This document shows positions 1 through 64,000 of a stretch of 64,000 nt of DNA, in pieces (position 1 is the stretch's first letter; each line of letters starts with the position of its first letter). The stretch comes from Closterium sp. NIES-65. Taxonomy: Eukaryota; Streptophyta; Zygnematophyceae; Desmidiales; Closteriaceae. The stretch covers positions 372,001-436,000 of the forward strand of contig CANXME010002048.1 in assembly GCA_948144175.1 (NCBI GenBank), in the 5' to 3' direction. A program made the position numbers and the translations under genes. A model generated the notes under the pieces. It had not been told where the DNA came from, ran no database searches, and was given only the letters and a program-made list of their open reading frames with translations.

Positions 1-2004
1 GTCCCAGGCACTCACCACATGGCACTTCGTCAGTCCACTGCTCCACAGCGTGTCGCACTCCCGTCGCCTCCTGCGTCCTCTCTTCCTGCTCTTGCTGACC
101 CGGAGTCAGACACCCTTCGCGCTGCCAGTCCTACTGTCACACGTCTCCTGGCTACAGTTGTCACTGACCCTTCCTTTGAGTCCGCTGCTGCGTCTGCCTT
201 AGTCACTGAGCTTGTCGACTTTGCAGCTGCGTGTCGTCTAGACTACGCTGCGAGTCTTGTTGCTGAGTCTGAGTCTGTCTGTCCTCCGTCCGTCGGGGGT
301 GAGTGTGCTCTTGGCACGGACGTTCTTGAGGACAGACAGGAGGAGTTTGGTTGCCTTGCCGCTGCTTTGCCCCATCTCGTGTCCATGCTTGTTGCCCCTC
401 AGGGAGACCCGGATGCACCAGACATCCCGACCCCACGCTCTTACGCAGAGGCGATGGCCGGTCCCTACTCCTCTCAGTGGCAGTCAGCCATGGACACAGA
501 GATGGCTTCCTGGAAGTCCACTGGCACCTACGTCGACGAGGTTCCCCCACCTGGGGCGAACATCGTCAGTGGCATGTGGATTTTCAGGGTGAAGCGGCCG
601 CCGGGCTCTCCGCCTGTCTTCAAGGCGCGTTACGTTGCACGAGGCTTCAGTCAGCAAGAGGGAGTTGACTTCTTCCAGACCTTCTCCCTGACCCCGAAGA
701 TGACCACTCTTCAGGTTCTGCTACACGTCGCCGCTCAGCGTGACTACGAGCTCCACTCTCTTGACTTCAGCACAACTTTCTTGCAGGGCAGCCTGCACGA
801 GGAGATCTGGCTGCGCCGCCCACCTGGCTTCACTGGGTCGTTCCCTCCTGGTACCCAGTGGAGCCTCAGGCGGCCAGTCTACGCTCTCCGCCAGGCGCCA
901 CGTGAGTGGCACGACACACTGAGGACTACACTTGCGGCTCTTGGGTTCGCTCCTTCTACTGCTGACCCGTCGCTGTTTCTACGCACCGACACCTCACTGC
1001 CGCCGTTCTACATCCTCGTGTACGTCGACGACTTGGTCTTTGCCACCTCTGACACAGCTGGTCTCGCTCACGTGAAGTCCGAGCTGCAGAAGAGACACAC
1101 GTGCACTGACCTGGGTGAACTGACAAGCTATCTTGGCTTGCGGATCATCCGGGACAGAGCACGGCGCACCATCACCTTGACTCAGTCACACATGGTGCAG
1201 CAGGTCCTTCAGCGCTTCGGCTTCACGTACTCCTCGCCTCAGTCCACTCCTCTGCCTACGGGACACTCGCTCTCAGCTCTGCCTTCGGATGAGTCCGTAG
1301 AGCCGAGTGGTCCGTATCCAGAGCTTGTGGGCTGCCTCATGTACCTGATGACCTGCACTCGACCTGACCTTGCATACCCTCTCAGCATCTTAGCACGCTA
1401 TGTCGCTCCCGGCCGTCACCGGAAGGAGCACATGGATGCAGCTAAGAGGGTGTTGCGCTACTTGTGCAGTACGTCGGGCATGGGACTAGTGCTTGGAGGG
1501 CGAGACCGGCCTGTTCTCACTGGGCACTCAGACGCTTCTTGGGCAGACGACCAGGCTACTCAGCGGTCGTCTCAGGGTTACACCTTCAGTCTTGGCTCTG
1601 GCTCTGTCTCTTGGCGTTCTACTCGTTCTTCTTCTGTTCTCGGCTCCAGCTGTGAGGCTGAGATCTACGCCACGGCCATGGCTGCCCAGGAGCTTCGCTG
1701 GCTCACCTACCTGCTGACTGACCTTGGAGAGCAGCCTCGTTCTCCTCCAGTGCTGTACGTCGACAACAAGGCAACCATAGCCTTGTGTCAGGAGCACAGA
1801 CTGGAGCACAGGACGAAGCACATTGCTCTGCGTTACTTTCTAGCTCGAGAGCTACAGCAGCGTGGTCAGCTTCTTCTGCGTTACGTGGCCACTGAGGCCA
1901 ACACTGCTGATGTGTTCACCAAGGCGCTTCCGCCTGTTGACCATCAGCGTTTTTGCACTCTTCTAGGCCTTGTGCCGACTGTTCCTCACTTGCTCCCTTC
2001 TTGA
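1..2004 (+). CDS. copia Pol polyprotein, C-terminal part (fossil element)
   Basis: Open frame from base 1 to a stop at 2002-2004. It carries the copia reverse transcriptase (PVFKARYVARGF, then the catalytic YVDDLVFA box near 1020), and RNase H with DASWADD and the C-terminal KHIALRYF and ADVFTKAL motifs. In the complete copy further right the same stretch is the last third of a single Gag-Pol polyprotein, so the start of this protein lies left of the window. The first in-frame Met at 19 is not a biological start. Confidence 0.92.
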   Translation, partial: VPGTHHMALRQSTAPQRVALPSPPASSLPALADPESDTLRAASPTVTRLLATVVTDPSFESAAASALVTELVDFAAACRLDYAASLVAESESVCPPSVGGECALGTDVLEDRQEEFGCLAAALPHLVSMLVAPQGDPDAPDIPTPRSYAEAMAGPYSSQWQSAMDTEMASWKSTGTYVDEVPPPGANIVSGMWIFRVKRPPGSPPVFKARYVARGFSQQEGVDFFQTFSLTPKMTTLQVLLHVAAQRDYELHSLDFSTTFLQGSLHEEIWLRRPPGFTGSFPPGTQWSLRRPVYALRQAPREWHDTLRTTLAALGFAPSTADPSLFLRTDTSLPPFYILVYVDDLVFATSDTAGLAHVKSELQKRHTCTDLGELTSYLGLRIIRDRARRTITLTQSHMVQQVLQRFGFTYSSPQSTPLPTGHSLSALPSDESVEPSGPYPELVGCLMYLMTCTRPDLAYPLSILARYVAPGRHRKEHMDAAKRVLRYLCSTSGMGLVLGGRDRPVLTGHSDASWADDQATQRSSQGYTFSLGSGSVSWRSTRSSSVLGSSCEAEIYATAMAAQELRWLTYLLTDLGEQPRSPPVLYVDNKATIALCQEHRLEHRTKHIALRYFLARELQQRGQLLLRYVATEANTADVFTKALPPVDHQRFCTLLGLVPTVPHLLPS

Positions 2005-2236
2005 CCTTGCCTGTACTGTGATCATTATATATATACCTGCATGTTTGCCCTTGCTAGGTTGTGATCATTGTACCTTTTGCTCTGTTATAAAACTGCATGT
2101 GAACTGGTCTTGTGACCGCTCACTTGTGCTCGGAATTTGTGTGGAATCCTCGAGATCCACCCTGAGCTTGTTTGCCTTGCTTTGCCTTGACTGGTCTTGT
2201 GACCCCTAGGTCTCCCCCACTTTGCCTATGGGGGTG

Positions 2237-2359
2237 TGTCAAACATTATATGTTTGTGTGGTTCTAGGCTGTAGTGGGTCACACCATAAGGGGTACACCA
2301 GTTTAGGGTTTCATATTTGTACTGTTGTTCCTGCTAGTCACAGACATTCCTGTTTCTCA
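2237..2359 (+). repeat. 3' LTR of the left copia element
   Basis: About 123 bp, starting TGTCAAACATTATA and ending TTTCTCA. It follows a GGGGGTG polypurine tract, as in the two other copia elements here, and resembles their 130-132 bp LTRs, including the stretch corresponding to GGGGTACA and AGGGTTT. Confidence 0.8.
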
Positions 2360-2801
2360 TTCTGACAGCTGTGGAGATGTGTACCGAGTTTTCGCAGGGG
2401 ATGTGCTCCTGACATCCACGGCGTTAGATGGGTTGGTGATGGTGAGGTGAGGTTTGCTGACAGGCAGCAACACTATTGGCTCGGATCTTGTGCAAGTGTC
2501 AGACCGCGGATTCGAATTTGAGTTGGCCGTCACGTCAACCGTCTGGAGGGAAAAGCCATTTTCCGCTACAACTACATAGTACGTGCTTCGATACGCAAAT
2601 GTTGCTGTTCGCATGTTGATTCAAAGCAAGCATGCAGCTAAATCAGGGACTAAACCATTAACAATCATGCAACTAAACCATTATTGTTCAAGGTGACTAA
2701 ACCATTATTGTTCAAGTTTCTGTGCTTCTCATAATTTCGCTACCCTAATGTCGCAACATCAGTTATAGAAAATGTTGTGAAATAAGGCAACCAGCATTTA
2801 G
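2360..2801. other. Intergenic, no gene seen
   Basis: Flank of the left copia element. The only structure noted is a small direct repeat, GACTAAACCATTATTGTTCAAG-like, present twice at about 2666-2720. No coding frame or RNA gene is supported. Confidence 0.6.
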
Positions 2802-2978
2802 TCATCTTTTATGCTTTTTATCGTAGTTCAACGCTGCAATCACATGGTGCGTGGTGGATAAGACGCCTTCAATAGGGGCAAGACCCCAGGGTGAGCTTTG
2901 AGTGGAGGCAAAGAGCCATGGGGAAATGGAGGCATTGAAGTCTTCAAAGCGAGATATGAGTAAAGCCTCCCAGTCCAC
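2802..2978 (-). pseudogene. Orphan last exon of an SRFR1/TTC13-type gene
   Basis: On minus, a TAG acceptor (CATTTAG) is followed by an open 58-codon exon ending in TGA at 2804-2802. It begins VDWEALLISRFEDF, continues NASISPWLF, and ends STTHHVIAALNY plus a basic tail. The same motif opens the last exons of gene A (53,956) and of the SRFR1-like gene (32,484). DNA is very similar to gene A's last exon, and the STT..V.AAL tail, typical of plant SRFR1, is kept here although gene A has lost it. No upstream exon was found: 90 bp upstream on minus lies a LINE insertion and beyond it the transposon block. It may be a gene remnant cut off by transposons, or an exon moved here. It has no start codon of its own. 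Confidence 0.82.
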
Positions 2979-3085
2979 CTAAATGGAAGTGACATGATGA
3001 AGGTGGTGTATGAATGGAGCTCATACGATTATTCGTGTGGTGACTGATCGGGTACCAAGGCATAAGGCCCACTATGAACTGCTCC

Positions 3086-3951
3086 TGTCGAGGACCTACC
3101 ACACATGTTTTTTGACTGCGGACATGCAGCCTCGGTGGTCGAGTCAATCCAACGGGTAGCCTTGCGACACCTCAACACTTCGGTTGAGGCTGTTGCGGTG
3201 TTTTTCCCACTTCCTCACCCGTCGAGCCTCACGGCCCCTTGGTGTCTACTCGTTGGTGCGGCTACCACCATTATTTGGAGAGATCGCTGCGCCTTTCACT
3301 AAGAACAGACCTCATACTCTCGCCTGGAGACTCTGCACCGAATACTGGCTCTGTTCCTGACAGCCTGCAAAATCTACTTCTCACGCCGTTCTTAGTGGTA
3401 TGACGAGAAGAAACGTGCCACCATCAACCGGGTCAAGGCAGCATCGTCGTTACGCCTCCTCGTATTTAGTTCACAGGGCTCCCCTCAGCTGCATCCAGAT
3501 TTTCGAGACTCGTGGCTTTTGAACGATACATTTCATCCTCCTTAGGAACAGCTTGGCTTTAGGTGTACATCCCGGTTTGTCATAATGTAATTGTATACAT
3601 CACTTTATAACTGCCTGCAATGTAGACTTAGTGTAGTTATCTTTCTTGTTAGGTGGTGCACCTTTCTTCTCTTCTTTCATATTTGTACCCTTGAGCCTAT
3701 AGTGAAACCATCCTTTTCTCCTTGCAACTCTCTCGACATTCCCCTTCCACCCTAAACTTCAACTACCAAGCCACTAAAGCCATGGCTCCTAAGCCTAGCT
3801 GTACTTAGTATCTTAACACGGTTAAGGCCTTGGCCTTCATTCTACCATTCGGTAGGCAAGTAACACAGTTTGTGTAGGTCCTCTAGACCTTGGCTTTTGC
3901 CATGCTTGTGGTGTGTACTGTATGCGGTTACGACCATAATAAAAACTTAAA
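3086..3951 (+). mobile_element. 5'-truncated LINE with 17-bp target-site duplication
   Basis: The segment is bounded by exact 17-bp direct repeats, CCACTATGAACTGCTCC, at 3069-3085 and 3952-3968. It ends in an A-rich tail (AATAAAAACTTAAA), as expected for target-primed reverse transcription. Near its 5' end a frame at 3105-3302 reads HMFFDCGHAASVVESI and then WCLLVGAATTIIWRDR, like the zinc-binding reverse-transcriptase tail (zf-RVT) of plant LINE ORF2. Further downstream the coding trace changes frame, so it is decayed. Only the last part of ORF2 and the 3' untranslated region are present; a solo LTR has inserted into the latter. Confidence 0.72.
3578..3818 (+). mobile_element. Solo LTR (TRIM/copia-like family), nested in the LINE
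   Basis: A 241-bp sequence starting TGTCATAATG and ending CTTAACA, flanked by perfect 5-bp duplications CGGTT (3573-3577 and 3819-3823). It is a diverged relative of the LTRs at 21,066 and 22,318 (shared GTAGTTAT, AGGTGGTGCACC, a CTTGCAACT stretch and CTAAGCCTAG). No internal region remains, so this is the usual product of recombination between two LTRs. It is younger than the LINE it sits in. Confidence 0.78.
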
Positions 3952-3968
3952 CCACTATGAACTGCTCC

Positions 3969-4661
3969 AGACTTTGTGTGCCTAATGTTTCGTGCCCCGC
4001 GGAGATATCTACGATTTCTCAGCTGCGTCAGCCTTTGTGTGCAGGCGAAAATCGCAGGTGAAATAAAAACCTGGGTGCATTATCTTTTTTTTTGCCGTGT
4101 GTGTTTCGCTGGTTAATATGTGTGTGCGTGTTATTTTGTTTTCGGGGTTTTTAAATTTCAACGGAACAACACGGAGACACAAAGCGGTGAGAACAAGAGC
4201 GATCGCAGCAAGGGGTGTGGCTTGCGGGGTGCCATTTTTCCGTTCCCCCGCATGTGCGTGTTTTCTCAGGGTTATTAGTGTCAACGGAACAACACTGAGA
4301 CACGGAGGCACGGAGAACAAGAAACATTGTTATTCCCCCGCGTGTTCCAGCAAGGTGGCTCGCGGGGTGCCATTTTTCCGTTCCCCCGCGTGCGTGTTAT
4401 TCCTCCGTGGGTGAGGCTGGCCCGGTGGTCCCTGGCCACGTCACTCCGGGAGTGTGCTGCGTCAGGCGGTCCCCGAGCCAGCTCGGAGGCCTGGAGCTGC
4501 GTCAGCCTGCTTCCCGCCCGGGACAGGTTGGCGAGCTCGGTTCCGGGCGGTCCAGTGCAGCACGCGTGGTCTGGCGTGCTGGGAGCTCGGAGCCCGGTAG
4601 CGCTACCGAGGTCGCTACCGGGCGACTACCGGTCTACCATGTGAAATGTATTGTATAATAC
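3969..4661. repeat. Spacer with a diverged tandem repeat of about 135 bp
   Basis: From about 4121 to 4410 a unit of roughly 135 bp occurs a little over twice; shared landmarks are AACGGAACAACAC, GAGACAC and a GGGGTGCCATTTTTCCG block followed by TTCCCCCGC. The remainder (4411-4640) is GC-rich without a convincing gene. The end (CTACCATGTGAAAT near 4634) resembles, on minus, an LTR end followed by a TGGTA primer-binding start, so it may be a decayed copia leader. Confidence 0.5.
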
Positions 4662-5644
4662 CAGGGCTCTCGTTATCAGACCAAATTGGTCTAATGGTCT
4701 GATTTTCAGACGTAGATTTTCGCTTTCATCTGATCTCTAAGACGATGCTTTTTATTTCGTCTGATCCGTAAGATGACTGATTTTAGTTCATCTGATATTT
4801 CAGAGCAAGCTCTTTACTTCGTCTGAAATTTCAAAGAACGAGTTGTTTTTCGTCTGATACCGATCCCCCTCCCCCCAACCCTCCCTTTACCCCCCGATCT
4901 CTTGCTACTCTACCAGCTCAGCCCCCCCTTCTATGCCCTCGCTCCTCTTCCAGGCCTAGTCCTGTCCAACCCTTCCCCCCCTTTCCCCAACCTGAGGTCT
5001 CTCCAGATCTCGCTCCCAGCCTAGCCCGCTTTCATGCCCCTCGTAATATCTCGCAGCCAAGCCCCCCCTTCTCTTCGCGTCCCTCCACCTCCACCCACCC
5101 TGATCCCTCGCGTCGCAGCCCCTCATTGTCATGTGCGTGCCCCTCAATAGCCACACAGCTGTCTGTCAGCTAGCGATCTGTCAGCACCGCGCCAGGGGCG
5201 CGTTCATTAACAAAACAAGCGTATTTAGAAAGCTTGCTTTCTAATACTTATCATTTGGCATCGTTCTCATTTCAACTGGCAAATTACAACATGCACCTCG
5301 AACTAGACAACATAAGTGCTAGTACATGTCCTGATACTTCCTATCAATCATTCGTCAAGCTATCAATCCTAATAGGTGTGCGCTAACCCATATTGTACCA
5401 CTTGTGTCCTCCTGTGTAAGCGGAGGCCTTGGGGCGGGGGGTGGGAGAATTGCATGAGCCGTTTGAAAAATGAGAGACGTGGGTGGAGGGAAATAAACTC
5501 CAACCCACGATTTGTAGTTGGAGAAGGGCGTTTAGCGCGCTTCGGTGATGCCAAATTCGCGTTACAGTTAGCTGCGCTTTCGAAATACGTAATTTTAAAA
5601 AACACTATGTGTGTTTAAAAATTATCATGATTAACGGTATGTTA

Positions 5645-5776
5645 TGAGAAAACTAGAACGAGAATGAAATGACTATGAACGAAGTGAGTACAAATAGGAA
5701 ACCCTAATTGGGTTGTACCCCCTATGGGATACCCCACTATGGCCTACACAAATAAGTAAGCTATAATGTTCTGACA
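5645..5776 (-). repeat. 3' LTR of the minus-strand copia element
   Basis: 132 bp; on minus it starts TGTCAGAACATTATAG and ends GTTTTCTCA. Two substitutions separate it from the 5' LTR. Confidence 0.92.
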
Positions 5777-5988
5777 CACCCCCATAGGCAAAGTGGGGGA
5801 GAACAAGGGGTCACAAGACCAGTCAAGCAAAGCAAAACAAAGCTCAGGGTGGATCACAAAGTCACCACACATTCCGAGCACAAGTTCAAAGGCCACAAGG
5901 CCAGTTCACATGAAAGATCATATATAGAGATATACAAGAGTCAAGCAAGCAAGAGCAAGTGTATATATAGGTGAAGGTACAAGCAAGG

Positions 5989-8900
5989 TCAAGAAGTGAG
6001 CAAGTGAGGCAAGACAGGCACAAGACCCAGCTGTGTGCAGCAGCGCTGATGATCACAAGGCGCAAGTGCCTTGGTGAAGACATCAGCAGTGTTGGCCTCA
6101 GAGGCCACGTACGCAAGTCGCAACTGTCCACGCTGCTGTAGCTCACGAGCAAGAAAGTAGCGGAGAGCAATGTGCTTTGTCCTGTGCTCCAGTCGCTGTT
6201 CTCGACACAAGGCCAGCATGGCCTTGTTGTCTACGTACAGGACTGGAGGAGAACGAGGCGGCTCTCCAAGGTCGGTCAGCAGGTAGGTGAGCCAGCGAAG
6301 CTCCTGGGCAGCCATAGCCCCGGCGTAGATCTCAGCCTCACAACTGGAGCCGAGGACAGAAGACGAGCGGGTAGCCCGCCACGAAACAGAGCCGGAACCA
6401 AGGCTGAAGGTGTAACCCTGTGACGACCGCTGCGTAGCCTGGTCGTCAGCCCAAGAAGCGTCCGCGTGCCCAGTGAGGACCACTGGACTGCGCCCTCCAA
6501 GCACTAGCCCCATGCCCGATGTACTGCACAAGTAGCGCAACACCCTCTTCGCTGCAGCCATGTGCTCTGGTCGGTGTCTCCCAGGAGCAACATAGCGTGC
6601 AAGAATGCTAAGAGGGTATGCAAGGTCAGGTCGTGTGCAGGTCATCAGGTACATGAGGCAGCCAACAAGCTCTGCATACGGGCCACTCGACTCTACGGAC
6701 TCATCCGAAGGCAGAGCTCAGAGTGAGTGGCGAGTAGGCAGAGGAGTGGCCTGAGGCGAGGAGTACAAGAAGCCGAAGCGCTGAAGGACCTGCAGCACCA
6801 TGTGTGACTGAGTCAGGGTAATGGTGCGGCGTGCTCTGTCCCGGGTGATCTGCAAGCCAAGGTAGCTGCGCAGTTCACCCAGGTCAGTGCACGTGTGTCT
6901 CTTCTGCAGCTCGGACTTCACGTAGGCAAGTCCAGCAGTGTCAGCTGTGGCAAAGACCAAGTCGTCGACGTACACGAGGATGTAGAACGGCGGCAGAGAG
7001 GTGTCGGTGCGTAGAAACAGCGACGGGTCGGCAGTAGAAGGAGCAAACCCAAGAGCCGCAAGTGTAGTCCTCAGTGTGTCGTGCCAATCACGTGGAGCCT
7101 GGCGGAGACCGTAGACTGGACGCCGGAGACTCCACTGGGTACCAGGAGGGAAAGACCCAGTGAAGCCAGGTGGGCGACGCAGCCAGATCTCCTCGTGCAG
7201 GCTGCCCTGCAAGAAAGCAGTGCTGAAGTCGAGAGAGTGCAGCTCGTAGTCACGGTGAGCAGCAACGTGCAGCAGTATCCGAAGAGTGGTCATCTTCGGG
7301 GTAGGGGAGAAGGTCTGAAAGTAGTCAACTCCCTGCCGCTGACTGAAGCCACGAGCCACGTAACGCGCCTTGAAGACAGGCGGAGAACCCGGCGGCCGCT
7401 TCACCCTGAAAATCCACATGCCACTGACGATGTTCGCCCCAGGAGGGGGAACAGCGTCAACGTAGGTGCCTGTGGACTTCCAAGAAGCCATCTCTGCATC
7501 CATAGCTGCCTGCCACTGAGAGGAGTAGGGACCCTCTATCGCCTCCGCGTAAGAGCGCGGAGTCGGGATGTCTAGTGCATCCGGGTCTCCCTCAGGGGCG
7601 AGCAGTACAGACGCGAGATGAGGTGAAGCGGCGGCCAGACACTGGAACTCCTCCTGCCTGTCCTCAAGGACGTCCGTGCCAAGGGCACACTCACCCCCGA
7701 CGGACGGAGAACAGGCAGACTCAGACTCAGCGACAAGACTAGCAGCGTAGTCTAGACGACAGCGCGCAGCAAAGTTGACGAGCTCAGTGACAAGGGCAGA
7801 AGCAGCAGAAGACTCGAAAGAAGGGTCAGTGACAGCAGTAGCAAGAAGACGCGTGACAGTAGGACTGGCAGCACGAAGAGAGTCCGACTCCGGGTCGGCA
7901 AGAGCAGGAAGAGAGGAAGCAGGAGGAGAAGGCAAAGGGGCACGCAGAGGAGCAGTGGACGGACGCAGAGAAATCCGGTGCGTGCCACGGACAGGAGGAG
8001 GACGCTGACGCGAACCGCGACCACTAGTGCGCGCAGTACGAACAGGCGACGCAGGATGAGACGCAGGCTCACGACGCTCAGTAAGACCTCCAATCGGACC
8101 AGCGTAGGGAGAAGGAGCAGGCAAAGGGGAGGCAGGCTGTAGCTGTGACTGGACAGGCTGTGGACCCTCTAAGGGAGGAGGAGGAGAACCAGGAGAAGGT
8201 GTAAGACCAAGAACCTGCTGCAGGAGCGGAACGAAGTACGGTCGGGGCCGCGTGGCGATGCCAGAAACATTAGGGACAGCACCACTACCCCCACCAGGAG
8301 TACCCGCTCCAGCAGCACCTCCAGCAGTACCTCCAGTAGCTCCAGAACCCCCAGCAGCACCAGGAGCACTGCTAGCCGGACCGCCAACGGTAGTCTCAGC
8401 GCCAACACCCTCAGCAGTACCAGCTCCAGAAGAACCCTCAGGCCCAACAGCTCCAGCACCCCCAGGACGAGCACCTCCGGGACGCGCGGCAGCAGCACCC
8501 TCCGCACCCGAAGAACCTCCAGCACCAGCAGCACGCCTCGAGCGCCGAGCAAACCACTCACGCAGCTCTTGTGGGGAGAGTGGCTCCCGGCGAGACGAAG
8601 CACCTCCAGGGGGAGAACCTCCAGGCGAAGAACCTCCAGGCTCAGGCGAAGAACCTCCAGGCAAAGCACCTCCAGGCGGAGCACCTCCAGTCTCAGCACC
8701 CCCAGGCTCAGCACCCCCAGGCCCAGCACCCCCAGGCTCAGCACCCCCAGACGCAGTACCCCCAGGCTCAGCACCCCCAGACTCAGCACCCCCACGCTCA
8801 GCACCCCCAGACTCCGCACCCCCAGGCTCAGCACCCCCAGGCGTAGCACCTCCAGTCCCAGCACCCCCAGGCTCAGCATCCGCAGCAGCACCAGAGTCAC

Positions 8901-11900
8901 CAGTGACCTCGACAGGCTCGACCGCGTCTACCTGGGACACACCTAAAGGGGCAGGACCCTGAGGGGGGAGGGGGTCTACCGGGGGGGGACCTGGTACCAA
9001 GAAGAGCAGGGGCAGGGGGAGGGACGGAGTGCGGTAGGAGAAGAGGCGGCAGTAGGGTACCGGCTCGTTGAACGTGACGTCCTGGGAGGACAGAACACGT
9101 CGAGAGGTGGGGTGGTAGAACTGCCACCCAGGGGCGTCGGGGGGGAACCCCAGGAAGACGCAGGGAGCAGCGCAAGGGGACAGCTTGTCCGCAGACAAGT
9201 CGCGGACAAACGCCCGAGATCCCCAGACCCGGAACGCCGACGCATCGCCAACCTTCCCCGTCCACAGCAGGGCTGGGGAGGTCTCCGGCCTGGAGACCCT
9301 GGGGTGGAGGTTGATCTGATGCGCTGCGTACCTGACCGCAAACGGCCACAGAAAATGGGGGGCAGCCGCATGCATCATAGACGTACGAGCGACGTCCATG
9401 ACCATGCCAATGCGGCGCTCTGCAATCCCATTTTGCTGCGGTGAGTCCGGAAGCGTGAAGGTCTGGCGGATGCCTCGCGCACGACAGTAGGCACGCAGAA
9501 GGCCAGAGGAGAACTCTCCGCCTCTGTCCGAGTGCAGACGCAACACAGGAAAGTCCGAGCCAAAGCTCTGCCTGAGCTGGAGACGAGCTGCGCGGATCCA
9601 GTCGATCAGCACCTCAGTGACATCACCCTTGCTGCGCAAGGGGAAGACTGTGGTGTAACGCGAGTAGTCGTCAACCACCAACAAGAAGTAGCGCTCGTGA
9701 CCGAGTCCACGGACGCGGGCAGGGCCCCACACGTCCATGTGAAGCGTCTGCAACGGAGCCTCTGTCGGAGGAAACTGGGAGGAGTGAGGGGCAGCACGCT
9801 GGCGCCCCTCAACACAGGGGACACAGGCAGGGCCAGGGCCCTGAGGAAGGGGAGGGAGGGACCGGGGGAGACCAGACACAAGAAGACGGGAGGCCATGCC
9901 TCTGAGCCGAAGCAGAGAGGGGTGGCCAAGGCGGTGGTGCCAGAGGAGGGTCTCGTGAGACAGACGGCGACACGAACAGGGGGCAGACTCAGGACCAGAC
10001 CTGGACGCTGCAGCAAACACCTGACTAGACGAAGGGACCCTACCAGACTCAGCACCTGGAGGAGAAGCAGTGGTCAGTGTGTACATGCTCGACCCTGGCT
10101 GACGTGTAAACGTAGCCAGGTGGCGACCTGTGCTAGCCTCTGTGCAGTGTGTCACCCGCTGACGAGCAGGAGTGAACTGGTGGACACCCGCATCCTGTAG
10201 GTCAGCACCACTCACCAGGTTCGTAGAGAACGAGGGGAGATAGAGACCAGACAGGGTGCCAGAGGGAGCCGCCGGACACGGGAGGACTGTGGAGAAACGA
10301 GACAGGTCAGGACCCCCAGAGGGGTCAGCCAGGGACACCGCAACAGGCCGACTAAGCGGCGTGAGAGTGGTGCGGTCCCGAAAGAAGGAGCGAGACGCCC
10401 CAGAGTCAAGGGTGAAGGTGTGAGAGGCAGAAGCCGACACAGTACCTGAGAGGGCAGACTCACTAGCACTTGAAAGCACAGACGCACTGGCACCTAGAGC
10501 AGCAGCCTCACTGGCACCTGACACTGCAGTACCAATGCCCGGGTCGGGCGGGAAACACCGGTAACAGTCACCCTCATCACTAACAGTCACAGCATACATG
10601 GCAGCAAGGATAGCATCAAAGTCAAGATCAAAAATAGCTACACGAGCCCTAGACAGCTCTCCCCAGCGGGGGATCTCAGAGGCCTCCGGAAACTGCTGGC
10701 GCCAAGCGTCTGTCAGGCGGCTAAAGCAGCGGCGGGCGGTGTGGGCGCCCCCACACTGCTCACCCGCGCAGTCGCCGGTGCGAAGGACGTAGGTGCAGGG
10801 ACCAAACGCCCCACCACGCTGACGCTGCGAGTACCACTCACGAAGCTGCTGAGGGGCGGGGATGTCACAAGAGCGCTGCTGCTGCTGCTGGTGCTGCTGG
10901 CGCTAACCACCCCCAGTGCTGCTCCGCTGGGACGAGCCACTCCGACTACCTCCACCACCGCCACCCCCGCCTCCACCGCCACCGCCGCCACCGCCACCCT
11001 CGCCCCCGCCGCTCCCACCGCCACCTCCGCTACCACCTCCGCCGCCACCTCCGCCTCCACTGCCGCCACTAGCACCTCCACTCCTGCCACCACCCCCACC
11101 GCCACCCCCACTCCCCCCGCCGCCCCCACCTCCTCCGCCACCGCCCCCGCTAGCTCCACCCGCTCCCTTGCCCCCCTTGCCCCTGCCAGAGCGGCGCCTA
11201 CCGCTAGGGGCAGACGCCGCACCGACCGACTCTAAACCAACGAGGTCGACCGCAGCAGCAGAGGCGACAGAGGGTAACAGGGGGGAAGGAGAACACCCCT
11301 CAAAGATGGGGGTGCGAGGGTCACCACGAGAGGCCCCTACAGCGACTATGCTCTTCTCGGCCGCTAGCAGGGACTTCTCGAGGAGGTCGACAGTGAGGGT
11401 GGTGGGACAGACAGAGAGAAACTGGTCCCTAACTACACGAAGGGACTCAGGGAGACGGGTGACGAGAAAGTAGAGGGTGATGTACATGGGAGGGGGGTTT
11501 GTGGCGCAGAAGTCAGCAGGAAGCGCAGCTCGGTAGCGCGTGTCACTAGCGCGGAGGTGGGTAAAGAGGTCAGCGACTGTGGGAAAGGCAGCAAGGTCAG
11601 GGAAGAGGTACGGTAGCATGAGGCGGCTCAGTGTAGCAGAGGAAGGGGAGGAGTAGCGCGCAACTACAGCGTCGTACAAGGCCTGAGCGGTCTTGCACTG
11701 ACTAAAGTGTGCACGCTCGGAGGAAGGGAGGTGGCGACGCACAGCGAGACGTGCAGCAGCATCGCGCGAGGCCCACTTGGAGCGAACAGTGGGGTCAGCA
11801 TCAGCAGGAGGGGCAGGGACAGCGCCAGAGACAAAGTCAAAGAGAGAAACTTCATCTACTGTATCGCAGAGCAAGTACAGGTGCAGGTCGTCGACCCAGA

Positions 11901-11958
11901 CCGCAAAGTCAATGGCGCGACCCTCAGCGTCAAAAGCCAGGACACTAGGGGTGGCCAT
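5989..11958 (-). pseudogene. Gag-Pol region of the minus-strand copia element (fossil)
   Basis: Gag begins MATPSVLAFDAEGRAIDF near 11,958, the same start as in the intact neighbour. It is followed by a very Gly-rich tract, a zinc-knuckle-like Cys/His cluster, a protease with DSGAS, the HH-CC integrase zinc domain and D-D-E core, a PGGAE-type Pro/Gly/Ala-rich spacer, reverse transcriptase with YVDDLVFA, and RNase H with DASWADD. The reading frame is broken in about two places; it is described as a fossil only. Confidence 0.9.
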
Positions 11959-11989
11959 GATAGCAGTCGACAGTCTCACCGGACCGGAA

Positions 11990-12950
11990 GGGTCGAGCCG
12001 CTCAGCAGCACAGCAACACGGCAGCACAGCAACTCGGCCGGCCCAGGAGCAGCAGCAGCCCTACAGGGGCAGGAGCACGGCACCTCAGACGGCTCGGGCG
12101 GCTCGGGCAGCTCGGGCGGCTCGGGCGGCTCGGGCGGCTCGGGCGGCTCGGGCGGCTCGGGCAGCTCGGGCGGCTCGGGTACTCAGCGGCTCTGCTGCGC
12201 GGGCGGCTCGTGCGGCTCGGGTGATGCGGGGGCTCACGGGCGGCCCGGGCGTCGTGGCGGGCGGCTCACGGGCGGCTCGCGGGCGGCTCACGGGCGGCTG
12301 CGTTGGGCGGCTGCGCGGGCGGCTGCACGGGAGGCCGCGTTAGGCGGCTGCGCGGGCGTCGTGACGGGCGGCTCACGGGCGGCTCGCGGGCGGCTCACGG
12401 GCGGCCGCGTGGGCGGCTAAGGTCCGGGACGGGCGGGCGCACGGGCGTCTAGGGGCCTAACGGCGGGCGCGCAGGCGGTCAGGGGCCGAGACGGGCGGGC
12501 GCGTGGGCGTCGAAGGGCCGGGACGGGCTGGCGCGCGGGCGTCTAGGGGCCTGGACGGGCGGCGCGCTGGCGTCTAGGGGCCGGAACGGGCGGGCGCGTG
12601 GGCGTCTAGGGGCCGGGACGGCGGCGCGCGGGCGTCTAGGGGCCGGGACGGGCGGGCGCGCGGGCGTCTAGGGGCCGGGACGGCGGCGCGCGGGCGTCTA
12701 GGGGCCGGGACTGGCGGGCGCGCGGGCGTCTAGGGGCCTGGACGGGCGGGCGCGTGGGCGTCTAGGGGCCGCGACGGCGGCGCGCGGGCGTCTAGGGGCC
12801 GGGACGGGCGGGCGCACGGGCGTCAAGGGGCCGGGACGAGCGGCGCGCCGGCGTCTAAGGGGCCGCAACGGGCGGCGAAAGGGGCCACTCGGGGCCGAGA
12901 GAGAGGGGAGCGCGACTCGAGCAGAGGCAGAGGGCGCTCCGGGCAGGAAA
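11990..12950 (-). repeat. GC-rich repetitive leader of the minus-strand copia element
   Basis: Between the Gag start and the primer-binding site lie two repeat fields: GGCTCGGGC-type 9-mers (about 12,088-12,180) and a minisatellite of roughly 35-45 bp based on GCGTCTAGGGGCCGGGACGG (about 12,420-12,860). Frames that appear open in it are a by-product of composition. Confidence 0.75.
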
Positions 12951-13007
12951 AAAAAAAGAACGGTGGGCCCTAGGAACAGTTCCCACGAGGGAACCTGCTC
13001 GATACCA

Positions 13008-13139
13008 TGAGAAAACTAGAACGAGAATGAAATGACTATGAACGAAGTGAGTACAAACAGGAAACCCTAATTGGGTTGTACCCCCTATGGGATACCCCAC
13101 TATAGCCTACACAAATAAGTAAGCTATAATGTTCTGACA
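13008..13139 (-). repeat. 5' LTR of the minus-strand copia element
   Basis: 132 bp, TGTCAG...CTCA on minus, followed inward by the TGGTATCGAGCAG primer-binding site (12,996-13,007 region). Confidence 0.92.
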
Positions 13140-13409
13140 TGTTAGACAAGTGTGTTAGCTAAATCAGACTGTGCAAATTGAATCGTATGAAGAATCAGAC
13201 TAAGCTTTAACATTCGTCCAAAAAATCAGACCAAAAAAATATGGCCGTCTGAACGTCAGACGGAACGGTTTTTTTACTTAGGTATGTCAGACAGACCCAA
13301 ATCCTAGCAAGAGCCCTGTATAATTCGTGACTCCAAGGCTATAATTTGTTCACCCTAACACAAAATACTACTATTCAAGAGCAAAACCATTTGTAGACGT
13401 GATGCCAAC

Positions 13410-13539
13410 TGTCAGAGTATTATAGCTGATGCATGTTTGTAGGCTATAGTGGGGTAGCACATATGGGGTACAGCTTTCTAGGGTTGTATTTGTACCCAAC
13501 TCTGACTTAGTCATTTCATTCCTGTTCACTTGTTTCACA
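13410..13539 (+). repeat. 5' LTR
   Basis: 130 bp, starts TGTCAGAGTATTATAG and ends TTGTTTCACA; the next bases are the TGGTAT primer-binding start. Confidence 0.95.
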
Positions 13540-14549
13540 TGGTATAGAGCGGGTCCTTCCTTAGGACCGTTTTTTTTTAGGGCCCACCGAAGCGCGCCCC
13601 GAGGCGCGCCCTTTTTTTTTAGCGACCCCTCGGGTCGCCATTTCCCTCGCGGCCCCGCTGTCCCTCAGACGCGGCCCCGCCACCCCTCCTGATCGCGGCC
13701 CCGCCGCCTGCTTGACGCGGCCCCGCCGCCGGCTCTGACGCGGCCCTACCGCCCACTTCGTCGCGGCCCCGCCGCCTGCTTGACGCGGCCCCGCCGCCTC
13801 CACTGACGCGGCCCCGCCGCCGGCTCTGACGCGGCCCTGCCGCCCGCTTCGTCGCGGCCCCGCCGCCTGCTTGACGCGGCCCCGCCGCCTCCACTGACGC
13901 GGCCCCACCGCCGGCCCGCCGCTGCACCCTACGGCCCGCCGCCTCACCTGACGGCCCCGCCGCTGCACCTGCCGGCCCGCCGCTGCACCCAGCGGCCCGC
14001 CGCTTCACCTGACGGCCCTGCCGCTGCACCTGCCGGCCCGCGGCTGCACCCTACGGCCCGCCGCTGCACCCTACGGCCCGCCGCCTCACCTGGTCGGCCC
14101 GCCGCTGCACCCTACGGCCCCGCCGCTGCACCTGCCGGCCCGCCGCTGCACCGGTCGACCCGCCGCTGCACCTGACGGCCCCGCCCCTGCATCTCCCGGC
14201 CGAGCCGCCCCAGCAGCAGAGCCGCCCCAGCAGCCGAACCGCCCGGGAGCCGAGCCGCCCAACGCCGAGCCGCCCGGGACCCGAGCCGCCCTGCCGCCGA
14301 GCCGCCCGGGAGCCGAGCCGCCCTGCACCCGAGCCGCCCTGCCGCCGAGCCGCCCGGGAGCCGAGCCGCCCTGCGCCCGAGCCGCCCAGCCGCCGAGCCG
14401 CCCGGGAGCCGAGCCGCTGTGCACCCGAGCCGCCCGGTCGCTGAGCCGCCTTTCTGCAAAGCTGCACGACCTGCCCTGCCTGGTGAGCACAGTCCCACTG
14501 TTACTGCGAGCTCTTTCCCTACTGCTTGCACTGCGTCGCTGTCGTCGCC
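13540..14549 (+). repeat. 1-kb GC-rich repetitive leader before Gag
   Basis: An unusually long leader made of three consecutive repeat fields: GACGCGGCCCCGCCGCC-type units (13,670-13,910), CGGCCCGCCGCTGCACC-type units (13,910-14,190), and GAGCCGCCCGGGAGCC-type units (14,200-14,450). The sister element on minus has different repeats in the same place, so the leader repeats turn over quickly. No gene is proposed here. Confidence 0.8.
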
Positions 14550-17500
14550 ATGGCTACCCCTAGTGTCCTAGCTTTTGACGCTGAGGGTCGCGCCATTGAT
14601 TTTGAGGTCTGGTTAGACGACCTGCAGCTGTTCTTACAGTGCGTCAGGGCTGACGACCTTTCTCTCTTTGACCTCACCTCTGGCGCCTCTCCTGCTCCTG
14701 CTGCTGATGCTGATCCCACTGTCCGCTCTCAGTGGGCCACCCGCGATGCTGCTGCACGTCTTGCTGTGCGTCGCCACCTCCCTACCTCTGAGCATGCGCA
14801 CTTTAGTCAGTACAAGAGTGCTCAGACCTTGTACGACGCTGTAGTTGCGCGCTACTCCTCCCCTGCCACTGCTGCACTGAGCCGTCTCATGCTTCCCTAC
14901 TTCTTTCCTGACCTCTCTGCCTTTCCCACTGTTGCTGACCTCATTACGCACCTCCGCACTAGTGACACTCGCTACCGCGCCGCCCTTCCTGCTGAGTTCT
15001 GCGCTAAGAACCCACCCCCCATGTACATCGCTCTCTACTACGTAGTCGCGCGCCTCCCTGACTCCCTTCGCGTCGTCAGGGACCACTTTCTCGCAGTCTG
15101 TCCCACCACCCTCACCGTCGACCTCCTCGAGAAGGCCCTCCTCGCAGCGGAGAAGAGCATAGTCGCTGTAGGTGCTTCTCGTGGTGACCCTCGCACCCCC
15201 ATCTTTGAGGGGTGTTCTCCCTCCCCCTTGCTGCCCTCTGTTGCCTCTGCTGCTGCTGCCGACCTGCTTGGTCTTGAGTCGGTCGGCGCGGCGTCTACCC
15301 CTAGTGGGAGACGTCGCTCCAGCAAGGGCAAGGGGGGCAAGGGCGCGGGTGGAGCTGGAGGGGGCGGTGGCAGTGGCGGCGGTGGCGGCGGTGGCGGCGG
15401 AGGGAGTGGGGGTGGCGGCGGGACTAGTGGCGGGGGTGGTGGTGGTGGTGGCAGCAGCGGCGGAGACGGTGGTGGTGGTGCCAGCGGTGGTGGTGGAGGC
15501 AGCGGCGGAGGTGGAGGCGGCGGAGGTGGAGGCGGTGGAGGCGGCAGCGGAGGAGGCGGTGGTGGTGGAGGAGGTGGAGCTGGTCGGGGTGGTACCCAGC
15601 AGCGTAGCGGCGGTGGTGGTGGCCAGCGCTCGCAGCGGCAGCAGCAGCAGCGCTCGCGGGACATCCCTCCGCCTCAGCAGCTTCGTGAGTGGTACGCTGG
15701 GCGTCAGAGGGGTGGGGGTACTGGTCCCTGCACCTACGTTCTTCGTTCCGGCGACCGCGCGGGTGAGCAGTGTGGGGGTGCCCACGCCACCCAGCGCTGC
15801 TTTGGCCGCCTGACGGACGCTTGGCGTCAGCAGTTCCCTGGGGCTAGTGAGATCCCTCGCTGGGATGAGCTTCTAAGGGCTGGTGTAGCGATCTTTGATC
15901 TTGATTTTGATGCTATCCTTGCTGCTATGTATGTTGTGGATTATAGTGAGGAGAATGAGGGTTACCGGTGTTTCCAGCCCGACCCGGGCATTGGTACTGC
16001 TGCGCTAGGTGCTTGTGAGGCTGCTGCTCTAGGTGCCAGTGCGTCTGTGCTCTCAGGTACTGGTGAGACTGCGCTCTCAGGTACTGCGTCGTCCTCGTCC
16101 TCCCTCACTTTCACACTTGACTCCGGGGCTTCTCGCTCCTTCTTTCGAGACCGCACTACCCTTACGCCGCTCGGCCGGCCGGTTGCGGTCTCCCTTGCTG
16201 ACCCCTCTGGGGGTCCTGTCCTGTCTCACTTCTCCACTGTCCTCCCGTGTCCGGCTGCCCCTTCGGGCACCCTGTCTGGTCTGTACCTTCCCTCGTTCTC
16301 TACGAACTTGGTGAGTGGAGCGGACCTGCAGGATGTGGGGGTTCACCAGTTCACTCCTGCGAGTCAGCGGGTGACCCACTGCACGGAGGCACGCACAGGC
16401 CGACACCTGGCCACGTTCTCGCGTCGGCCGGGGTCGAGTCTCTACACCCTGTCCGTTGAGTCTCCTCCTGTCCCTGCGTCTGGTCAGGTGGCTGCGTCGG
16501 GTCAGGTGCTTGCTGCTGCGTCCCGGTCAGGTCCTGAGTCTGCCCCCTGTTCTTGTCGCCTCCTGTCTCACGAGACTCTCCTGTGGCACCACCGTCTTGG
16601 CCACCCCTCCTTGCCCCGTCTTCGGAGCATGGCTTCCCGTGTCCTTGTCTCTGGTCTTCCCCAGTCTCTCCCTCCTCTCCCCTCCGGGCCAGGACCTTCC
16701 TGTGTCCCCTGTGTCGAGGGTCGCCTCCGGGCTACTCCTCACTCCTCCCACTTCCCCCCGACAGAGGCTCCCCTACAGACGCTTCACATGGATGTGTGGG
16801 GCCCAGCCCCCGTCCGTGGGCAGGGTCACGAGCGCTACTTCCTGTTGGTGGTTGACGACTACTCGCGTTACACCACAGTCCTCCCCTTGCGCAGCAAGGG
16901 TGTGGTCACTGAGGTGCTGATCGACTGGATCCGCGAGGCTCGTCTCGAGCTCAGGAAGAGCTTCGGCTCGGACTTTCCTGTTCTGCGTCTGCACTCGGAC
17001 AGAGGCGGAGAGTTCTCTTCTCGCCTTCTGCGGGACTACTGTCGTGCACGGGGGATTCGCCAGACCTTCACGCTTCCGGACTCACCACAGCAAAATGGGA
17101 TTGCGGAGCGCCGCATTGGCATGGTCATGGATGTTGCTCGTACGTCCATGATGCATGCGGCTGCCCCCCATTTTCTGTGGCTGTTTGCGGTGAGGTACGC
17201 GGCGCATCAGCTCAACCTTCACCCCCGGGTCTCTCGGCCTGCGATGTCCCCAGCCTTGCTGTGGACGGGGAAGGTTGGCGATGCGTCTGTGTTCCGTGTC
17301 TGGGGATCTCGGGCGTTTGTCCGCGACTTGTCTGCGGACAAGCTGTCCCCTCGTGCTGCTCCCTGTGTCTTCCTTGGCTTCCCCACTGACGCCCCAGGGT
17401 GGCAGTTTTACCACCCCTCCTCTCGTCGTGTTCTGTCCTCCCAGGACGTCACGTTCGACGAGTCAGTCCCCTTCTACCGTCTCTTCCCCTACCGCACTCC

Positions 17501-20462
17501 TTCCCTCCCCCCTCCCCCGTACTTCCTTGTGCCGGTTCCCCCCCCGGTAGACCCCCTCCCCCCTCAGGTTCCTGCCCCCTCAGGTGTGTCCCACGTAGAC
17601 GCCGTTGACCCGGTCGAGGTTACTGGTGACTCTGGTGCTGCTGCGGGTGCTGAGCCTGGGGGTGCTGACTCTGGGGGTGCTGTGCGCGGGGGTGCTGAGC
17701 CTGGGGGTTCTACTGCTGGGGGTGCTGGGCCTGAGGGTGCTACTGCGGAGGGTGCGGAGCCTGGGGGTGCTGAGCCGGGGGGTGCTGTGCCTGGAGGTGC
17801 TGGGTCTGGGGGTGCTGGGTTGGGAGCTGCTGAGCCTGGGGGTGCTGAGCTGGGAGCTGCTGAGCCTGGGGGTGCTGCGTCTGGAGCTGCTGAGCCTGGG
17901 GTTTCTCCTGCTGCTGCGTCTCGCCGGGAGCCCCTCTCTCCACAGGAGCTGCGCGAGTGGTTCGCTCGCCGCTGGAGGCGTGCTGCTGAGTCTGGAGGTG
18001 CTGCTGGAGCTGGAGCTGGAGCTTCTTCGACCGTCGAGGGTGCGGGTGCTGCCGGTCCCGGAGCTGCTGGACCTGCGGGTCCTCCTGGAGCTAGAGCTGC
18101 TGAGGGCGTTGGTGCTGAGCCTACTGCTGTTGGTCCTGCCGCTGGAGGTGTGGGTGGCGCTGGTGCTGTCGCTGAGGGTGGTGGTGCTGTCCCTGCTGAG
18201 TCTGGAGCTGCCGCGCGGCCTCGGCCGTACTTCGTTCCGCTCCTGCAGCAGGTTCTTGGTCTTTCTCCTCTAGTAGAGGGTCCACCGCCTGTCCAGTCGC
18301 AGTCCCTGCTGGAGCCTTCCTCTCCACTGCCTGCTCCCTCTCCTTACACTGGTCCTACTGGAGGTCTTGCTGAGCGTCGTGAGCCTGCGTCTCGTCCCGC
18401 GTCGCCTGTTCGTGCTGCTCGCGCTAGTGGTCGCAGTTCGCGTCAGCGTCCTCCTCCTGTCCCTGGCACGCACCGGATGTCTTTGCGTCCGTCCACTGCT
18501 CCTCTGCGTGCCCCTTTGCCTTCTCCTCCTGAGTCCTCTCTTCCTGCGCTTGCCGACCCTGAGTCGGACTCTCTTCGTGCTGCCAGTCCTACTGTCACGC
18601 GTCTGCTTGCTACTGTCGTCACTGACCCCTCTTTTGAGTCCACTGCTGCGTGTGCTCTAGTCACTGAGCTCGTCGACTTTGCTGCTCGCTGTCGTCTCGA
18701 CTACGCTGCTAGTCTTGTTGCTGAGTCTGCGTCTGTCTGTCCTCCGTCCGTCGGGGGTGAGTGTGCTCTTGGCACGGACGTCCTAGAGGACAGGCAGGAG
18801 GAGTTACAGTGTCTAGCGGCTGCTTCACCTCATCTCGCGTGTGTACTGCTTGCCCCTGAGGGAGACCCGGATGCACTAGACATCCCGACTCCGCGTTCTT
18901 ACGCGGAGGCCGTAGAGGGTCCCTACTCCTCTCAGTGGCAGGCAGCTATGGATGCAGAGATGGCTTCCTGGAAGTCCACAGGCACCTACGTTGACGCGGT
19001 TCCCCCTCCTGGGGCGAACATCGTCAGTGGCATGTGGATCTTCAGGGTGAAGCGGCCGCCGGGCTCTCCACCTGTCTTCAAGGCACGGTACGTTGCTCGT
19101 GGCTTCAGTCAGCGGCAGGGAGTTGACTACTTTCAGACCTTCTCTCCCACCCCGAAGATGACTACTCTTCGGGTGCTGCTGCACATAGCCGCTCAGCGCG
19201 ACTACGAGCTTCACTCTCTCGACTTCAGCACTGCGTTCTTGCAGGGTAGCCTGCACGAGGAGATCTGGCTTCGCCGTCCACCTGGCTTCACTGGGACTTT
19301 CCCTCCTGGCACCCAGTGGAGCCTCCGACGGCCAGTCTACGGTCTCCGCCAGGCACCGCGTGAGTGGCACGACACACTGAGGACTACGCTTGCGGCTCTT
19401 GGGTTTGCTCCTTCTACTGCTGACCCGTCGCTGTTTCTTCGCACCGACACTTCCCTGCCGCCGTTCTACATCCTCGTGTACGTCGACGACTTGGTCTTTG
19501 CCACAGCGGACACTGCTGGACTCGCCTACGTGAAGTCCGAGCTGCTGAAGAGACACACGTGCACAGACCTGGGTGAACTGCGCAGCTACCTTGGCTTGCA
19601 GATCACTCGGGACAGAGCACGCCGCACCATTACCTTGACTCAGTCACACATGGTGCAGCAGATCCTTCAGCGCTTCGGCTTCACGTACTCCTCGCCTCAG
19701 GCCACTCCTCTGCCTACTCGCCACTCACTCTCAGCTCTGCCTTCGGATGAGTCCGTAGAGTCGAGTGGTCCGTATGCAGAGCTTGTTGGCTGCCTCATGT
19801 ACCTGATGACCTGCACACGAACTGACCTTGCATACCCTCTGAGCATTCTTGCACGCTATGTTGCTCCTGGGAGACACAGACCGGAGCACATGGCTGCAGC
19901 GAAGAGGGTATTGCGCTACCTGTGCAGTACGTCGGGCATGGGGCTAGTGCTTGGAGGGCGGAGTCCAGTGGTCCTTACCGGCCACGCGGACGCTTCTTGG
20001 GCTGACGACCAGGCTACGCAGCGGTCGTCACAGGGTTACACCTTCAGCCTTGGTTCCGGCTCTGTCTCGTGGCGGTCTACTCGCTCGTCTTCGGTTCTCG
20101 GCTCCAGTTGTGAGGCTGAGATCTACGCCGGGGCCATGGCTGCACAGGAGCTTCGCTGGCTCACCTACCTGCTGACTGACCTTGGAGAGCCGCCTCGTTC
20201 TCCTCCAGTGCTGTACGTAGACAACAAGGCCATGCTGGCCTTGTGTCGAGAGCAGCGCTTGGAGCACAGAACGAAGCACATTGCTCTCCGCTACTTCCTT
20301 GCTCGTGAGCTGCAGCAGCGTGGTCAGTTGCGACTTGCGTACGTGGCCTCTGAGGCCAACACTGCTGATGTGTTCACCAAGGCACTCGCGCCTTGTGACC
20401 ATCAGCGCTTTTGCACCCAGCTGGGTCTTGTACCTGTCTTGCCTCACTTGCTCTCCTCTTGA
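14550..20462 (+). CDS. copia Gag-Pol polyprotein (element looks whole)
   Basis: Single frame of about 1,970 residues. The start at 14,550 (MATPSVLAF) is chosen over an in-frame Met 8 codons earlier because it matches the sister element. Order: Gag (1-260); a Gly-rich tract of about 90 residues (265-355); a zinc-knuckle-like cluster CxxxHxxxxC near 410; aspartic protease LDSGAS near 523; integrase zinc domain (WHHRLGHPS ... CVPC) from about 675 and D-D-E core; a long Pro/Gly/Ala-rich spacer rich in PGGAE; reverse transcriptase with YVDDLVFA near 1,643; RNase H ending ADVFTKAL. One long frame without a Gag/Pol shift is common in plant copia elements. Gag-to-Pol ratio would then depend on protein processing or RNA splicing; I see no direct sign of either. 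Confidence 0.95.
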   Translation: MATPSVLAFDAEGRAIDFEVWLDDLQLFLQCVRADDLSLFDLTSGASPAPAADADPTVRSQWATRDAAARLAVRRHLPTSEHAHFSQYKSAQTLYDAVVARYSSPATAALSRLMLPYFFPDLSAFPTVADLITHLRTSDTRYRAALPAEFCAKNPPPMYIALYYVVARLPDSLRVVRDHFLAVCPTTLTVDLLEKALLAAEKSIVAVGASRGDPRTPIFEGCSPSPLLPSVASAAAADLLGLESVGAASTPSGRRRSSKGKGGKGAGGAGGGGGSGGGGGGGGGGSGGGGGTSGGGGGGGGSSGGDGGGGASGGGGGSGGGGGGGGGGGGGGSGGGGGGGGGGAGRGGTQQRSGGGGGQRSQRQQQQRSRDIPPPQQLREWYAGRQRGGGTGPCTYVLRSGDRAGEQCGGAHATQRCFGRLTDAWRQQFPGASEIPRWDELLRAGVAIFDLDFDAILAAMYVVDYSEENEGYRCFQPDPGIGTAALGACEAAALGASASVLSGTGETALSGTASSSSSLTFTLDSGASRSFFRDRTTLTPLGRPVAVSLADPSGGPVLSHFSTVLPCPAAPSGTLSGLYLPSFSTNLVSGADLQDVGVHQFTPASQRVTHCTEARTGRHLATFSRRPGSSLYTLSVESPPVPASGQVAASGQVLAAASRSGPESAPCSCRLLSHETLLWHHRLGHPSLPRLRSMASRVLVSGLPQSLPPLPSGPGPSCVPCVEGRLRATPHSSHFPPTEAPLQTLHMDVWGPAPVRGQGHERYFLLVVDDYSRYTTVLPLRSKGVVTEVLIDWIREARLELRKSFGSDFPVLRLHSDRGGEFSSRLLRDYCRARGIRQTFTLPDSPQQNGIAERRIGMVMDVARTSMMHAAAPHFLWLFAVRYAAHQLNLHPRVSRPAMSPALLWTGKVGDASVFRVWGSRAFVRDLSADKLSPRAAPCVFLGFPTDAPGWQFYHPSSRRVLSSQDVTFDESVPFYRLFPYRTPSLPPPPYFLVPVPPPVDPLPPQVPAPSGVSHVDAVDPVEVTGDSGAAAGAEPGGADSGGAVRGGAEPGGSTAGGAGPEGATAEGAEPGGAEPGGAVPGGAGSGGAGLGAAEPGGAELGAAEPGGAASGAAEPGVSPAAASRREPLSPQELREWFARRWRRAAESGGAAGAGAGASSTVEGAGAAGPGAAGPAGPPGARAAEGVGAEPTAVGPAAGGVGGAGAVAEGGGAVPAESGAAARPRPYFVPLLQQVLGLSPLVEGPPPVQSQSLLEPSSPLPAPSPYTGPTGGLAERREPASRPASPVRAARASGRSSRQRPPPVPGTHRMSLRPSTAPLRAPLPSPPESSLPALADPESDSLRAASPTVTRLLATVVTDPSFESTAACALVTELVDFAARCRLDYAASLVAESASVCPPSVGGECALGTDVLEDRQEELQCLAAASPHLACVLLAPEGDPDALDIPTPRSYAEAVEGPYSSQWQAAMDAEMASWKSTGTYVDAVPPPGANIVSGMWIFRVKRPPGSPPVFKARYVARGFSQRQGVDYFQTFSPTPKMTTLRVLLHIAAQRDYELHSLDFSTAFLQGSLHEEIWLRRPPGFTGTFPPGTQWSLRRPVYGLRQAPREWHDTLRTTLAALGFAPSTADPSLFLRTDTSLPPFYILVYVDDLVFATADTAGLAYVKSELLKRHTCTDLGELRSYLGLQITRDRARRTITLTQSHMVQQILQRFGFTYSSPQATPLPTRHSLSALPSDESVESSGPYAELVGCLMYLMTCTRTDLAYPLSILARYVAPGRHRPEHMAAAKRVLRYLCSTSGMGLVLGGRSPVVLTGHADASWADDQATQRSSQGYTFSLGSGSVSWRSTRSSSVLGSSCEAEIYAGAMAAQELRWLTYLLTDLGEPPRSPPVLYVDNKAMLALCREQRLEHRTKHIALRYFLARELQQRGQLRLAYVASEANTADVFTKALAPCDHQRFCTQLGLVPVLPHLLSS

Positions 20463-20673
20463 CTTCACTTGTACTGTGACATATATATATACCTGCTCTT
20501 GCTTGTCTAGTTTTATATATATGTCTGTACTCCTGCATGTGAACTGGCCTCTGGCCCTGCTCTTGTGCTCGGACTGTGTGGTGACTTTGTGATCCACCCT
20601 GAGCTTGCTTTGCTTTGCTTTGCTTGACTGGTCTTGTGACCCCTTGTTCTCCCCCACTTAGCCTATGGGGGTG

Positions 20674-20803
20674 TGTCAGAGTATTATAGCTGATGCATGT
20701 TTGTAGGCTATAGTGGGGTAGCACATATGGGGTACAGCTTTCTAGGGTTGTATTTGTACCCAACTCTGACTTAGTCATTTCATTCCTGTTCACTTGTTTC
20801 ACA
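20674..20803 (+). repeat. 3' LTR
   Basis: 130 bp, identical to the 5' LTR at 13,410-13,539; flanked on the right by the CCAAC target duplication. Confidence 0.95.
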
Positions 20804-21065
20804 CCAACAAGTAGTAGTTACCAAATAAACATCATTAGTGAAGATTTTCTGGCTTCCTGCTATGAGTGTGATTAAACAAGTGAAACGAGGGTTGCGTGTG
20901 TCCAGTGTGCACACTTTGAAAATATTACTTAAACTTTACGCATTCGGGTCCTCCTCTCCCTACGTATGAATACCACAATCAAAGACCCTCTTCCGCTCTC
21001 TTTCCGGTGGGTACTTTGTGTGCAGGATTACGGTATGTTGGAAGCGTCATTTGCTACGATGGATT
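20804..21065. other. Spacer between two LTR elements, nothing seen
   Basis: About 260 bp of moderately AT-rich DNA between the copia element and the TRIM-like element. No coding frame, RNA gene or repeat is supported. Confidence 0.6.
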
Positions 21066-21292
21066 TGTCGAAATATGATTTATATATTTTATAATTGCTT
21101 GTAGTTGTAATGTAGTTATTGTGCTTTGTAGGTGGTGCACCAATTCCATTTGCTTTCCTTGTATAAGTCTTGCAACTTTCTAATGCAACAACACTTTTCT
21201 CGACTTTCCTTTGGCACAACTCACTCGACTCTCCCTTGGCCTAGGCTACTAAGCCTAGGCCCGAAACCCTAGCCTGCTACTTAATCTCAACA
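21066..21292 (+). repeat. 5' LTR of the TRIM-like element
   Basis: 227 bp, TGTCGAAATATG ... CTTAATCTCAACA. Confidence 0.9.
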
Positions 21293-21429
21293 TGGTATCA
21301 GAGCGAGTTACGTCCTGGCCTGTGGGCCCGCCCCACGCTTCCGCTGCTGTTTTTACGGTTGCGCGCCTCGGGCGCGTGGCGATTTTCGTCCTGTCCCGCC
21401 CCCGGGTGGCGAGTGACGTCTTTTCTGCC

Positions 21430-21770
21430 CGTCGCGCGCCCCGTGGTTCGCGACGGTGCCCTGCCCGTCGTGCGCCCCTTGGCACGCGACGGTGCCCTAA
21501 ACCTGCCCGTCGTGCGCCCCGTGGCACGTGACGGTGCCCTGCCCGTCGTGCGCCCCGTGGCACACGACGGTGCCCTGCACCTGCCCGTCGTGCGCCCCGT
21601 GGCACGCGACGGTGCCCTGCCCGTCGTGCGCCCCGTGGCATGCGACGGTGCCCTAAACTGCCCGTCACGTGCCCCGTGGTGCGCGACGGTGCCCTGAGCC
21701 GCCGCGGAACCGCCCCTGGCGCCTGCGACGGTGTCCTGAGCCGCCGCGTAACCGCCCATGGCGCACTCGG
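21430..21770 (+). repeat. Internal tandem repeat of the TRIM-like element
   Basis: About eight copies of a 36-50 bp unit built on CCCGTCGTGCGCCCCGTGG followed by CACGYGACGGTGCCCT. Each unit contains the short inverted pair CGTCGTGCG / CGCGACG, so the RNA could fold into a row of hairpins. Confidence 0.75.
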
Positions 21771-22317
21771 CGGTGCTCCTGCCTCACCCGCGCCTGCACT
21801 CGCTGCAGCCGCCCCTGCACCACCCGGCGCCTGCCCTTCGAGCAGCCGACCCCGCTCCTGCACTCGGTGCAGCCGCCTCTGCCTCACCCCGCGCCTGCAT
21901 TCACTGCAGCCGCCCCTCACCTACCCGCGCCGACCCTCCGTAACCGCTCTGCGGCTTTCTCCCCGCCCACCCCCTCCTCCTTCGTCTCCCTGCAGCCGTG
22001 GGGGGGAGGGTGGTATGCTTCCCTTCCCCTCCTCCTCCTTCAGTTCCCACTACTGCAGCTGCCGCTGGGGGGGAGGGTGTGAGGGTGTGGGGGAGCCGGG
22101 GGAGTGGTACTGGGGTGGCGGGTGTGAGAGCAACCAGCAGCCGTCCCTCCACCTCTTCTCTCTCCCCCCCTCTGCTGCTCATGCAGCAGTGGGAGGGGGA
22201 GGGGGAGGGGGAGGGTGAGGGGATGGAGGTGTTGCCTGCTGTTGCTGTTTTCTTTGCATGGTGTACCCCCCTCAAGGGGCGTAACTATACTTCTACCTAC
22301 AAGCACTTATGGGGGCG

Positions 22318-22543
22318 TGTCGAAATATGATTTACATATTTTATAACTGCTTGTAGTAGTAGGTAGTTATTGTGCTTTGTAGGTGGTGCACCAATTCCAT
22401 TTGCTTTCCTTGTATAAGTCTTGCAACTTTCTAATGCAACAACACTTTTCTCGACTTTCCTTTGGCACAACTCACTCGACTCTCCCTTGGCCTAGGCTAC
22501 TAAGCCTAGGCCCGAAACCCTAGCCTGCTACTTAAACTCAACA
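22318..22543 (+). repeat. 3' LTR of the TRIM-like element
   Basis: 226 bp, followed directly by GGATT. Confidence 0.9.
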
Positions 22544-22689
22544 GGATTAATGAACACTCTTATAACTCAGTTCTTCCTACATATGCAAAGCAGTGGCAAC
22601 AAACCTTTAAGTGCAGTGCTCAATATGTGCAGCCATGAAGGAAGAAAACAAGGTTGTAAGAGATTTGAAGGTGCGCGAGCCAGGTGCAG

Positions 22690-23040
22690 AGCTAGGGAAA
22701 TGTTGATGGCAGCAGTCTGCATGGCTGACTGCACCCACTGCAGCACGTTTCCCTAGGGAAACGGATCAGGCAGGCGCCTGGGAAGGACGTTTGAGGCGCG
22801 TCACAACACGCGGGCCGGGTGCAGAGCTGGGGAAATGTCAATGGCAGCAGCCTGCATGGCCGCCTGCACCCACTGCGGCACGTCGCCCCGCGGGAACTGT
22901 TGGACATGGGGATGGGGGATGTGGGAAATGGGACAGGGGGATGGAGGGAAGGGGAGAAGTAAGGATGTAGAGTGGCAGCAGTCTGCATGGCTGCCTGCAC
23001 CCACGGCGGCACGTCGCCCCGGGGGAACTGTTGGACCAAG
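22690..23040 (-). repeat. Three copies of the QTRT1 last exon
   Basis: The block with acceptor CCAACAG, TTCCC..GG..GACGTGCC, and TGGGTGCAGGC occurs at about 23,030-22,975, 22,905-22,820 and, more decayed, 22,770-22,690. Only the middle copy keeps the [11 protein letters not shown] to AAIDISP reading through to a stop, so it is taken as the working exon. Confidence 0.75.
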
Positions 23041-26000
23041 CACATGAGGAGACGAGGATGGAGAGATGGGGATGGTTGGATTGGGGATTGGGATTTGGAA
23101 TCTGGGATGGGGACTGGGCGGATTAGGGATGCACGGATTGGGGGATGTGGGGATTGGGGGATGTAAGGATTGGGGGATGTGGGGATTGGGGGATGGGAGG
23201 ATTGGGGTTGGGGATTGGGGGATGTTGGGGTTGGGGGTTGGGGTTGGGGATGTATGTGCGTGTGTGTGTGTGTGTGTGTGGAGTATGGATCCGTGGGGGG
23301 AAACTGAAAAAGCGGAGGGTGGGAAGATGGAAAAGGGACGGGGAGAAAGCGCGAAAGGGCACACCTGTTTTTGGAGAAAATCAACCACAAAGCTGCAGGG
23401 AGCAGGGAGCAGGGGAGAAGAGGAGCAGAGGAACAGGGAGGAGGGAAGCAGGGAGGAGGAGAGCAGGGAGGAGGGGAGCAGGGAGGAGGCAAGTGCATGA
23501 GTATTGGACACACAGGGATGCAATGTGATTCTTAGATTATGAGAGAGAGATATGAGGGGTTACGAGGGATTATGGGATTATGTGGGATTAAGAGGGATGT
23601 AAATGGCGAGGAAGGAAGGGAGGCAAATGAAGGGAGGGAGGCACATGAAGGGAGAAAGGGAGGGAGGCATACCTGGGGAAGGTGTTATTAAGAATGGCGT
23701 TGTGCATTGACCTTGTGAGCTGCATTGCCAGGGAGGAGAGGGGGGCATGGGATGGGTGCAGAGACAAGCCCATTTCACATGTGAGCAGGGTGGACATGTG
23801 GGAGTAATGGGCCGGCTGAGAGGCATGCACTGTCTGTTAGACAATTACAACAGACAGTGCCCCCCGCAACTGCCATGCCCTACACCTCCCCCACATTCCA
23901 GTTTCACTCTCACTCGCACTCGTTCATAAACCCACTACTCCCCCAGCCAACTTCCGCTCTCAACATATGCTTCCACTCTCACCTCGTCTCACATCCCCAA
24001 CATCTCCTACCCACCGCCTGTGCCATCCCAATCACATCTCATCTCATGCCACCTCTCTCGCTCTCTCCCCATCTCCACCCATAGCCCCCCTTCCCTCCCC
24101 CCCCCCCCCCACCGAACTCCCCTCCAACCCCCCCACCTGCATCATGTAGGCGATGTTGTGGATGGTGAGCAGATGGTGGGATTTGTGCCTCATCCCACCC
24201 ACCCATACCCCACCCCACTCCCCTCACCTGCATCATGTAAGCGATGTTATGGATGGTGAGCAGGTGGCAGCCCACGGGGTCCTTGGTCACCAGCGAGTGC
24301 AGGTAGGCGCGTGAGAAGCTGCGGCACGCCTGGAGGGTGCAGAGAGATGTAGTGTGGTGCAGTGGGGTGTGGGGGGTGCATTCAGGAGTGGGATGTGGTG
24401 GAAGGTGAAACCTGAGACGGTTTGACTGAGCAGGTGGCAGCCAACAGGGTCCTTGGTGACCAGTGAGTGCAGATAGGCGCGTGAGAAGCTGCGGCACGCC
24501 TGGAGGGGTGCAGAGGGATGTGGTGTTGGGGATGAGAGGCGAAGAGTGCAGATTCACAGGCGGAGAGCAGCAGGCAGCAAGGCAAACCCAGCAGGCAGGG
24601 CAGCAGTGCAACTCACCAGGCAGGAGCAGGAGGCGTCGATGGAGTGGTGGTTGGCAAGGAAACACTGACACAGACGCACCAGGAGCAAGGAGGGCGGCGG
24701 GGAGACGCACCAGGCAGGCAGCAGAGGGGCAGTGTGACCCACCAGGCAGGAGCAGGAGGGGTCGATGGGGCGGTGGTCATTCGCCATTGCAGCATGCTTG
24801 AGCTTCAACACGCCCTCTGGTATCAGAGCCGTGCCGAAGCGTGCCGTGCGCGTCGGGTAGACACAGTCGTACATGTCTGCCCCCAGGGCGGAGCACACCA
24901 CTATGTCCAATGGGTACCCCACTCCCTGCACAGCCACACGCATGCACACACGCACGCATGCGCACATGCACACAAGCATGTTTGAGGTACACATTGGAGA
25001 AACAGTCGTACATGTCCGCTCCCAGGGCTGAGCAAACCACTATGTCCAATGGGTACCCCACTTTCTGTGGTGTTTGGACGGGAAAGGGGGAGGGTCACAG
25101 GTATGTCTGATACACAACATGCCATGCCATTCCATGCCATGCCATCCCATGCCATGCCGTACCATACCATGACGTATCTTGGCTTGTTGGCCGGCAGGGC
25201 TGCCGTGCACTGCGCCACTACACGCCAAAACGACTCCTTGTCCTCGCCGCCCGCCAACCCACCAATAGCGTACCTGGAAATGATCAATGGAGTGAAGTAT
25301 AATGGGTGGGATGGGAAGGTGGTGCGGATGAAGCAGACGCTGAGAGGCAATGGGACAGAACTGCAATTCTGGATCATACAGAGCAACGCAGGCTGAAGCC
25401 ACGAGCCAATACAAAATCATTGCCCAAACAGAACGGCATTAGCGGTGGTGACACTGCTGTGAACCAATCCGGACTCGGCTCTGATCGTGCGGGGGTAGGC
25501 CGCACGATCCACACTGACGTACCCGGGTAGGTCTCTGTCAATGAGCCCCTTCAGACAGATGTCCCTGCATGCATCAAGGGGGGAAGAGAGAGCGGAGAGA
25601 ACAGGCGGCAGGCAATGGGAGAGGAAGATGGTAGCAGCAGGGAGCAGGAGAAGGGCGTGCAGGAGATGGAAGTGTGGTTGAGTCGATTCCGAAACTCCCC
25701 CAAAAGTGAATCTCATATTGCTGGTGGAGAAAGCGAAGCGAGAGAGGAAAGAGGAGAGAAGATGACGGAGATGTGCTGTGCTGACAACACTACTGCCTAT
25801 GCCACACTGTCAGACGCCCTTCGGTTTGCCTTCACAAGAATTCACTCACCTGAACCTGCTATTCTAAATTATAACGCTGTTTCCACCTGAGCAGCTAGCA
25901 CCTGAGTTTTCACCTGAGCTTAGGGTCCAGCCCTCCCTGCACAATCCCAAAGAGGTTCTGATCGTGCGGCCGGCTGTGGGCTGCGGGGAGAGAGGGGAGG

Positions 26001-29000
26001 GAGGGGAGGCACAGCAGCATGCAGGAGACTGGAAGGCTGGGAGGTCGCTGGGAGGCTGGGAGGCTGGGAGAAAGAGGAGCGGGTGGGGCGCTGTGGAGAG
26101 CAAGCAGAGGAGAAATGACGAGCTGAACCTCACTGCCTGCTCTCAGTGACACTGGGAGGAATCCCAGTGTCATGTGATGGCTTGTGATGTGAATGCTTAC
26201 TTGGACCCTCGTACCCCACGAGCCTTACAACCAGTGGCTTTTCTCAATTGGTACCCGCATAGTCACTACATTTAGTTTCACACATGATGCACATCTACGT
26301 CCACCTCACCCTGCCTGCACCCCTCACTCCACCCACCCTGACCCCCCCCTGCCTGCACCCCCCCTGCCTGCACCCACCCCTGCCTGCACCCACCCCTGCC
26401 TGCACCCACCCCTGCCTGCACCCACCCCTGCCTGCACCCACCCCTGCCTGCACCCACCCCTGCCTGCACCCACCCCTGCCTGCACCCACCCCTGCCTGCA
26501 CCCACCCCTGCCTGCACCCACCCCTGCCTGCACCCACCCCTGCCTGCACCCCCCCTGCCTGCACCCCCCCCTGCCTGCACCCACCCCTGACTCCACCCAC
26601 CTCGGCCCATGCCCCCCACCCTGCCTGCACCCCTCACTCCACCTCACCCTGCATGCATCGGTCCATCCACCTCAGCGTGCGATGTGTCGCCTCCTCGATG
26701 CGCGGGCCTGACACCAGGCTGCTGACCACGTCATCCAGAGCCATGATGATGTCAGCACCGATCTTGTTCTGCGCTCCTTCCAGGATACAGCCCATGAGTT
26801 AGTCACACAAGAGAAAACGCATGGCGGAGGGCTTTTAAGGGGTGTGATCTGGTGAAATGAATGGTGGGTGATGGAGGTAATTCAAAGTAAAACACACATG
26901 GTCGTTCATTAAAAGAGACCAAGCGGATCACCTGTAGTTCCCAATTCTAGTCCCCTCCCACAGTTCCCTCCCACAGTTCCCTCCCACAGTTCCCTCCCTC
27001 AGTTCCCTCCCACAGTTCCCTCCCACAGTTCCCTCCCACAGGCACCTGGATGGCGATGGACTCTTCTGTTGGCACTTTACACTGTTTCAGGTCGCGTAAA
27101 CGCCCAAGCCCAACGCCCAACGCCCAACGCCCGTGCAGTGGAGAGCAGTGAATTGCAGTGGAGTGTGGTGGAGTGCGGTGGCCCGTGGGGGTTCGTGTGG
27201 GAGGCACCTGAATGGCGACGGACTCTTCTGGTGTGAGCAGCATGTGAGTGCCGTCCACAGGCGACTGGACTGGAACTCCACACCCTGCTCTGTGATGTCC
27301 GCCAGGCGCTGTGCTGGTGCAGAGTGGTGGAGTGCGGTGGAGTGCATTGGAGTGCATTGGAGTGCAGTGGAGTGCGGTGGAGTGCGGTAGAGTGCGGTGG
27401 GGGTTCCTGTTGGATTCACCTGAATAGCAATGGACTCCTCAGGCGTGAGCAGCATGCGCGTGCCGTCCACTGGCGACTGGAACTCCACCCCCTGCTCTGT
27501 GATGTCCGCCAGGTGCAGCAACGACACCTGCCACGGTGCACAGCGGTGGAGAGGAGTGCAGGGCGGTGGAGGCCGGTGTGCGGCAAAGCACGCAGTGTGG
27601 TGGCGGCGGCAAGCAGCAGCAAGAGGACCCGGTGTGGGCCGGGCATGGCATGGTATGGCATGCAACAGCGCTGCAACAGAGGTACCTGGCTGCCGTTTGA
27701 GCAGTGTGTGCATTCCCCATGCCTATACTCCCTTCCCCGTGTCTACATTCTACCCCTCCCACCTTCTGCAAGCGAGGCACGCACAATCTAGGACCCGCCC
27801 GTGCCATCTTAAAGCCCACTCTCTCACCATTTGAAACCCCCCCGAGTCAGTGAGCAGTCCGCGCGGCCAGTCCATGAACGCACGTAGCCCGCCCGCGCCA
27901 TCTTAAAGCCCCAACCCCTCACCATCTTAAAGCCCCATCCTCTCACCACCTTAAAGCCCCACCCCCCTCTCACCATCTGGAACCCCCCCGAGTCAGTGAG
28001 CAGGCCATGGGGCCAGTCCATGAACACATGCAGCCCGCCCGCGCCATCTTAAAGCCCCAACCCCCCACCATCTTAAAGCCCCAACCCCCCACCATCTTAA
28101 AGCCCCCTCTCACCATCTGGAACCCCCCCGAGTCAGTGAGCAGTCCACGCGGCCAGTCCATGAACGCATGCAGCCCGCCCGCCTCAGCGATGACGTCAGC
28201 GCCGGGGCGGTTGGCGAGGTGGTATGTGTTCCCCAGCACCACCTGGCAGCCCAGCTCGCCTAATTGTTGCGCTGTCAGGCCTTTGATTGTGCCTGCTTGG
28301 GTCCAGTGAGGGTAGGGGACAGGGGAAGGAGAGAAGAAGGGTGCGGACAGGGAAGGAAGGGAAGCGGTTGGCAATGTGGTCTGTGTTCCCCAGCACCACG
28401 TGGCAGCCCAGCTCTCCCAGCTGCTGCGCTGTTAGGCCCTTGATTGTACCTGCCTCGGTCCCGTGAAGGAAGGAAAAGGAAGGGGAGGATAAGGGTGCGG
28501 ACAGGGAAGGACGGAAAGGGGTTGGCGAGGTGGTAGGTGTTTTCCTCCCCAGCACCACCTGGCAGCCCAGCTCGCCCAGCTGCTGCGCTGTCAACCCCTT
28601 GGTGGTCCCTGTTGTGGTGGCAGTCGGAACGGGGCGAGGACATGGGAGGGAAGGGAAGGTGTGGGTTGAGTGTCATAAGTCACATGGTGTCATAAGTCAC
28701 ATGGTGTCATAAGTCACATGGTGTCGTAAGTCACATGGTGTCATAAGTCACATGGTGTCATAAGTCACATGGACAGAGCCAAACTGGTTGGCGAGATGGT
28801 GACGGGGCTGCAAAAGCACCACCTGCGACCCAGCTCACGCAGCTGCTGGTCCGTCTAAACCCCCTTTAACCCCTCACAATCTCAACCACTCTCAGCACTC
28901 TCAACCATAGTAGGGAACCCACCTTGCGTGCCCACGGGCATGAACATGGGCGTGAGGCATCTGCAGCCGCATTCTCGCTACATGCTGTCTAAGCTCCTCT

Positions 29001-29430
29001 CAGCCCATCTAAACCCCCTTCAACCCCTCTCAAAACCTGTCAACCACTCTCAACACCCGTCAAGGACCCACCTTGCGTGCCCACGGGCATGAACATGGGC
29101 GTGAGGCAGCTGTGGTGCGGCAGCGTCATTCGCGCCGCTCGCGCGCGCCCGTGGGTCGCCAGTACCTGCCGCCGCCGGCGGGAGAAGGGAGGGGCGGGGC
29201 GGGGGAAAGGAGGGCGGGGGGAAGGAGGGCGGGGGGAAGCGAGGCGCGGGGGAAGGGAGGGGCGCACGCGGGAAGGGAGCCCAAAAACGCAACAGTTTCG
29301 CGTGTGCGTGACAACAGTGGTTGCGAGAAGAACCAACAGGGGAAGAATGGGGTGGGGGGGAACGGGACAAGAGGCGGAAGGTTTGCACTCAGTTCAGTTG
29401 ACGAACGCGCACCTCGAATTCTAGCGCCAT
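22801..29430 (-). CDS. QTRT1: Queuine tRNA-ribosyltransferase catalytic subunit (TGT/QTRT1)
   Basis: Exchanges guanine-34 for queuine in tRNAs with GUN anticodons (His, Asn, Asp, Tyr); the eukaryotic enzyme pairs with QTRT2. Exons read on minus: 29430-29413 (MALEFE), 29165-29072 ([14 protein letters not shown]), 28292-28114 ([24 protein letters not shown]), 27527-27420 (PEESIAIQ), 26768-26648 ([12 protein letters not shown]), 25980-25914 ([13 protein letters not shown]), 25564-25523, 25273-25168 ([19 protein letters not shown]), 24925-24743 ([17 protein letters not shown]), 24329-24228, 23719-23673 and a last exon near 22893-22801 ([15 protein letters not shown]). Phases agree at every joint up to the eleventh exon. 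Known catalytic residues are present: Asp of LTDSGGFQ and nucleophile Asp of GADMYD. The zinc site CSCLV-AC plus His of LLTIHN is split over two exons. A short exon before the last one is still missing: the eleventh exon ends in phase 2 and the last begins in phase 0. Nearly every exon has partial copies in the adjacent introns. Confidence 0.9.
24116..24512 (-). repeat. Partial copies around the QTRT1 zinc-site exon
   Basis: The exon at 24,329-24,228 has an upstream partial copy (24,512-24,430) with its acceptor and the [17 protein letters not shown] stretch, and a downstream partial copy (24,160-24,140) with the [10 protein letters not shown] end and donor. Confidence 0.8.
24610..25066 (-). 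repeat. Partial copies of the QTRT1 nucleophile exon
   Basis: An upstream copy at 25,066-24,995 repeats [20 protein letters not shown] and then leaves the exon. A downstream copy of the exon end with its donor (IDASCSCLV) lies at about 24,645-24,612. Confidence 0.78.
26352..26590 (-). repeat. 16-bp minisatellite in a QTRT1 intron
   Basis: About 14 copies of CCCCTGCCTGCACCCA beside the donor of the exon ending at 26,648. It gives open frames in several phases, which are not genes. Confidence 0.85.
27020..27300 (-). repeat. Partial copies of the QTRT1 exon at 27,420-27,527
   Basis: Two further copies of the exon end: about 27,290-27,205 ([20 protein letters not shown]-type reading with donor) and 27,067-27,040 (EESIAIQ plus donor). 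A GGAGTGCAGTGG-type simple repeat (27,130-27,400) links them. Confidence 0.75.
27824..28065 (-). repeat. Two partial copies of the QTRT1 TDSGGFQ exon
   Basis: The exon end [18 protein letters not shown] with its GTGAGA donor is repeated at about 28,030-27,968 and 27,888-27,826 downstream of the working exon. The copies are joined by CACCATCTTAAAGCCCC repeats. Confidence 0.82.
28380..28625 (-). repeat. Two partial copies of the QTRT1 [11 protein letters not shown] exon start
   Basis: Upstream of the working exon (start 28,292) lie partial copies at about 28,450-28,375 ([20 protein letters not shown]) and 28,605-28,545, each with the acceptor side. A third, short duplicate of the preceding exon (MFMPVGTQG with donor) lies at 28,965-28,920. 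Confidence 0.82.
28672..28772. repeat. 17-bp tandem repeat
   Basis: About six copies of CATAAGTCACATGGTGT in a QTRT1 intron. Confidence 0.85.
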
Positions 29431-29778
29431 GCTGCTGCTGCTGGCGCCGCCGCCGCTGCCGCGACTGCCGCTGCTGACGCTGCTGCTGCTGCAGCCGTTG
29501 CTTATGCTGGCGTCGCTGCGGGCGACGGCATTCAGCCGATTTGCTGCACCATGCGCTGTGGATTGGCCGTGAAGGCCTTGCCGTAAGGAATGGTACCGGC
29601 AATGGCGGCGGTGTGGCGGCGACAGACGAGGTGTCGCGACGGGCGACAAGACGAGACGGAGTGACCAGCGGACACTCGCAAGCTGCGACATTTACGATCA
29701 CAACACGAATCCTCCTGTGGACCCGTCAAAACAAATTGTTTAATATAAAATATAATAACATTTATAAATATATTTTCA

Positions 29779-29851
29779 GCCGCCCTAGCTCAGTTGGTAG
29801 AGCGCAAGGCTCTTAACCTTGTGGTCGTGGGTTCGAGCCCCACGGGCGGCG
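29779..29851 (+). tRNA. tRNA-Lys (anticodon CUU)
   Basis: 73 nt fold into a complete cloverleaf: acceptor GCCGCCC pairs with GGGCGGC, D arm GCTC/GAGC, anticodon stem CAAGG/CCTTG around loop CTCTTAA (anticodon CTT), variable loop TGGTC, T arm GTGGG/CCCAC with loop TTCGAGC, discriminator G. The A box (TAGCTCAGTTGG) and B box (GGTTCGAGCCC) are intact. No intron. It lies 349 bp upstream of, and divergent from, QTRT1. Confidence 0.97.
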
Positions 29852-29878
29852 AATATTACCTTTGTGTACACGTTCTCA

Positions 29879-29883
29879 TTTTT
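29879..29883 (+). terminator. Likely RNA polymerase III stop for tRNA-Lys
   Basis: First run of five T after the tRNA, 28 nt downstream of its 3' end. Confidence 0.6.
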
Positions 29884-32274
29884 CTGCTTTTTGTCTTGAG
29901 TATATGTGATGGTTGTGTGTAACGCGGATGTGAACTCCAAGCCTCAAGGCTTCTACGTGGAGCATCATTGTAGGTCAAGAAACTGTCGCACGTTCCATTT
30001 ACTTTGCCCCCTCCCCAATCGCGCACCAATTGCTGTCGCCATCGCAGGGGCAAGCAGAGCCGCGTGCGAGCCGGGATTCGGGAAATAGCACACAGTGGAA
30101 CATCGAAGCGCGGCAAACCAATCAGAAATGCGCCCCTTTCACAACGCAACTCGTCACTCCCATCCCACGTTTCGCATTCCTTGCTATTTTCCACCACATC
30201 TCCAGCGCAACATTTTCCACCTCGCTCGAACGAGGAGCTCCACTGCTGCTGCTGCTGAGCAGGGCTGTGCCGTCACTTGATAGTCGCATCCGAAGCGCGC
30301 CAGTCGTGAAACGCTGACAAGTCAGCAAAGGTGTGCTGAGTTGCGTCCCGTCCCGTGGTGAGCCGAGTAGCCAAGTCTCTTTCTGCCATGGCCACTCCAC
30401 TGACAACGCCAGAACCCCGCTGCACCGTGCCCTCCTTCAGTTGTTTACCGCCATATCCACCCTCGCTTCAGTCCCACGTGATACGATATTAGCTCCATTC
30501 GCTATGTGAGGCAGCGCTCCTAAGAACCGCAACGCGAGAATGGACCAGAGCATACAATGTGCGGCGCGGCAGAAACGCGTTTCAGCAATACGATCTTATT
30601 AATCGGCTAACACAGCTACTAGGCACGCCACTCCAGCATCGCATGCAAGTGTAATCAGCAATCCTACTAGCGCCTGGTAAACTTGAAATAAGTAATCACG
30701 CCTAGTAAACTTGAGATAAGTAATCACGCCTAGTAAACTTGAGATAAGTAATCACGCCTAGTAAACTTGAGATAAGTAATCACAAAGGTACTGACTATCT
30801 CTAGCGGAGGTTTCCACTACCTCCATCTACAGCCTCTGCGCGAGCTGCAGTGTAGAACCGTCCATACACCCGCCGATCTGCGCGAGTCGCGGGGATGAAC
30901 TCTGCCGCGCTGCTGCTTCTCCCGCTCCTCACCCGCCTCCTTCCGCGCCAGCTCGGCGCGCTTCACGCAGAGGGGAGCTCGAGCGCCCTCGTGCTCTCTC
31001 CTGATTGGCGGGCGGACGCAGGAAATGGGGGAAGGGCTGTGGGGGAGCATGGAGGGGCAACACGGGGGGAAGGCGGGGTTGTAGTCCGGGAAGAAATGAG
31101 ACAGCTGGGGGAAGTCCGCCAAGGGGGGAAAATGGCAGCGGCGCACCGGTTGCTGGTGGTGAATGGCGGGAGAAATCAAAGTGGCGCTGGGAAGCGCCGG
31201 GGGAGGGGGAAGGGGAGGGAAACGGCGGCCACGGCAGCGGAAAGAAAAGGGGCGAGAGGGGCGAGGGGAGTGGCAGGAAGAATAGGAGCTACCCCGTCGG
31301 AAGCATCGCCGCCTCGCAACCACGCTGTAGGTCGCGCCAAAGGGAAAGGGCACAAGGGGGAGAAGAGGCATGGGAGGGGCGCAAGGAGCGGAGCGAGGCA
31401 GGCTGCTCGAGGGGGAGGCGTGCGCACAGGAAAGATTCTGACCAGTCGGACGCAGCCGCTGCGTCACTCCCAGAGGAGGCCAGCTACGGTGCAACGAAAA
31501 GGAGGGCAACGTCAGAAAGGGGCGAAGAAAAGTTTGAAGAGGCGGGTCCCGAAGGGGGTTGTGAGTCAGCTGTACAACGCAATGCAGAAGCCAAGCAGGG
31601 AGGGACGGCGCAGGACAGGCGCAGCAGCGGGGGGGGCACAAGGGGGAGGCAAGGCGGCGAAACGCCCTAGCGGTGGCCGCGGAGAGGAGCAGTTGCCGGA
31701 AGCACAGCTCGTGCGCGGGCGGACGGGGACAACAGGGGGGGGAGGGAGGCGAGGCGGAAGAGGAAATAGCAAACGCGGCGGGGGATCAGTGGAGCTGCCT
31801 ACACCGTATGGTTATGTTCCCACTTGAAGCTGACATGTTTGTGCCGCCTACTAACTGCCTAACAACTGGAACTAGCTAGGGGAGTGCCTTGTAGTCAGGT
31901 CTTATGCAGCTCATCTTGCTGTTGGAAACTCCTCAGGTGCAGGGCTCTTGCTGTTGCCATACCAAAACGTGTCAATGGAATGTATTCGGCCTACTGTAAC
32001 ATGATCGCACATATGCACTGCAGCGCAGCATTTGCTCAAAGGCTTGCATTGCAAACATAACCACATGCAAGCTTTGCCTAAAGAACTAGCCTAGCAGGGG
32101 TGAACTAGCAACTGGCCACCACACAAAGGGAGCTCCAGGCGGAATCTAATGAAAACCCCACTGAAGCAAAGCGGGGGGGCATAGTAACACAAGCATCTCA
32201 CTAGCCTAGCCTGATCACTGCTGCCGGTACCTGCGACCCAATGGTGGGGCAGCTTCGTCTTGCTCTTTACACGC
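29884..32274. other. Intergenic region, no supported gene
   Basis: Between the tRNA and the SRFR1-like stop. 30,860-31,830 is very GC-rich and open on both strands for about 300 codons (one plus frame begins with a hydrophobic stretch, MNSAALLLLPLL), but residue composition (Gly/Arg or Pro/Ser) and lack of any family motif make both doubtful. Confidence 0.5.
30671..30782. repeat. 28-bp direct repeat, four copies
   Basis: Unit starts CGCCTAGTAAACTTGAGATA and ends AGTAATCA; copies begin at 30,671, 30,699, 30,727 and 30,755. Only the first differs, at two positions. Confidence 0.92.
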
Positions 32275-35200
32275 CTAGGAGCGAGCAGCGGAGGGAGCAC
32301 GGGAGGATGTTGGGGGCGAGGAGAGGGCGGCAACAGCAGACGCGACGGTGGGCAGGGTGGAGGTGAGCAAGGGGAAGGAGGGCAGCGTGGGGTCGGTGAG
32401 GGGCGTGACTGAGGGGGAGAGCCATGGCATGACTGCCGAGGCAAAGGTTTCAAAGCGCGATGAGAGAATCGCCTCCCAGTCCACCTGCCGACGTTTGGGG
32501 AGAGCAGGGAAGGGGGGGATGGAGATGGGTGGGGCGGGGTAAGGATTCGTGAGGACAGGCGAGTTTACAAGAAGGATAAAACGGTGGACATGAGCGCGGG
32601 CAGGCAGAAGCGGTGACAACACATGCAGAAATGCCACACATGTGTCTCTTGCTCCCTTCCACACATGTGCTGGAGTGCATGCCTGCCCCCACACACATGC
32701 AACAGGCCTGCACATCGCCATAACCCCAACGCTCCACAGAACCAGATAAGAAAGTCACAGACGTGAAACCGCATCGATTCCCACAAACCTGCAGTTTGCG
32801 CGGAATGGTGGCGGTGACCTGCAGCTAGGTGAGGCGATTATTAAATTGAGTAACGTCTCAGCACACGCACAGCTTACACACCTGCAGTTTGGCCGGGATG
32901 GTGGCGGTGACCTGAAGTTGGGCCGCGAGGAAGAGAGCCAGTGTCACCACATACCCCACCATGGCTGTTCCACGTGCCAGTGGCATGAAGTTGTACCTGC
33001 AGCAGAGGGAGTGGTGCAGTGGTGCAGAATGGTGCAAGAGTTATGCAGAGAGCCAGTGTCACCACATACCCCACCATGGCCGTTCCCCGTGCCAACGGCA
33101 TGAAGTTGTACCTGCAGCAGAGGGAGTGGTGCAGTGTGGTGCAGAATGGTGCAAGAGTTATGCAGAGAGCCAGTGTCACCACATACCCCACCATGGCCGT
33201 TCCCCGTGCCAACGGCATGAAGTTGTACCTGCAGCAGAGGGAGTGGTGCAGAGCGGTGCAATGATGGAATGGTGGCTTACAGCTACAGAGGCAGCCCGCT
33301 GCAGCCTGCAGCTCCAATGAACAAATCAAATACGACACAGGCCAGCCACTGATAGATGGTGTAAATATATGCGGCCTATAATGACGAGACAACGGCATCA
33401 AGACAAGCAAAGTGTTGAAGGGGTGCTTGGAGTTCAGGCTTTCATGGTAAGGTATGGAGTTTAGGATGCATGGTTACCAGTAGTAGGCGAGGCGCAGCAC
33501 GGCTCGCTGGAATCGTGCCATAGAAGGACCAAGAGGCGGCCTCCATGCCCCCCCCTGCATCTTCTCCCCCACCACTGCGCACAAGTCCTGGGTTGGCCAG
33601 GGTGGGAAAGGGGGAGGAGAGGACAGAGAGAGCACAGGAGGGAGGAGGGCAGGGCTAGAACTGGAGAAGCTTTCTTCTCACTGCTCCCCTTTCAGCAGCC
33701 GTGCTGCCAGCATGACTCTGACATGAAACAACTGCAGAGTGTGACAATACCTTCAGCGGGGTACGATCAGGAGGGGAATCACAGAGGCCGCACACTGGCA
33801 CATGCATCCGTGCGTCACGCTGCTAGCTGTCAGAAGCACACTTCCTGCCACGTCCGCAGCATTCACACCATTGGCCCTCCCTCACCAAAAACCCACCCCA
33901 CCCCACCCCACCCCACTCTACCCCATCCCACCCCATCCCACCCCACCCCACCCCACTCCACCCCATCCCACCCCATCCCACCCCACCCCACCCAACCCCA
34001 TTCTACCCCACGCACCTCCCATGCAGCTGCCATCTCTGCGTCGTAGTCCGCCCAGCGTGAGGGCGTGCCGGGCGTGCGGATGGCAAAGTCAAACCCCGTG
34101 GGGCTGCGGGCGCATGCAGAGAGAGGGCGCGTGAGAGAAACAGCACGGGAACGGGGAGGTGCGTGAGGGGAAAAACGGAAGGCAGAGTTATTAAGGAAGG
34201 ACATGAAAGGAAAGCAGGTTGAGGAGGACAGTGTGAGTATGCTAGGGTGATGAATGGGAAACGAGAAGAGGACAATGGAACCGAGATAGCAGAAGGGACT
34301 GAGAGAGCTAAGGGGGTTGAGAGAGCTAAGGGGGTTGAGAGAGCTAAGGGGGTTGAAAGAGCTAAGGGGGTTGAGAGAGCTAAGGGGGTTGAGAGAGCTA
34401 AGGGGGTTGAGAGAGCTAAGGGGGTTGAGAGAGCTAAGGGGGTTGAGAGAGCTAAGGGGGTTGAAAGAGCTAAGGGGGTTGAGAGAGCTAAGGGGGTTGA
34501 GAGAGCTAAGGGGGATGAGAGAGCTAAGGGGGATGAGAGAGCTAAGGGGGTTGAGAGAGCTAAGGGGGTTGAGAGAGCTAAGGGGGTTGAGAGAGCTAAG
34601 GGGGTTGAGAGAGCTAAGGGGGTTGAGAGAGCTAAGGGGGTTGAGAGAGCTAAGGGGGTTGAGAGAGCTAAGGGGGTTGAGAGAGCTAAGGGGGTTGAAA
34701 GAGCTAAGGGGGTTGAAAGAGCTAAGGGCGAGAGCAAAGTGGACTGAGAGGAGAATGAGGACAGAGAGCAATCGGCTGGGCTGCTTACGTCTTCACAAGG
34801 GTGAGTCGTGTGCCCTCGAGAACCTTCCTGGAAGGGTGGAAAATGACACAAGTGACACATGCAGGCAGAAAGAGGAACGGACAAAGGTGGTCAGAGCAGT
34901 GGAAGCAGGAAGTGGATTGAGAAAACAGTGGGTTCTCAGTAAGGCGAGACAGACTCACTACAACCACTCAAAAGCAGTAACTCAAGCTCATCCATGCTCA
35001 GCCACTCACCCCGGGTCCACCATGCTGTAGCAGGGCGTGACGATCCAGAAATCCTCCCCCACCACCCGATACAGATCCTCACACGCCTTGGCCGAGGCCA
35101 CCTGTGAGCCAAGGGGCGGGTGCCGGAGAGAGGTTCGGAGAGAGGGTGGGTGAGTGGGGAACTGGGATAGGAGAGTGACGAGAGGGAGAAAGGAAAGGTT

Positions 35201-38200
35201 TATCCTGAGGCTACAACAAGGATTAGCATGGGTGGGTGAGAGAGCCAATGGATAAGAACGGATTCAGACGGGGCGGCATGGAAAGAATGGGTTTGGAGTG
35301 GAGGAGTATAATTTGAGCGCAGGGGGGCTAAGAGAGTGGGTGAACTGACAGCTGCTTTCTGGGCGGGTGCATCAACGGCCACTCGGTTGTTAGCAGCGTT
35401 GTGCACCGCACCCGACCGCAGCATCTCCTCCTTCATTATTGCAAACGCCCTGTGAGCACCCCGCACACAGGCACACACAGGCAGGCACACAGTCCTTAGG
35501 CGCCTCCAAAACTACTTAACTATGGCATTGCCATGCGCGCAGCGGAGACGAAGGCAGAAAATGAAGGAGGAGTTGAGAGACCAAATGATGTAGACACGAA
35601 TGGCAGGGGGGATGCACACACAAATAACAGCACTGAGAGGTGAGGTGGGGGACGGTAGGGTAGCAAGGAGGGTATGAGTTGAGAGGGAGCGCACCTGTCG
35701 AAGTTAGCATGGTAGCGCACCACCTTAGTCTGCCCGATAAGTATGGGTGTGTGAGACCCAAAGCCCGCTCGAAACTCTTTCTCCCTGCGACACAAGGGTA
35801 GCGACGGGAGGTTGTATGTGACGGGAGAGGTCACTGATACAATCACAACACACTCTGCTACGCATCCCATAGAGTCACACCCAGCACACACGACCATGAT
35901 ATGATACTGCCGCAATGTCCTTGAGAAACTCACGGCCTGGACTTGTCCTTAACTCCAGCAAACGAGGCATCATCCATGCGACATGTCTTGCATGCACTAA
36001 CTAATCACGTGAGCATGTCCACCCATACAGCCCGGTCACTCACACAGCTCTGACACTGCTTTCTGAGTCGACCAAAAAACCATGCATGCAGCATGCCTCA
36101 CATCATCACACTACTCACGTGAGCATGTCCACCCATACAGCCGGGTCACACGGCTCTGACAGCTGCCTCCAGCGCACAGCAATGGAGTATGCATCCCTCC
36201 ACCCCTTTATCTGCACTCCCTTTGTTGTCACACCCCCCTTCCCTTGCCCTGCGCCTGAGCCTGCCCCAACCCCTGCTGCGCTTGCAGAGACACCTTTCCC
36301 TCCGCTTCCACCTCCTCCTTTCCCCCGCCCTCCTCCCTTTCCGCCCTTGCTCTTCCCTCCTTTTCCCCCACCACTTTTCCCTCCCTTCCTCCTCTCCTCC
36401 TGACTTCTGCTTCCGCCTGCCACTGCCTCGCTTCCACTGCTGCTACCCCCATCATCCATCAGAGAATCGTCCAAATGAAGTGATGACACGTCATCAGAGG
36501 AAGGCACAGGAGACAATGACACGTCAGCAGATGATGACTTGGAGAAGGACGACATGTCAGTGCCTCCATCCTCCAGCTCAGCAAGAACGGCTGCTGCTGC
36601 AGCGGAAGCAGGAGATGCGCTACCAGCAGCTGTAGCAGCAGCGGCAGCAGCTGTAGCAGCGGCAGCCTCCTCCTCGCGCTGTTCCCAATCGGCTGCTACA
36701 GCCTGGGCGATTTCTATGGCAGCAAGGCCCGCCATGCGATACTGGCAGGAAACAACATGCATCACGGGTGGACGGGGCATCGCAAAGGTCCAAGAGGCAG
36801 GCATGAAGGAACGGGAGGAGAGGAGAGTGGGCGGGATGGTGGGGATCAGATGTGCGTGTCTATGTAAAGGTTTCTCCAACAGACAGGCATCGCAGGATAT
36901 ACAGGATAACACTGTGTGATATCTTTGTGTGGAGGCAGATTTATTTCACCGAATAGTTCAAGAGGCACTTCTAAATCCCACCCGGCGGACGTTGGCGTGG
37001 AAGCCAGGGCATGAGTACTGCGTGAGCCGGCCTCTCCGATCAACTCCAGCAGCCTATGCACCTCGGGATTCCCACTGTGTGAGAGTCACAGGTACATGCA
37101 CTAGAGTCTCACCTGGCGGACGTTGGCATGGAAGCCAGGGCACGAGTACTGCGTGAGCCGGCCTATCCGATCAGCTAGTTCCAGCAGCCTTTGCACCTCG
37201 GGATTCCCACAGCTCTTGCCGCCCCCACCGCCACCACCGCCGCCACTGCCGCTGCTGCCACCGCCGCTGCTGCTGCCCCCTGCAGCAGAGGAGGCTTTCT
37301 TGCCCAGACGCACGGCGATGGAGGGTGGGACTGGCTGGGTGGTGTAGCCTGGGAAGAGCAGCGTGGGGGGAAGCTTCTTGCACCACGCTTCCTGTGGATT
37401 AGAAGAGGCAGTTGAAGGGAGGGTTGTACGGACAGGATAACACAGACCATGTTCGTCCATATATTGTGCAACAGATGCAAAACACAAAAACTGGTATGTA
37501 GAATAAGATTGCAGCATAGATGGACACGCAATGAGCAAGCGTGGCCTGACCTTGAAGAAGGGGTCAAGGTCCCTGTCGAGGCTGAAGTGGGCGAGCGGCT
37601 GCGAGTGCTTGGAGAGCGTGTAAAGGGCAATCTTTGCCAAGTCCCAAAACACAGATAGGGAGGAGTACAATAGGTGGTTGTGCTCTCACCTTGAAGAAGG
37701 GTTCAAGGTCCCTGTCGAGGCTGAAGTGGGAGAGCGGCTGAAAGTGCTTGGAGAGCGTGTAAAGTGCAATGCCAACTCTCATAACACATATACAAAGGAG
37801 TCCTATGGGTGAGTGTGCTCTGACCTTGAAGAAGGGGTCGAGGTCTCTGTCAAGGCTGAAGTGGGCGAGCGGGTGGGAGTGCTTGGAGAGAGTGTAGAGA
37901 GCAATCTCGCGCTGGTAGAAGCCGAGGAACTGCAGCAGCTTCGACTCCGAGTCTGTCTCCACGCCCAGCATCTCATCATACGTGCGCACCTGGTGGGGGA
38001 GGGGATCAGGGAAGGGGAAAGGGACAGGGGCAGGGGGAAGGTGACTCGTGAGTCGTCTAAAAAGCCATCGTGCAGCAGCAAGCCCGTATCACAAGACAAG
38101 GCGTATGTATGCTCCAGCATGCGATGCATTTCCTCGTCACTTTGAGTGTTCCCCCACACCACATGACACGATCACCACCCTTTGTATCTCCCCCCACACG

Positions 38201-38464
38201 ACACACTCACGGCAGTGGCCAACTCATTCCCCTCACGAGTGACCCACTCACGGCAGTGGCCTACTCATTCCCCTCACGAGTGACCCACTCACGGCAGTGG
38301 CCTACTCATTCCCCTCACGAGTGACCCACTCACGGCAGTGGCGTATTCCCCCACGGCATGCTCGGAGGAGGCATACGAGTACATGAGCTCGATGTTGCTC
38401 CTCTCCAACCTCAGCCCCTTTTGCGCCATCTGGGACGCGCCTCTGGTGTGGTGCCACAGAGCGT

Positions 38465-38523
<59 letters not shown>

Positions 38524-41500
38524 CGGGGGGAAACAGCAGCACGAGACGCACGGAAGGGAAATGGATGATTTTTTAGGCGCCTCAAAGCTCGATGTTGCTC
38601 CTCTCCAGCCTCAGCCCTTTATGCGCCATCTGTGACGCGCCCCTGGTGCCACGGATGGAGGGGAGGGGGTGCAGCAGTGGGGGGAGGGAAGGGGTTGGGG
38701 AAGCAGTAGCACAAGACGCACGAAAGGGAGGTGGATGTATGTGTCAGGTAGGGTGAAGAGGCGGGATGCGAGAAGTGAGTGGCGAGAGAGTGAGCGAAGG
38801 AAGAGGTGGGTAAGATTTGTTGCTCTGCATAACTGTAGCACTTATTCATACATGCATAGGGGTGGGGGGAAGGGGGGCGCGGAGGGGAAAGGGGGGAGGG
38901 AGGGAAAGGGGGGAAGGTGGGGAAGTGGGAAAACGAGGGGAGGGAAGCGGGGAAAGGGGATGCGAAGGCATGTGGTTGCTGACTCACCTGTGGTCGCCCA
39001 CGCCATGCTTGAGCAGCGCCCAGTAGCGGTACACCGTCGCAAAGCTGCAGTGCCGAGAGGGGCAACGTGACCTTTGAAAATTCCTTGAAGTCACAGCAAT
39101 ATGTGTGGCGCTCACCTGTGGTCGCCCACGCCGTGCTTGAGCAGCGCCCAGTAGCGGTACACCGTGGCAAAGCTGCAGTGCCGCGAGGGGCGAGGGGAAG
39201 AATGGAGGGGGGGTTGGACAGGAGACGCTGTAAGACGAGGGGAGCACGTGGGATATAACCAAGGCGGGGTAATGGAGAGGCGGGGGCAGATACTGGCAAT
39301 ATCCACATTTGCACGATCCCTTCGCTTGGAAAGCAAAACACTCACCTTGAGTCCGCGTCCAATGCCTTCTGGTAGCACTTGGCTGCGTTTTCTGCATCGC
39401 CGTACTCCTTATAAGCCTGCCCCATGTTAACCCACGCATCCTTGAAATCTGCGCGCAGGGCCACAGCCTTCTTGTACGCCGCAACGCCCTCCATGCACGC
39501 CCCTGTGCCCGTCAGCGCCAAGCCCTGCAGGAGAGATGACAAAGAAGGGGAGGGGTGGCATGGAGGCACGCGAGGAATAGGAGAGGAATGAGGAGGTGGA
39601 ACGCGTTACACAAGCGGGTAACCGAGGTGGGAAAGCAGGACTGACGGACATTCAGCGTCGAAGTGGAGGGCGAAGAAGAATGTGGGAGGAAAGAAGCTCG
39701 GATGATATGCAGCCTGCCATGATGAGATTTACAGCCCTCCGATCCCATCACAGGGCGTCGTCAGCGCGTGGCAGCCATGGTGGCCGTACAACCAGTCAGT
39801 GGTGGTTACTGGGAGAAGAGACGCAGTACCAGGAAGTTATACGCGTTGGCATCTTTCGGATTGGAATCCAGAGAGGTCTTTAGATCCGAAATGGCTGCAC
39901 GGTAGTTGCGCTGCTTCACATACACCACTCCTGCACGCACACACACAGACAGCACAGCAGCACGCAGACATTGCAGCAGCACACACAGATACCACAGCAG
40001 CAACACAGCAGTGTGGGCATTGAAAAGGTGCACTTTCAGTGCTTCAGTGTACCTCCTCAATACACTTGAGACGATAACATGCTCTCATACAAAAATGAAA
40101 ATTGCCAAGAGGCAAGCAGCCAGGACTCAAGGCAGCTCCACGTGCAATGGAGGCAAGCTGCACCTGAAAGAGCCTCATCTCATTCACACACCAAGGACCA
40201 CCCCATCCTTTCCGCACAGCAAGAGCACAGCAAGACACTCACCCCTCTCAGCTAGCACATCCGTGGACGAGGGGTCGATGGTGAACGCTCGAGTGAAATC
40301 CTCAATCACCTGAACGTGCAGCAAGGACCACATACATATATCAAGTTGACTTTTGAGTCGACTCAAAAGTCACCTAGCAAGAAGCACACACATATATCAG
40401 TACGTCACACAGAGAACGGCGAGGGGGAAGCGGGGAGGGAGTAGGCGAACAAAGAGGGGCATTAGCTCGTTATAAATCACTCAGTTCAACTGCCCTATTC
40501 ACTTCTCACCTCGTCCATCTGCCCCAGAGCAGCCCTCGCCTGCGCTCGCCGCTTCCACGCCTCTGCTGCCCGCGGCTCAATCTCAATCGCCTGAGATAAA
40601 ATAAGAGGACAGCAAAGACATGCATTAGCTGGAGGAATGAATGCAAACGCACTGTTTTCTGACGAATTATACAGCAAGCATGTAAAACTTACAGCAGTGA
40701 AATCAGCCACGGCCTCTTTGAGCTTGCGCTGCAGAGCCCGTGCTGTGCCCCGCCCCACCAGCGCACCCAGCGCCCGCCCGTCTGTCTCCAGAACCTGCAC
40801 GCAATACAGAAGGAAGGTGGGTTCAGTTCAGGAGAAGCAGCAGCCACTGTCCAGATGAAAAAAATTGATCGAACCAATAAGAGACAGACAAAGGAACGTG
40901 GTTGGTTGTGTTGTGATAGGCTGATAGCGATGTACCTGATTGAAGGTCTTGACAGCATCGTCAAGCTTGCCTGAATTGACCTGCCAAGGGAAACAGGAAC
41001 GACCTGAAAGGTGAACTGATAATGACGAGGCACTTACGACGCACACAATATGCTCTACTATGCAGCGCTCCTGCGTTCAGCTTAGAAGAGGCTGGATGTG
41101 GAAAGGTCAACGAAAAAACGCAATGTAATTTCTTTTTTTCTTACTTGGTTGATCCCAAGGGAAATCAACAAATCCAATGCCAGGCTGCCGCGTGCTCCTC
41201 CCAACCCCTTCCCTCCGCCACTGCTCCCTTTCCCTCTGTCCTCGCCTCCGCCACTCCCTTCCCTTCTCTCTCCTTCTCGACCCCCCTTCTTCTTCCCCTC
41301 TTTCTTCTGCTCCTTAGGTGAAGCATCTCCCCGCGCCTCCACAGTTGCAACCTCCCCATTGGCCCCCTTCTCTTTTGCACTACGTGATGATGCATCCCCA
41401 GAGCCCGTCTCTACAATCACACACCCATTCTGGGCAGCAGAAGTGGCAGCAGGAGCGCGATGTGAGGACGAGGGAGACGGTGTGGGAGGGGGATTCGCAG

Positions 41501-42425
41501 AGGAAGGAGACGCAGGAGACGCGTTTGCAGAGGGAGTCTGCTGAGAGGGAGAAGCGAGCTTGGGCGTTGGGGATAGCGGGGAGGAGGGGTCGAGGGAGAG
41601 CGTGTGCAGGCGCAGCGCGAACTCAAGGTCAACGCAGGAGGACGCGGGGAGGGGAGTGGTGGCGGCAGCGCTACTGCCGGTGGTGGTTGCGGCTTGGTAG
41701 CCTTGGGTGAAGGCGGCCTTGGCTTCGTCCTTCTTGCCCAACGCCAGCCACGCCGCACCTGCATCGCCAACACGGGAGAAACGAGGAAAGAATAAGATAT
41801 GCCAGTCAAAACAAAGAGAGACTCGGTCAATTCAGCGAGTACACACGATCCGTTTTCACAACAGCGTTCAATGAGTGATCAATGAGGCAGGCGACAGTCA
41901 CGGGGCAGCACGCCGGCCATTTTTCTCGGAAAGGCAGGGAACAGGGGACCTCGAAACAGAGGAGCGGCGAGCGGGGTGGAAGTGCGGGTCACCTTGGCGC
42001 ATGAAGGCGAGAGGCTGGTTTGGAGCGAGCTGCGTGGCCCTCATAGCGTCCTTGAGCGCGTGCTTGTTGAGATCCAAGTGCAGATAGCACCACGCGCGAT
42101 TGCTGCACAAATCAGATTGAAAACGTAGGGGGGGTGGGTCATATGAAAAGATTCGTTCATGATCGTTGGAGTGAAGTGGTAATTTGAGATAACCCCTTGA
42201 AAATGCAGAAATCTCTGACAGACTGTAATTCAACCACATTCTCGCTAAACAGAACCAAATTGATGGTAATTGAGATGAATAGAGGTTTGAAACGCACCAG
42301 AGGAACATCGCGACTTCGGCTGGACTCCTGCTGGCCTCTTCCGCCTCCGTTATTTGCGCAGTCAGCAGCTTAACGGCGCGCGACCACTGCTGCTGAGCGC
42401 AAGCCTCGACCACCTCCTGCGCCAT
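32275..42425 (-). CDS. SRFR1: SRFR1-like tetratricopeptide-repeat protein
   Basis: Plant SRFR1 is a TPR protein that restrains immune-receptor signalling; animals have the related TTC13. Exons on minus: 42425-42298, 42102-41993, 41758-41145, 40980-40936, 40794-40693, 40590-40510, 40309-40243, 39930-39830, 39524-39346, 39172-39116, 38442-38334, 37989-37825, 37391-37113, 36741-36119, 35784-35695, 35449-35350, 35101-35010, 34827-34789, 34103-34016, 33587-33478, 32996-32882, 32484-32275. Phases agree at the joints checked. Exons 1-9 hold TPR-type helices (CNRAWCYLHLDLNKHALKDA; AWVNMGQAYKEYGDAENAAK). The second half has the family core: GWRDAYSIAVRWRQLSEPCDP, GFGSHTPILIGQTKVVRY, VVGEDFWIVTPCYS, LEGTRLTL, FDFAIRTPGTPSRWADYD, YNFMPLARGTAMVGYVV and VDWEAILSSRFE. 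Ser/Gly/Lys-rich inserts in exons 3, 13 and 14 are likely disordered. Start: first Met of a fitting TPR helix. I see no signal peptide. Confidence 0.88.
32790..33250 (-). repeat. Copies of the YNFMPLARGTAMVG exon
   Basis: The working exon (32,996-32,882) has two upstream partial copies with acceptor (starts near 33,111 and 33,228, reading YNFMPLARGTAMVGYVVTLAL before diverging) and a downstream copy of its end (VTATIP.KLQ) near 32,840-32,795. The upstream copies repeat at about 117 bp. Confidence 0.87.
34299..34733 (-). repeat. 18-bp minisatellite in an SRFR1-like intron
   Basis: About 24 copies of GGGGTTGAGAGAGCTAAG. As 18 is a multiple of three, long open frames arise on both strands; they are not genes. 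Confidence 0.93.
36982..37073 (-). repeat. Partial copy of the PGFHANVRQ exon
   Basis: Repeats the end of the exon at 37,391-37,113 (NPEVHRLLEL and the HANVR coding region) downstream of its donor. A short copy of the next exon's end plus donor (ctcacgtgagcatgtcc) lies at about 36,005-36,034. Confidence 0.8.
37550..37780 (-). repeat. Two copies of the SLDRDLDPFFK exon end
   Basis: The end of the exon at 37,989-37,825 (ALYTLSKHSHPLAHFSLDRD) with its donor side is repeated at about 37,770-37,690 and 37,635-37,555, unit about 135 bp. Confidence 0.88.
38204..38344 (-). repeat. 41-bp repeat of an exon end and its splice donor
   Basis: Units beginning CACTCACGGCAGTGGCCTAC at 38,204, 38,245, 38,286 and 38,327. 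The last is the real donor of the exon at 38,442-38,334; the other three are copies of the exon's last bases plus GTGAGTG further into the intron, so four near-equal donors stand in a row. Confidence 0.9.
38379..38650 (-). repeat. Exon-start copy joined by a palindrome remnant, with a 59-G run
   Basis: 38,379-38,450 (exon with CTCGATGTTGCTCCTC) is repeated at 38,588-38,655. The junction carries TTTTTTAGGCGCCTCAAAG, a damaged member of the TTTTGAG-GCGC-CTCAAAA palindrome family. An uninterrupted run of 59 G (38,465-38,523) lies between the copies, directly upstream (on minus) of the exon acceptor. Confidence 0.85.
38988..39044 (-). repeat. Complete second copy of the 57-bp ALLKHGVGDH exon
   Basis: Same length and both splice sites (CTGCAG acceptor, CACAG|GTGAGT donor) as the exon at 39,172-39,116, with few changes; reads FATVYRYWALLKHGVGDHR. 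The two could be used alternatively or together. Confidence 0.85.
40340..40398. repeat. 24-bp perfect palindrome between direct repeats
   Basis: GACTTTTGAGTC followed by its exact complement at 40,348-40,371, in an intron 39 nt before an acceptor. It is flanked by imperfect direct repeats (AGCAAGGACCACATACATAT on the left, AGCAAGAAGCACACACATAT on the right). Confidence 0.88.
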
Positions 42426-43477
42426 ACCGGCGACGAGACGTGTGGCAGGAATTGACTAAGCTATGAAACAGAGAAACGGAAGCTTAACGAAATCAGTCTG
42501 TGCTCTACCCTTGTCGATCACCAGTCTCCAGAGCCCTCACAACCGCACAAAGTGAAGCCTAAAAGTCGTATCGTGGCTAGTAGGTCCGAGATACCAGAAT
42601 TGAATTCTTTCCTAAGTCTAGTCCAAACCCGATCTACAACTACTGATACATCAAGCTCACTCAACGGCGGAAAGTCGCTTTCACTCGACCAGCTTCACAG
42701 ATCTATGGTGCGAAGCCTGCTAACATGCAGGCCTGACAATCGACGTCCGTGAATCCCATTCGTTGCGACCGAGCCTACAAAGATGGAAGTCTGGAGAGCC
42801 GTTGCCTGATCTCAAAGGTGTCCATCTGCTGATCTGCCTGACGTCCGTCAAAACCTTGAGAAATTTGGCGAACGTACAAAGTTCGCACCCTCGACCTTGC
42901 AATCCGCGACATTCGCGACGTCGATTTGCGACAAGTGAATGGACCCCTGTTGGGAAATCCGTTGGCTTCCGTCAAGTGCGTCGTTCCACGTCGGATGCTG
43001 AACACCATGAAAATTGGGCCTAGTGCAACTCCTCCTACACCATGGAAATCACTTCAGTGTACGTTCTTTCTCCCACCAGGCTAGCCTAATAACGCATACT
43101 GGAAACTAGTGTTGCAAATCCTTCAAATGTAGTGTAGCCATTGTTGCTACTGTTCACAGAAACACTCTCAGTGAGGACGCGTCACCTCAACGCCGATCGC
43201 AGGATCGATCCTACGTAGGATCGATTTTTCACGTGGTTTAATTTGCATCTAGAAGTTTTTACTACGATGCGCGTAGTTTCAATGCGGTGGAAGATCGATA
43301 TTGAGATCGATCGCAGGATCGGCGTTCAGGTGACGCGTCCTAAGCCATTGCACCTACGTTGAGGCTTCTGATGATGATTGGTCTACGTTATGACTCCATA
43401 GTTAAATAATCACCACGTCTTGACGGCCGATTCGAAGTTCGCGTCCATCACATTTCCATGCAACATGTCAACATAGA
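42426..43477. promoter_or_regulatory. Shared upstream region of two divergent family members
   Basis: About 1.05 kb lies between the start codons of the SRFR1-like gene (minus) and gene A (plus), so both promoters and 5' leaders must fit here. No clear TATA box was seen. It holds a small inverted-repeat element at 43,174-43,341. Confidence 0.55.
43174..43341. mobile_element. 168-bp inverted-repeat (MITE-like) element
   Basis: Ends AGGACGCGTCACCTCAACGC and, on the other strand, AGGACGCGTCACCTGAACGC are terminal inverted repeats of 25 bp with one mismatch. The interior contains a 22-bp perfect palindrome, ATCGATCCTAC plus complement. No clear target duplication, so the family is not assigned. 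Confidence 0.72.
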
Positions 43478-46400
43478 ATGGCTCCTGCCATTCGTGCGAC
43501 GTTTGTGTGCCTCTCGCTGAATTTGACGCTATGCACGGTCTTCAATGGTCGATACTACTCAGCTCCACCGTTCTCAAACCATGCCGTTACAGTTAATTTA
43601 GCCGGCGCGAACAAGGGTGGAGGTAGTACGAGAGGTGCGGAGACGGCAGACCAGACAGCGGGGTTCGTCCTTCCAAGCTCGGCGCGCAGGTGCAATGCAG
43701 AGGAACAGACCGATGCCGCTGCAGGGCTCCTCTCGTCTCTTGAAATGCTGAGCTGGTGAGACTGCCAACCAGCACTTCAGAGTGTCAGAACATTACTGGA
43801 TATCGACGCACTGACACTTTCGTCATTTGCACTGCGATCGACACATTGATGTGTACGGGAATCTCGTCGCACATCATAATCTTCAGTGCCGTGCATCATG
43901 GTCATGCATCATGGTCATGCATCATGGTCATGCATCATGGTCATGCATCATGGTCATTCATCATGGTCATGCCTCATCGTCATGCCTCATCGTCATGCAT
44001 CAACGTCATGCATCCACCCAGGAGCCCCTGTCTTTGCGAATGGGAGGCACGTCTGATAGCGTCAGTGCCACATCATCACCCTCTGCCCAGTCGGCCCGCC
44101 TGCATTACTCCATTCATCAGAAAAGGTGATGAAAACAACATATTGAACGAAGGTGCAGCTGCTGCAGAGCCAATGCACTTATTTCTCAACTTTCGGCTTG
44201 AGCTCAGAAGCCAACGTACTTATTTCGCGTCTAATTTTTACAATTTTTTTGCTCCCGTGTTATCGCTTGCTCACCCATGCGCCATCATCCTGGAAACCCC
44301 CCGGCACTATACCTCCCTCCCTCCCCCGCTGTTCATTCCACCGCCCTATCCATCGCAGCAACCAAACTGTATCGCCTGCAGCAGCCACCGGTACCAGCGA
44401 TCGCCGACTCTCCCACTAGTATGTTGGTCGGCCGAGAAGGAAGAGAGGGAGGTGACAGCCAGGCAGCACGGGGCCTGCGGTGTGAGGAAAGCTCCGTGGG
44501 GCGGTTGAGACAGCTGGAGAGCACTGAGCTCTGTGGCTTGCTGCTGCTGGGCGATGGTCCTGGACCTTCTAATGCTGCGATGAGGGAGCAAAGAAGGGTG
44601 CATGAGAATAAGCATGGAAGGGGAGGTCTGGAGGGGAGCAGCACAAGGGCGACTGTAGAAGACGTGAACAACGGTGAAGCGGAACGGAAGCAGACGAAGG
44701 AGGAGGAAGCGCAGGTGACAAGCAAGCAGCTTGAGATGTTGCAGCAGGCGAACGATGAGGTGAGTGCGGTGGTGGTGGAGTGGATGGGCATGGGGGAAGT
44801 GGATGGGAAAACGGATGGGCAAAAGGATGGGCAAAAAGAATGGGTAAAAAGGGTGGGCAAAAAGGCTGTTTATTGCTTCGTCCTAGTATTGTTTGTATGA
44901 GTATCCACCACACCACATCGTATGAGCATCAGTTAAGTAGCCAGCGTGTGAGCTCAAGTCCCATTTGGATTCAACTCTTGATTGTTCAGGCTCATGTACC
45001 TGTTCCGTTTCACCTCTTGATTTGCTGCTGCCTGCTCCCGTCCCATGCAGATAGAACGAGGGGGATATATGGAGGCAATTGCTATCTACAACAAGGTCAG
45101 GAATGCAACCCTATACCCTGCAGATTTTTCTTGTCGCCTCAATGAACGCTTCTGCTTCTGATTTACCACGGTTCGTCCGTATTCCACCTTTCTGTTCAAT
45201 CACGAAACCGCAATTTTCCCTTCACGTACCTGCCTCTGCTTCCCATGCATGGCTCATTCCAGTCCGTTTGTCCGTTAATCCTCCAATCATTGCCCGACAG
45301 CTGGCCTCCATTCCCTCTGTGAAGGATCAGGTGCTTGTTGGCCGAAGCTTCTGTTACGATGCATTGGGGCAGTTTGACAAGGCCGTCGCTGACCTGTCCG
45401 CTGTAAGGAATACATGTCTTCTGTCCCCTCCGCTTCATCCCTTCTTATGTCCCATTGACCAGTTATTCTGTTGCCAGCAGCCACATGATTAAGTTAACCC
45501 ATCAAACTCGTGTGCGATGCGATGCTCCGCTGGCAGGCTCTGTCAGCAAACCCCACAAGCGCAGCTGGCTTCATGGCGCGAGCAGGCATTTATTTCAAAA
45601 TGAACAAGCCTGTCGAGGTAGACATCACATCATGATGTATGTATGGTGACACCGCGAGGTAGGCATCATGATGTATGTATGGTGACACCATGGTGCCATG
45701 GCATCGGGTAGACCAGCCCAGATGTGCAACCATGTGGTTTGCCGCCTTTTGAGGCGCCTCAAAAGTCCAGATGTGCAACCATGTGGTTTGCCGCCTTTTG
45801 AGGCGCCTCAAAAGTCCAGATGTGCAACCATGTGGTTTGCCGCCTTTTGAGGCGCCTCAAAAGTCCAGATGTGCAACCATGTGGTTTGCCGCCTTTTGAG
45901 GCGCCTCAAAAGTCCAGATGTGCAACCATGTGGTTTGCCGCCTTTTGAGGCGCCTCAAAAGTCCAGATGTGCAACCATGTGGTTTGCCGCCTTTTGAGGC
46001 GCCTCAAAAGTCCAGATGTGCAACCATGTGGTTTGCCGCCTTTTGAGGCGCCTCAAAAGTCCAGATGTGCAACCATGTGGTTTGCCGCCTTTTGAGGCGC
46101 CTCAAAAGTCCAGATGTGCAACCATGTGGTTTGCCGCCTTTTGAGGCGCCTCAAAAGTCCAGATGTGCAACCATGTGGTTTGCCGCCTTTTGAGGCGCCT
46201 CAAAAGTCCAGATGTGCAACCATGTGGTTTGCCGCCTTTTGAGGCGCCTCAAAAGTCCAGATGTGCAACCATGTGGTTTGCCGCCTTTTGAGGCGCCTCA
46301 AAAGTCCAGATGTGCAACCATGTGGTTTGCCGCCTTTTGAGGCGCCTCAAAAGTCCAGATGTGCAACCATGTGGTTTGCCGCCTTTTGAGGCGCCTCAAA

Positions 46401-49400
46401 AGTCCAGATGTGCAACCATGTGGTTTGCCGCCTTTTGAGGCGCCTCAAAAGTCCAGATGTGCAACCATGTGGTTTGCCGCCTTCATCCGTGCATGACACG
46501 CAAACACAAGCTGCGATGGTCCATACTTCCATTATACATGTTGACATTGTGCTCCTGCCCTATCACACCACACCAGATTCTGTCATGATGCATCCGCCTT
46601 TGAATTATGCTGCCTGCCAGCGGGCTGCCTGGAAGCAATCCCTTATTGCATCTAGTGCCTCTTCCTTCTGTGTTTGATCCACACCCACATGCCATGTCGT
46701 GAAGGCCATAGCGGACTACTCTCGCGTCATTGACCTGGACCCCTCCAATGCTGAAGCACTCAGGTGGCGAGGTGAGCATACATATGTGCTGGGCGAGTCA
46801 GTGTTGCTGGTTTAGTTGTGTTCACTGCCGCGTTCCTCTCAGCTGCACATGCTTCCATTCCAACTGCAACCATCTCACATCCCTTGTGAGTGATTGTTGA
46901 GAACTCTCAAACATCACACACTTCAAGACCCTCGCTCTCTCTCCATCTTCATCCCTCCTTTCCCTCGTGTCTCCTCCCAATCCCCCTGCCAGGCATCTTG
47001 TCCTTTAACCTGAAGGACTACCATGCAGCAGAGAAGGACTTTCAGGAAGCCATTCACCTTGACCCCTCTCAGTCTTTCGTCTTTCGAGGCCTTGTAAGTC
47101 TCCCTCATGCTACTTATTCAGTCTTCTGACTCCTTCCGATTCTCGTTCCTTATCACTGTGTGGTTATTTTTCCACCTCATACCTCGTTCTCCCTTGTGAT
47201 AACCCGTCCCTTGCTATTCCACTTTTCTTATATGACTGCTGGTTTTCTCGTTGCCCCTGTCCAAAGACAGGCTTTCATTTCATAAGCATTATGGCTTCCT
47301 CCTTCCTTCCATACATACAGCATGCATGGCTTGTTCCTCAACTGTTCCTCCCAGCACCTTTTTCCTCTCTCTTCCTCCTCCCTTTTGATCAATCCCTCTC
47401 CTCTCCCAACCCCCTCACTCCCTTCCCCCCTCCCACTTCCTCACCCTAGGCCCTAGCCATAGGGGGCAGTGGGAGGTGGCGGGAGTCCCTGGCAGTGTTT
47501 GCAGAGGGTGTGAGGCGGCACCCTCAGGATGCGGACCTGTGGCATTCCAAGGGGCGCGCGCACAAGGAGGTGGGCGAGGTGGATCAAGCCATAGAGGCGC
47601 TGCAGCGAGCGCTGCAGATCAGAAAGTGAGTGCCGTGGATGTGTTTGCAGCCATGGTGAGTTCTTTTTGGTGCCCGTGGCATGGCAACAGTGCGGGTCCA
47701 GACATAGCTTGGAATCATTCCCTGCATGCATCCTTCTCAACTCTCAATTTCTTAAAATTTCAATCTCTCAATTTCTAAAATTCCCTGCTTCCATTTCAAA
47801 ACTCCCTGCATCGCATCTGTGCTGGCATTTCATATGTCCTTCTATAATGTCACTGCATCCATCCATCCGTCCCTATTCTCCCTCCCTATTCTCCCAAGCA
47901 TCCTTTCATTCCCGTGTCAACACCCATACTGGGGGCCATGCACGCGTGTGCAAGGAGTCACAGTTAACCACTCCCTCTACTCACATCCATGCATTGCTGC
48001 GTGCACGGCACAGGGCAGTGGCGACCTATCAGGAGCTCGTCGCTGTCAGCCGATTGGTGGGTGACTACAGGTGCGCTCATCTCGCATTTGCACCGTGCAG
48101 GATTGGTTTTCTGCCAGTTTAGTTCTCTTATCAACGTTTGGATAAATACCACTTAAAAATCATCATCCCGATGTTTGATTGTGGGCTCGATGTTGAGCCC
48201 TGCTCTATTAGATGACCACATTTCTGCTCTGCCTTGTCCTTTCTTCTTTCTCTAGCCCGGCCTCTTCACCCCTCTCTCCCTCCTTGCAGGGCCGCCATAC
48301 GCTATGCAAGAGAGGGGTTGCAGCTGGACAGGGGAGACATGGAGCTCGCTCATGCCCACGCCAGCAGCCTGCATGCTCTGGGGGACCTTGCTGAAGCTGT
48401 GAGAGTTCCACACCTCCTCCTCAAGCTGTGTGCTGCCCAATAGTGAGTCGCTACACGCTGTGTGCCGTTCACATTCACAGGCTTGCATAGTGACTTTTTT
48501 AAATCACGATCTCTCACGCACCACACACACACACACTTGCATCACGACGACCCACCACCCTCATCTGCATACCCGTGTGCTGCCCTGCCCACAGATGCGC
48601 AAGTACCAGGCAGCATTGGCACTGCAGCCCAGGGATCAGGACGGACAGGTTCTGCAACACTCCATGTTCTACCAGGCATGTTCTACCAGGCATGCTCTAC
48701 CAGGCATGTTAAACGTTTCAGTGCTTTTTTTGTGTTTTTTGCTCCCCGACCAGCCCCTCGCCACTCCCACTCATCTCCCTTCCTCATATGCTCCCTGCCT
48801 CCCATGACTGCCATTCCAACTGCCCTCCCCCTCCCAGAGGGAGGTACTGTCCTACACCGTTGCTCGCTTGCAGCAGCCGCTCTCCTCTATCCAATTCGAC
48901 TGGGACTTCACTTCTGAGTTCAGAGTACGGCCACGCCTTACTACATCCCTCAACCCTTTATCGCCCTCAACCCTTTATCGCCCTCAACCCTTTATCGCCC
49001 TCAACCCTTCATCGCCCTCAACCCTTTATCGCCCTCAACCCTTTATTGCCCTCAACCCTTCATCGCTCTGAACACAGCCATCTTCATCACCCGTGCTGTG
49101 GCGTCTGTTTCCCATTGGCACGCCTATTCTCATTGCCCTTTGCTCAGACGTAGAATCATCTCACATTGCTCAACCAAGAGGCATCACCACCACATCCCAT
49201 CACAATACCTTTTTATCACATCCCAACCTTGCTACTCCCCTTCAGTCCCCCCTTGCTACATTCCCGACTCATATCCCCCTCCCCCACCGTGGCACAGGAG
49301 GCATGGACCAATAGTGACCCTATAGCAACACTGCCAGGATACCAGCCGCTCTCGGTCAGTTCACGCCAGTTACAGCGCGCCAAACTACTATCCCTGCCCA

Positions 49401-51448
49401 AGCTGTCACGAGGAGGGTTGGATCTGATAGAAGCAGCGGACAGGATCGGCCAGCGTGCCCACTACCACTGTGATGCCTTCATGGCAAACAGGCAGCAGGT
49501 AACAGCAGAGACATGCCAGCATGCTTTGTTTGTTGTTTTCTGTCTTCACCCCTCATATCCTCACTTCCCTAATACTGCCTGCATGAACTTTGTTCCTGTG
49601 CTCACTCCATTCCCCTCGCCCTCCCTCCACCCCTCAGCTGCGCATGGCAGGGCTGGCAGCTCTTGACGTGATGCAGCAGGTGAGACTCTTCCGCTTCCTT
49701 TCCACCCACGTCCTTCTCTCATCTGCCCCCATTCACTTTGATGGTGTTCAGGCCACTCGTAAATCCCCAGGGCTGGCAGCTCTTGACGAGATGCAGCTGG
49801 TTATTCAATGCTGCTTTTGCAAATGCTTGTCACTAAAGACAGTGTTGCAAGTGTGGAGATCTTTCATGCTCTTTCAATTGCTCCATGTGTGCATGTGCCG
49901 TGGCACAGGCAAGGGCAAGTTGGGATGCTATGGCACAGGAGCTGCAGGGGAGGGAGTCAGCAGCTGGTAACACGGTTACAGACACGACAACAACCAAGGA
50001 AAAAGATGCACTAGCAGGAGGAGGCGGAAGGGTAGAGAGCACGGCGAAGCAGAGGCAGAAGGCAAGTGAAAACTCAGGCAAGGGCAGTGGGAAGAGCCGC
50101 AGCAGAAGCAAGGTGTCAGGCGGTGGGGTGCTCAAAGGCTGGAGGGATGTTTACGAGATGATCACCAGATGGAGACAGATCGCCGATCCAACGGCTGCTA
50201 TTCTCTGGAACGACCAACTGAAGTACGTGCCACTGGGATGGCTCTTCCCGTTCTTAATGATTTGATTCTCAATGGTTTCCTGATGGCATGCGATCATGTC
50301 TCATGGGGGGGAAAGGGTGCTCCGTCTGCTTTCCTCTGCAGAAAAAGCTTTGCGCGGGGCGTTCGGTCGTCCACGCCCATCAAGGTGTGGGATCTGCAGA
50401 CCGTCAAGTACTACCCCGTCTTCAACAAGTGGGTCCCTCACTATCCACTCACCTTCTTTCTCGCCCTTTCAGCCTGCCAAACCCACACACTCCCCCCACC
50501 ACTCATACCTCCTAGCACACATTTGAGGCGCCTCAAAACTAGCACACACACCTCTCTTGCACTGACTCCGCTTCTCTGCGGCAGTGTTGTTTTGTCGTCT
50601 GAAGCCAATTTCTGTTGAATGCGTGGCAGGTCGTTTGAGGCCATGCGTGAAGCTCTGCTGGAGTCAGAGCGGGCCTTTTCAAACGACCAGCCCTTCGCTG
50701 TGCCGCGCAACACACGCCACATGGTGAGTGAGCTGTGCCTGTTCCTTGCAACACATATGGCCACATGGGGTGAGTGGACTGCATCGGCCATGGCAGCGAC
50801 AGCAGAGCAGAGACATGCACCGCCCTGACTCCGTTTCTGTCCCCATGCACGTCACATATCAACTTGCCTCTTCGTCTCAGCATTAACCAACTCCTCCCTC
50901 CACGAATCTTTAAGCATCCCAGTCTCCCCTCAAACTCGTCACCTTCCTCCCTTCTCCCATCCCCTCTTCTTTTCTTCCCCTCGCCCCCTGTTCCCCATCC
51001 GTAGATCACCAGGGCGGCTGACCTGCAGGCGCTTCACCAAGCTGTGGGAAAGGAATTTCTTGTCCAAGCACCCTGCTACAGCCATGCCGCTCCAGGGTGC
51101 GCCTTCCCTGCTACAGCCATGTCTTCCCAGCAAACGCCTTTCCTGAAACAGTCATCCCCAGGGTATCCTTCCCTGCTACAGCTGAGCATTTGCGAAGCGT
51201 TGTATCTGCTATTCCTTGCTCCAGCCATGAGCAGTCAGAGTACACGTCACACGTATCACTCTGTATTTCCACCTCTTGTCTCTTTATTTCCACCTCTTCA
51301 GGTGATGCGAGGATGATGGCCTCAAAAGCCTTGCTCCAGCCATGAGCTTTCAGAGCACACATCACGCGTATCACTCTGTATTTCCACCTCTTGTCTCTCT
51401 ATTTCCACCTCCTCGTCTCTGTAACCTCCTCACATCCTCCCATCGCAT

Positions 51449-51489
<41 letters not shown>

Positions 51490-54117
51490 CAGGAAGGACC
51501 TGACCGGATCAATGTTTGAAATCCTCAAGACGTAAGCCATTGCCTCGTGCTTTTTCTAATTTGCCACTTCCCCACGCATCAGGCAGAGCACACTGTTTAT
51601 CAATCACCCAGTTCCCGCAGTTTACCATGCGAGAGCATGTGAATCTCTCCCAACATGTTCCCCCTCACATGCTCTCTTTTCCCTCCCCACCATATTTCCC
51701 TATCGATTCCAACCCCTCCCTTCTCTCCTCCGCCTCTGGAGCTCCATCTGTCTTTCACTCACCTATCCTCCCTCCCTTTTTCTGCATGCACGCATTGAGC
51801 CACCCACACACCACATTCACGCGCTCCTGTTTGTCTGCCTGTACCATACCAGCACCCACGCGTTCAACTTCTACACGCACACGCCAATCAGCGCTCATCG
51901 GTGGCACGGCTTCGACCACGAGCTCCCTGCTGCATGGCAGGTCAGGCGTGCATGACATGACTCATACGCAGCTGCATGGCAGGCCAGCCATGCATGACTC
52001 ATACGCATCTGCGTCTCCTATACCTGTCATGTCAGTCCTTCTCTCCTGTGTGGTCCAACCCCCCTTGCCATGCACACCAATCCCTCCTCTCTTGAATCCC
52101 GGGCACACCTACCTTGCTCCGCCTGCCATTTCACTTTGACGCGACTGCTGCACTTCAGTTCTGAACAAGCGGATACGCGTCTGATCTCTGTCCCATCCAT
52201 TCCTGCTTCCCCCTCCCCCCTCACACCAGGCGCTGTGTGCGGCAGTGCTGGACGCACACACAGAGGCGGCTGACCCGCATCGCTACCGCCAGACGATTCA
52301 AGACGCCATCCTCCGCCTGGGGTACTTCTGGTATGCATCCTCCCCCATCCTCCCTCCCACCAGGCGCTGTGTACGGCACACTGCCATGGGGTGCTCTCCA
52401 TGCTCGTGGCTGGGGCACTTCTGGGGCAGGCTGTGCTGTGCTGTGCTGTGCTGTGCTGTGCTATGCTGTGCTGTGCTGTGCTGTGCTGTGCTGTGCTGTG
52501 CTGTGCTATGCTGTGCTGTGCTGTGCTGTGCTGTGCTGTGCTGTGCTGTGCTGTGCTGTGCGTGCGTGGCCAGTGGGGTACACACGCTGTGCCTGGCTGC
52601 TAATGCATGGGGTACTCTGCGTGCTTGTGGGAGGGTTCACGCATGTAGCTGCCTTGCACAGTGATACACACAGCGCAGACTCACTCCTGTTTTAGATCTG
52701 AAACTCCTTTCACACATCATGCCTGCGTGACCCTCACTCATTTCCCTCTCCCCCTTGGCTACACAACAGGTTCCAGCTGATGCCGTTGACGCGCGGGTCC
52801 GCCATGGTGGGGCTTGTGGTGATTTGAGTCGACTAAAATCCGTGTGTAAGTAGACGACTTTTGAGACGTCTCAAATGACTCGCGGGTCCGCCATGGTGGG
52901 GCTTGTGGTGATTTGAGTCGACTAAAATCCGTGTGTAAGTAGACGACTTTTGAGACGTCTCAAATGACGCGCGGGTCCGCCATGGTGGGGCTTGTGGTGA
53001 TTTGAGTTGACTAAAATCCGTGTGTAAGTAGACGACTTTTGAGACGTCTCAAATGACTCGCGGGTCCGCCATGGTGGGGCTTGTGGTGATTTGAGTCGAC
53101 TAAAATCCGTGTGTAAGTAGACGACTTTTGAGACGTCTCAAATGACGCGCGGGTCCGCCATGGTGGGGCTTGTGGTGATTTGAGTCGACTAAAATCCGTG
53201 TGTAAGTAGACGACTTTTGAGACGTCTCAAATGACCCGCGGGTCCGCCATGGTGGGGCTTGTGGTGATTTGAGTCGACTAAAATCCGTGTGTAAGTAGAC
53301 GACTTTTGAGACGTCTCAAATGACGTGCGGGTCCGCCATGGTGGGGCTTGTGGTGATTTGAGTCGACTAAAATTTCAACCCACTTTATTCCTCTCCCTCT
53401 CCGCCTTCGCTACACAACAGGTTCCAGCTCATGCCGTTGATGCGCGGGTCCGCCATGGTGGGGGTGGTCTCCATCCTCGGCCTCTCCATGACTGCTGACA
53501 TGCCTCTCGCTATTCTTGTGTATCCTCCACCCATCAACACCCCCCTCTCTGAACCGCACAGGTTCCAGCTGATGCCGTTGACTCGTGGCTCTGCCATGGT
53601 GGGGGTGGTCTCCATCCTCGGCCTCACCATGGCTGCTGACATGCAGACCACTGCGCTCATCCCCGATGGGGTGCAGGTAGGCTGAGCCGTGCTATTGGAG
53701 GCATGGTTGCCCTTTGAGGCTGGAACATTCTTTTCTTTTTCTGCCACGTGCGTTGACTTGACACATGATCACGCCGTTGTCAGCAAGAGATTACTTATAC
53801 TCAACAGCAAGACACATCAGATAGCGTCCCAGCGGTTCAGTTAAAAATACAATGACAGGAAGAGCACACTCTTGTCTCTCGAGGTTTTCATAGAGCCTTT
53901 TCCCTGGCACAATCAATCACCGAGTAATTGTTTCATTCATACCTCTACCATTCAGGTTGACTGGGAGGCTTTACTTGTGTCTCGCTTTGAAGACTTCAAT
54001 GCCTCTGTTGCCCCATGGCTCTTCGTCTCTACTCAAAGCTCACCCTGGGATCTAGCCCCTATCGAGGGTGCCCACGCACCATGTGATTGCAGCATTGAGT
54101 TACGATGTGATGCATGA
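43478..54117 (+). CDS. TTC13: TTC13/SRFR1-like TPR protein, gene A
   Basis: Exon 1 43478-43755 (hydrophobic N-terminus ATFVCLSLNLTLCTVF, a probable signal peptide as in TTC13). Exon 2 ends 44759, start unresolved. Then 45051-45095, 45301-45402, 45537-45617, 46705-46771, 46993-47093, 47450-47625, 48014-48070, 48290-48398, 48595-48675, 48838-48924, 49298-49498, 49638-49679, 49909-50222, 50342-50428, 50630-50723, 51005-51096, 51493-51531, 51853-51940, 52230-52330, 53562-53676, 53956-54117. Phases join correctly from exon 3 on. TPR part: LGQFDKAVADL, AIADYSRVIDLDPSNAEA, DYHAAEKDFQEAIHLDPS. C-terminal core: GWRDVYEMITRWRQIADP, FNFYTHTPISAHRWHGFD, MPLTRGSAMVGVVSILGL, VDWEALLVSRFEDF. Exon 11 uses a GC donor. 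The tail is frame-shifted against the sister exon at 2802-2978, so the usual end is lost. Confidence 0.85.
43897..44012 (+). repeat. Short 13-bp array in gene A
   Basis: About nine copies of CATCATGGTCATG/CATCGTCATGCCT after exon 1. Gene B has the same unit at the same place expanded to about 108 copies. Confidence 0.88.
45715..46480. repeat. 49-bp palindrome-spaced array, 16 copies
   Basis: Unit GTCCAGATGTGCAACCATGT GGTTTGCCGC plus the palindrome CTTTTGAGGCGCCTCAAAA, almost without variation, in the gene A intron between 45,617 and 46,705. Each unit body is separated from the next by one palindrome. Confidence 0.95.
49741..49800 (+). repeat. Partial copy of the GLAALDVMQQ exon
   Basis: PGLAALDEMQ coding DNA 110 bp downstream of exon 49,638-49,679. 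Gene B has the same copy at 62,959-62,987 with the same flanks, so this duplication is older than the A/B split. Confidence 0.8.
50512..50549. repeat. Palindrome between 10-bp direct repeats
   Basis: CTAGCACACA - TTTGAGGCGCCTCAAAA - CTAGCACACA in a gene A intron: the minimal form of the X-P-X design. Confidence 0.88.
51440..51492 (+). repeat. ATGCCC hexamer repeat at a splice acceptor
   Basis: About eight CATGCC units run up to the acceptor of the 39-bp exon at 51,493. Confidence 0.85.
52430..52562 (+). repeat. Pentanucleotide microsatellite (CTGTG)n
   Basis: About 26 units with two CTATG variants, in a gene A intron. Confidence 0.93.
52741..53463 (+). repeat. 89-bp array with two palindromes per unit, 7 copies, between exon copies
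   Basis: Units start GGGTCCGCCATGGTGGGGCT at 52,795 and every 89 bp to 53,329. Each contains a piece of the FQLMPLTRGSAMVG exon, the near-palindrome TTTGAGTCGACTAAAA and the palindrome CTTTTGAGACGTCTCAAAT. Larger copies of the exon start with acceptor (ACACAACAGGTTCCAGCT) lie on both sides (52,765 and 53,415), before the working exon at 53,562. Confidence 0.92.
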
Positions 54118-54761
54118 AAAGTGACCATTTGCTGGTTGCCCTCTCTTGCAACATTGTAGTAATTTTTGTTTCATGTTGTAATACTGCAAAAGCGGTGGTT
54201 AAACGATTGCTGGTTCTGTGGTTGATGCTGCTTTTTTTTTTTGCGATTGTGGATTAACCGGATGGGTGAAACTTGAGATGTGTGCGTTTGTTTGTGTCTT
54301 CCCACATGGAATATTACTTCATTGAATATAGATTCGTGTTTTCTCTGTCCAAGTGTATCGATTACGAGGAAATGCGTCAAGACTGTGCGAGCCTGTCCCA
54401 CATCGCGCAGACACCTGCAACAGTCGCAGCGGTCTCCCTGTCTCCCTCTCCTACGAAGCCGATCAGGGCCGACGCACGACGCTGACGAGGGGTAACTGTG
54501 ATTCGTGCTTTCGCGAATTCTACATCACAGCTCCGCCGTGTTGAACAAACAAGGTGTTGGCTCAATCCAGCATTGCTTCAGTCAGCTCATCCTTTGTGAA
54601 CAACATGACAGTCACGAAGAGCAAGACCAAAGAGCCAGCTGCATTGCATCGCAGAGTCCTGAAGGCCTCCGACGATGACCAGCTTTCGTTTAGACGAAGC
54701 ATTTCAATAGTCACCTAACGCAGTCGATGTGAATCACATTTCCGTGCAACGTCCGCGTAGA
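54118..54761. other. Intergenic region between tandem genes A and B
   Basis: About 640 bp. The last 35 bp before gene B's ATG match the corresponding bases before gene A's ATG (CACATTTCC.TGCAAC), so the duplication took some upstream sequence along. No gene is seen. Confidence 0.6.
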
Positions 54762-57700
54762 ATGGCTCCTACCGTTCGTGCCATTCGTGCGACGTTCGTG
54801 TGCCTCTCGCTGAATTTGACGCTATGCACGGTCTTCAATGGTCGATACTACACAGCTCCTCCGGTTTCAAACCACGCTTTTCCAGTTAACATAGCCGGCG
54901 CGAACAAGGGTAAAGGTAGTACGACGGCAGACCAGACAGCAGGGTTCGTCCTTCCAAGCTCGGCGCGCAGGTGTAATGCAGAGGAACAGACCGATGCCGC
55001 TGCAGGGCTCCTCTCGTCTCTTCAAATGCTGAGCTGGTGAGATTGCCAGCACTTCAGAGTGTCAGAACATGACTTTTTATCGATACGGGGACGCTTCGTA
55101 AAGTAAATTTGTCATTTCAACTGCGATCGACACAATGCTGTGATGGGTGTGGGAATCTCGTCGGACATCATAAACTCGTCTGACATTTCTCAGCGCCGTG
55201 CCTCATCGTCATGCCTCATCGTCATGCATCATTGTCATGCATCATTGTCATGCCTCATCATCATGCCTCATCGTCATGCATCATCGTCATGCCTCATCGT
55301 CATGCATCATCGTCATGCCTCATCGTCATGCATCATTGTCATGCATCATCGTCATGCATCATCGTCATGCCTCATCGTCATGCATCATCGTCTCGTCATG
55401 CATCATCGTCATGCCTCATCGTCATGCATCATCGTCATGCCTCATCGTCATGCCTCATCGTCATGCCTCATCGTCATGCATCATCGTCATGCCTCATCGC
55501 CATGCCTCATCGTCATGCATCATCGTCATGCATCATCGTCATGCCTCATCGTCATGCATCATCGTCATGCCTCATCGTCATGCCTCATCGTCATGCCTCA
55601 TCGTCATGCATCATCGTCATGCCTCATCGTCATGCCTCATCGTCATGCATCATCGGCATGCCTCATCGTCATGCCTCATCGTCATGCATCATCGTCATGC
55701 CTCATCGTCATGCATCATCGTCATGCCTCATCGTCACGCCTCATCGTCATGCATCATCGTCATGCCTCATCGTCATGCCTCATCGTCATGCATCATCGTC
55801 ATGCATCATCGTCATGCATCATCGTCATGCCTCATCGTCTTGCCTCATCGTCATGCATCATCGTCATGCCTCATCGTCATGCCTCATCGTCATGCATCAT
55901 CGTCATGCATCATCGTCATGCCTCATCGTCATGCCTCATCGTCATGCCTCATCGTCATGCATCATCGTCATGCCTCATCGTCATGCATCATCGTCATGCC
56001 TCATCGTCATGCCTCATCGTCATGCCTCATCGTCATGCATCATCGTCATGCCTCATCGTCATGCCTCATCGTCATGCATCATCGGCATGCCTCATCGTCA
56101 TGCCTCATCGTCATGCATCATCGTCATGCCTCATCGTCATGCATCATCGTCATGCCTCATCGTCATGCCTCATCGTCATGCATCATCGTCATGCCTCATC
56201 GTCATGCCTCATCGTCATGCATCATCGTCATGCATCATCGTCATGCATCATCGTCATGCCTCATCGTCTTGCCTCATCGTCATGCATCATCGTCATGCCT
56301 CATCGTCATGCCTCATCGTCATGCATCATCGTCATGCATCATCGTCATGCCTCATCGTCATGCCTCATCGTCATGCCTCATCGTCATGCATCATCGTCAT
56401 GCCTCATCGTCATGCCTCATCGTCATGCATCATCGTCATGCCTCATCGTCATGCCTCATCGTCATGCATCATCGTCATGCCTCATCGTCATGCCTCATCG
56501 TCATGCCTCATCGTCATGCATCATCGTCATGCCTCATCGTCATGCCTCATCGTCATGCATTATCGTCATGCCTCATCGTCATGCCTCATCGTCATGCCTC
56601 ATCGCCCTCAGGAACCCCTGTCTTTGCGATTGGGAGGCGCATCTGATAGCGTCAGTACCAGCCCGGGCAGAACATCAATCTCTGGCTAGTCGGCCCGCCT
56701 GCATCACTCCATTCATTCGAAAAGGTCAGAAAACAACACCGCGAACAAAGGTGCTGCTGGTAACTGGGTAGGTGTGGCTGCTGCAGAGCCTTGCTGCCTT
56801 AGGCTCAGCTGCATCTGCCCTGAATCTGACTCCATTCCAGCAGCCAGCACACTCTATCCGTTCCGCCTCGACCCCATGGGCTTTCACCGATTACTTTTCC
56901 GCTTCTGACTTGCAAAGCTCCTCTGCTCCCGTTGTTGTCGCTTCTCCGCATCCTGCCCAAGCGCCAATGTGCTGAGAGTCCCCCTACCAAGTCTTCAAGA
57001 CTCCATCCCTCTCCCGTTATTCATTCCACCGCCCTGCCCATCACAGCAACCAAGGTGTATCGCCTGCAGCAGCCACCGGTCTCGGGTATCGCCGACTCTC
57101 CTGCTAGTGTCTTGACAGGCCGAGAAGGAAGAGAGGGAGGTGACAGGCAGGCGTTATCGGGTCTGCGGTGTGAAGAAAGCTCAGTGGGGCGGCTGAGGCA
57201 GCTGGAGAGCACTGAGCTCTGTGGCTTGCTGCTGCTGGGCGATGGTCCTGCTAATGTGGGAACGAGGGCGCAAAGAGTGGTGCATGAGAAGGGAAGTCCT
57301 GGCGGAAGCATCAAAAGGGCGAGTGCAGAAGACGTGAACAAGGGTGAAGCGGGACGGAAGCAGAAGCAGAAGCAGAAGGGGGAGGAGGAAGCGCAGGCGA
57401 CAAGCAAGCAGCTTGAGATGTTGCAGCAGGCGAACGATGAGGTGGGTGAGGTGGTGGGTGTGAGGTGGTGGGTGAGGTGGTGGGTGAGGTGGTGGGTGAG
57501 GTGGTGGGTGAGGTGGTGGGTGAGGTGGTGGGTGAGGTGGTGGGTGCGAGCAGTCATCGCCCAGCAATGGGTTGGAAGCGCCCTGACAAATTGGTCAGAT
57601 CAATCCGTTCCCTCTTCGTCCATACGCATCTCACTATATAGCAGGCAGGATAAAAAAGGCCGTCCGTTTCTCCTGCACATTCAACTCTTGACTGTTCAGT

Positions 57701-60700
57701 CTAATGTACCTGTTCCATCGCTCGATCTGCTGCTGTCTGCTCCCGTCCTATGCAGATGGCACGAGGGCGATACACGGAGGCAATCGCCATCTACAACAAG
57801 GTCAGTCAGGGACGCAGCCTAATAACCGTCACCATTTTCTTGTCTCCTGGATAGCAGATTCTACTCTAAGTCACTGCAGTTCATCCATCTTCCTCCATCC
57901 CACATTCCTTTATCAGACTGCAGTTCTCCCTTCACACGTGACGTGACATGTCCGCCCTTGCCTTCCATGTATGGACCGTTCCCGCCTGTTTGTCCGTTGA
58001 TCCCCCAATCATTGCCTGACAGCTGGCGTCGACTCCCTCGCTCAAGGGTCAAGTGCTTGTGGGTCGAGGCTCCTGCCTCAGTGCACTGGGGCAGTTCGAC
58101 AAGGCCCTCGCTGACCTGTCCTCTGTAAGGATTGCACTCCGTCCACTTCCTTCCTTCTTATGAGACGTCTCAAAAGTCTGCCACAGTGCACTGGGGCAGT
58201 TCGACAAGGCCCTCGCTGACCTGTCCTCTGTAAGGATTGCACTCCGTCCACTTCCTTCCTTCTTATGAGACGTCTCAAAAGTCTGCCACAGTGCACTGGG
58301 GCAGTTGGACAAGGCCCTCGCTGACCTGTCCTCTGTAAGGATTGCACTCCGTCCACTTCCTTCCTTCTTATGAGACGTCTCAAAAGTCTGCCACAGTGCA
58401 CTGGGGCAGTTGGACAAGGCCCTCGCTGACCTGTCCTCTGTAAGGATTGCACTCCGTCCACTTCCTTCCTTCTTATGAGACGTCTCAAAAGTCTGCCACA
58501 GTGCACTGGGGCAGTTGGACAAGGCCCTCGCTGACCTGTCCTCTGTAAGGATTGCACTCCGTCCACTTCCTTCCTTCTTATGAGACGTCTCAAAAGTCTG
58601 CCACAGTGCACTGGGGCAGTTGGACAAGGCCCTCGCTGACCTGTCCTCTGTAAGGATTGCACTCCGTCCACTTCCTTCCTTCTTATGAGACGTCTCAAAA
58701 GTCTGCCACAGTGCACTGGGGCAGTTGGACAAGGCCCTCGCTGACCTGTCCTCTGTAAGGATTGCACTCCGTCCACTTCCTTCCTTCTTATGAGACGTCT
58801 CAAAAGTCTGCCACAGTGCACTGGGGCAGTTCGACAAGGCCCTTGCTGACCTGTCCTCTGTAAGGATTGCACTCCGTCCACTTCCTTCCTTCTTATGAGA
58901 CGTCTCAAAAGTCTGCCACAGTGCACTGGGGCAGTTGGACAAGGCCCTCGCTGACCTGTCCTCTGTAAGGATTGCACTCCGTCCACTTCCTTCCTTCTTA
59001 TGAGACGTCTCAAAAGTCTGCCACAGTGCACTGGGGCAGTTCGACAAGGCCCTTGCTGACCTGTCCTCTGTAAGGATTGCACTCCGTCCACTTCCTTCCT
59101 TCTTATGAGACGTCTCAAAAGTCTGCCACAGTGCACTGGGGCAGTTGGACTAGGCCCTCGCTGACCTGTCCTCTGTAAGGATTGCACTCCGTCCACTTCC
59201 TTCCTTCTTATGAGACGTCTCAAAAGTCTGCCACAGTGCACTGGGGCAGTTCGACAAGGCCCTTGCTGACCTGTCCTCTGTAAGGATTGCACTCCGTCCA
59301 CTTCCTTCCTTCTTATGAGACGTCTCAAAAGTCTGCCACAGTGCACTGGGGCAGTTGGACAAGGCCCTCGCTGACCTGTCCTCTGTAAGGATTGCACTCC
59401 GTCCACTTCCTTCCTTCTTATGAGACGTCTCAAAAGTCTGCCACAGTGCACTGGGGCAGTTCGACAAGGCCCTTGCTGACCTGTCCTCTGTAAGGATTGC
59501 ACTCCGTCCACTTCCTTCCTTCTTATGAGACGTCTCAAAAGTCTGCCACAGTGCACTGGGGCAGTTGGACAAGGCCCTCGCTGACCTGTCCTCTGTAAGG
59601 ATTGCACTCCGTCCACTTCCTTCCTTCTTATGAGACGTCTCAAAAGTCTGCCACAGTGCACTGGGGCAGTTCGACAAGGCCCTTGCTGACCTGTCCTCTG
59701 TAAGGATTGCACTCCGTCCACTTCCTTCCTTCTTATGAGACGTCTCAAAAGTCTGCCACAGTGCACTGGGGCAGTTGGACTAGGCCCTCGCTGACCTGTC
59801 CTCTGTAAGGAGTCTTCTGCTCCGTCCACTTCCTCCTTCTTATCTCCACTTGTCCACTTATTGAGTGATCAGCAGCCCCATGATTTATCAACCCTTCCAA
59901 CTCGTGTGCTGTGCTCCACTGGCAGGCTCTGGCATCAAACCCCACAAGCACTGCTGCCTTCATGGCTCGAGCAGGCACTTATTTCAAGATGAACAAGAAT
60001 GTTGAGGTACATGTGATGATGTATGGTGGCGACGAGGGGTAGGGGGGGGACCACATCATTAGGTAATGGCATCATACATGCATGATGTCTCATCGAGTAG
60101 ATGGGACAAGATACGCTGTCATCCTCTTACTTACTGCATGATGTCATTAGGTTCACAGGTAGACTAGATCAATTGTGCAGCCGTGTGGATTGCTATCATC
60201 ATTCGTACATATGACAGACATGCTGCCATGGTCCATAGTTCCAATACGCATGTTGCCATTGTGCTCCTGATCACACCAGATTCTGTCCCGACTCTTGGCC
60301 ATTGGCCTTGCTGTCAGCAGGCATCCTGCAGTGACACAGCTGCTGCCATCCCTCGTTGCATCTCGCCCTTCTACCCTCTGTTTTATTCCACACCAACTGT
60401 CATGTCGTGAAGGCCTTAGTGGACTACTCACGAGTCATTGACCTGGACCCCTCCAATGCCGAAGCTGTCAGGTGGCGAGGTGAGTGCTGGTGGTGGGTGC
60501 GAGACACGACACAGCACTGCTGGCTTAGTTGTTCTCATCTCACTTCCACGTGCTTCCATCTGCCTTTTGAGTCGACTCAAATGCTGATAGAGGCGCGCCA
60601 TCATGTGAACATCTGCCTTTTGAGTCGACTCAAATGCTGATAGAGGCGCGCCATCATGTGTCCATCTGCCTTTTGAGTCGACTCAAAAGTCACTTCCACG

Positions 60701-63700
60701 TGCTTCCATCTGCAACCGTCTCCGCTCGTTTCCTTCAACACACTCGCTCTCCCTTCAACACACTCGCTCTCCCTTCTCATCCGCTCATCCCACCCCTCCT
60801 GTCTCCTCTCTATCTCACTGCCAGGCATCTTGTCATTCAACCTAAAGTACTACTATGCAGCTGAGAAGGACTTTCAGCAAGCCATTCAGCTCGACCCCTC
60901 TCTTCCCTTCGTCTTTAAAGGCCTTGTATGTTATTCCTCACTCACGATGCTTCCTCATTCTTCTGATCTGTTGACGCTTTTAAATCCTCATTCCTTTGGG
61001 TTTGGGGGCATTTTTTATTGCTTCTTCCCTCCTACCATATGTCCAACATGCATTACCTGTTCATTAGGTGTTTCTCCCAGCACCCAAATTCCACTCTCCT
61101 CTTCTCCCTTTCGATCCATCCCCATTGTGACACTGTCCTCTGCTCCCCTCTCTCTAACGATCCTCACTCCCATAATCCCATTTCCTCTAGGGCCTCGCCA
61201 TAGGGGGCAGTGGGAGGTGGCGGGAGTCGTTGCCAGTGTTTGCAGAGGGAGTGAGGCGGCACCCTCAGGATGCGGACCTGTGGCATTCCAAGGGGCGCGC
61301 GCACAAGGAGGTGGGCGAGGTGGATCAAGCCATACAGGCGCTGCAGCGAGCGCTGCAGATCAGAAAGTGAGTGAGTGCCGTGGATGTGACTGCTTACAGT
61401 CCCCGCGTCCTTCCTTTCCCTTGCTAGTACCCATTCTGGGGGCACGCGTAAATGATACCACTGACCACACCCTGTGCTCACACCCGTGCATTTCTGCGTG
61501 TACTACACAGGGCAGTGGCGACCTATCAGGAGCTCGTGTCTGTCAGCCGATTCGTGGGTGACTACAGGTGAGCTACCCGCACTTGCACAGTCAGGGTGTT
61601 TTCTTTTGTTCTGGGGAAGCTTTGTGTTTTCTTGTTGGCTGGATGAATATGACCTATGGAGCTCCATCCCTACTTTCCCTCTCTTCTTCTCCCCTCGCTC
61701 CCACCCCACAGGGCCGCCATACGCTATGCAAGGGAGGGGTTGGAGCTGGACGGAGGAGACATGGAGCTCGTGCACGCCCACGCCAGCAGCCTGCATGCCC
61801 TGGGGGACCTCGCCGAAGCTGTGAGCATCCCACACCCACACCCACCCCAAGCTGTGTGCTGTCCATTAGTGAGCTGCTACACGCCATGCTGTTCCTTGTA
61901 TAGTCTCCTTTCACACCAGCCTCATCAGGACCGCCCACCCCTCATCTGCACACCTGTGATGTGTTGCCCACAGATGCGCAAGTACCAGGCAGCGCTGGCA
62001 ATGCAGCCCAGGGACCAGGAGGGACAGGCTCTCCAGCACTCCATGTTCTACCAGGCATGTTCCAAAAGTTCAGCGGTTTTGTTGTGCTTTTTGTCCCACG
62101 GACAGTGCCTTGCCCGGTATCTTTCCCTTCCTCATCCGCTCCCTCCTTCCCCTATCTGCAATTACGACTCCCCTCCCCCTCCCAGAGGGAGGTACTGGCC
62201 TACACCATTGCTCGCTTGCAGCAGCCGCTCCCCTCCATCCGCTTCGACTGGGATTTCACTGCTGAGTTCAGAGTACGGCCACCCCTTACCACCCCCAACA
62301 CAGCCGTCCTCATCACCTGTTGCATTTATTTCCGTCAGTACAACCATATTCAGTGGCTTTTCTTTGTTTGCTTGCTATTGCTATTGCCATGTTTCTCCCT
62401 CCCCCTCATACGTATTTTTCCCCTCTCCAATAACTCACATACCCTCCCCCCCAACCACAACAGGAGGCATGGACTAAGAAGGACCCTATAGCAACGCTGC
62501 CAGGCTACCAACCCCTCTCAGTCACTGCACGCCAATCACAGCGCGCCACGTTGCAGTCCCTGCCCACGCTGTCTCGTGAAGCGTTGGATCTGATCGAAGC
62601 AGCGGACAGGATCGGCCAGCGGGCCCACTACCACTGCGATGCATTCATGGCAAACAGGCAGCAGGTAACAGGCAGCAGGTAACAGGCAGCAGGTAACAGC
62701 AGAGATATGCCAAGATGCTTTTCCCTCTTTCTTTCTGTCTCTCCCCCTCTCACTTCCCCTTATTTCCCTCATTAAATCTGTTCCTGTTTTGACTCCGCCC
62801 CCTCCTCCTCCCTTCACCCCTCAGCTGCGCATGGCAGGGCTGGCAGCTCTTGACGTGATGCAGCAGGTGAGATTCTTCCCCTTTTTTTCCACCCTCGCCC
62901 TTCTCTCATCTGCCCCCATTCACTTTGATGGTGTTCAGTTCACTCGTACATCCCCAGGCCTGGCAGCTCTTGACGCGACGCAGCAGGTTAGTCAATGCTG
63001 CCCTTTCCCAACGCTTGTCTTCTAAGGACAGTGTAGGAGGTATGCGTACATTTACGCATTCAAGGTAGTCTCTGGCTGGTAGGGCCTTGTGACTGAAGGA
63101 GCTGGCGTCGTTATGTAAGCTTACAAGCCTTCCTATGTATGTGTGCCATTCATTTGTCTCTCCGTGTGTGCATGTGCCATGGCGCAGGCAAGGGCAACAT
63201 GGGATGCCATGGCAAAGGAGCAGCAGCGAGGGGGGAGTCGGCGGCTGGTGACAACAACCATGGAAACTGATGCACCAGGAGGGGGGGGAGAAGGAGGAGG
63301 AGGAAGCGTAGGGATAGAAAGCAGGGCGAAGCAGAGGCAGCGGGGAAGTGACAGCTCCGGCAAGGGCAGTCGGAAAAGCAGTAGCAGAGGCAAGGGGTCG
63401 GGCGGTGGGGTGCTGAAGGGGTGGAGGGATGTGTACGAGGTGATCACGAGATGGAGACAGATCTCCGATCCAACGGATGCTGTGCTCTGGAAGGACCAGC
63501 TCAAGTACGTGCCACTGTGATTGCCTCTCTGATGCCATGCCATGCCATGCCATGCCATTGTGGTCTCTGAGAATGCTCAAAGTCGGTTTATGAGAACTCT
63601 CTGGGTTTCGACAATTCAACGGATGCTGTGCTCTGGAAGGACCAGCTCAAAGTGGCTGTGCCCTGTACAGCCACTATGGTTTCTCGTCTCAGTTCTTTGT

Positions 63701-64000
63701 TTATTACACTGAATGGTTTTCTGATAGCATGTGATCATATCATGTCTCATGTGTGGCGCTGCTCCATCTGCTTTCCTCTGCAGGAATCGCTTTGCGCAGG
63801 GCTTTCGGTCGTCCACGCCCATCAAGGTGTGGGATCTGCAGACCGTCAAGTACTACCCCGTCTTCAACAAGTGAGTACTAGTGCTACCTCCTAGCGCACC
63901 TCTCCTGCACTGCCTCCGCTTCTCTGTGGTCCCTCGCCACGTTTTCCACTCCTGAAATCCGGTTCAATGTGTGGCAGGTCGTTTGAGGCCATGCGTGAGG
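54762..64000 (+). CDS. TTC13: TTC13/SRFR1-like TPR protein, gene B (3' end outside window)
   Basis: Tandem copy of gene A. Exon 1 54762-55036; exon 2 ends 57441 (start unresolved); then 57756-57800, 58023-58124, 59926-60006, 60413-60479, 60825-60925, 61191-61366, 61511-61567, 61712-61820, 61974-62054, 62186-62272, 62464-62664, 62825-62866, 63188-63504, 63784-63870, and 63977 onward, cut by the window edge. Every exon from 3 to 16 has the same length as in gene A except the Ser/Lys-rich exon 15 (317 versus 314). The signal-peptide-like start is kept (ATFVCLSLNLTLCTVF), as are TPR exons and the GWRDVYEVITRWRQISDP motif. Exon 16 reads NRFAQGFRSSTPIKVWDL; gene A has a diverged RGVRSSTP here. The GC donor after 62,054 is shared with A. 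The last six or so exons lie outside, so intactness is unknown. Confidence 0.85.
55195..56607 (+). repeat. 13-bp minisatellite, about 108 copies, in gene B
   Basis: Unit CATCGTCATGCMT. Because 13 is not a multiple of three, all three plus frames stay open and read the same HASSSCLIVMPHR-type peptide. Rare variants (CATCGGCATG at 55,651 and 56,080; TCGTCTTGCC at 55,835 and 56,264) recur at exactly 429 bp = 33 units, so a 33-unit block was duplicated as a whole. Confidence 0.96.
57438..57546 (+). repeat. 12-bp repeat after gene B exon 2
   Basis: About eight copies of GGTGGTGGGTGA starting at the splice donor of exon 2, so donor-like GGTGAG strings recur. Gene A has only a short trace of it. 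Confidence 0.9.
58081..59810 (+). repeat. 105-bp array of a TPR exon end, donor and palindrome, 17 exon-piece copies
   Basis: The first copy is the end of the working exon 58,023-58,124 (SALGQFDKALADLSS). The next sixteen start with CTGCCACAG, an acceptor-like string, continue through the 46-bp exon end to donor GTAAGG (positions 58,125, 58,230, 58,335 ... 59,805, step 105), and end with TTATGAGACGTCTCAAAAG, a half-degenerate palindrome of the TTTTGAG-NCGN-CTCAAAA family. Confidence 0.96.
60540..60713 (+). repeat. Palindromes between 24-bp direct repeats
   Basis: TCACTTCCACGTGCTTCCAT-type 24-mers at 60,540-60,563 and 60,690-60,713 enclose three TTTTGAGTCGACTCAAA palindromes and two copies of a body with TGCTGATAGAGGCGCGCCAT, in a gene B intron. 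Confidence 0.92.
63475..63655 (+). repeat. Copy of the end of gene B exon 15
   Basis: CAACGGATGCTGTGCTCTGG and the next 16 bases up to the donor occur at 63,471-63,504 and again at about 63,617-63,651 inside the intron; the second copy is not followed by GT. Confidence 0.85.

Follow-up and report, generated by a model that had tools for sequence, protein, structure and literature searches.

The window analyzed here is a 64,000-nt stretch of Closterium sp. NIES-65 (contig CANXME010002048.1, positions 372,001 to 436,000). With up to 2 mismatches allowed, the palindrome TTTTGAGNCGNCTCAAAA matched 43 times in the window, versus a mean of 0.01 and a maximum of 1 in 100 shuffled sequences. The matches lie at 38,570 (2 mismatches), 40,351, 45,747 (15 copies), 50,521, 52,859 (6 copies), 58,158 (16 copies) and 60,565 (3 copies), where the initial annotation had placed a palindrome family. 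The direct repeats that it had described around the palindromes were found to abut them at 7/7 window sites. Coordinates are given in Table 1, with P for the palindrome and X for the direct repeat.

Table 1. Palindromes (P), flanking direct repeats (X) and related duplications in the window.
Feature	Position	Strand	Description
Old duplication	22674..22883	.	75 bp, 88%; spacer end is a decayed GCGC-type palindrome, 22787-22808
Duplication	32783..32917	.	42 bp, 88%; spacer similar to a decayed palindrome of the ACGT type (least convincing of the four such spacers)
Old duplication	35971..36166	.	89 bp, 79%; 21-bp spacer is a decayed TCGA-type palindrome
Old X-P-X	38387..38740	.	X 38387-38569 and 38588-38740; decayed GCGC palindrome 38570-38587
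X-P-X	40320..40399	.	X 40320-40343 and 40376-40399 (24 bp); TCGA palindrome
Array X(PX)15	45718..46483	.	Unit 49 bp, X 29 bp; GCGC palindrome
Decayed palindrome	46886..46921	.	Centre AACT (AATT in the other haplotype); no accompanying X found
X-P-X	50512..50548	.	X CTAGCACACA, 50512-50521 and 50539-50548 (10 bp); GCGC palindrome 50522-50538
Duplication	51214..51414	.	86 bp, 92%; spacer end is one arm (CTCAAAAG)
Array, 89-bp unit	52787..53373	.	ACGT palindrome, 6 copies from 52859
Array X(PX)16	58073..59843	.	Unit 105 bp, X 85 bp; ACGT palindrome
X and three TCGA palindromes	60540..60713	.	X 60540-60563 and 60690-60713; filler between palindromes

The 10-bp repeat reported at 50,512 was confirmed, and the 24-bp repeat at 60,540 measured 22-24 bp. 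A repeat of ~22 bp had been put at 40,340; it is present, but it is 24 bp long and begins at 40,320, with copies identical at 21 of 24 positions. These copies enclose a 32-bp TCGA palindrome with one mismatch (40344-40375), and the other haplotype is identical in arrangement. The repeat at 38,379/38,588, given as ~65 bp, is actually ~150-180 bp long (127 identical of 152 aligned positions between the 38.4- and 38.6-kb copies). The 45.7-kb array has 15 palindromes here versus 9 in the other haplotype. A decayed TCGA palindrome from 52824 in the 52.8-kb array lies within an older exon duplication (85 identical of 94 aligned), and the X of the 58-kb array covers the end of an exon and its 5' splice site. 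The fillers at 52,841 and 60,583 had no other source within the window.

A motif-independent repeat scan, from which tandem-array rows, sites already known and spacers >100 bp were left out, yielded 17 spaced two-copy duplications with spacers of 14-95 bp. Spacers resembling a decayed P were found in 4 of the 17 (22,787; ~32,850; 36,060; ~51,320; shuffle fraction ≤0.014 each), and 13 were not P-like; P thus occurs to the left of 38 kb as well. The earlier statement that the transposon block on the left lacks palindromes holds inside the two copia elements of the window, in neither of which one was found, but not for the DNA left of 38 kb as a whole.

Across the fetched regions and the window, direct repeats abutted 35 of 56 palindrome clusters as compared to 21 of 1,500 random positions. 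Under this strict rule 19 clusters had no abutting repeat at score ≥9, several of them with longer arms or filler. The test replaced an earlier control (44/60 clusters versus 106/600 random positions, score 9) that was inflated because of tandem arrays. X measured 11-85 bp among the 35 scored cases and 10 to ~180 bp overall, and the host copies flanking P are in direct orientation. At 4/4 comparable sites (of 7), the partner in a tandem paralogue has a single X and no palindrome: the 45.7-kb array, the 58-kb array, 50,512 (partner at 63,880) and 60,540 (partner at ~46,840). Alignments were rough for the last two pairs, and the empty partners there were read directly from the sequence. X is a single-copy target that was duplicated.

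The excess was also seen genome-wide, with 63,641 matches to TTTTGAGNCGNCTCAAAA (≤2 mismatches) in the 874-Mb assembly versus 136 for the reversed pattern; these copy numbers include both haplotypes and every array copy. The three centres named in the initial annotation (GCGC, ACGT and TCGA) were seen, and a fourth, AATT, exists with 2,601 exact matches, as compared to only 4 for CCGG. When RT gene ends were compared, the four centres divided by retroelement lineage. In dispersed palindromes the centre is conserved and the outer ends are variable, and those examined sit within genes and other internal DNA. A non-palindromic "template gene" was rejected as the source: GAGGTGACTTTTGAGTCGAW occurred at 79 places, and the 20 examined were mostly mutated or repeated palindromes. 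In collections of prokaryotes and viruses, 11 viral and 8 genome stretches contained an exact core; abutting repeats were seen at 0/19, and the matches there were taken as chance.

The palindrome lies within the RT codons of a retroelement. Among 20 RT gene ends retrieved through protein homology, 15 carry a perfect 18-bp palindrome formed by the codons [LVIF]-L-[SR]-[RI]-L-K, 14 of them having TTTTGAG/CTCAAAA arms and the other being L107. It is located near the RT C-terminus, in frame at homologous codons of many lineages. L106 lacks the palindrome. (L100, L117 and L118 form one near-identical group and L111 and L119 another; L106, L117, L118 and L119 were excluded from one lineage comparison.) Over 17 lineages the symmetric positions co-vary, with 98.7% of cells paired and 14 double changes versus 3.7 after shuffling (0/500 shuffles). 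When all spellings are weighted equally, ~1 in 1,200 synonymous spellings is palindromic (1 in 600 for L-R-I-L-K). In L082, the only element examined at full length, the palindrome forms the 5' edge of a pseudo-LTR; its pseudo-LTRs are direct (378-769 and 3910-4301, 99.7%, cut off by the end of the stretch), and those of L080 are inverted (1-302 and 1254-1555).

A Penelope-like (PLE-type) retroelement is well supported as the source of the palindromes. Motifs that we take to be PLE-specific were recognised in the element RT, and the best 11 PDB matches in Foldseek were telomerase RTs, the query being a predicted model with a mean pLDDT of 48.6. The RT had no sequence match in PDB and none in NCBIfam, and the RVT_1 match of the element ORF was weak, below Pfam's cut-off; the PLE label rests on this match and on the low-confidence model. 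Pfam detected no GIY-YIG or other endonuclease in five ORFs from four loci. A search for hammerhead ribozymes in L080, L082, L092 and L097 with Rfam (E up to 1) returned four weak unrelated matches.

The arms of P continue into the 3' side of the element. Of 156 arms, 85, 64 and 33 matched downstream sequence at ≥3, ≥5 and ≥8 nt, versus 2, 0 and 0 upstream, and the codons downstream of the RT palindrome match the arms of dispersed P. TCGA predominates in this analysis, since loci L040-L099 were selected by TCGA-type patterns; L020-L039 are the surroundings of the first-listed genome matches and so no random sample. Fifteen loci were dropped, namely the elements L080, L081, L082 and L097 and the overlapping or allelic loci L043, L045, L046, L047, L050-L054, L065 and L069, as were copies ≤200 bp from another; L040, which coincides with L032, and the apparently allelic pair L048/L056 were kept. 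Arms of the ACGT and GCGC types matched a lineage at ≥3 nt in 4/18 and 2/18, with few lineages sampled. A TTTTAAGTCGACTTAAAA family, predicted from a lineage spelling, was found to exist (65 versus 0); of six independent sites examined, five had X and five had lineage arms (8-27 nt).

We consider it probable that each P is a minimal PLE-type insertion, in which tails grown from two 3' ends were joined at the palindrome centre to give X-P-X. A staggered break or paired nick would be filled in across X from both 3' ends, each of which would base-pair over a few nucleotides with the element RNA at an internal position and then grow as far as a fixed terminus at the centre of the palindrome. Each tail would then end in ...TTTTGAG-NNNN-3', where NNNN is self-complementary (TCGA, ACGT, GCGC or AATT, depending on the lineage). 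The two tails could anneal over these four bases and be sealed, leaving X, tail, inverted tail and X. If copying ran far on one side, the same join would produce a long element whose left end bears a short inverted arm, the arrangement of L082. X-P-X may later be expanded to (X-P)n satellites by unequal exchange or slippage, an expansion suggested by the difference in copy number between the haplotypes (15 versus 9).

Self-priming, in which one cDNA end passes the palindrome, folds back and copies its own arm, so that the inverted pair reflects one priming event, is the explanation proposed, in the parts of PMC3846280 consulted, for palindromes where inverted pLTRs of rotifer Penelope elements meet; here we regard it as unlikely. 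In its favour, left and right arm lengths are correlated (Spearman 0.36, p = 0.001; equal in 23/78) and 13/18 two-armed palindromes fit one lineage, so that the two arms may not be fully independent. In the other 5/18 the best lineage differs between the arms, and does so cleanly in two (L039:3651 and window 40,351), although single differences could be explained by later mutation. A fold-back should copy the arm fully and then host DNA in inverted orientation, but the host copies are direct. Arms are also often very unequal, at TTTTAAGTCGACTTAAAA-family sites (17/3, 3/20, 8/0, 14/3) and where the template was re-used in tandem: in arrangements of the form X-(17-mer)n-TCGA-(inverted)m-X, n,m was 6,1 and 1,7, and 2,1 in a further case.

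Repair of nearby nicks typically leaves X duplications that carry inserts. Host break repair might have captured a ready-made palindromic double-stranded cDNA between filled-in ends, with the RT inactive at the break. The trimmed arms and the fillers at 52,841 and 60,583 would suit such capture, which is nevertheless very improbable given the one-sided tandem re-use of the template and the junction bases, which are in register with the template above chance, as expected of priming on RNA. Micro-homology in register was present at 34/47 junctions versus 22.9 in simulation (two or more bases, 18 versus 8.5). Tail lengths for the simulation were entered by hand from the table of an earlier permutation; the simulation superseded that permutation, which had taken in arrays and left some of the chance overlap out of account. 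Of 90 junction tails, 43 were not pure template of any sampled lineage. The initial annotation's suggestion of a repair or template-switch footprint was partly right, because the tails resemble RNA-templated additions at break ends.

Its other suggestion, a tiny mobile palindrome that copies variable lengths of target, was apt as a description (4/4 empty partners, X of 10 to ~180 bp), but mobility of its own, as a very small MITE captured by chance in RT genes, has next to no probability: despite its high copy number and perfect symmetry, P has a conserved centre and varying outer ends, the reverse of a terminal-inverted-repeat element, its X is not a fixed short duplication, and it lies in frame in the RT codons of a PLE-type element from whose 3' side its arms derive. 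Restriction-like overhang modules, homing-endonuclease sites, CRISPR-like spacer logic and MITEs were dropped after the RT gene was found.

For the two-ended joining of PLE-type tails, we tentatively propose that the palindromic codons may be kept by selection as a joining adaptor, placing the same self-complementary four-base end on both cDNA tails. If so, they would let the element solve second-end capture without an endonuclease of its own, and the centre could drift among lineages (TCGA, ACGT, GCGC, AATT) yet remain self-complementary. The X-P-X scars left by very short rounds would act as seeds of minisatellites and duplicate splice sites. Minisatellites whose spacers are palindromic are given a concrete source by this genome, as are host duplications (10 to ~180 bp, some of them spanning splice sites) that lie next to a retroelement scar. 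In the literature searched, largely outside subscription journals, no title or abstract dealing with palindrome-only insertions of PLEs was found, a weak indication of novelty.

Among known systems, the palindromes of green-algal organelles differ in sequence and compartment (PMC4524435 and PMC7235400, as far as consulted), and Replitrons, with 2-8 bp duplications and direct terminal repeats, do not match (PMC10741241, in part). Interstitial telomeric sequences are similar in their short templated break inserts, in-register micro-homology and some target duplications (PMC2246262, in part), but the unit inserted here differs from the telomere repeat TTTAGGG, which was rejected as a source of P; (TTTAGGG)4 had 3,055 matches, one at the first bases of contig C17. 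Athena and Coprina, endonuclease-deficient telomere-associated PLEs (PMC12477314, in part), combine a telomerase-related RT with the lack of an endonuclease and the use of existing 3' ends, as the element here probably does; unlike them, the palindromes examined here are internal or in genes and not at TTTAGGG repeats.

The purified protein of PAc, a green anole PLE, cleaves and extends both target strands in vitro and starts inside the RNA (PMC11167929, in the parts consulted), which resembles the joining proposed here. PAc carries both an endonuclease and a hammerhead ribozyme, whereas Pfam and Rfam searches found neither in the ORFs and loci covered here, and palindromes are not mentioned in those parts of the paper. 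Features of PLEs in the broad sense are present, namely direct and inverted pseudo-LTRs, target-site duplications (seen for palindrome-only insertions) and, judging from Foldseek on the low-confidence model, a putative telomerase-related RT.

A close likeness is to the Penelope elements of Adineta vaga, described in the parts of PMC3846280 consulted as having direct and inverted pseudo-LTRs, target duplications, and palindromes both at inverted junctions and at the pLTR 5' end (of 18 bp in Pen2 and 38 bp in Pen3a). Those inserts are long and few, their duplications measure 8-10 bp and the elements encode a GIY-YIG endonuclease, whereas the inserts here consist of a palindrome only and number in the tens of thousands, with duplications that range from 10 to ~180 bp and a palindrome in RT codons. 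How Penelope-like insertion ends, and why inverted junctions carry palindromes, was left open there, with self-priming proposed and tests requested; this genome, with its great number of lineage-tagged minimal junctions, makes self-priming versus two-ended joining countable.

Searched in the window with up to 2 mismatches, TTTTGAGNCGNCTCAAAA gave 43 matches to the short palindrome (P, of the TTTTGAG-NCGN-CTCAAAA type) versus 0.01 expected from shuffled sequence, which bore out its occurrence at the seven places named in the initial annotation. The direct repeats (X) described there as bracketing the palindrome were found abutting P at all seven sites. Tandem Repeats Finder gave array units of 49, 89, 105 and 53 bp. 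In alignments, the X copies were identical at 127 of 152 positions in the 38.4/38.6-kb repeat, at 21/24 in the 40.3-kb repeat and at 22/22 in the 60.5-kb repeat; in the older 52.8-kb duplication the copies agreed at 85 of 94. A scan for local repeats that made no use of the motif supplied 17 spaced two-copy duplications, chosen outside tandem arrays; the spacer was P-like in four and not P-like in 13.

The proposed palindrome family held up genome-wide: the 874-Mb assembly contained 63,641 matches to the motif (both haplotypes and all array copies counted) versus 136 to its reversed control. The same was true of the flanking repeats beyond the window. In 200 kb fetched around listed motif matches, together with the window, abutting repeats reached a score of at least 10 in 35 of 56 palindrome clusters, as compared to 21 of 1,500 positions drawn at random after masking of tandem arrays, and X in those 35 clusters was 11 to 85 bp long (median 29); 19 of the 56 stayed below score 9. 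With any centre allowed, 157 core matches, array copies included, had TCGA (45), ACGT (43), GCGC (42), AATT (9) or other centres (2 or fewer each). The assembly appears to contain both haplotypes; for a 601-bp query there was a full-length 100% partner on contig C1768. The 45.7-kb array held 15 palindromes in the window and 9 in the other haplotype (L122, G000:C1768), so the length of the array is unstable.

The window, which is G000:C1750:372001-436000 in this assembly, is eukaryotic nuclear DNA. Two copia-type elements lie at its left in opposite orientations, and three related TPR-type genes (A, B and C), which we take to be SRFR1-like, lie farther along. Because paralogues A and B can be aligned along much of their length, the two could serve as mutual empty-site controls. 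Comparison was possible at four of the seven P sites (45.7, 50.5, 58.1 and 60.6 kb), and in all four the partner carried a single X without palindrome, judged by alignment at two sites and by reading the sequence at the other two, where automatic alignments were rough. X in the 58-kb array covers the end of an exon together with its 5' splice site. The inverted-repeat element listed below looks like a MITE.

Features of the window, with positions in nucleotides unless kb is given
Feature	Position	Strand	Remarks
Copia-type retroelement	5989-12060	-	Judged from ORFs
Copia-type retroelement	14487-20462	+	1,991-aa open frame; RVT_2, rve and gag_pre-integrs domains
Different 18-bp palindrome, CGTTTCCCTAGGGAAACG	22746-22763		Adjoins decayed P, between copies of one duplication
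CAGGCGCCTG	22749-22808		Adjoins the same decayed P
Queuine tRNA-ribosyltransferase gene	24100-28600		Intron-split; several local exon-piece duplications (units 146-212 bp), mostly without palindromes
TPR-type gene C	about 42 to 32 kb	-	
Tandem exon of C	32932-33260		2.8 copies (117 bp, 96%), without any palindrome; counterpart in A carries the 52.8-kb palindrome array
Inverted-repeat element	43175-43347		Ends GACGCGTCACCT...; internal 22-bp palindrome ATCGATCCTACGTAGGATCGAT
13-bp satellite TGCCTCATCGTCA and variant	43892-44014		9.5 copies, upstream of A
TPR-type gene A	about 44-54 kb		Tandem paralogue of B
45.7-kb palindrome array	45718-46483		
13-bp satellite TGCCTCATCGTCA and variant	55199-56604		108 copies, upstream of B
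TPR-type gene B	from about 57 kb		

Beyond the 18-bp core the arms continue symmetrically, with differing lengths, as AGGTGAC in TCGA types and CACGTG-N12 in ACGT types. The TCGA arm occurred as a direct tandem at 138 places in the genome (59 + 79; control 0), and the tandem-arm loci read as X-(unit)n-TCGA-(inverted unit)m-X, where n differs from m (for example 6 and 1 at locus L042, 1 and 7 at L049, 2 and 1 at L058). Longer arms, present at 469 places (control 0), led to loci L080-L082, where the palindrome arm extends into an element that carries a reverse transcriptase (RT) gene. L082 has open frames of 486 (ORF1) and 651 aa (ORF2), and its pseudo-LTRs, which are direct and at least 392 bp long, start with the palindrome. 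The pseudo-LTR pair of L080 is inverted and 302 bp long. ORF2 matched RVT_1 below Pfam's cut-off and gave no match in the PDB by sequence. Its AlphaFold model was of low confidence (mean pLDDT 48.6), and the 11 best Foldseek matches of the model were all telomerase RT, a predicted likeness that would, as expected, fit a Penelope-like (PLE) RT. The lysine-rich ORF1 (741-2201 of L082) had no match in Pfam or NCBIfam, Pfam found no GIY-YIG domain in five ORFs, and no hammerhead ribozyme was found in four loci. Palindrome arms also make up longer satellite-like arrays (L044, L056 and G000:C2080:4569098 onward), with a 17-bp unit or a 59-bp unit around TTTTAAGTCGACTTAAAA.

ORF2 had 71 scored genome matches, five of them full-length at 100% with the query among them, and the C-terminal ends of 20 further matches (39 to 79% identical) were fetched. 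In 14 of these 20, the codons aligned to L-L-S-R-L-K spelled TTTTGAG-CTCAAAA around a self-complementary centre, which was TCGA (L113-L116), ACGT (L100, L103, L109, L117, L118), GCGC (L101, L108) or AATT (L102, L104, L110). The L107 spelling, TTTTAAGTCGACTTAAAA, is a perfect palindrome too, giving 15/20. Arms with imperfect centres were present in L111, L112 and L119, and L105 was further changed. L106 (G000:C969:49700-50300), at 39% identity the most distant of the 20, had no palindrome at the aligned codons, and this lineage is a natural negative control. Over 17 RT ends (L082 in; L106, L117, L118 and L119 out), symmetric positions co-changed: 98.7% of cells pair, and there were 14 double changes versus 3.7 in shuffled data, with 0 of 500 shuffles reaching 14. 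Among equally weighted synonymous spellings of these residues, about 1 in 1,200 is a perfect palindrome (1 in 600 for L-R-I-L-K).

A source in the RT gene predicts that the odd L107 spelling has a palindrome family of its own. TTTTAAGTCGACTTAAAA occurred 65 times in the genome, arrays and the RT gene itself counted, versus 0 for the reversed control. Eight pieces around it were read, and as L130/L131 look like other haplotypes of L126/L127, these represent six sites; direct repeats were found at five, and at five an arm, in most cases that of a single side, matched 8 to 27 nt of the codons downstream in L107. The CCGG centre, permitted by the protein code and present in no sampled lineage, occurred 4 times in the genome, and the AATT centre 2,601 times.

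For 156 arms from 78 clusters with exact cores, the bases past the core were compared with same-centre lineages. They matched the downstream side of the codon palindrome over at least 3, 5 and 8 nt in 85, 64 and 33 arms, versus 2, 0 and 0 for the upstream side. Downstream matches of at least 3 nt were obtained in 77/114 TCGA arms, a sample biased by the choice of loci, and in 4/18 ACGT, 2/18 GCGC and 2/6 AATT arms, for which few lineages were sampled. Since the matches are downstream and hardly upstream, both arms, at least for TCGA, are copies of the 3' side of the RT-gene palindrome, joined at the centre; the claim is narrower for ACGT and GCGC.

The palindromes are a real feature, and a retroelement explains them; the interest lies in how the two tails meet. 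Arms were often unequal in length at the tandem-arm loci and the TTTTAAGTCGACTTAAAA sites. A single lineage fitted both arms in 13 of 18 two-armed palindromes, and the best lineage differed between arms in five, cleanly in two (L039:3651 and window 40,351); two target 3' ends seem to have been extended separately. Isolated palindromes offered 90 junctions, 47 of them with a tail that was wholly template, and in these 47 the host base beside the tail was in register with the template in 34 versus 22.9 under a simulated null (p about 9e-4), with at least two such bases in 18 versus 8.5. Self-priming, put forward in a published article (PMC3846280), gives inverted arms, and the correlation between left and right arm lengths (Spearman 0.36) leaves room for it. 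The unequal arms, differing lineages and in-register junctions, together with the behaviour of a PLE protein, favour two-ended, internally primed reverse transcription with a four-base join. Reverse transcription would be primed internally at both target ends and proceed up to a fixed terminus, probably the 5' end of the RNA, and the two tails would join through the self-complementary four bases; the breaks may be supplied by the host, and the arrays may enlarge by unequal exchange. For comparison, a study of purified PLE protein describes cleavage and extension of both strands, with a start inside the RNA (PMC11167929).
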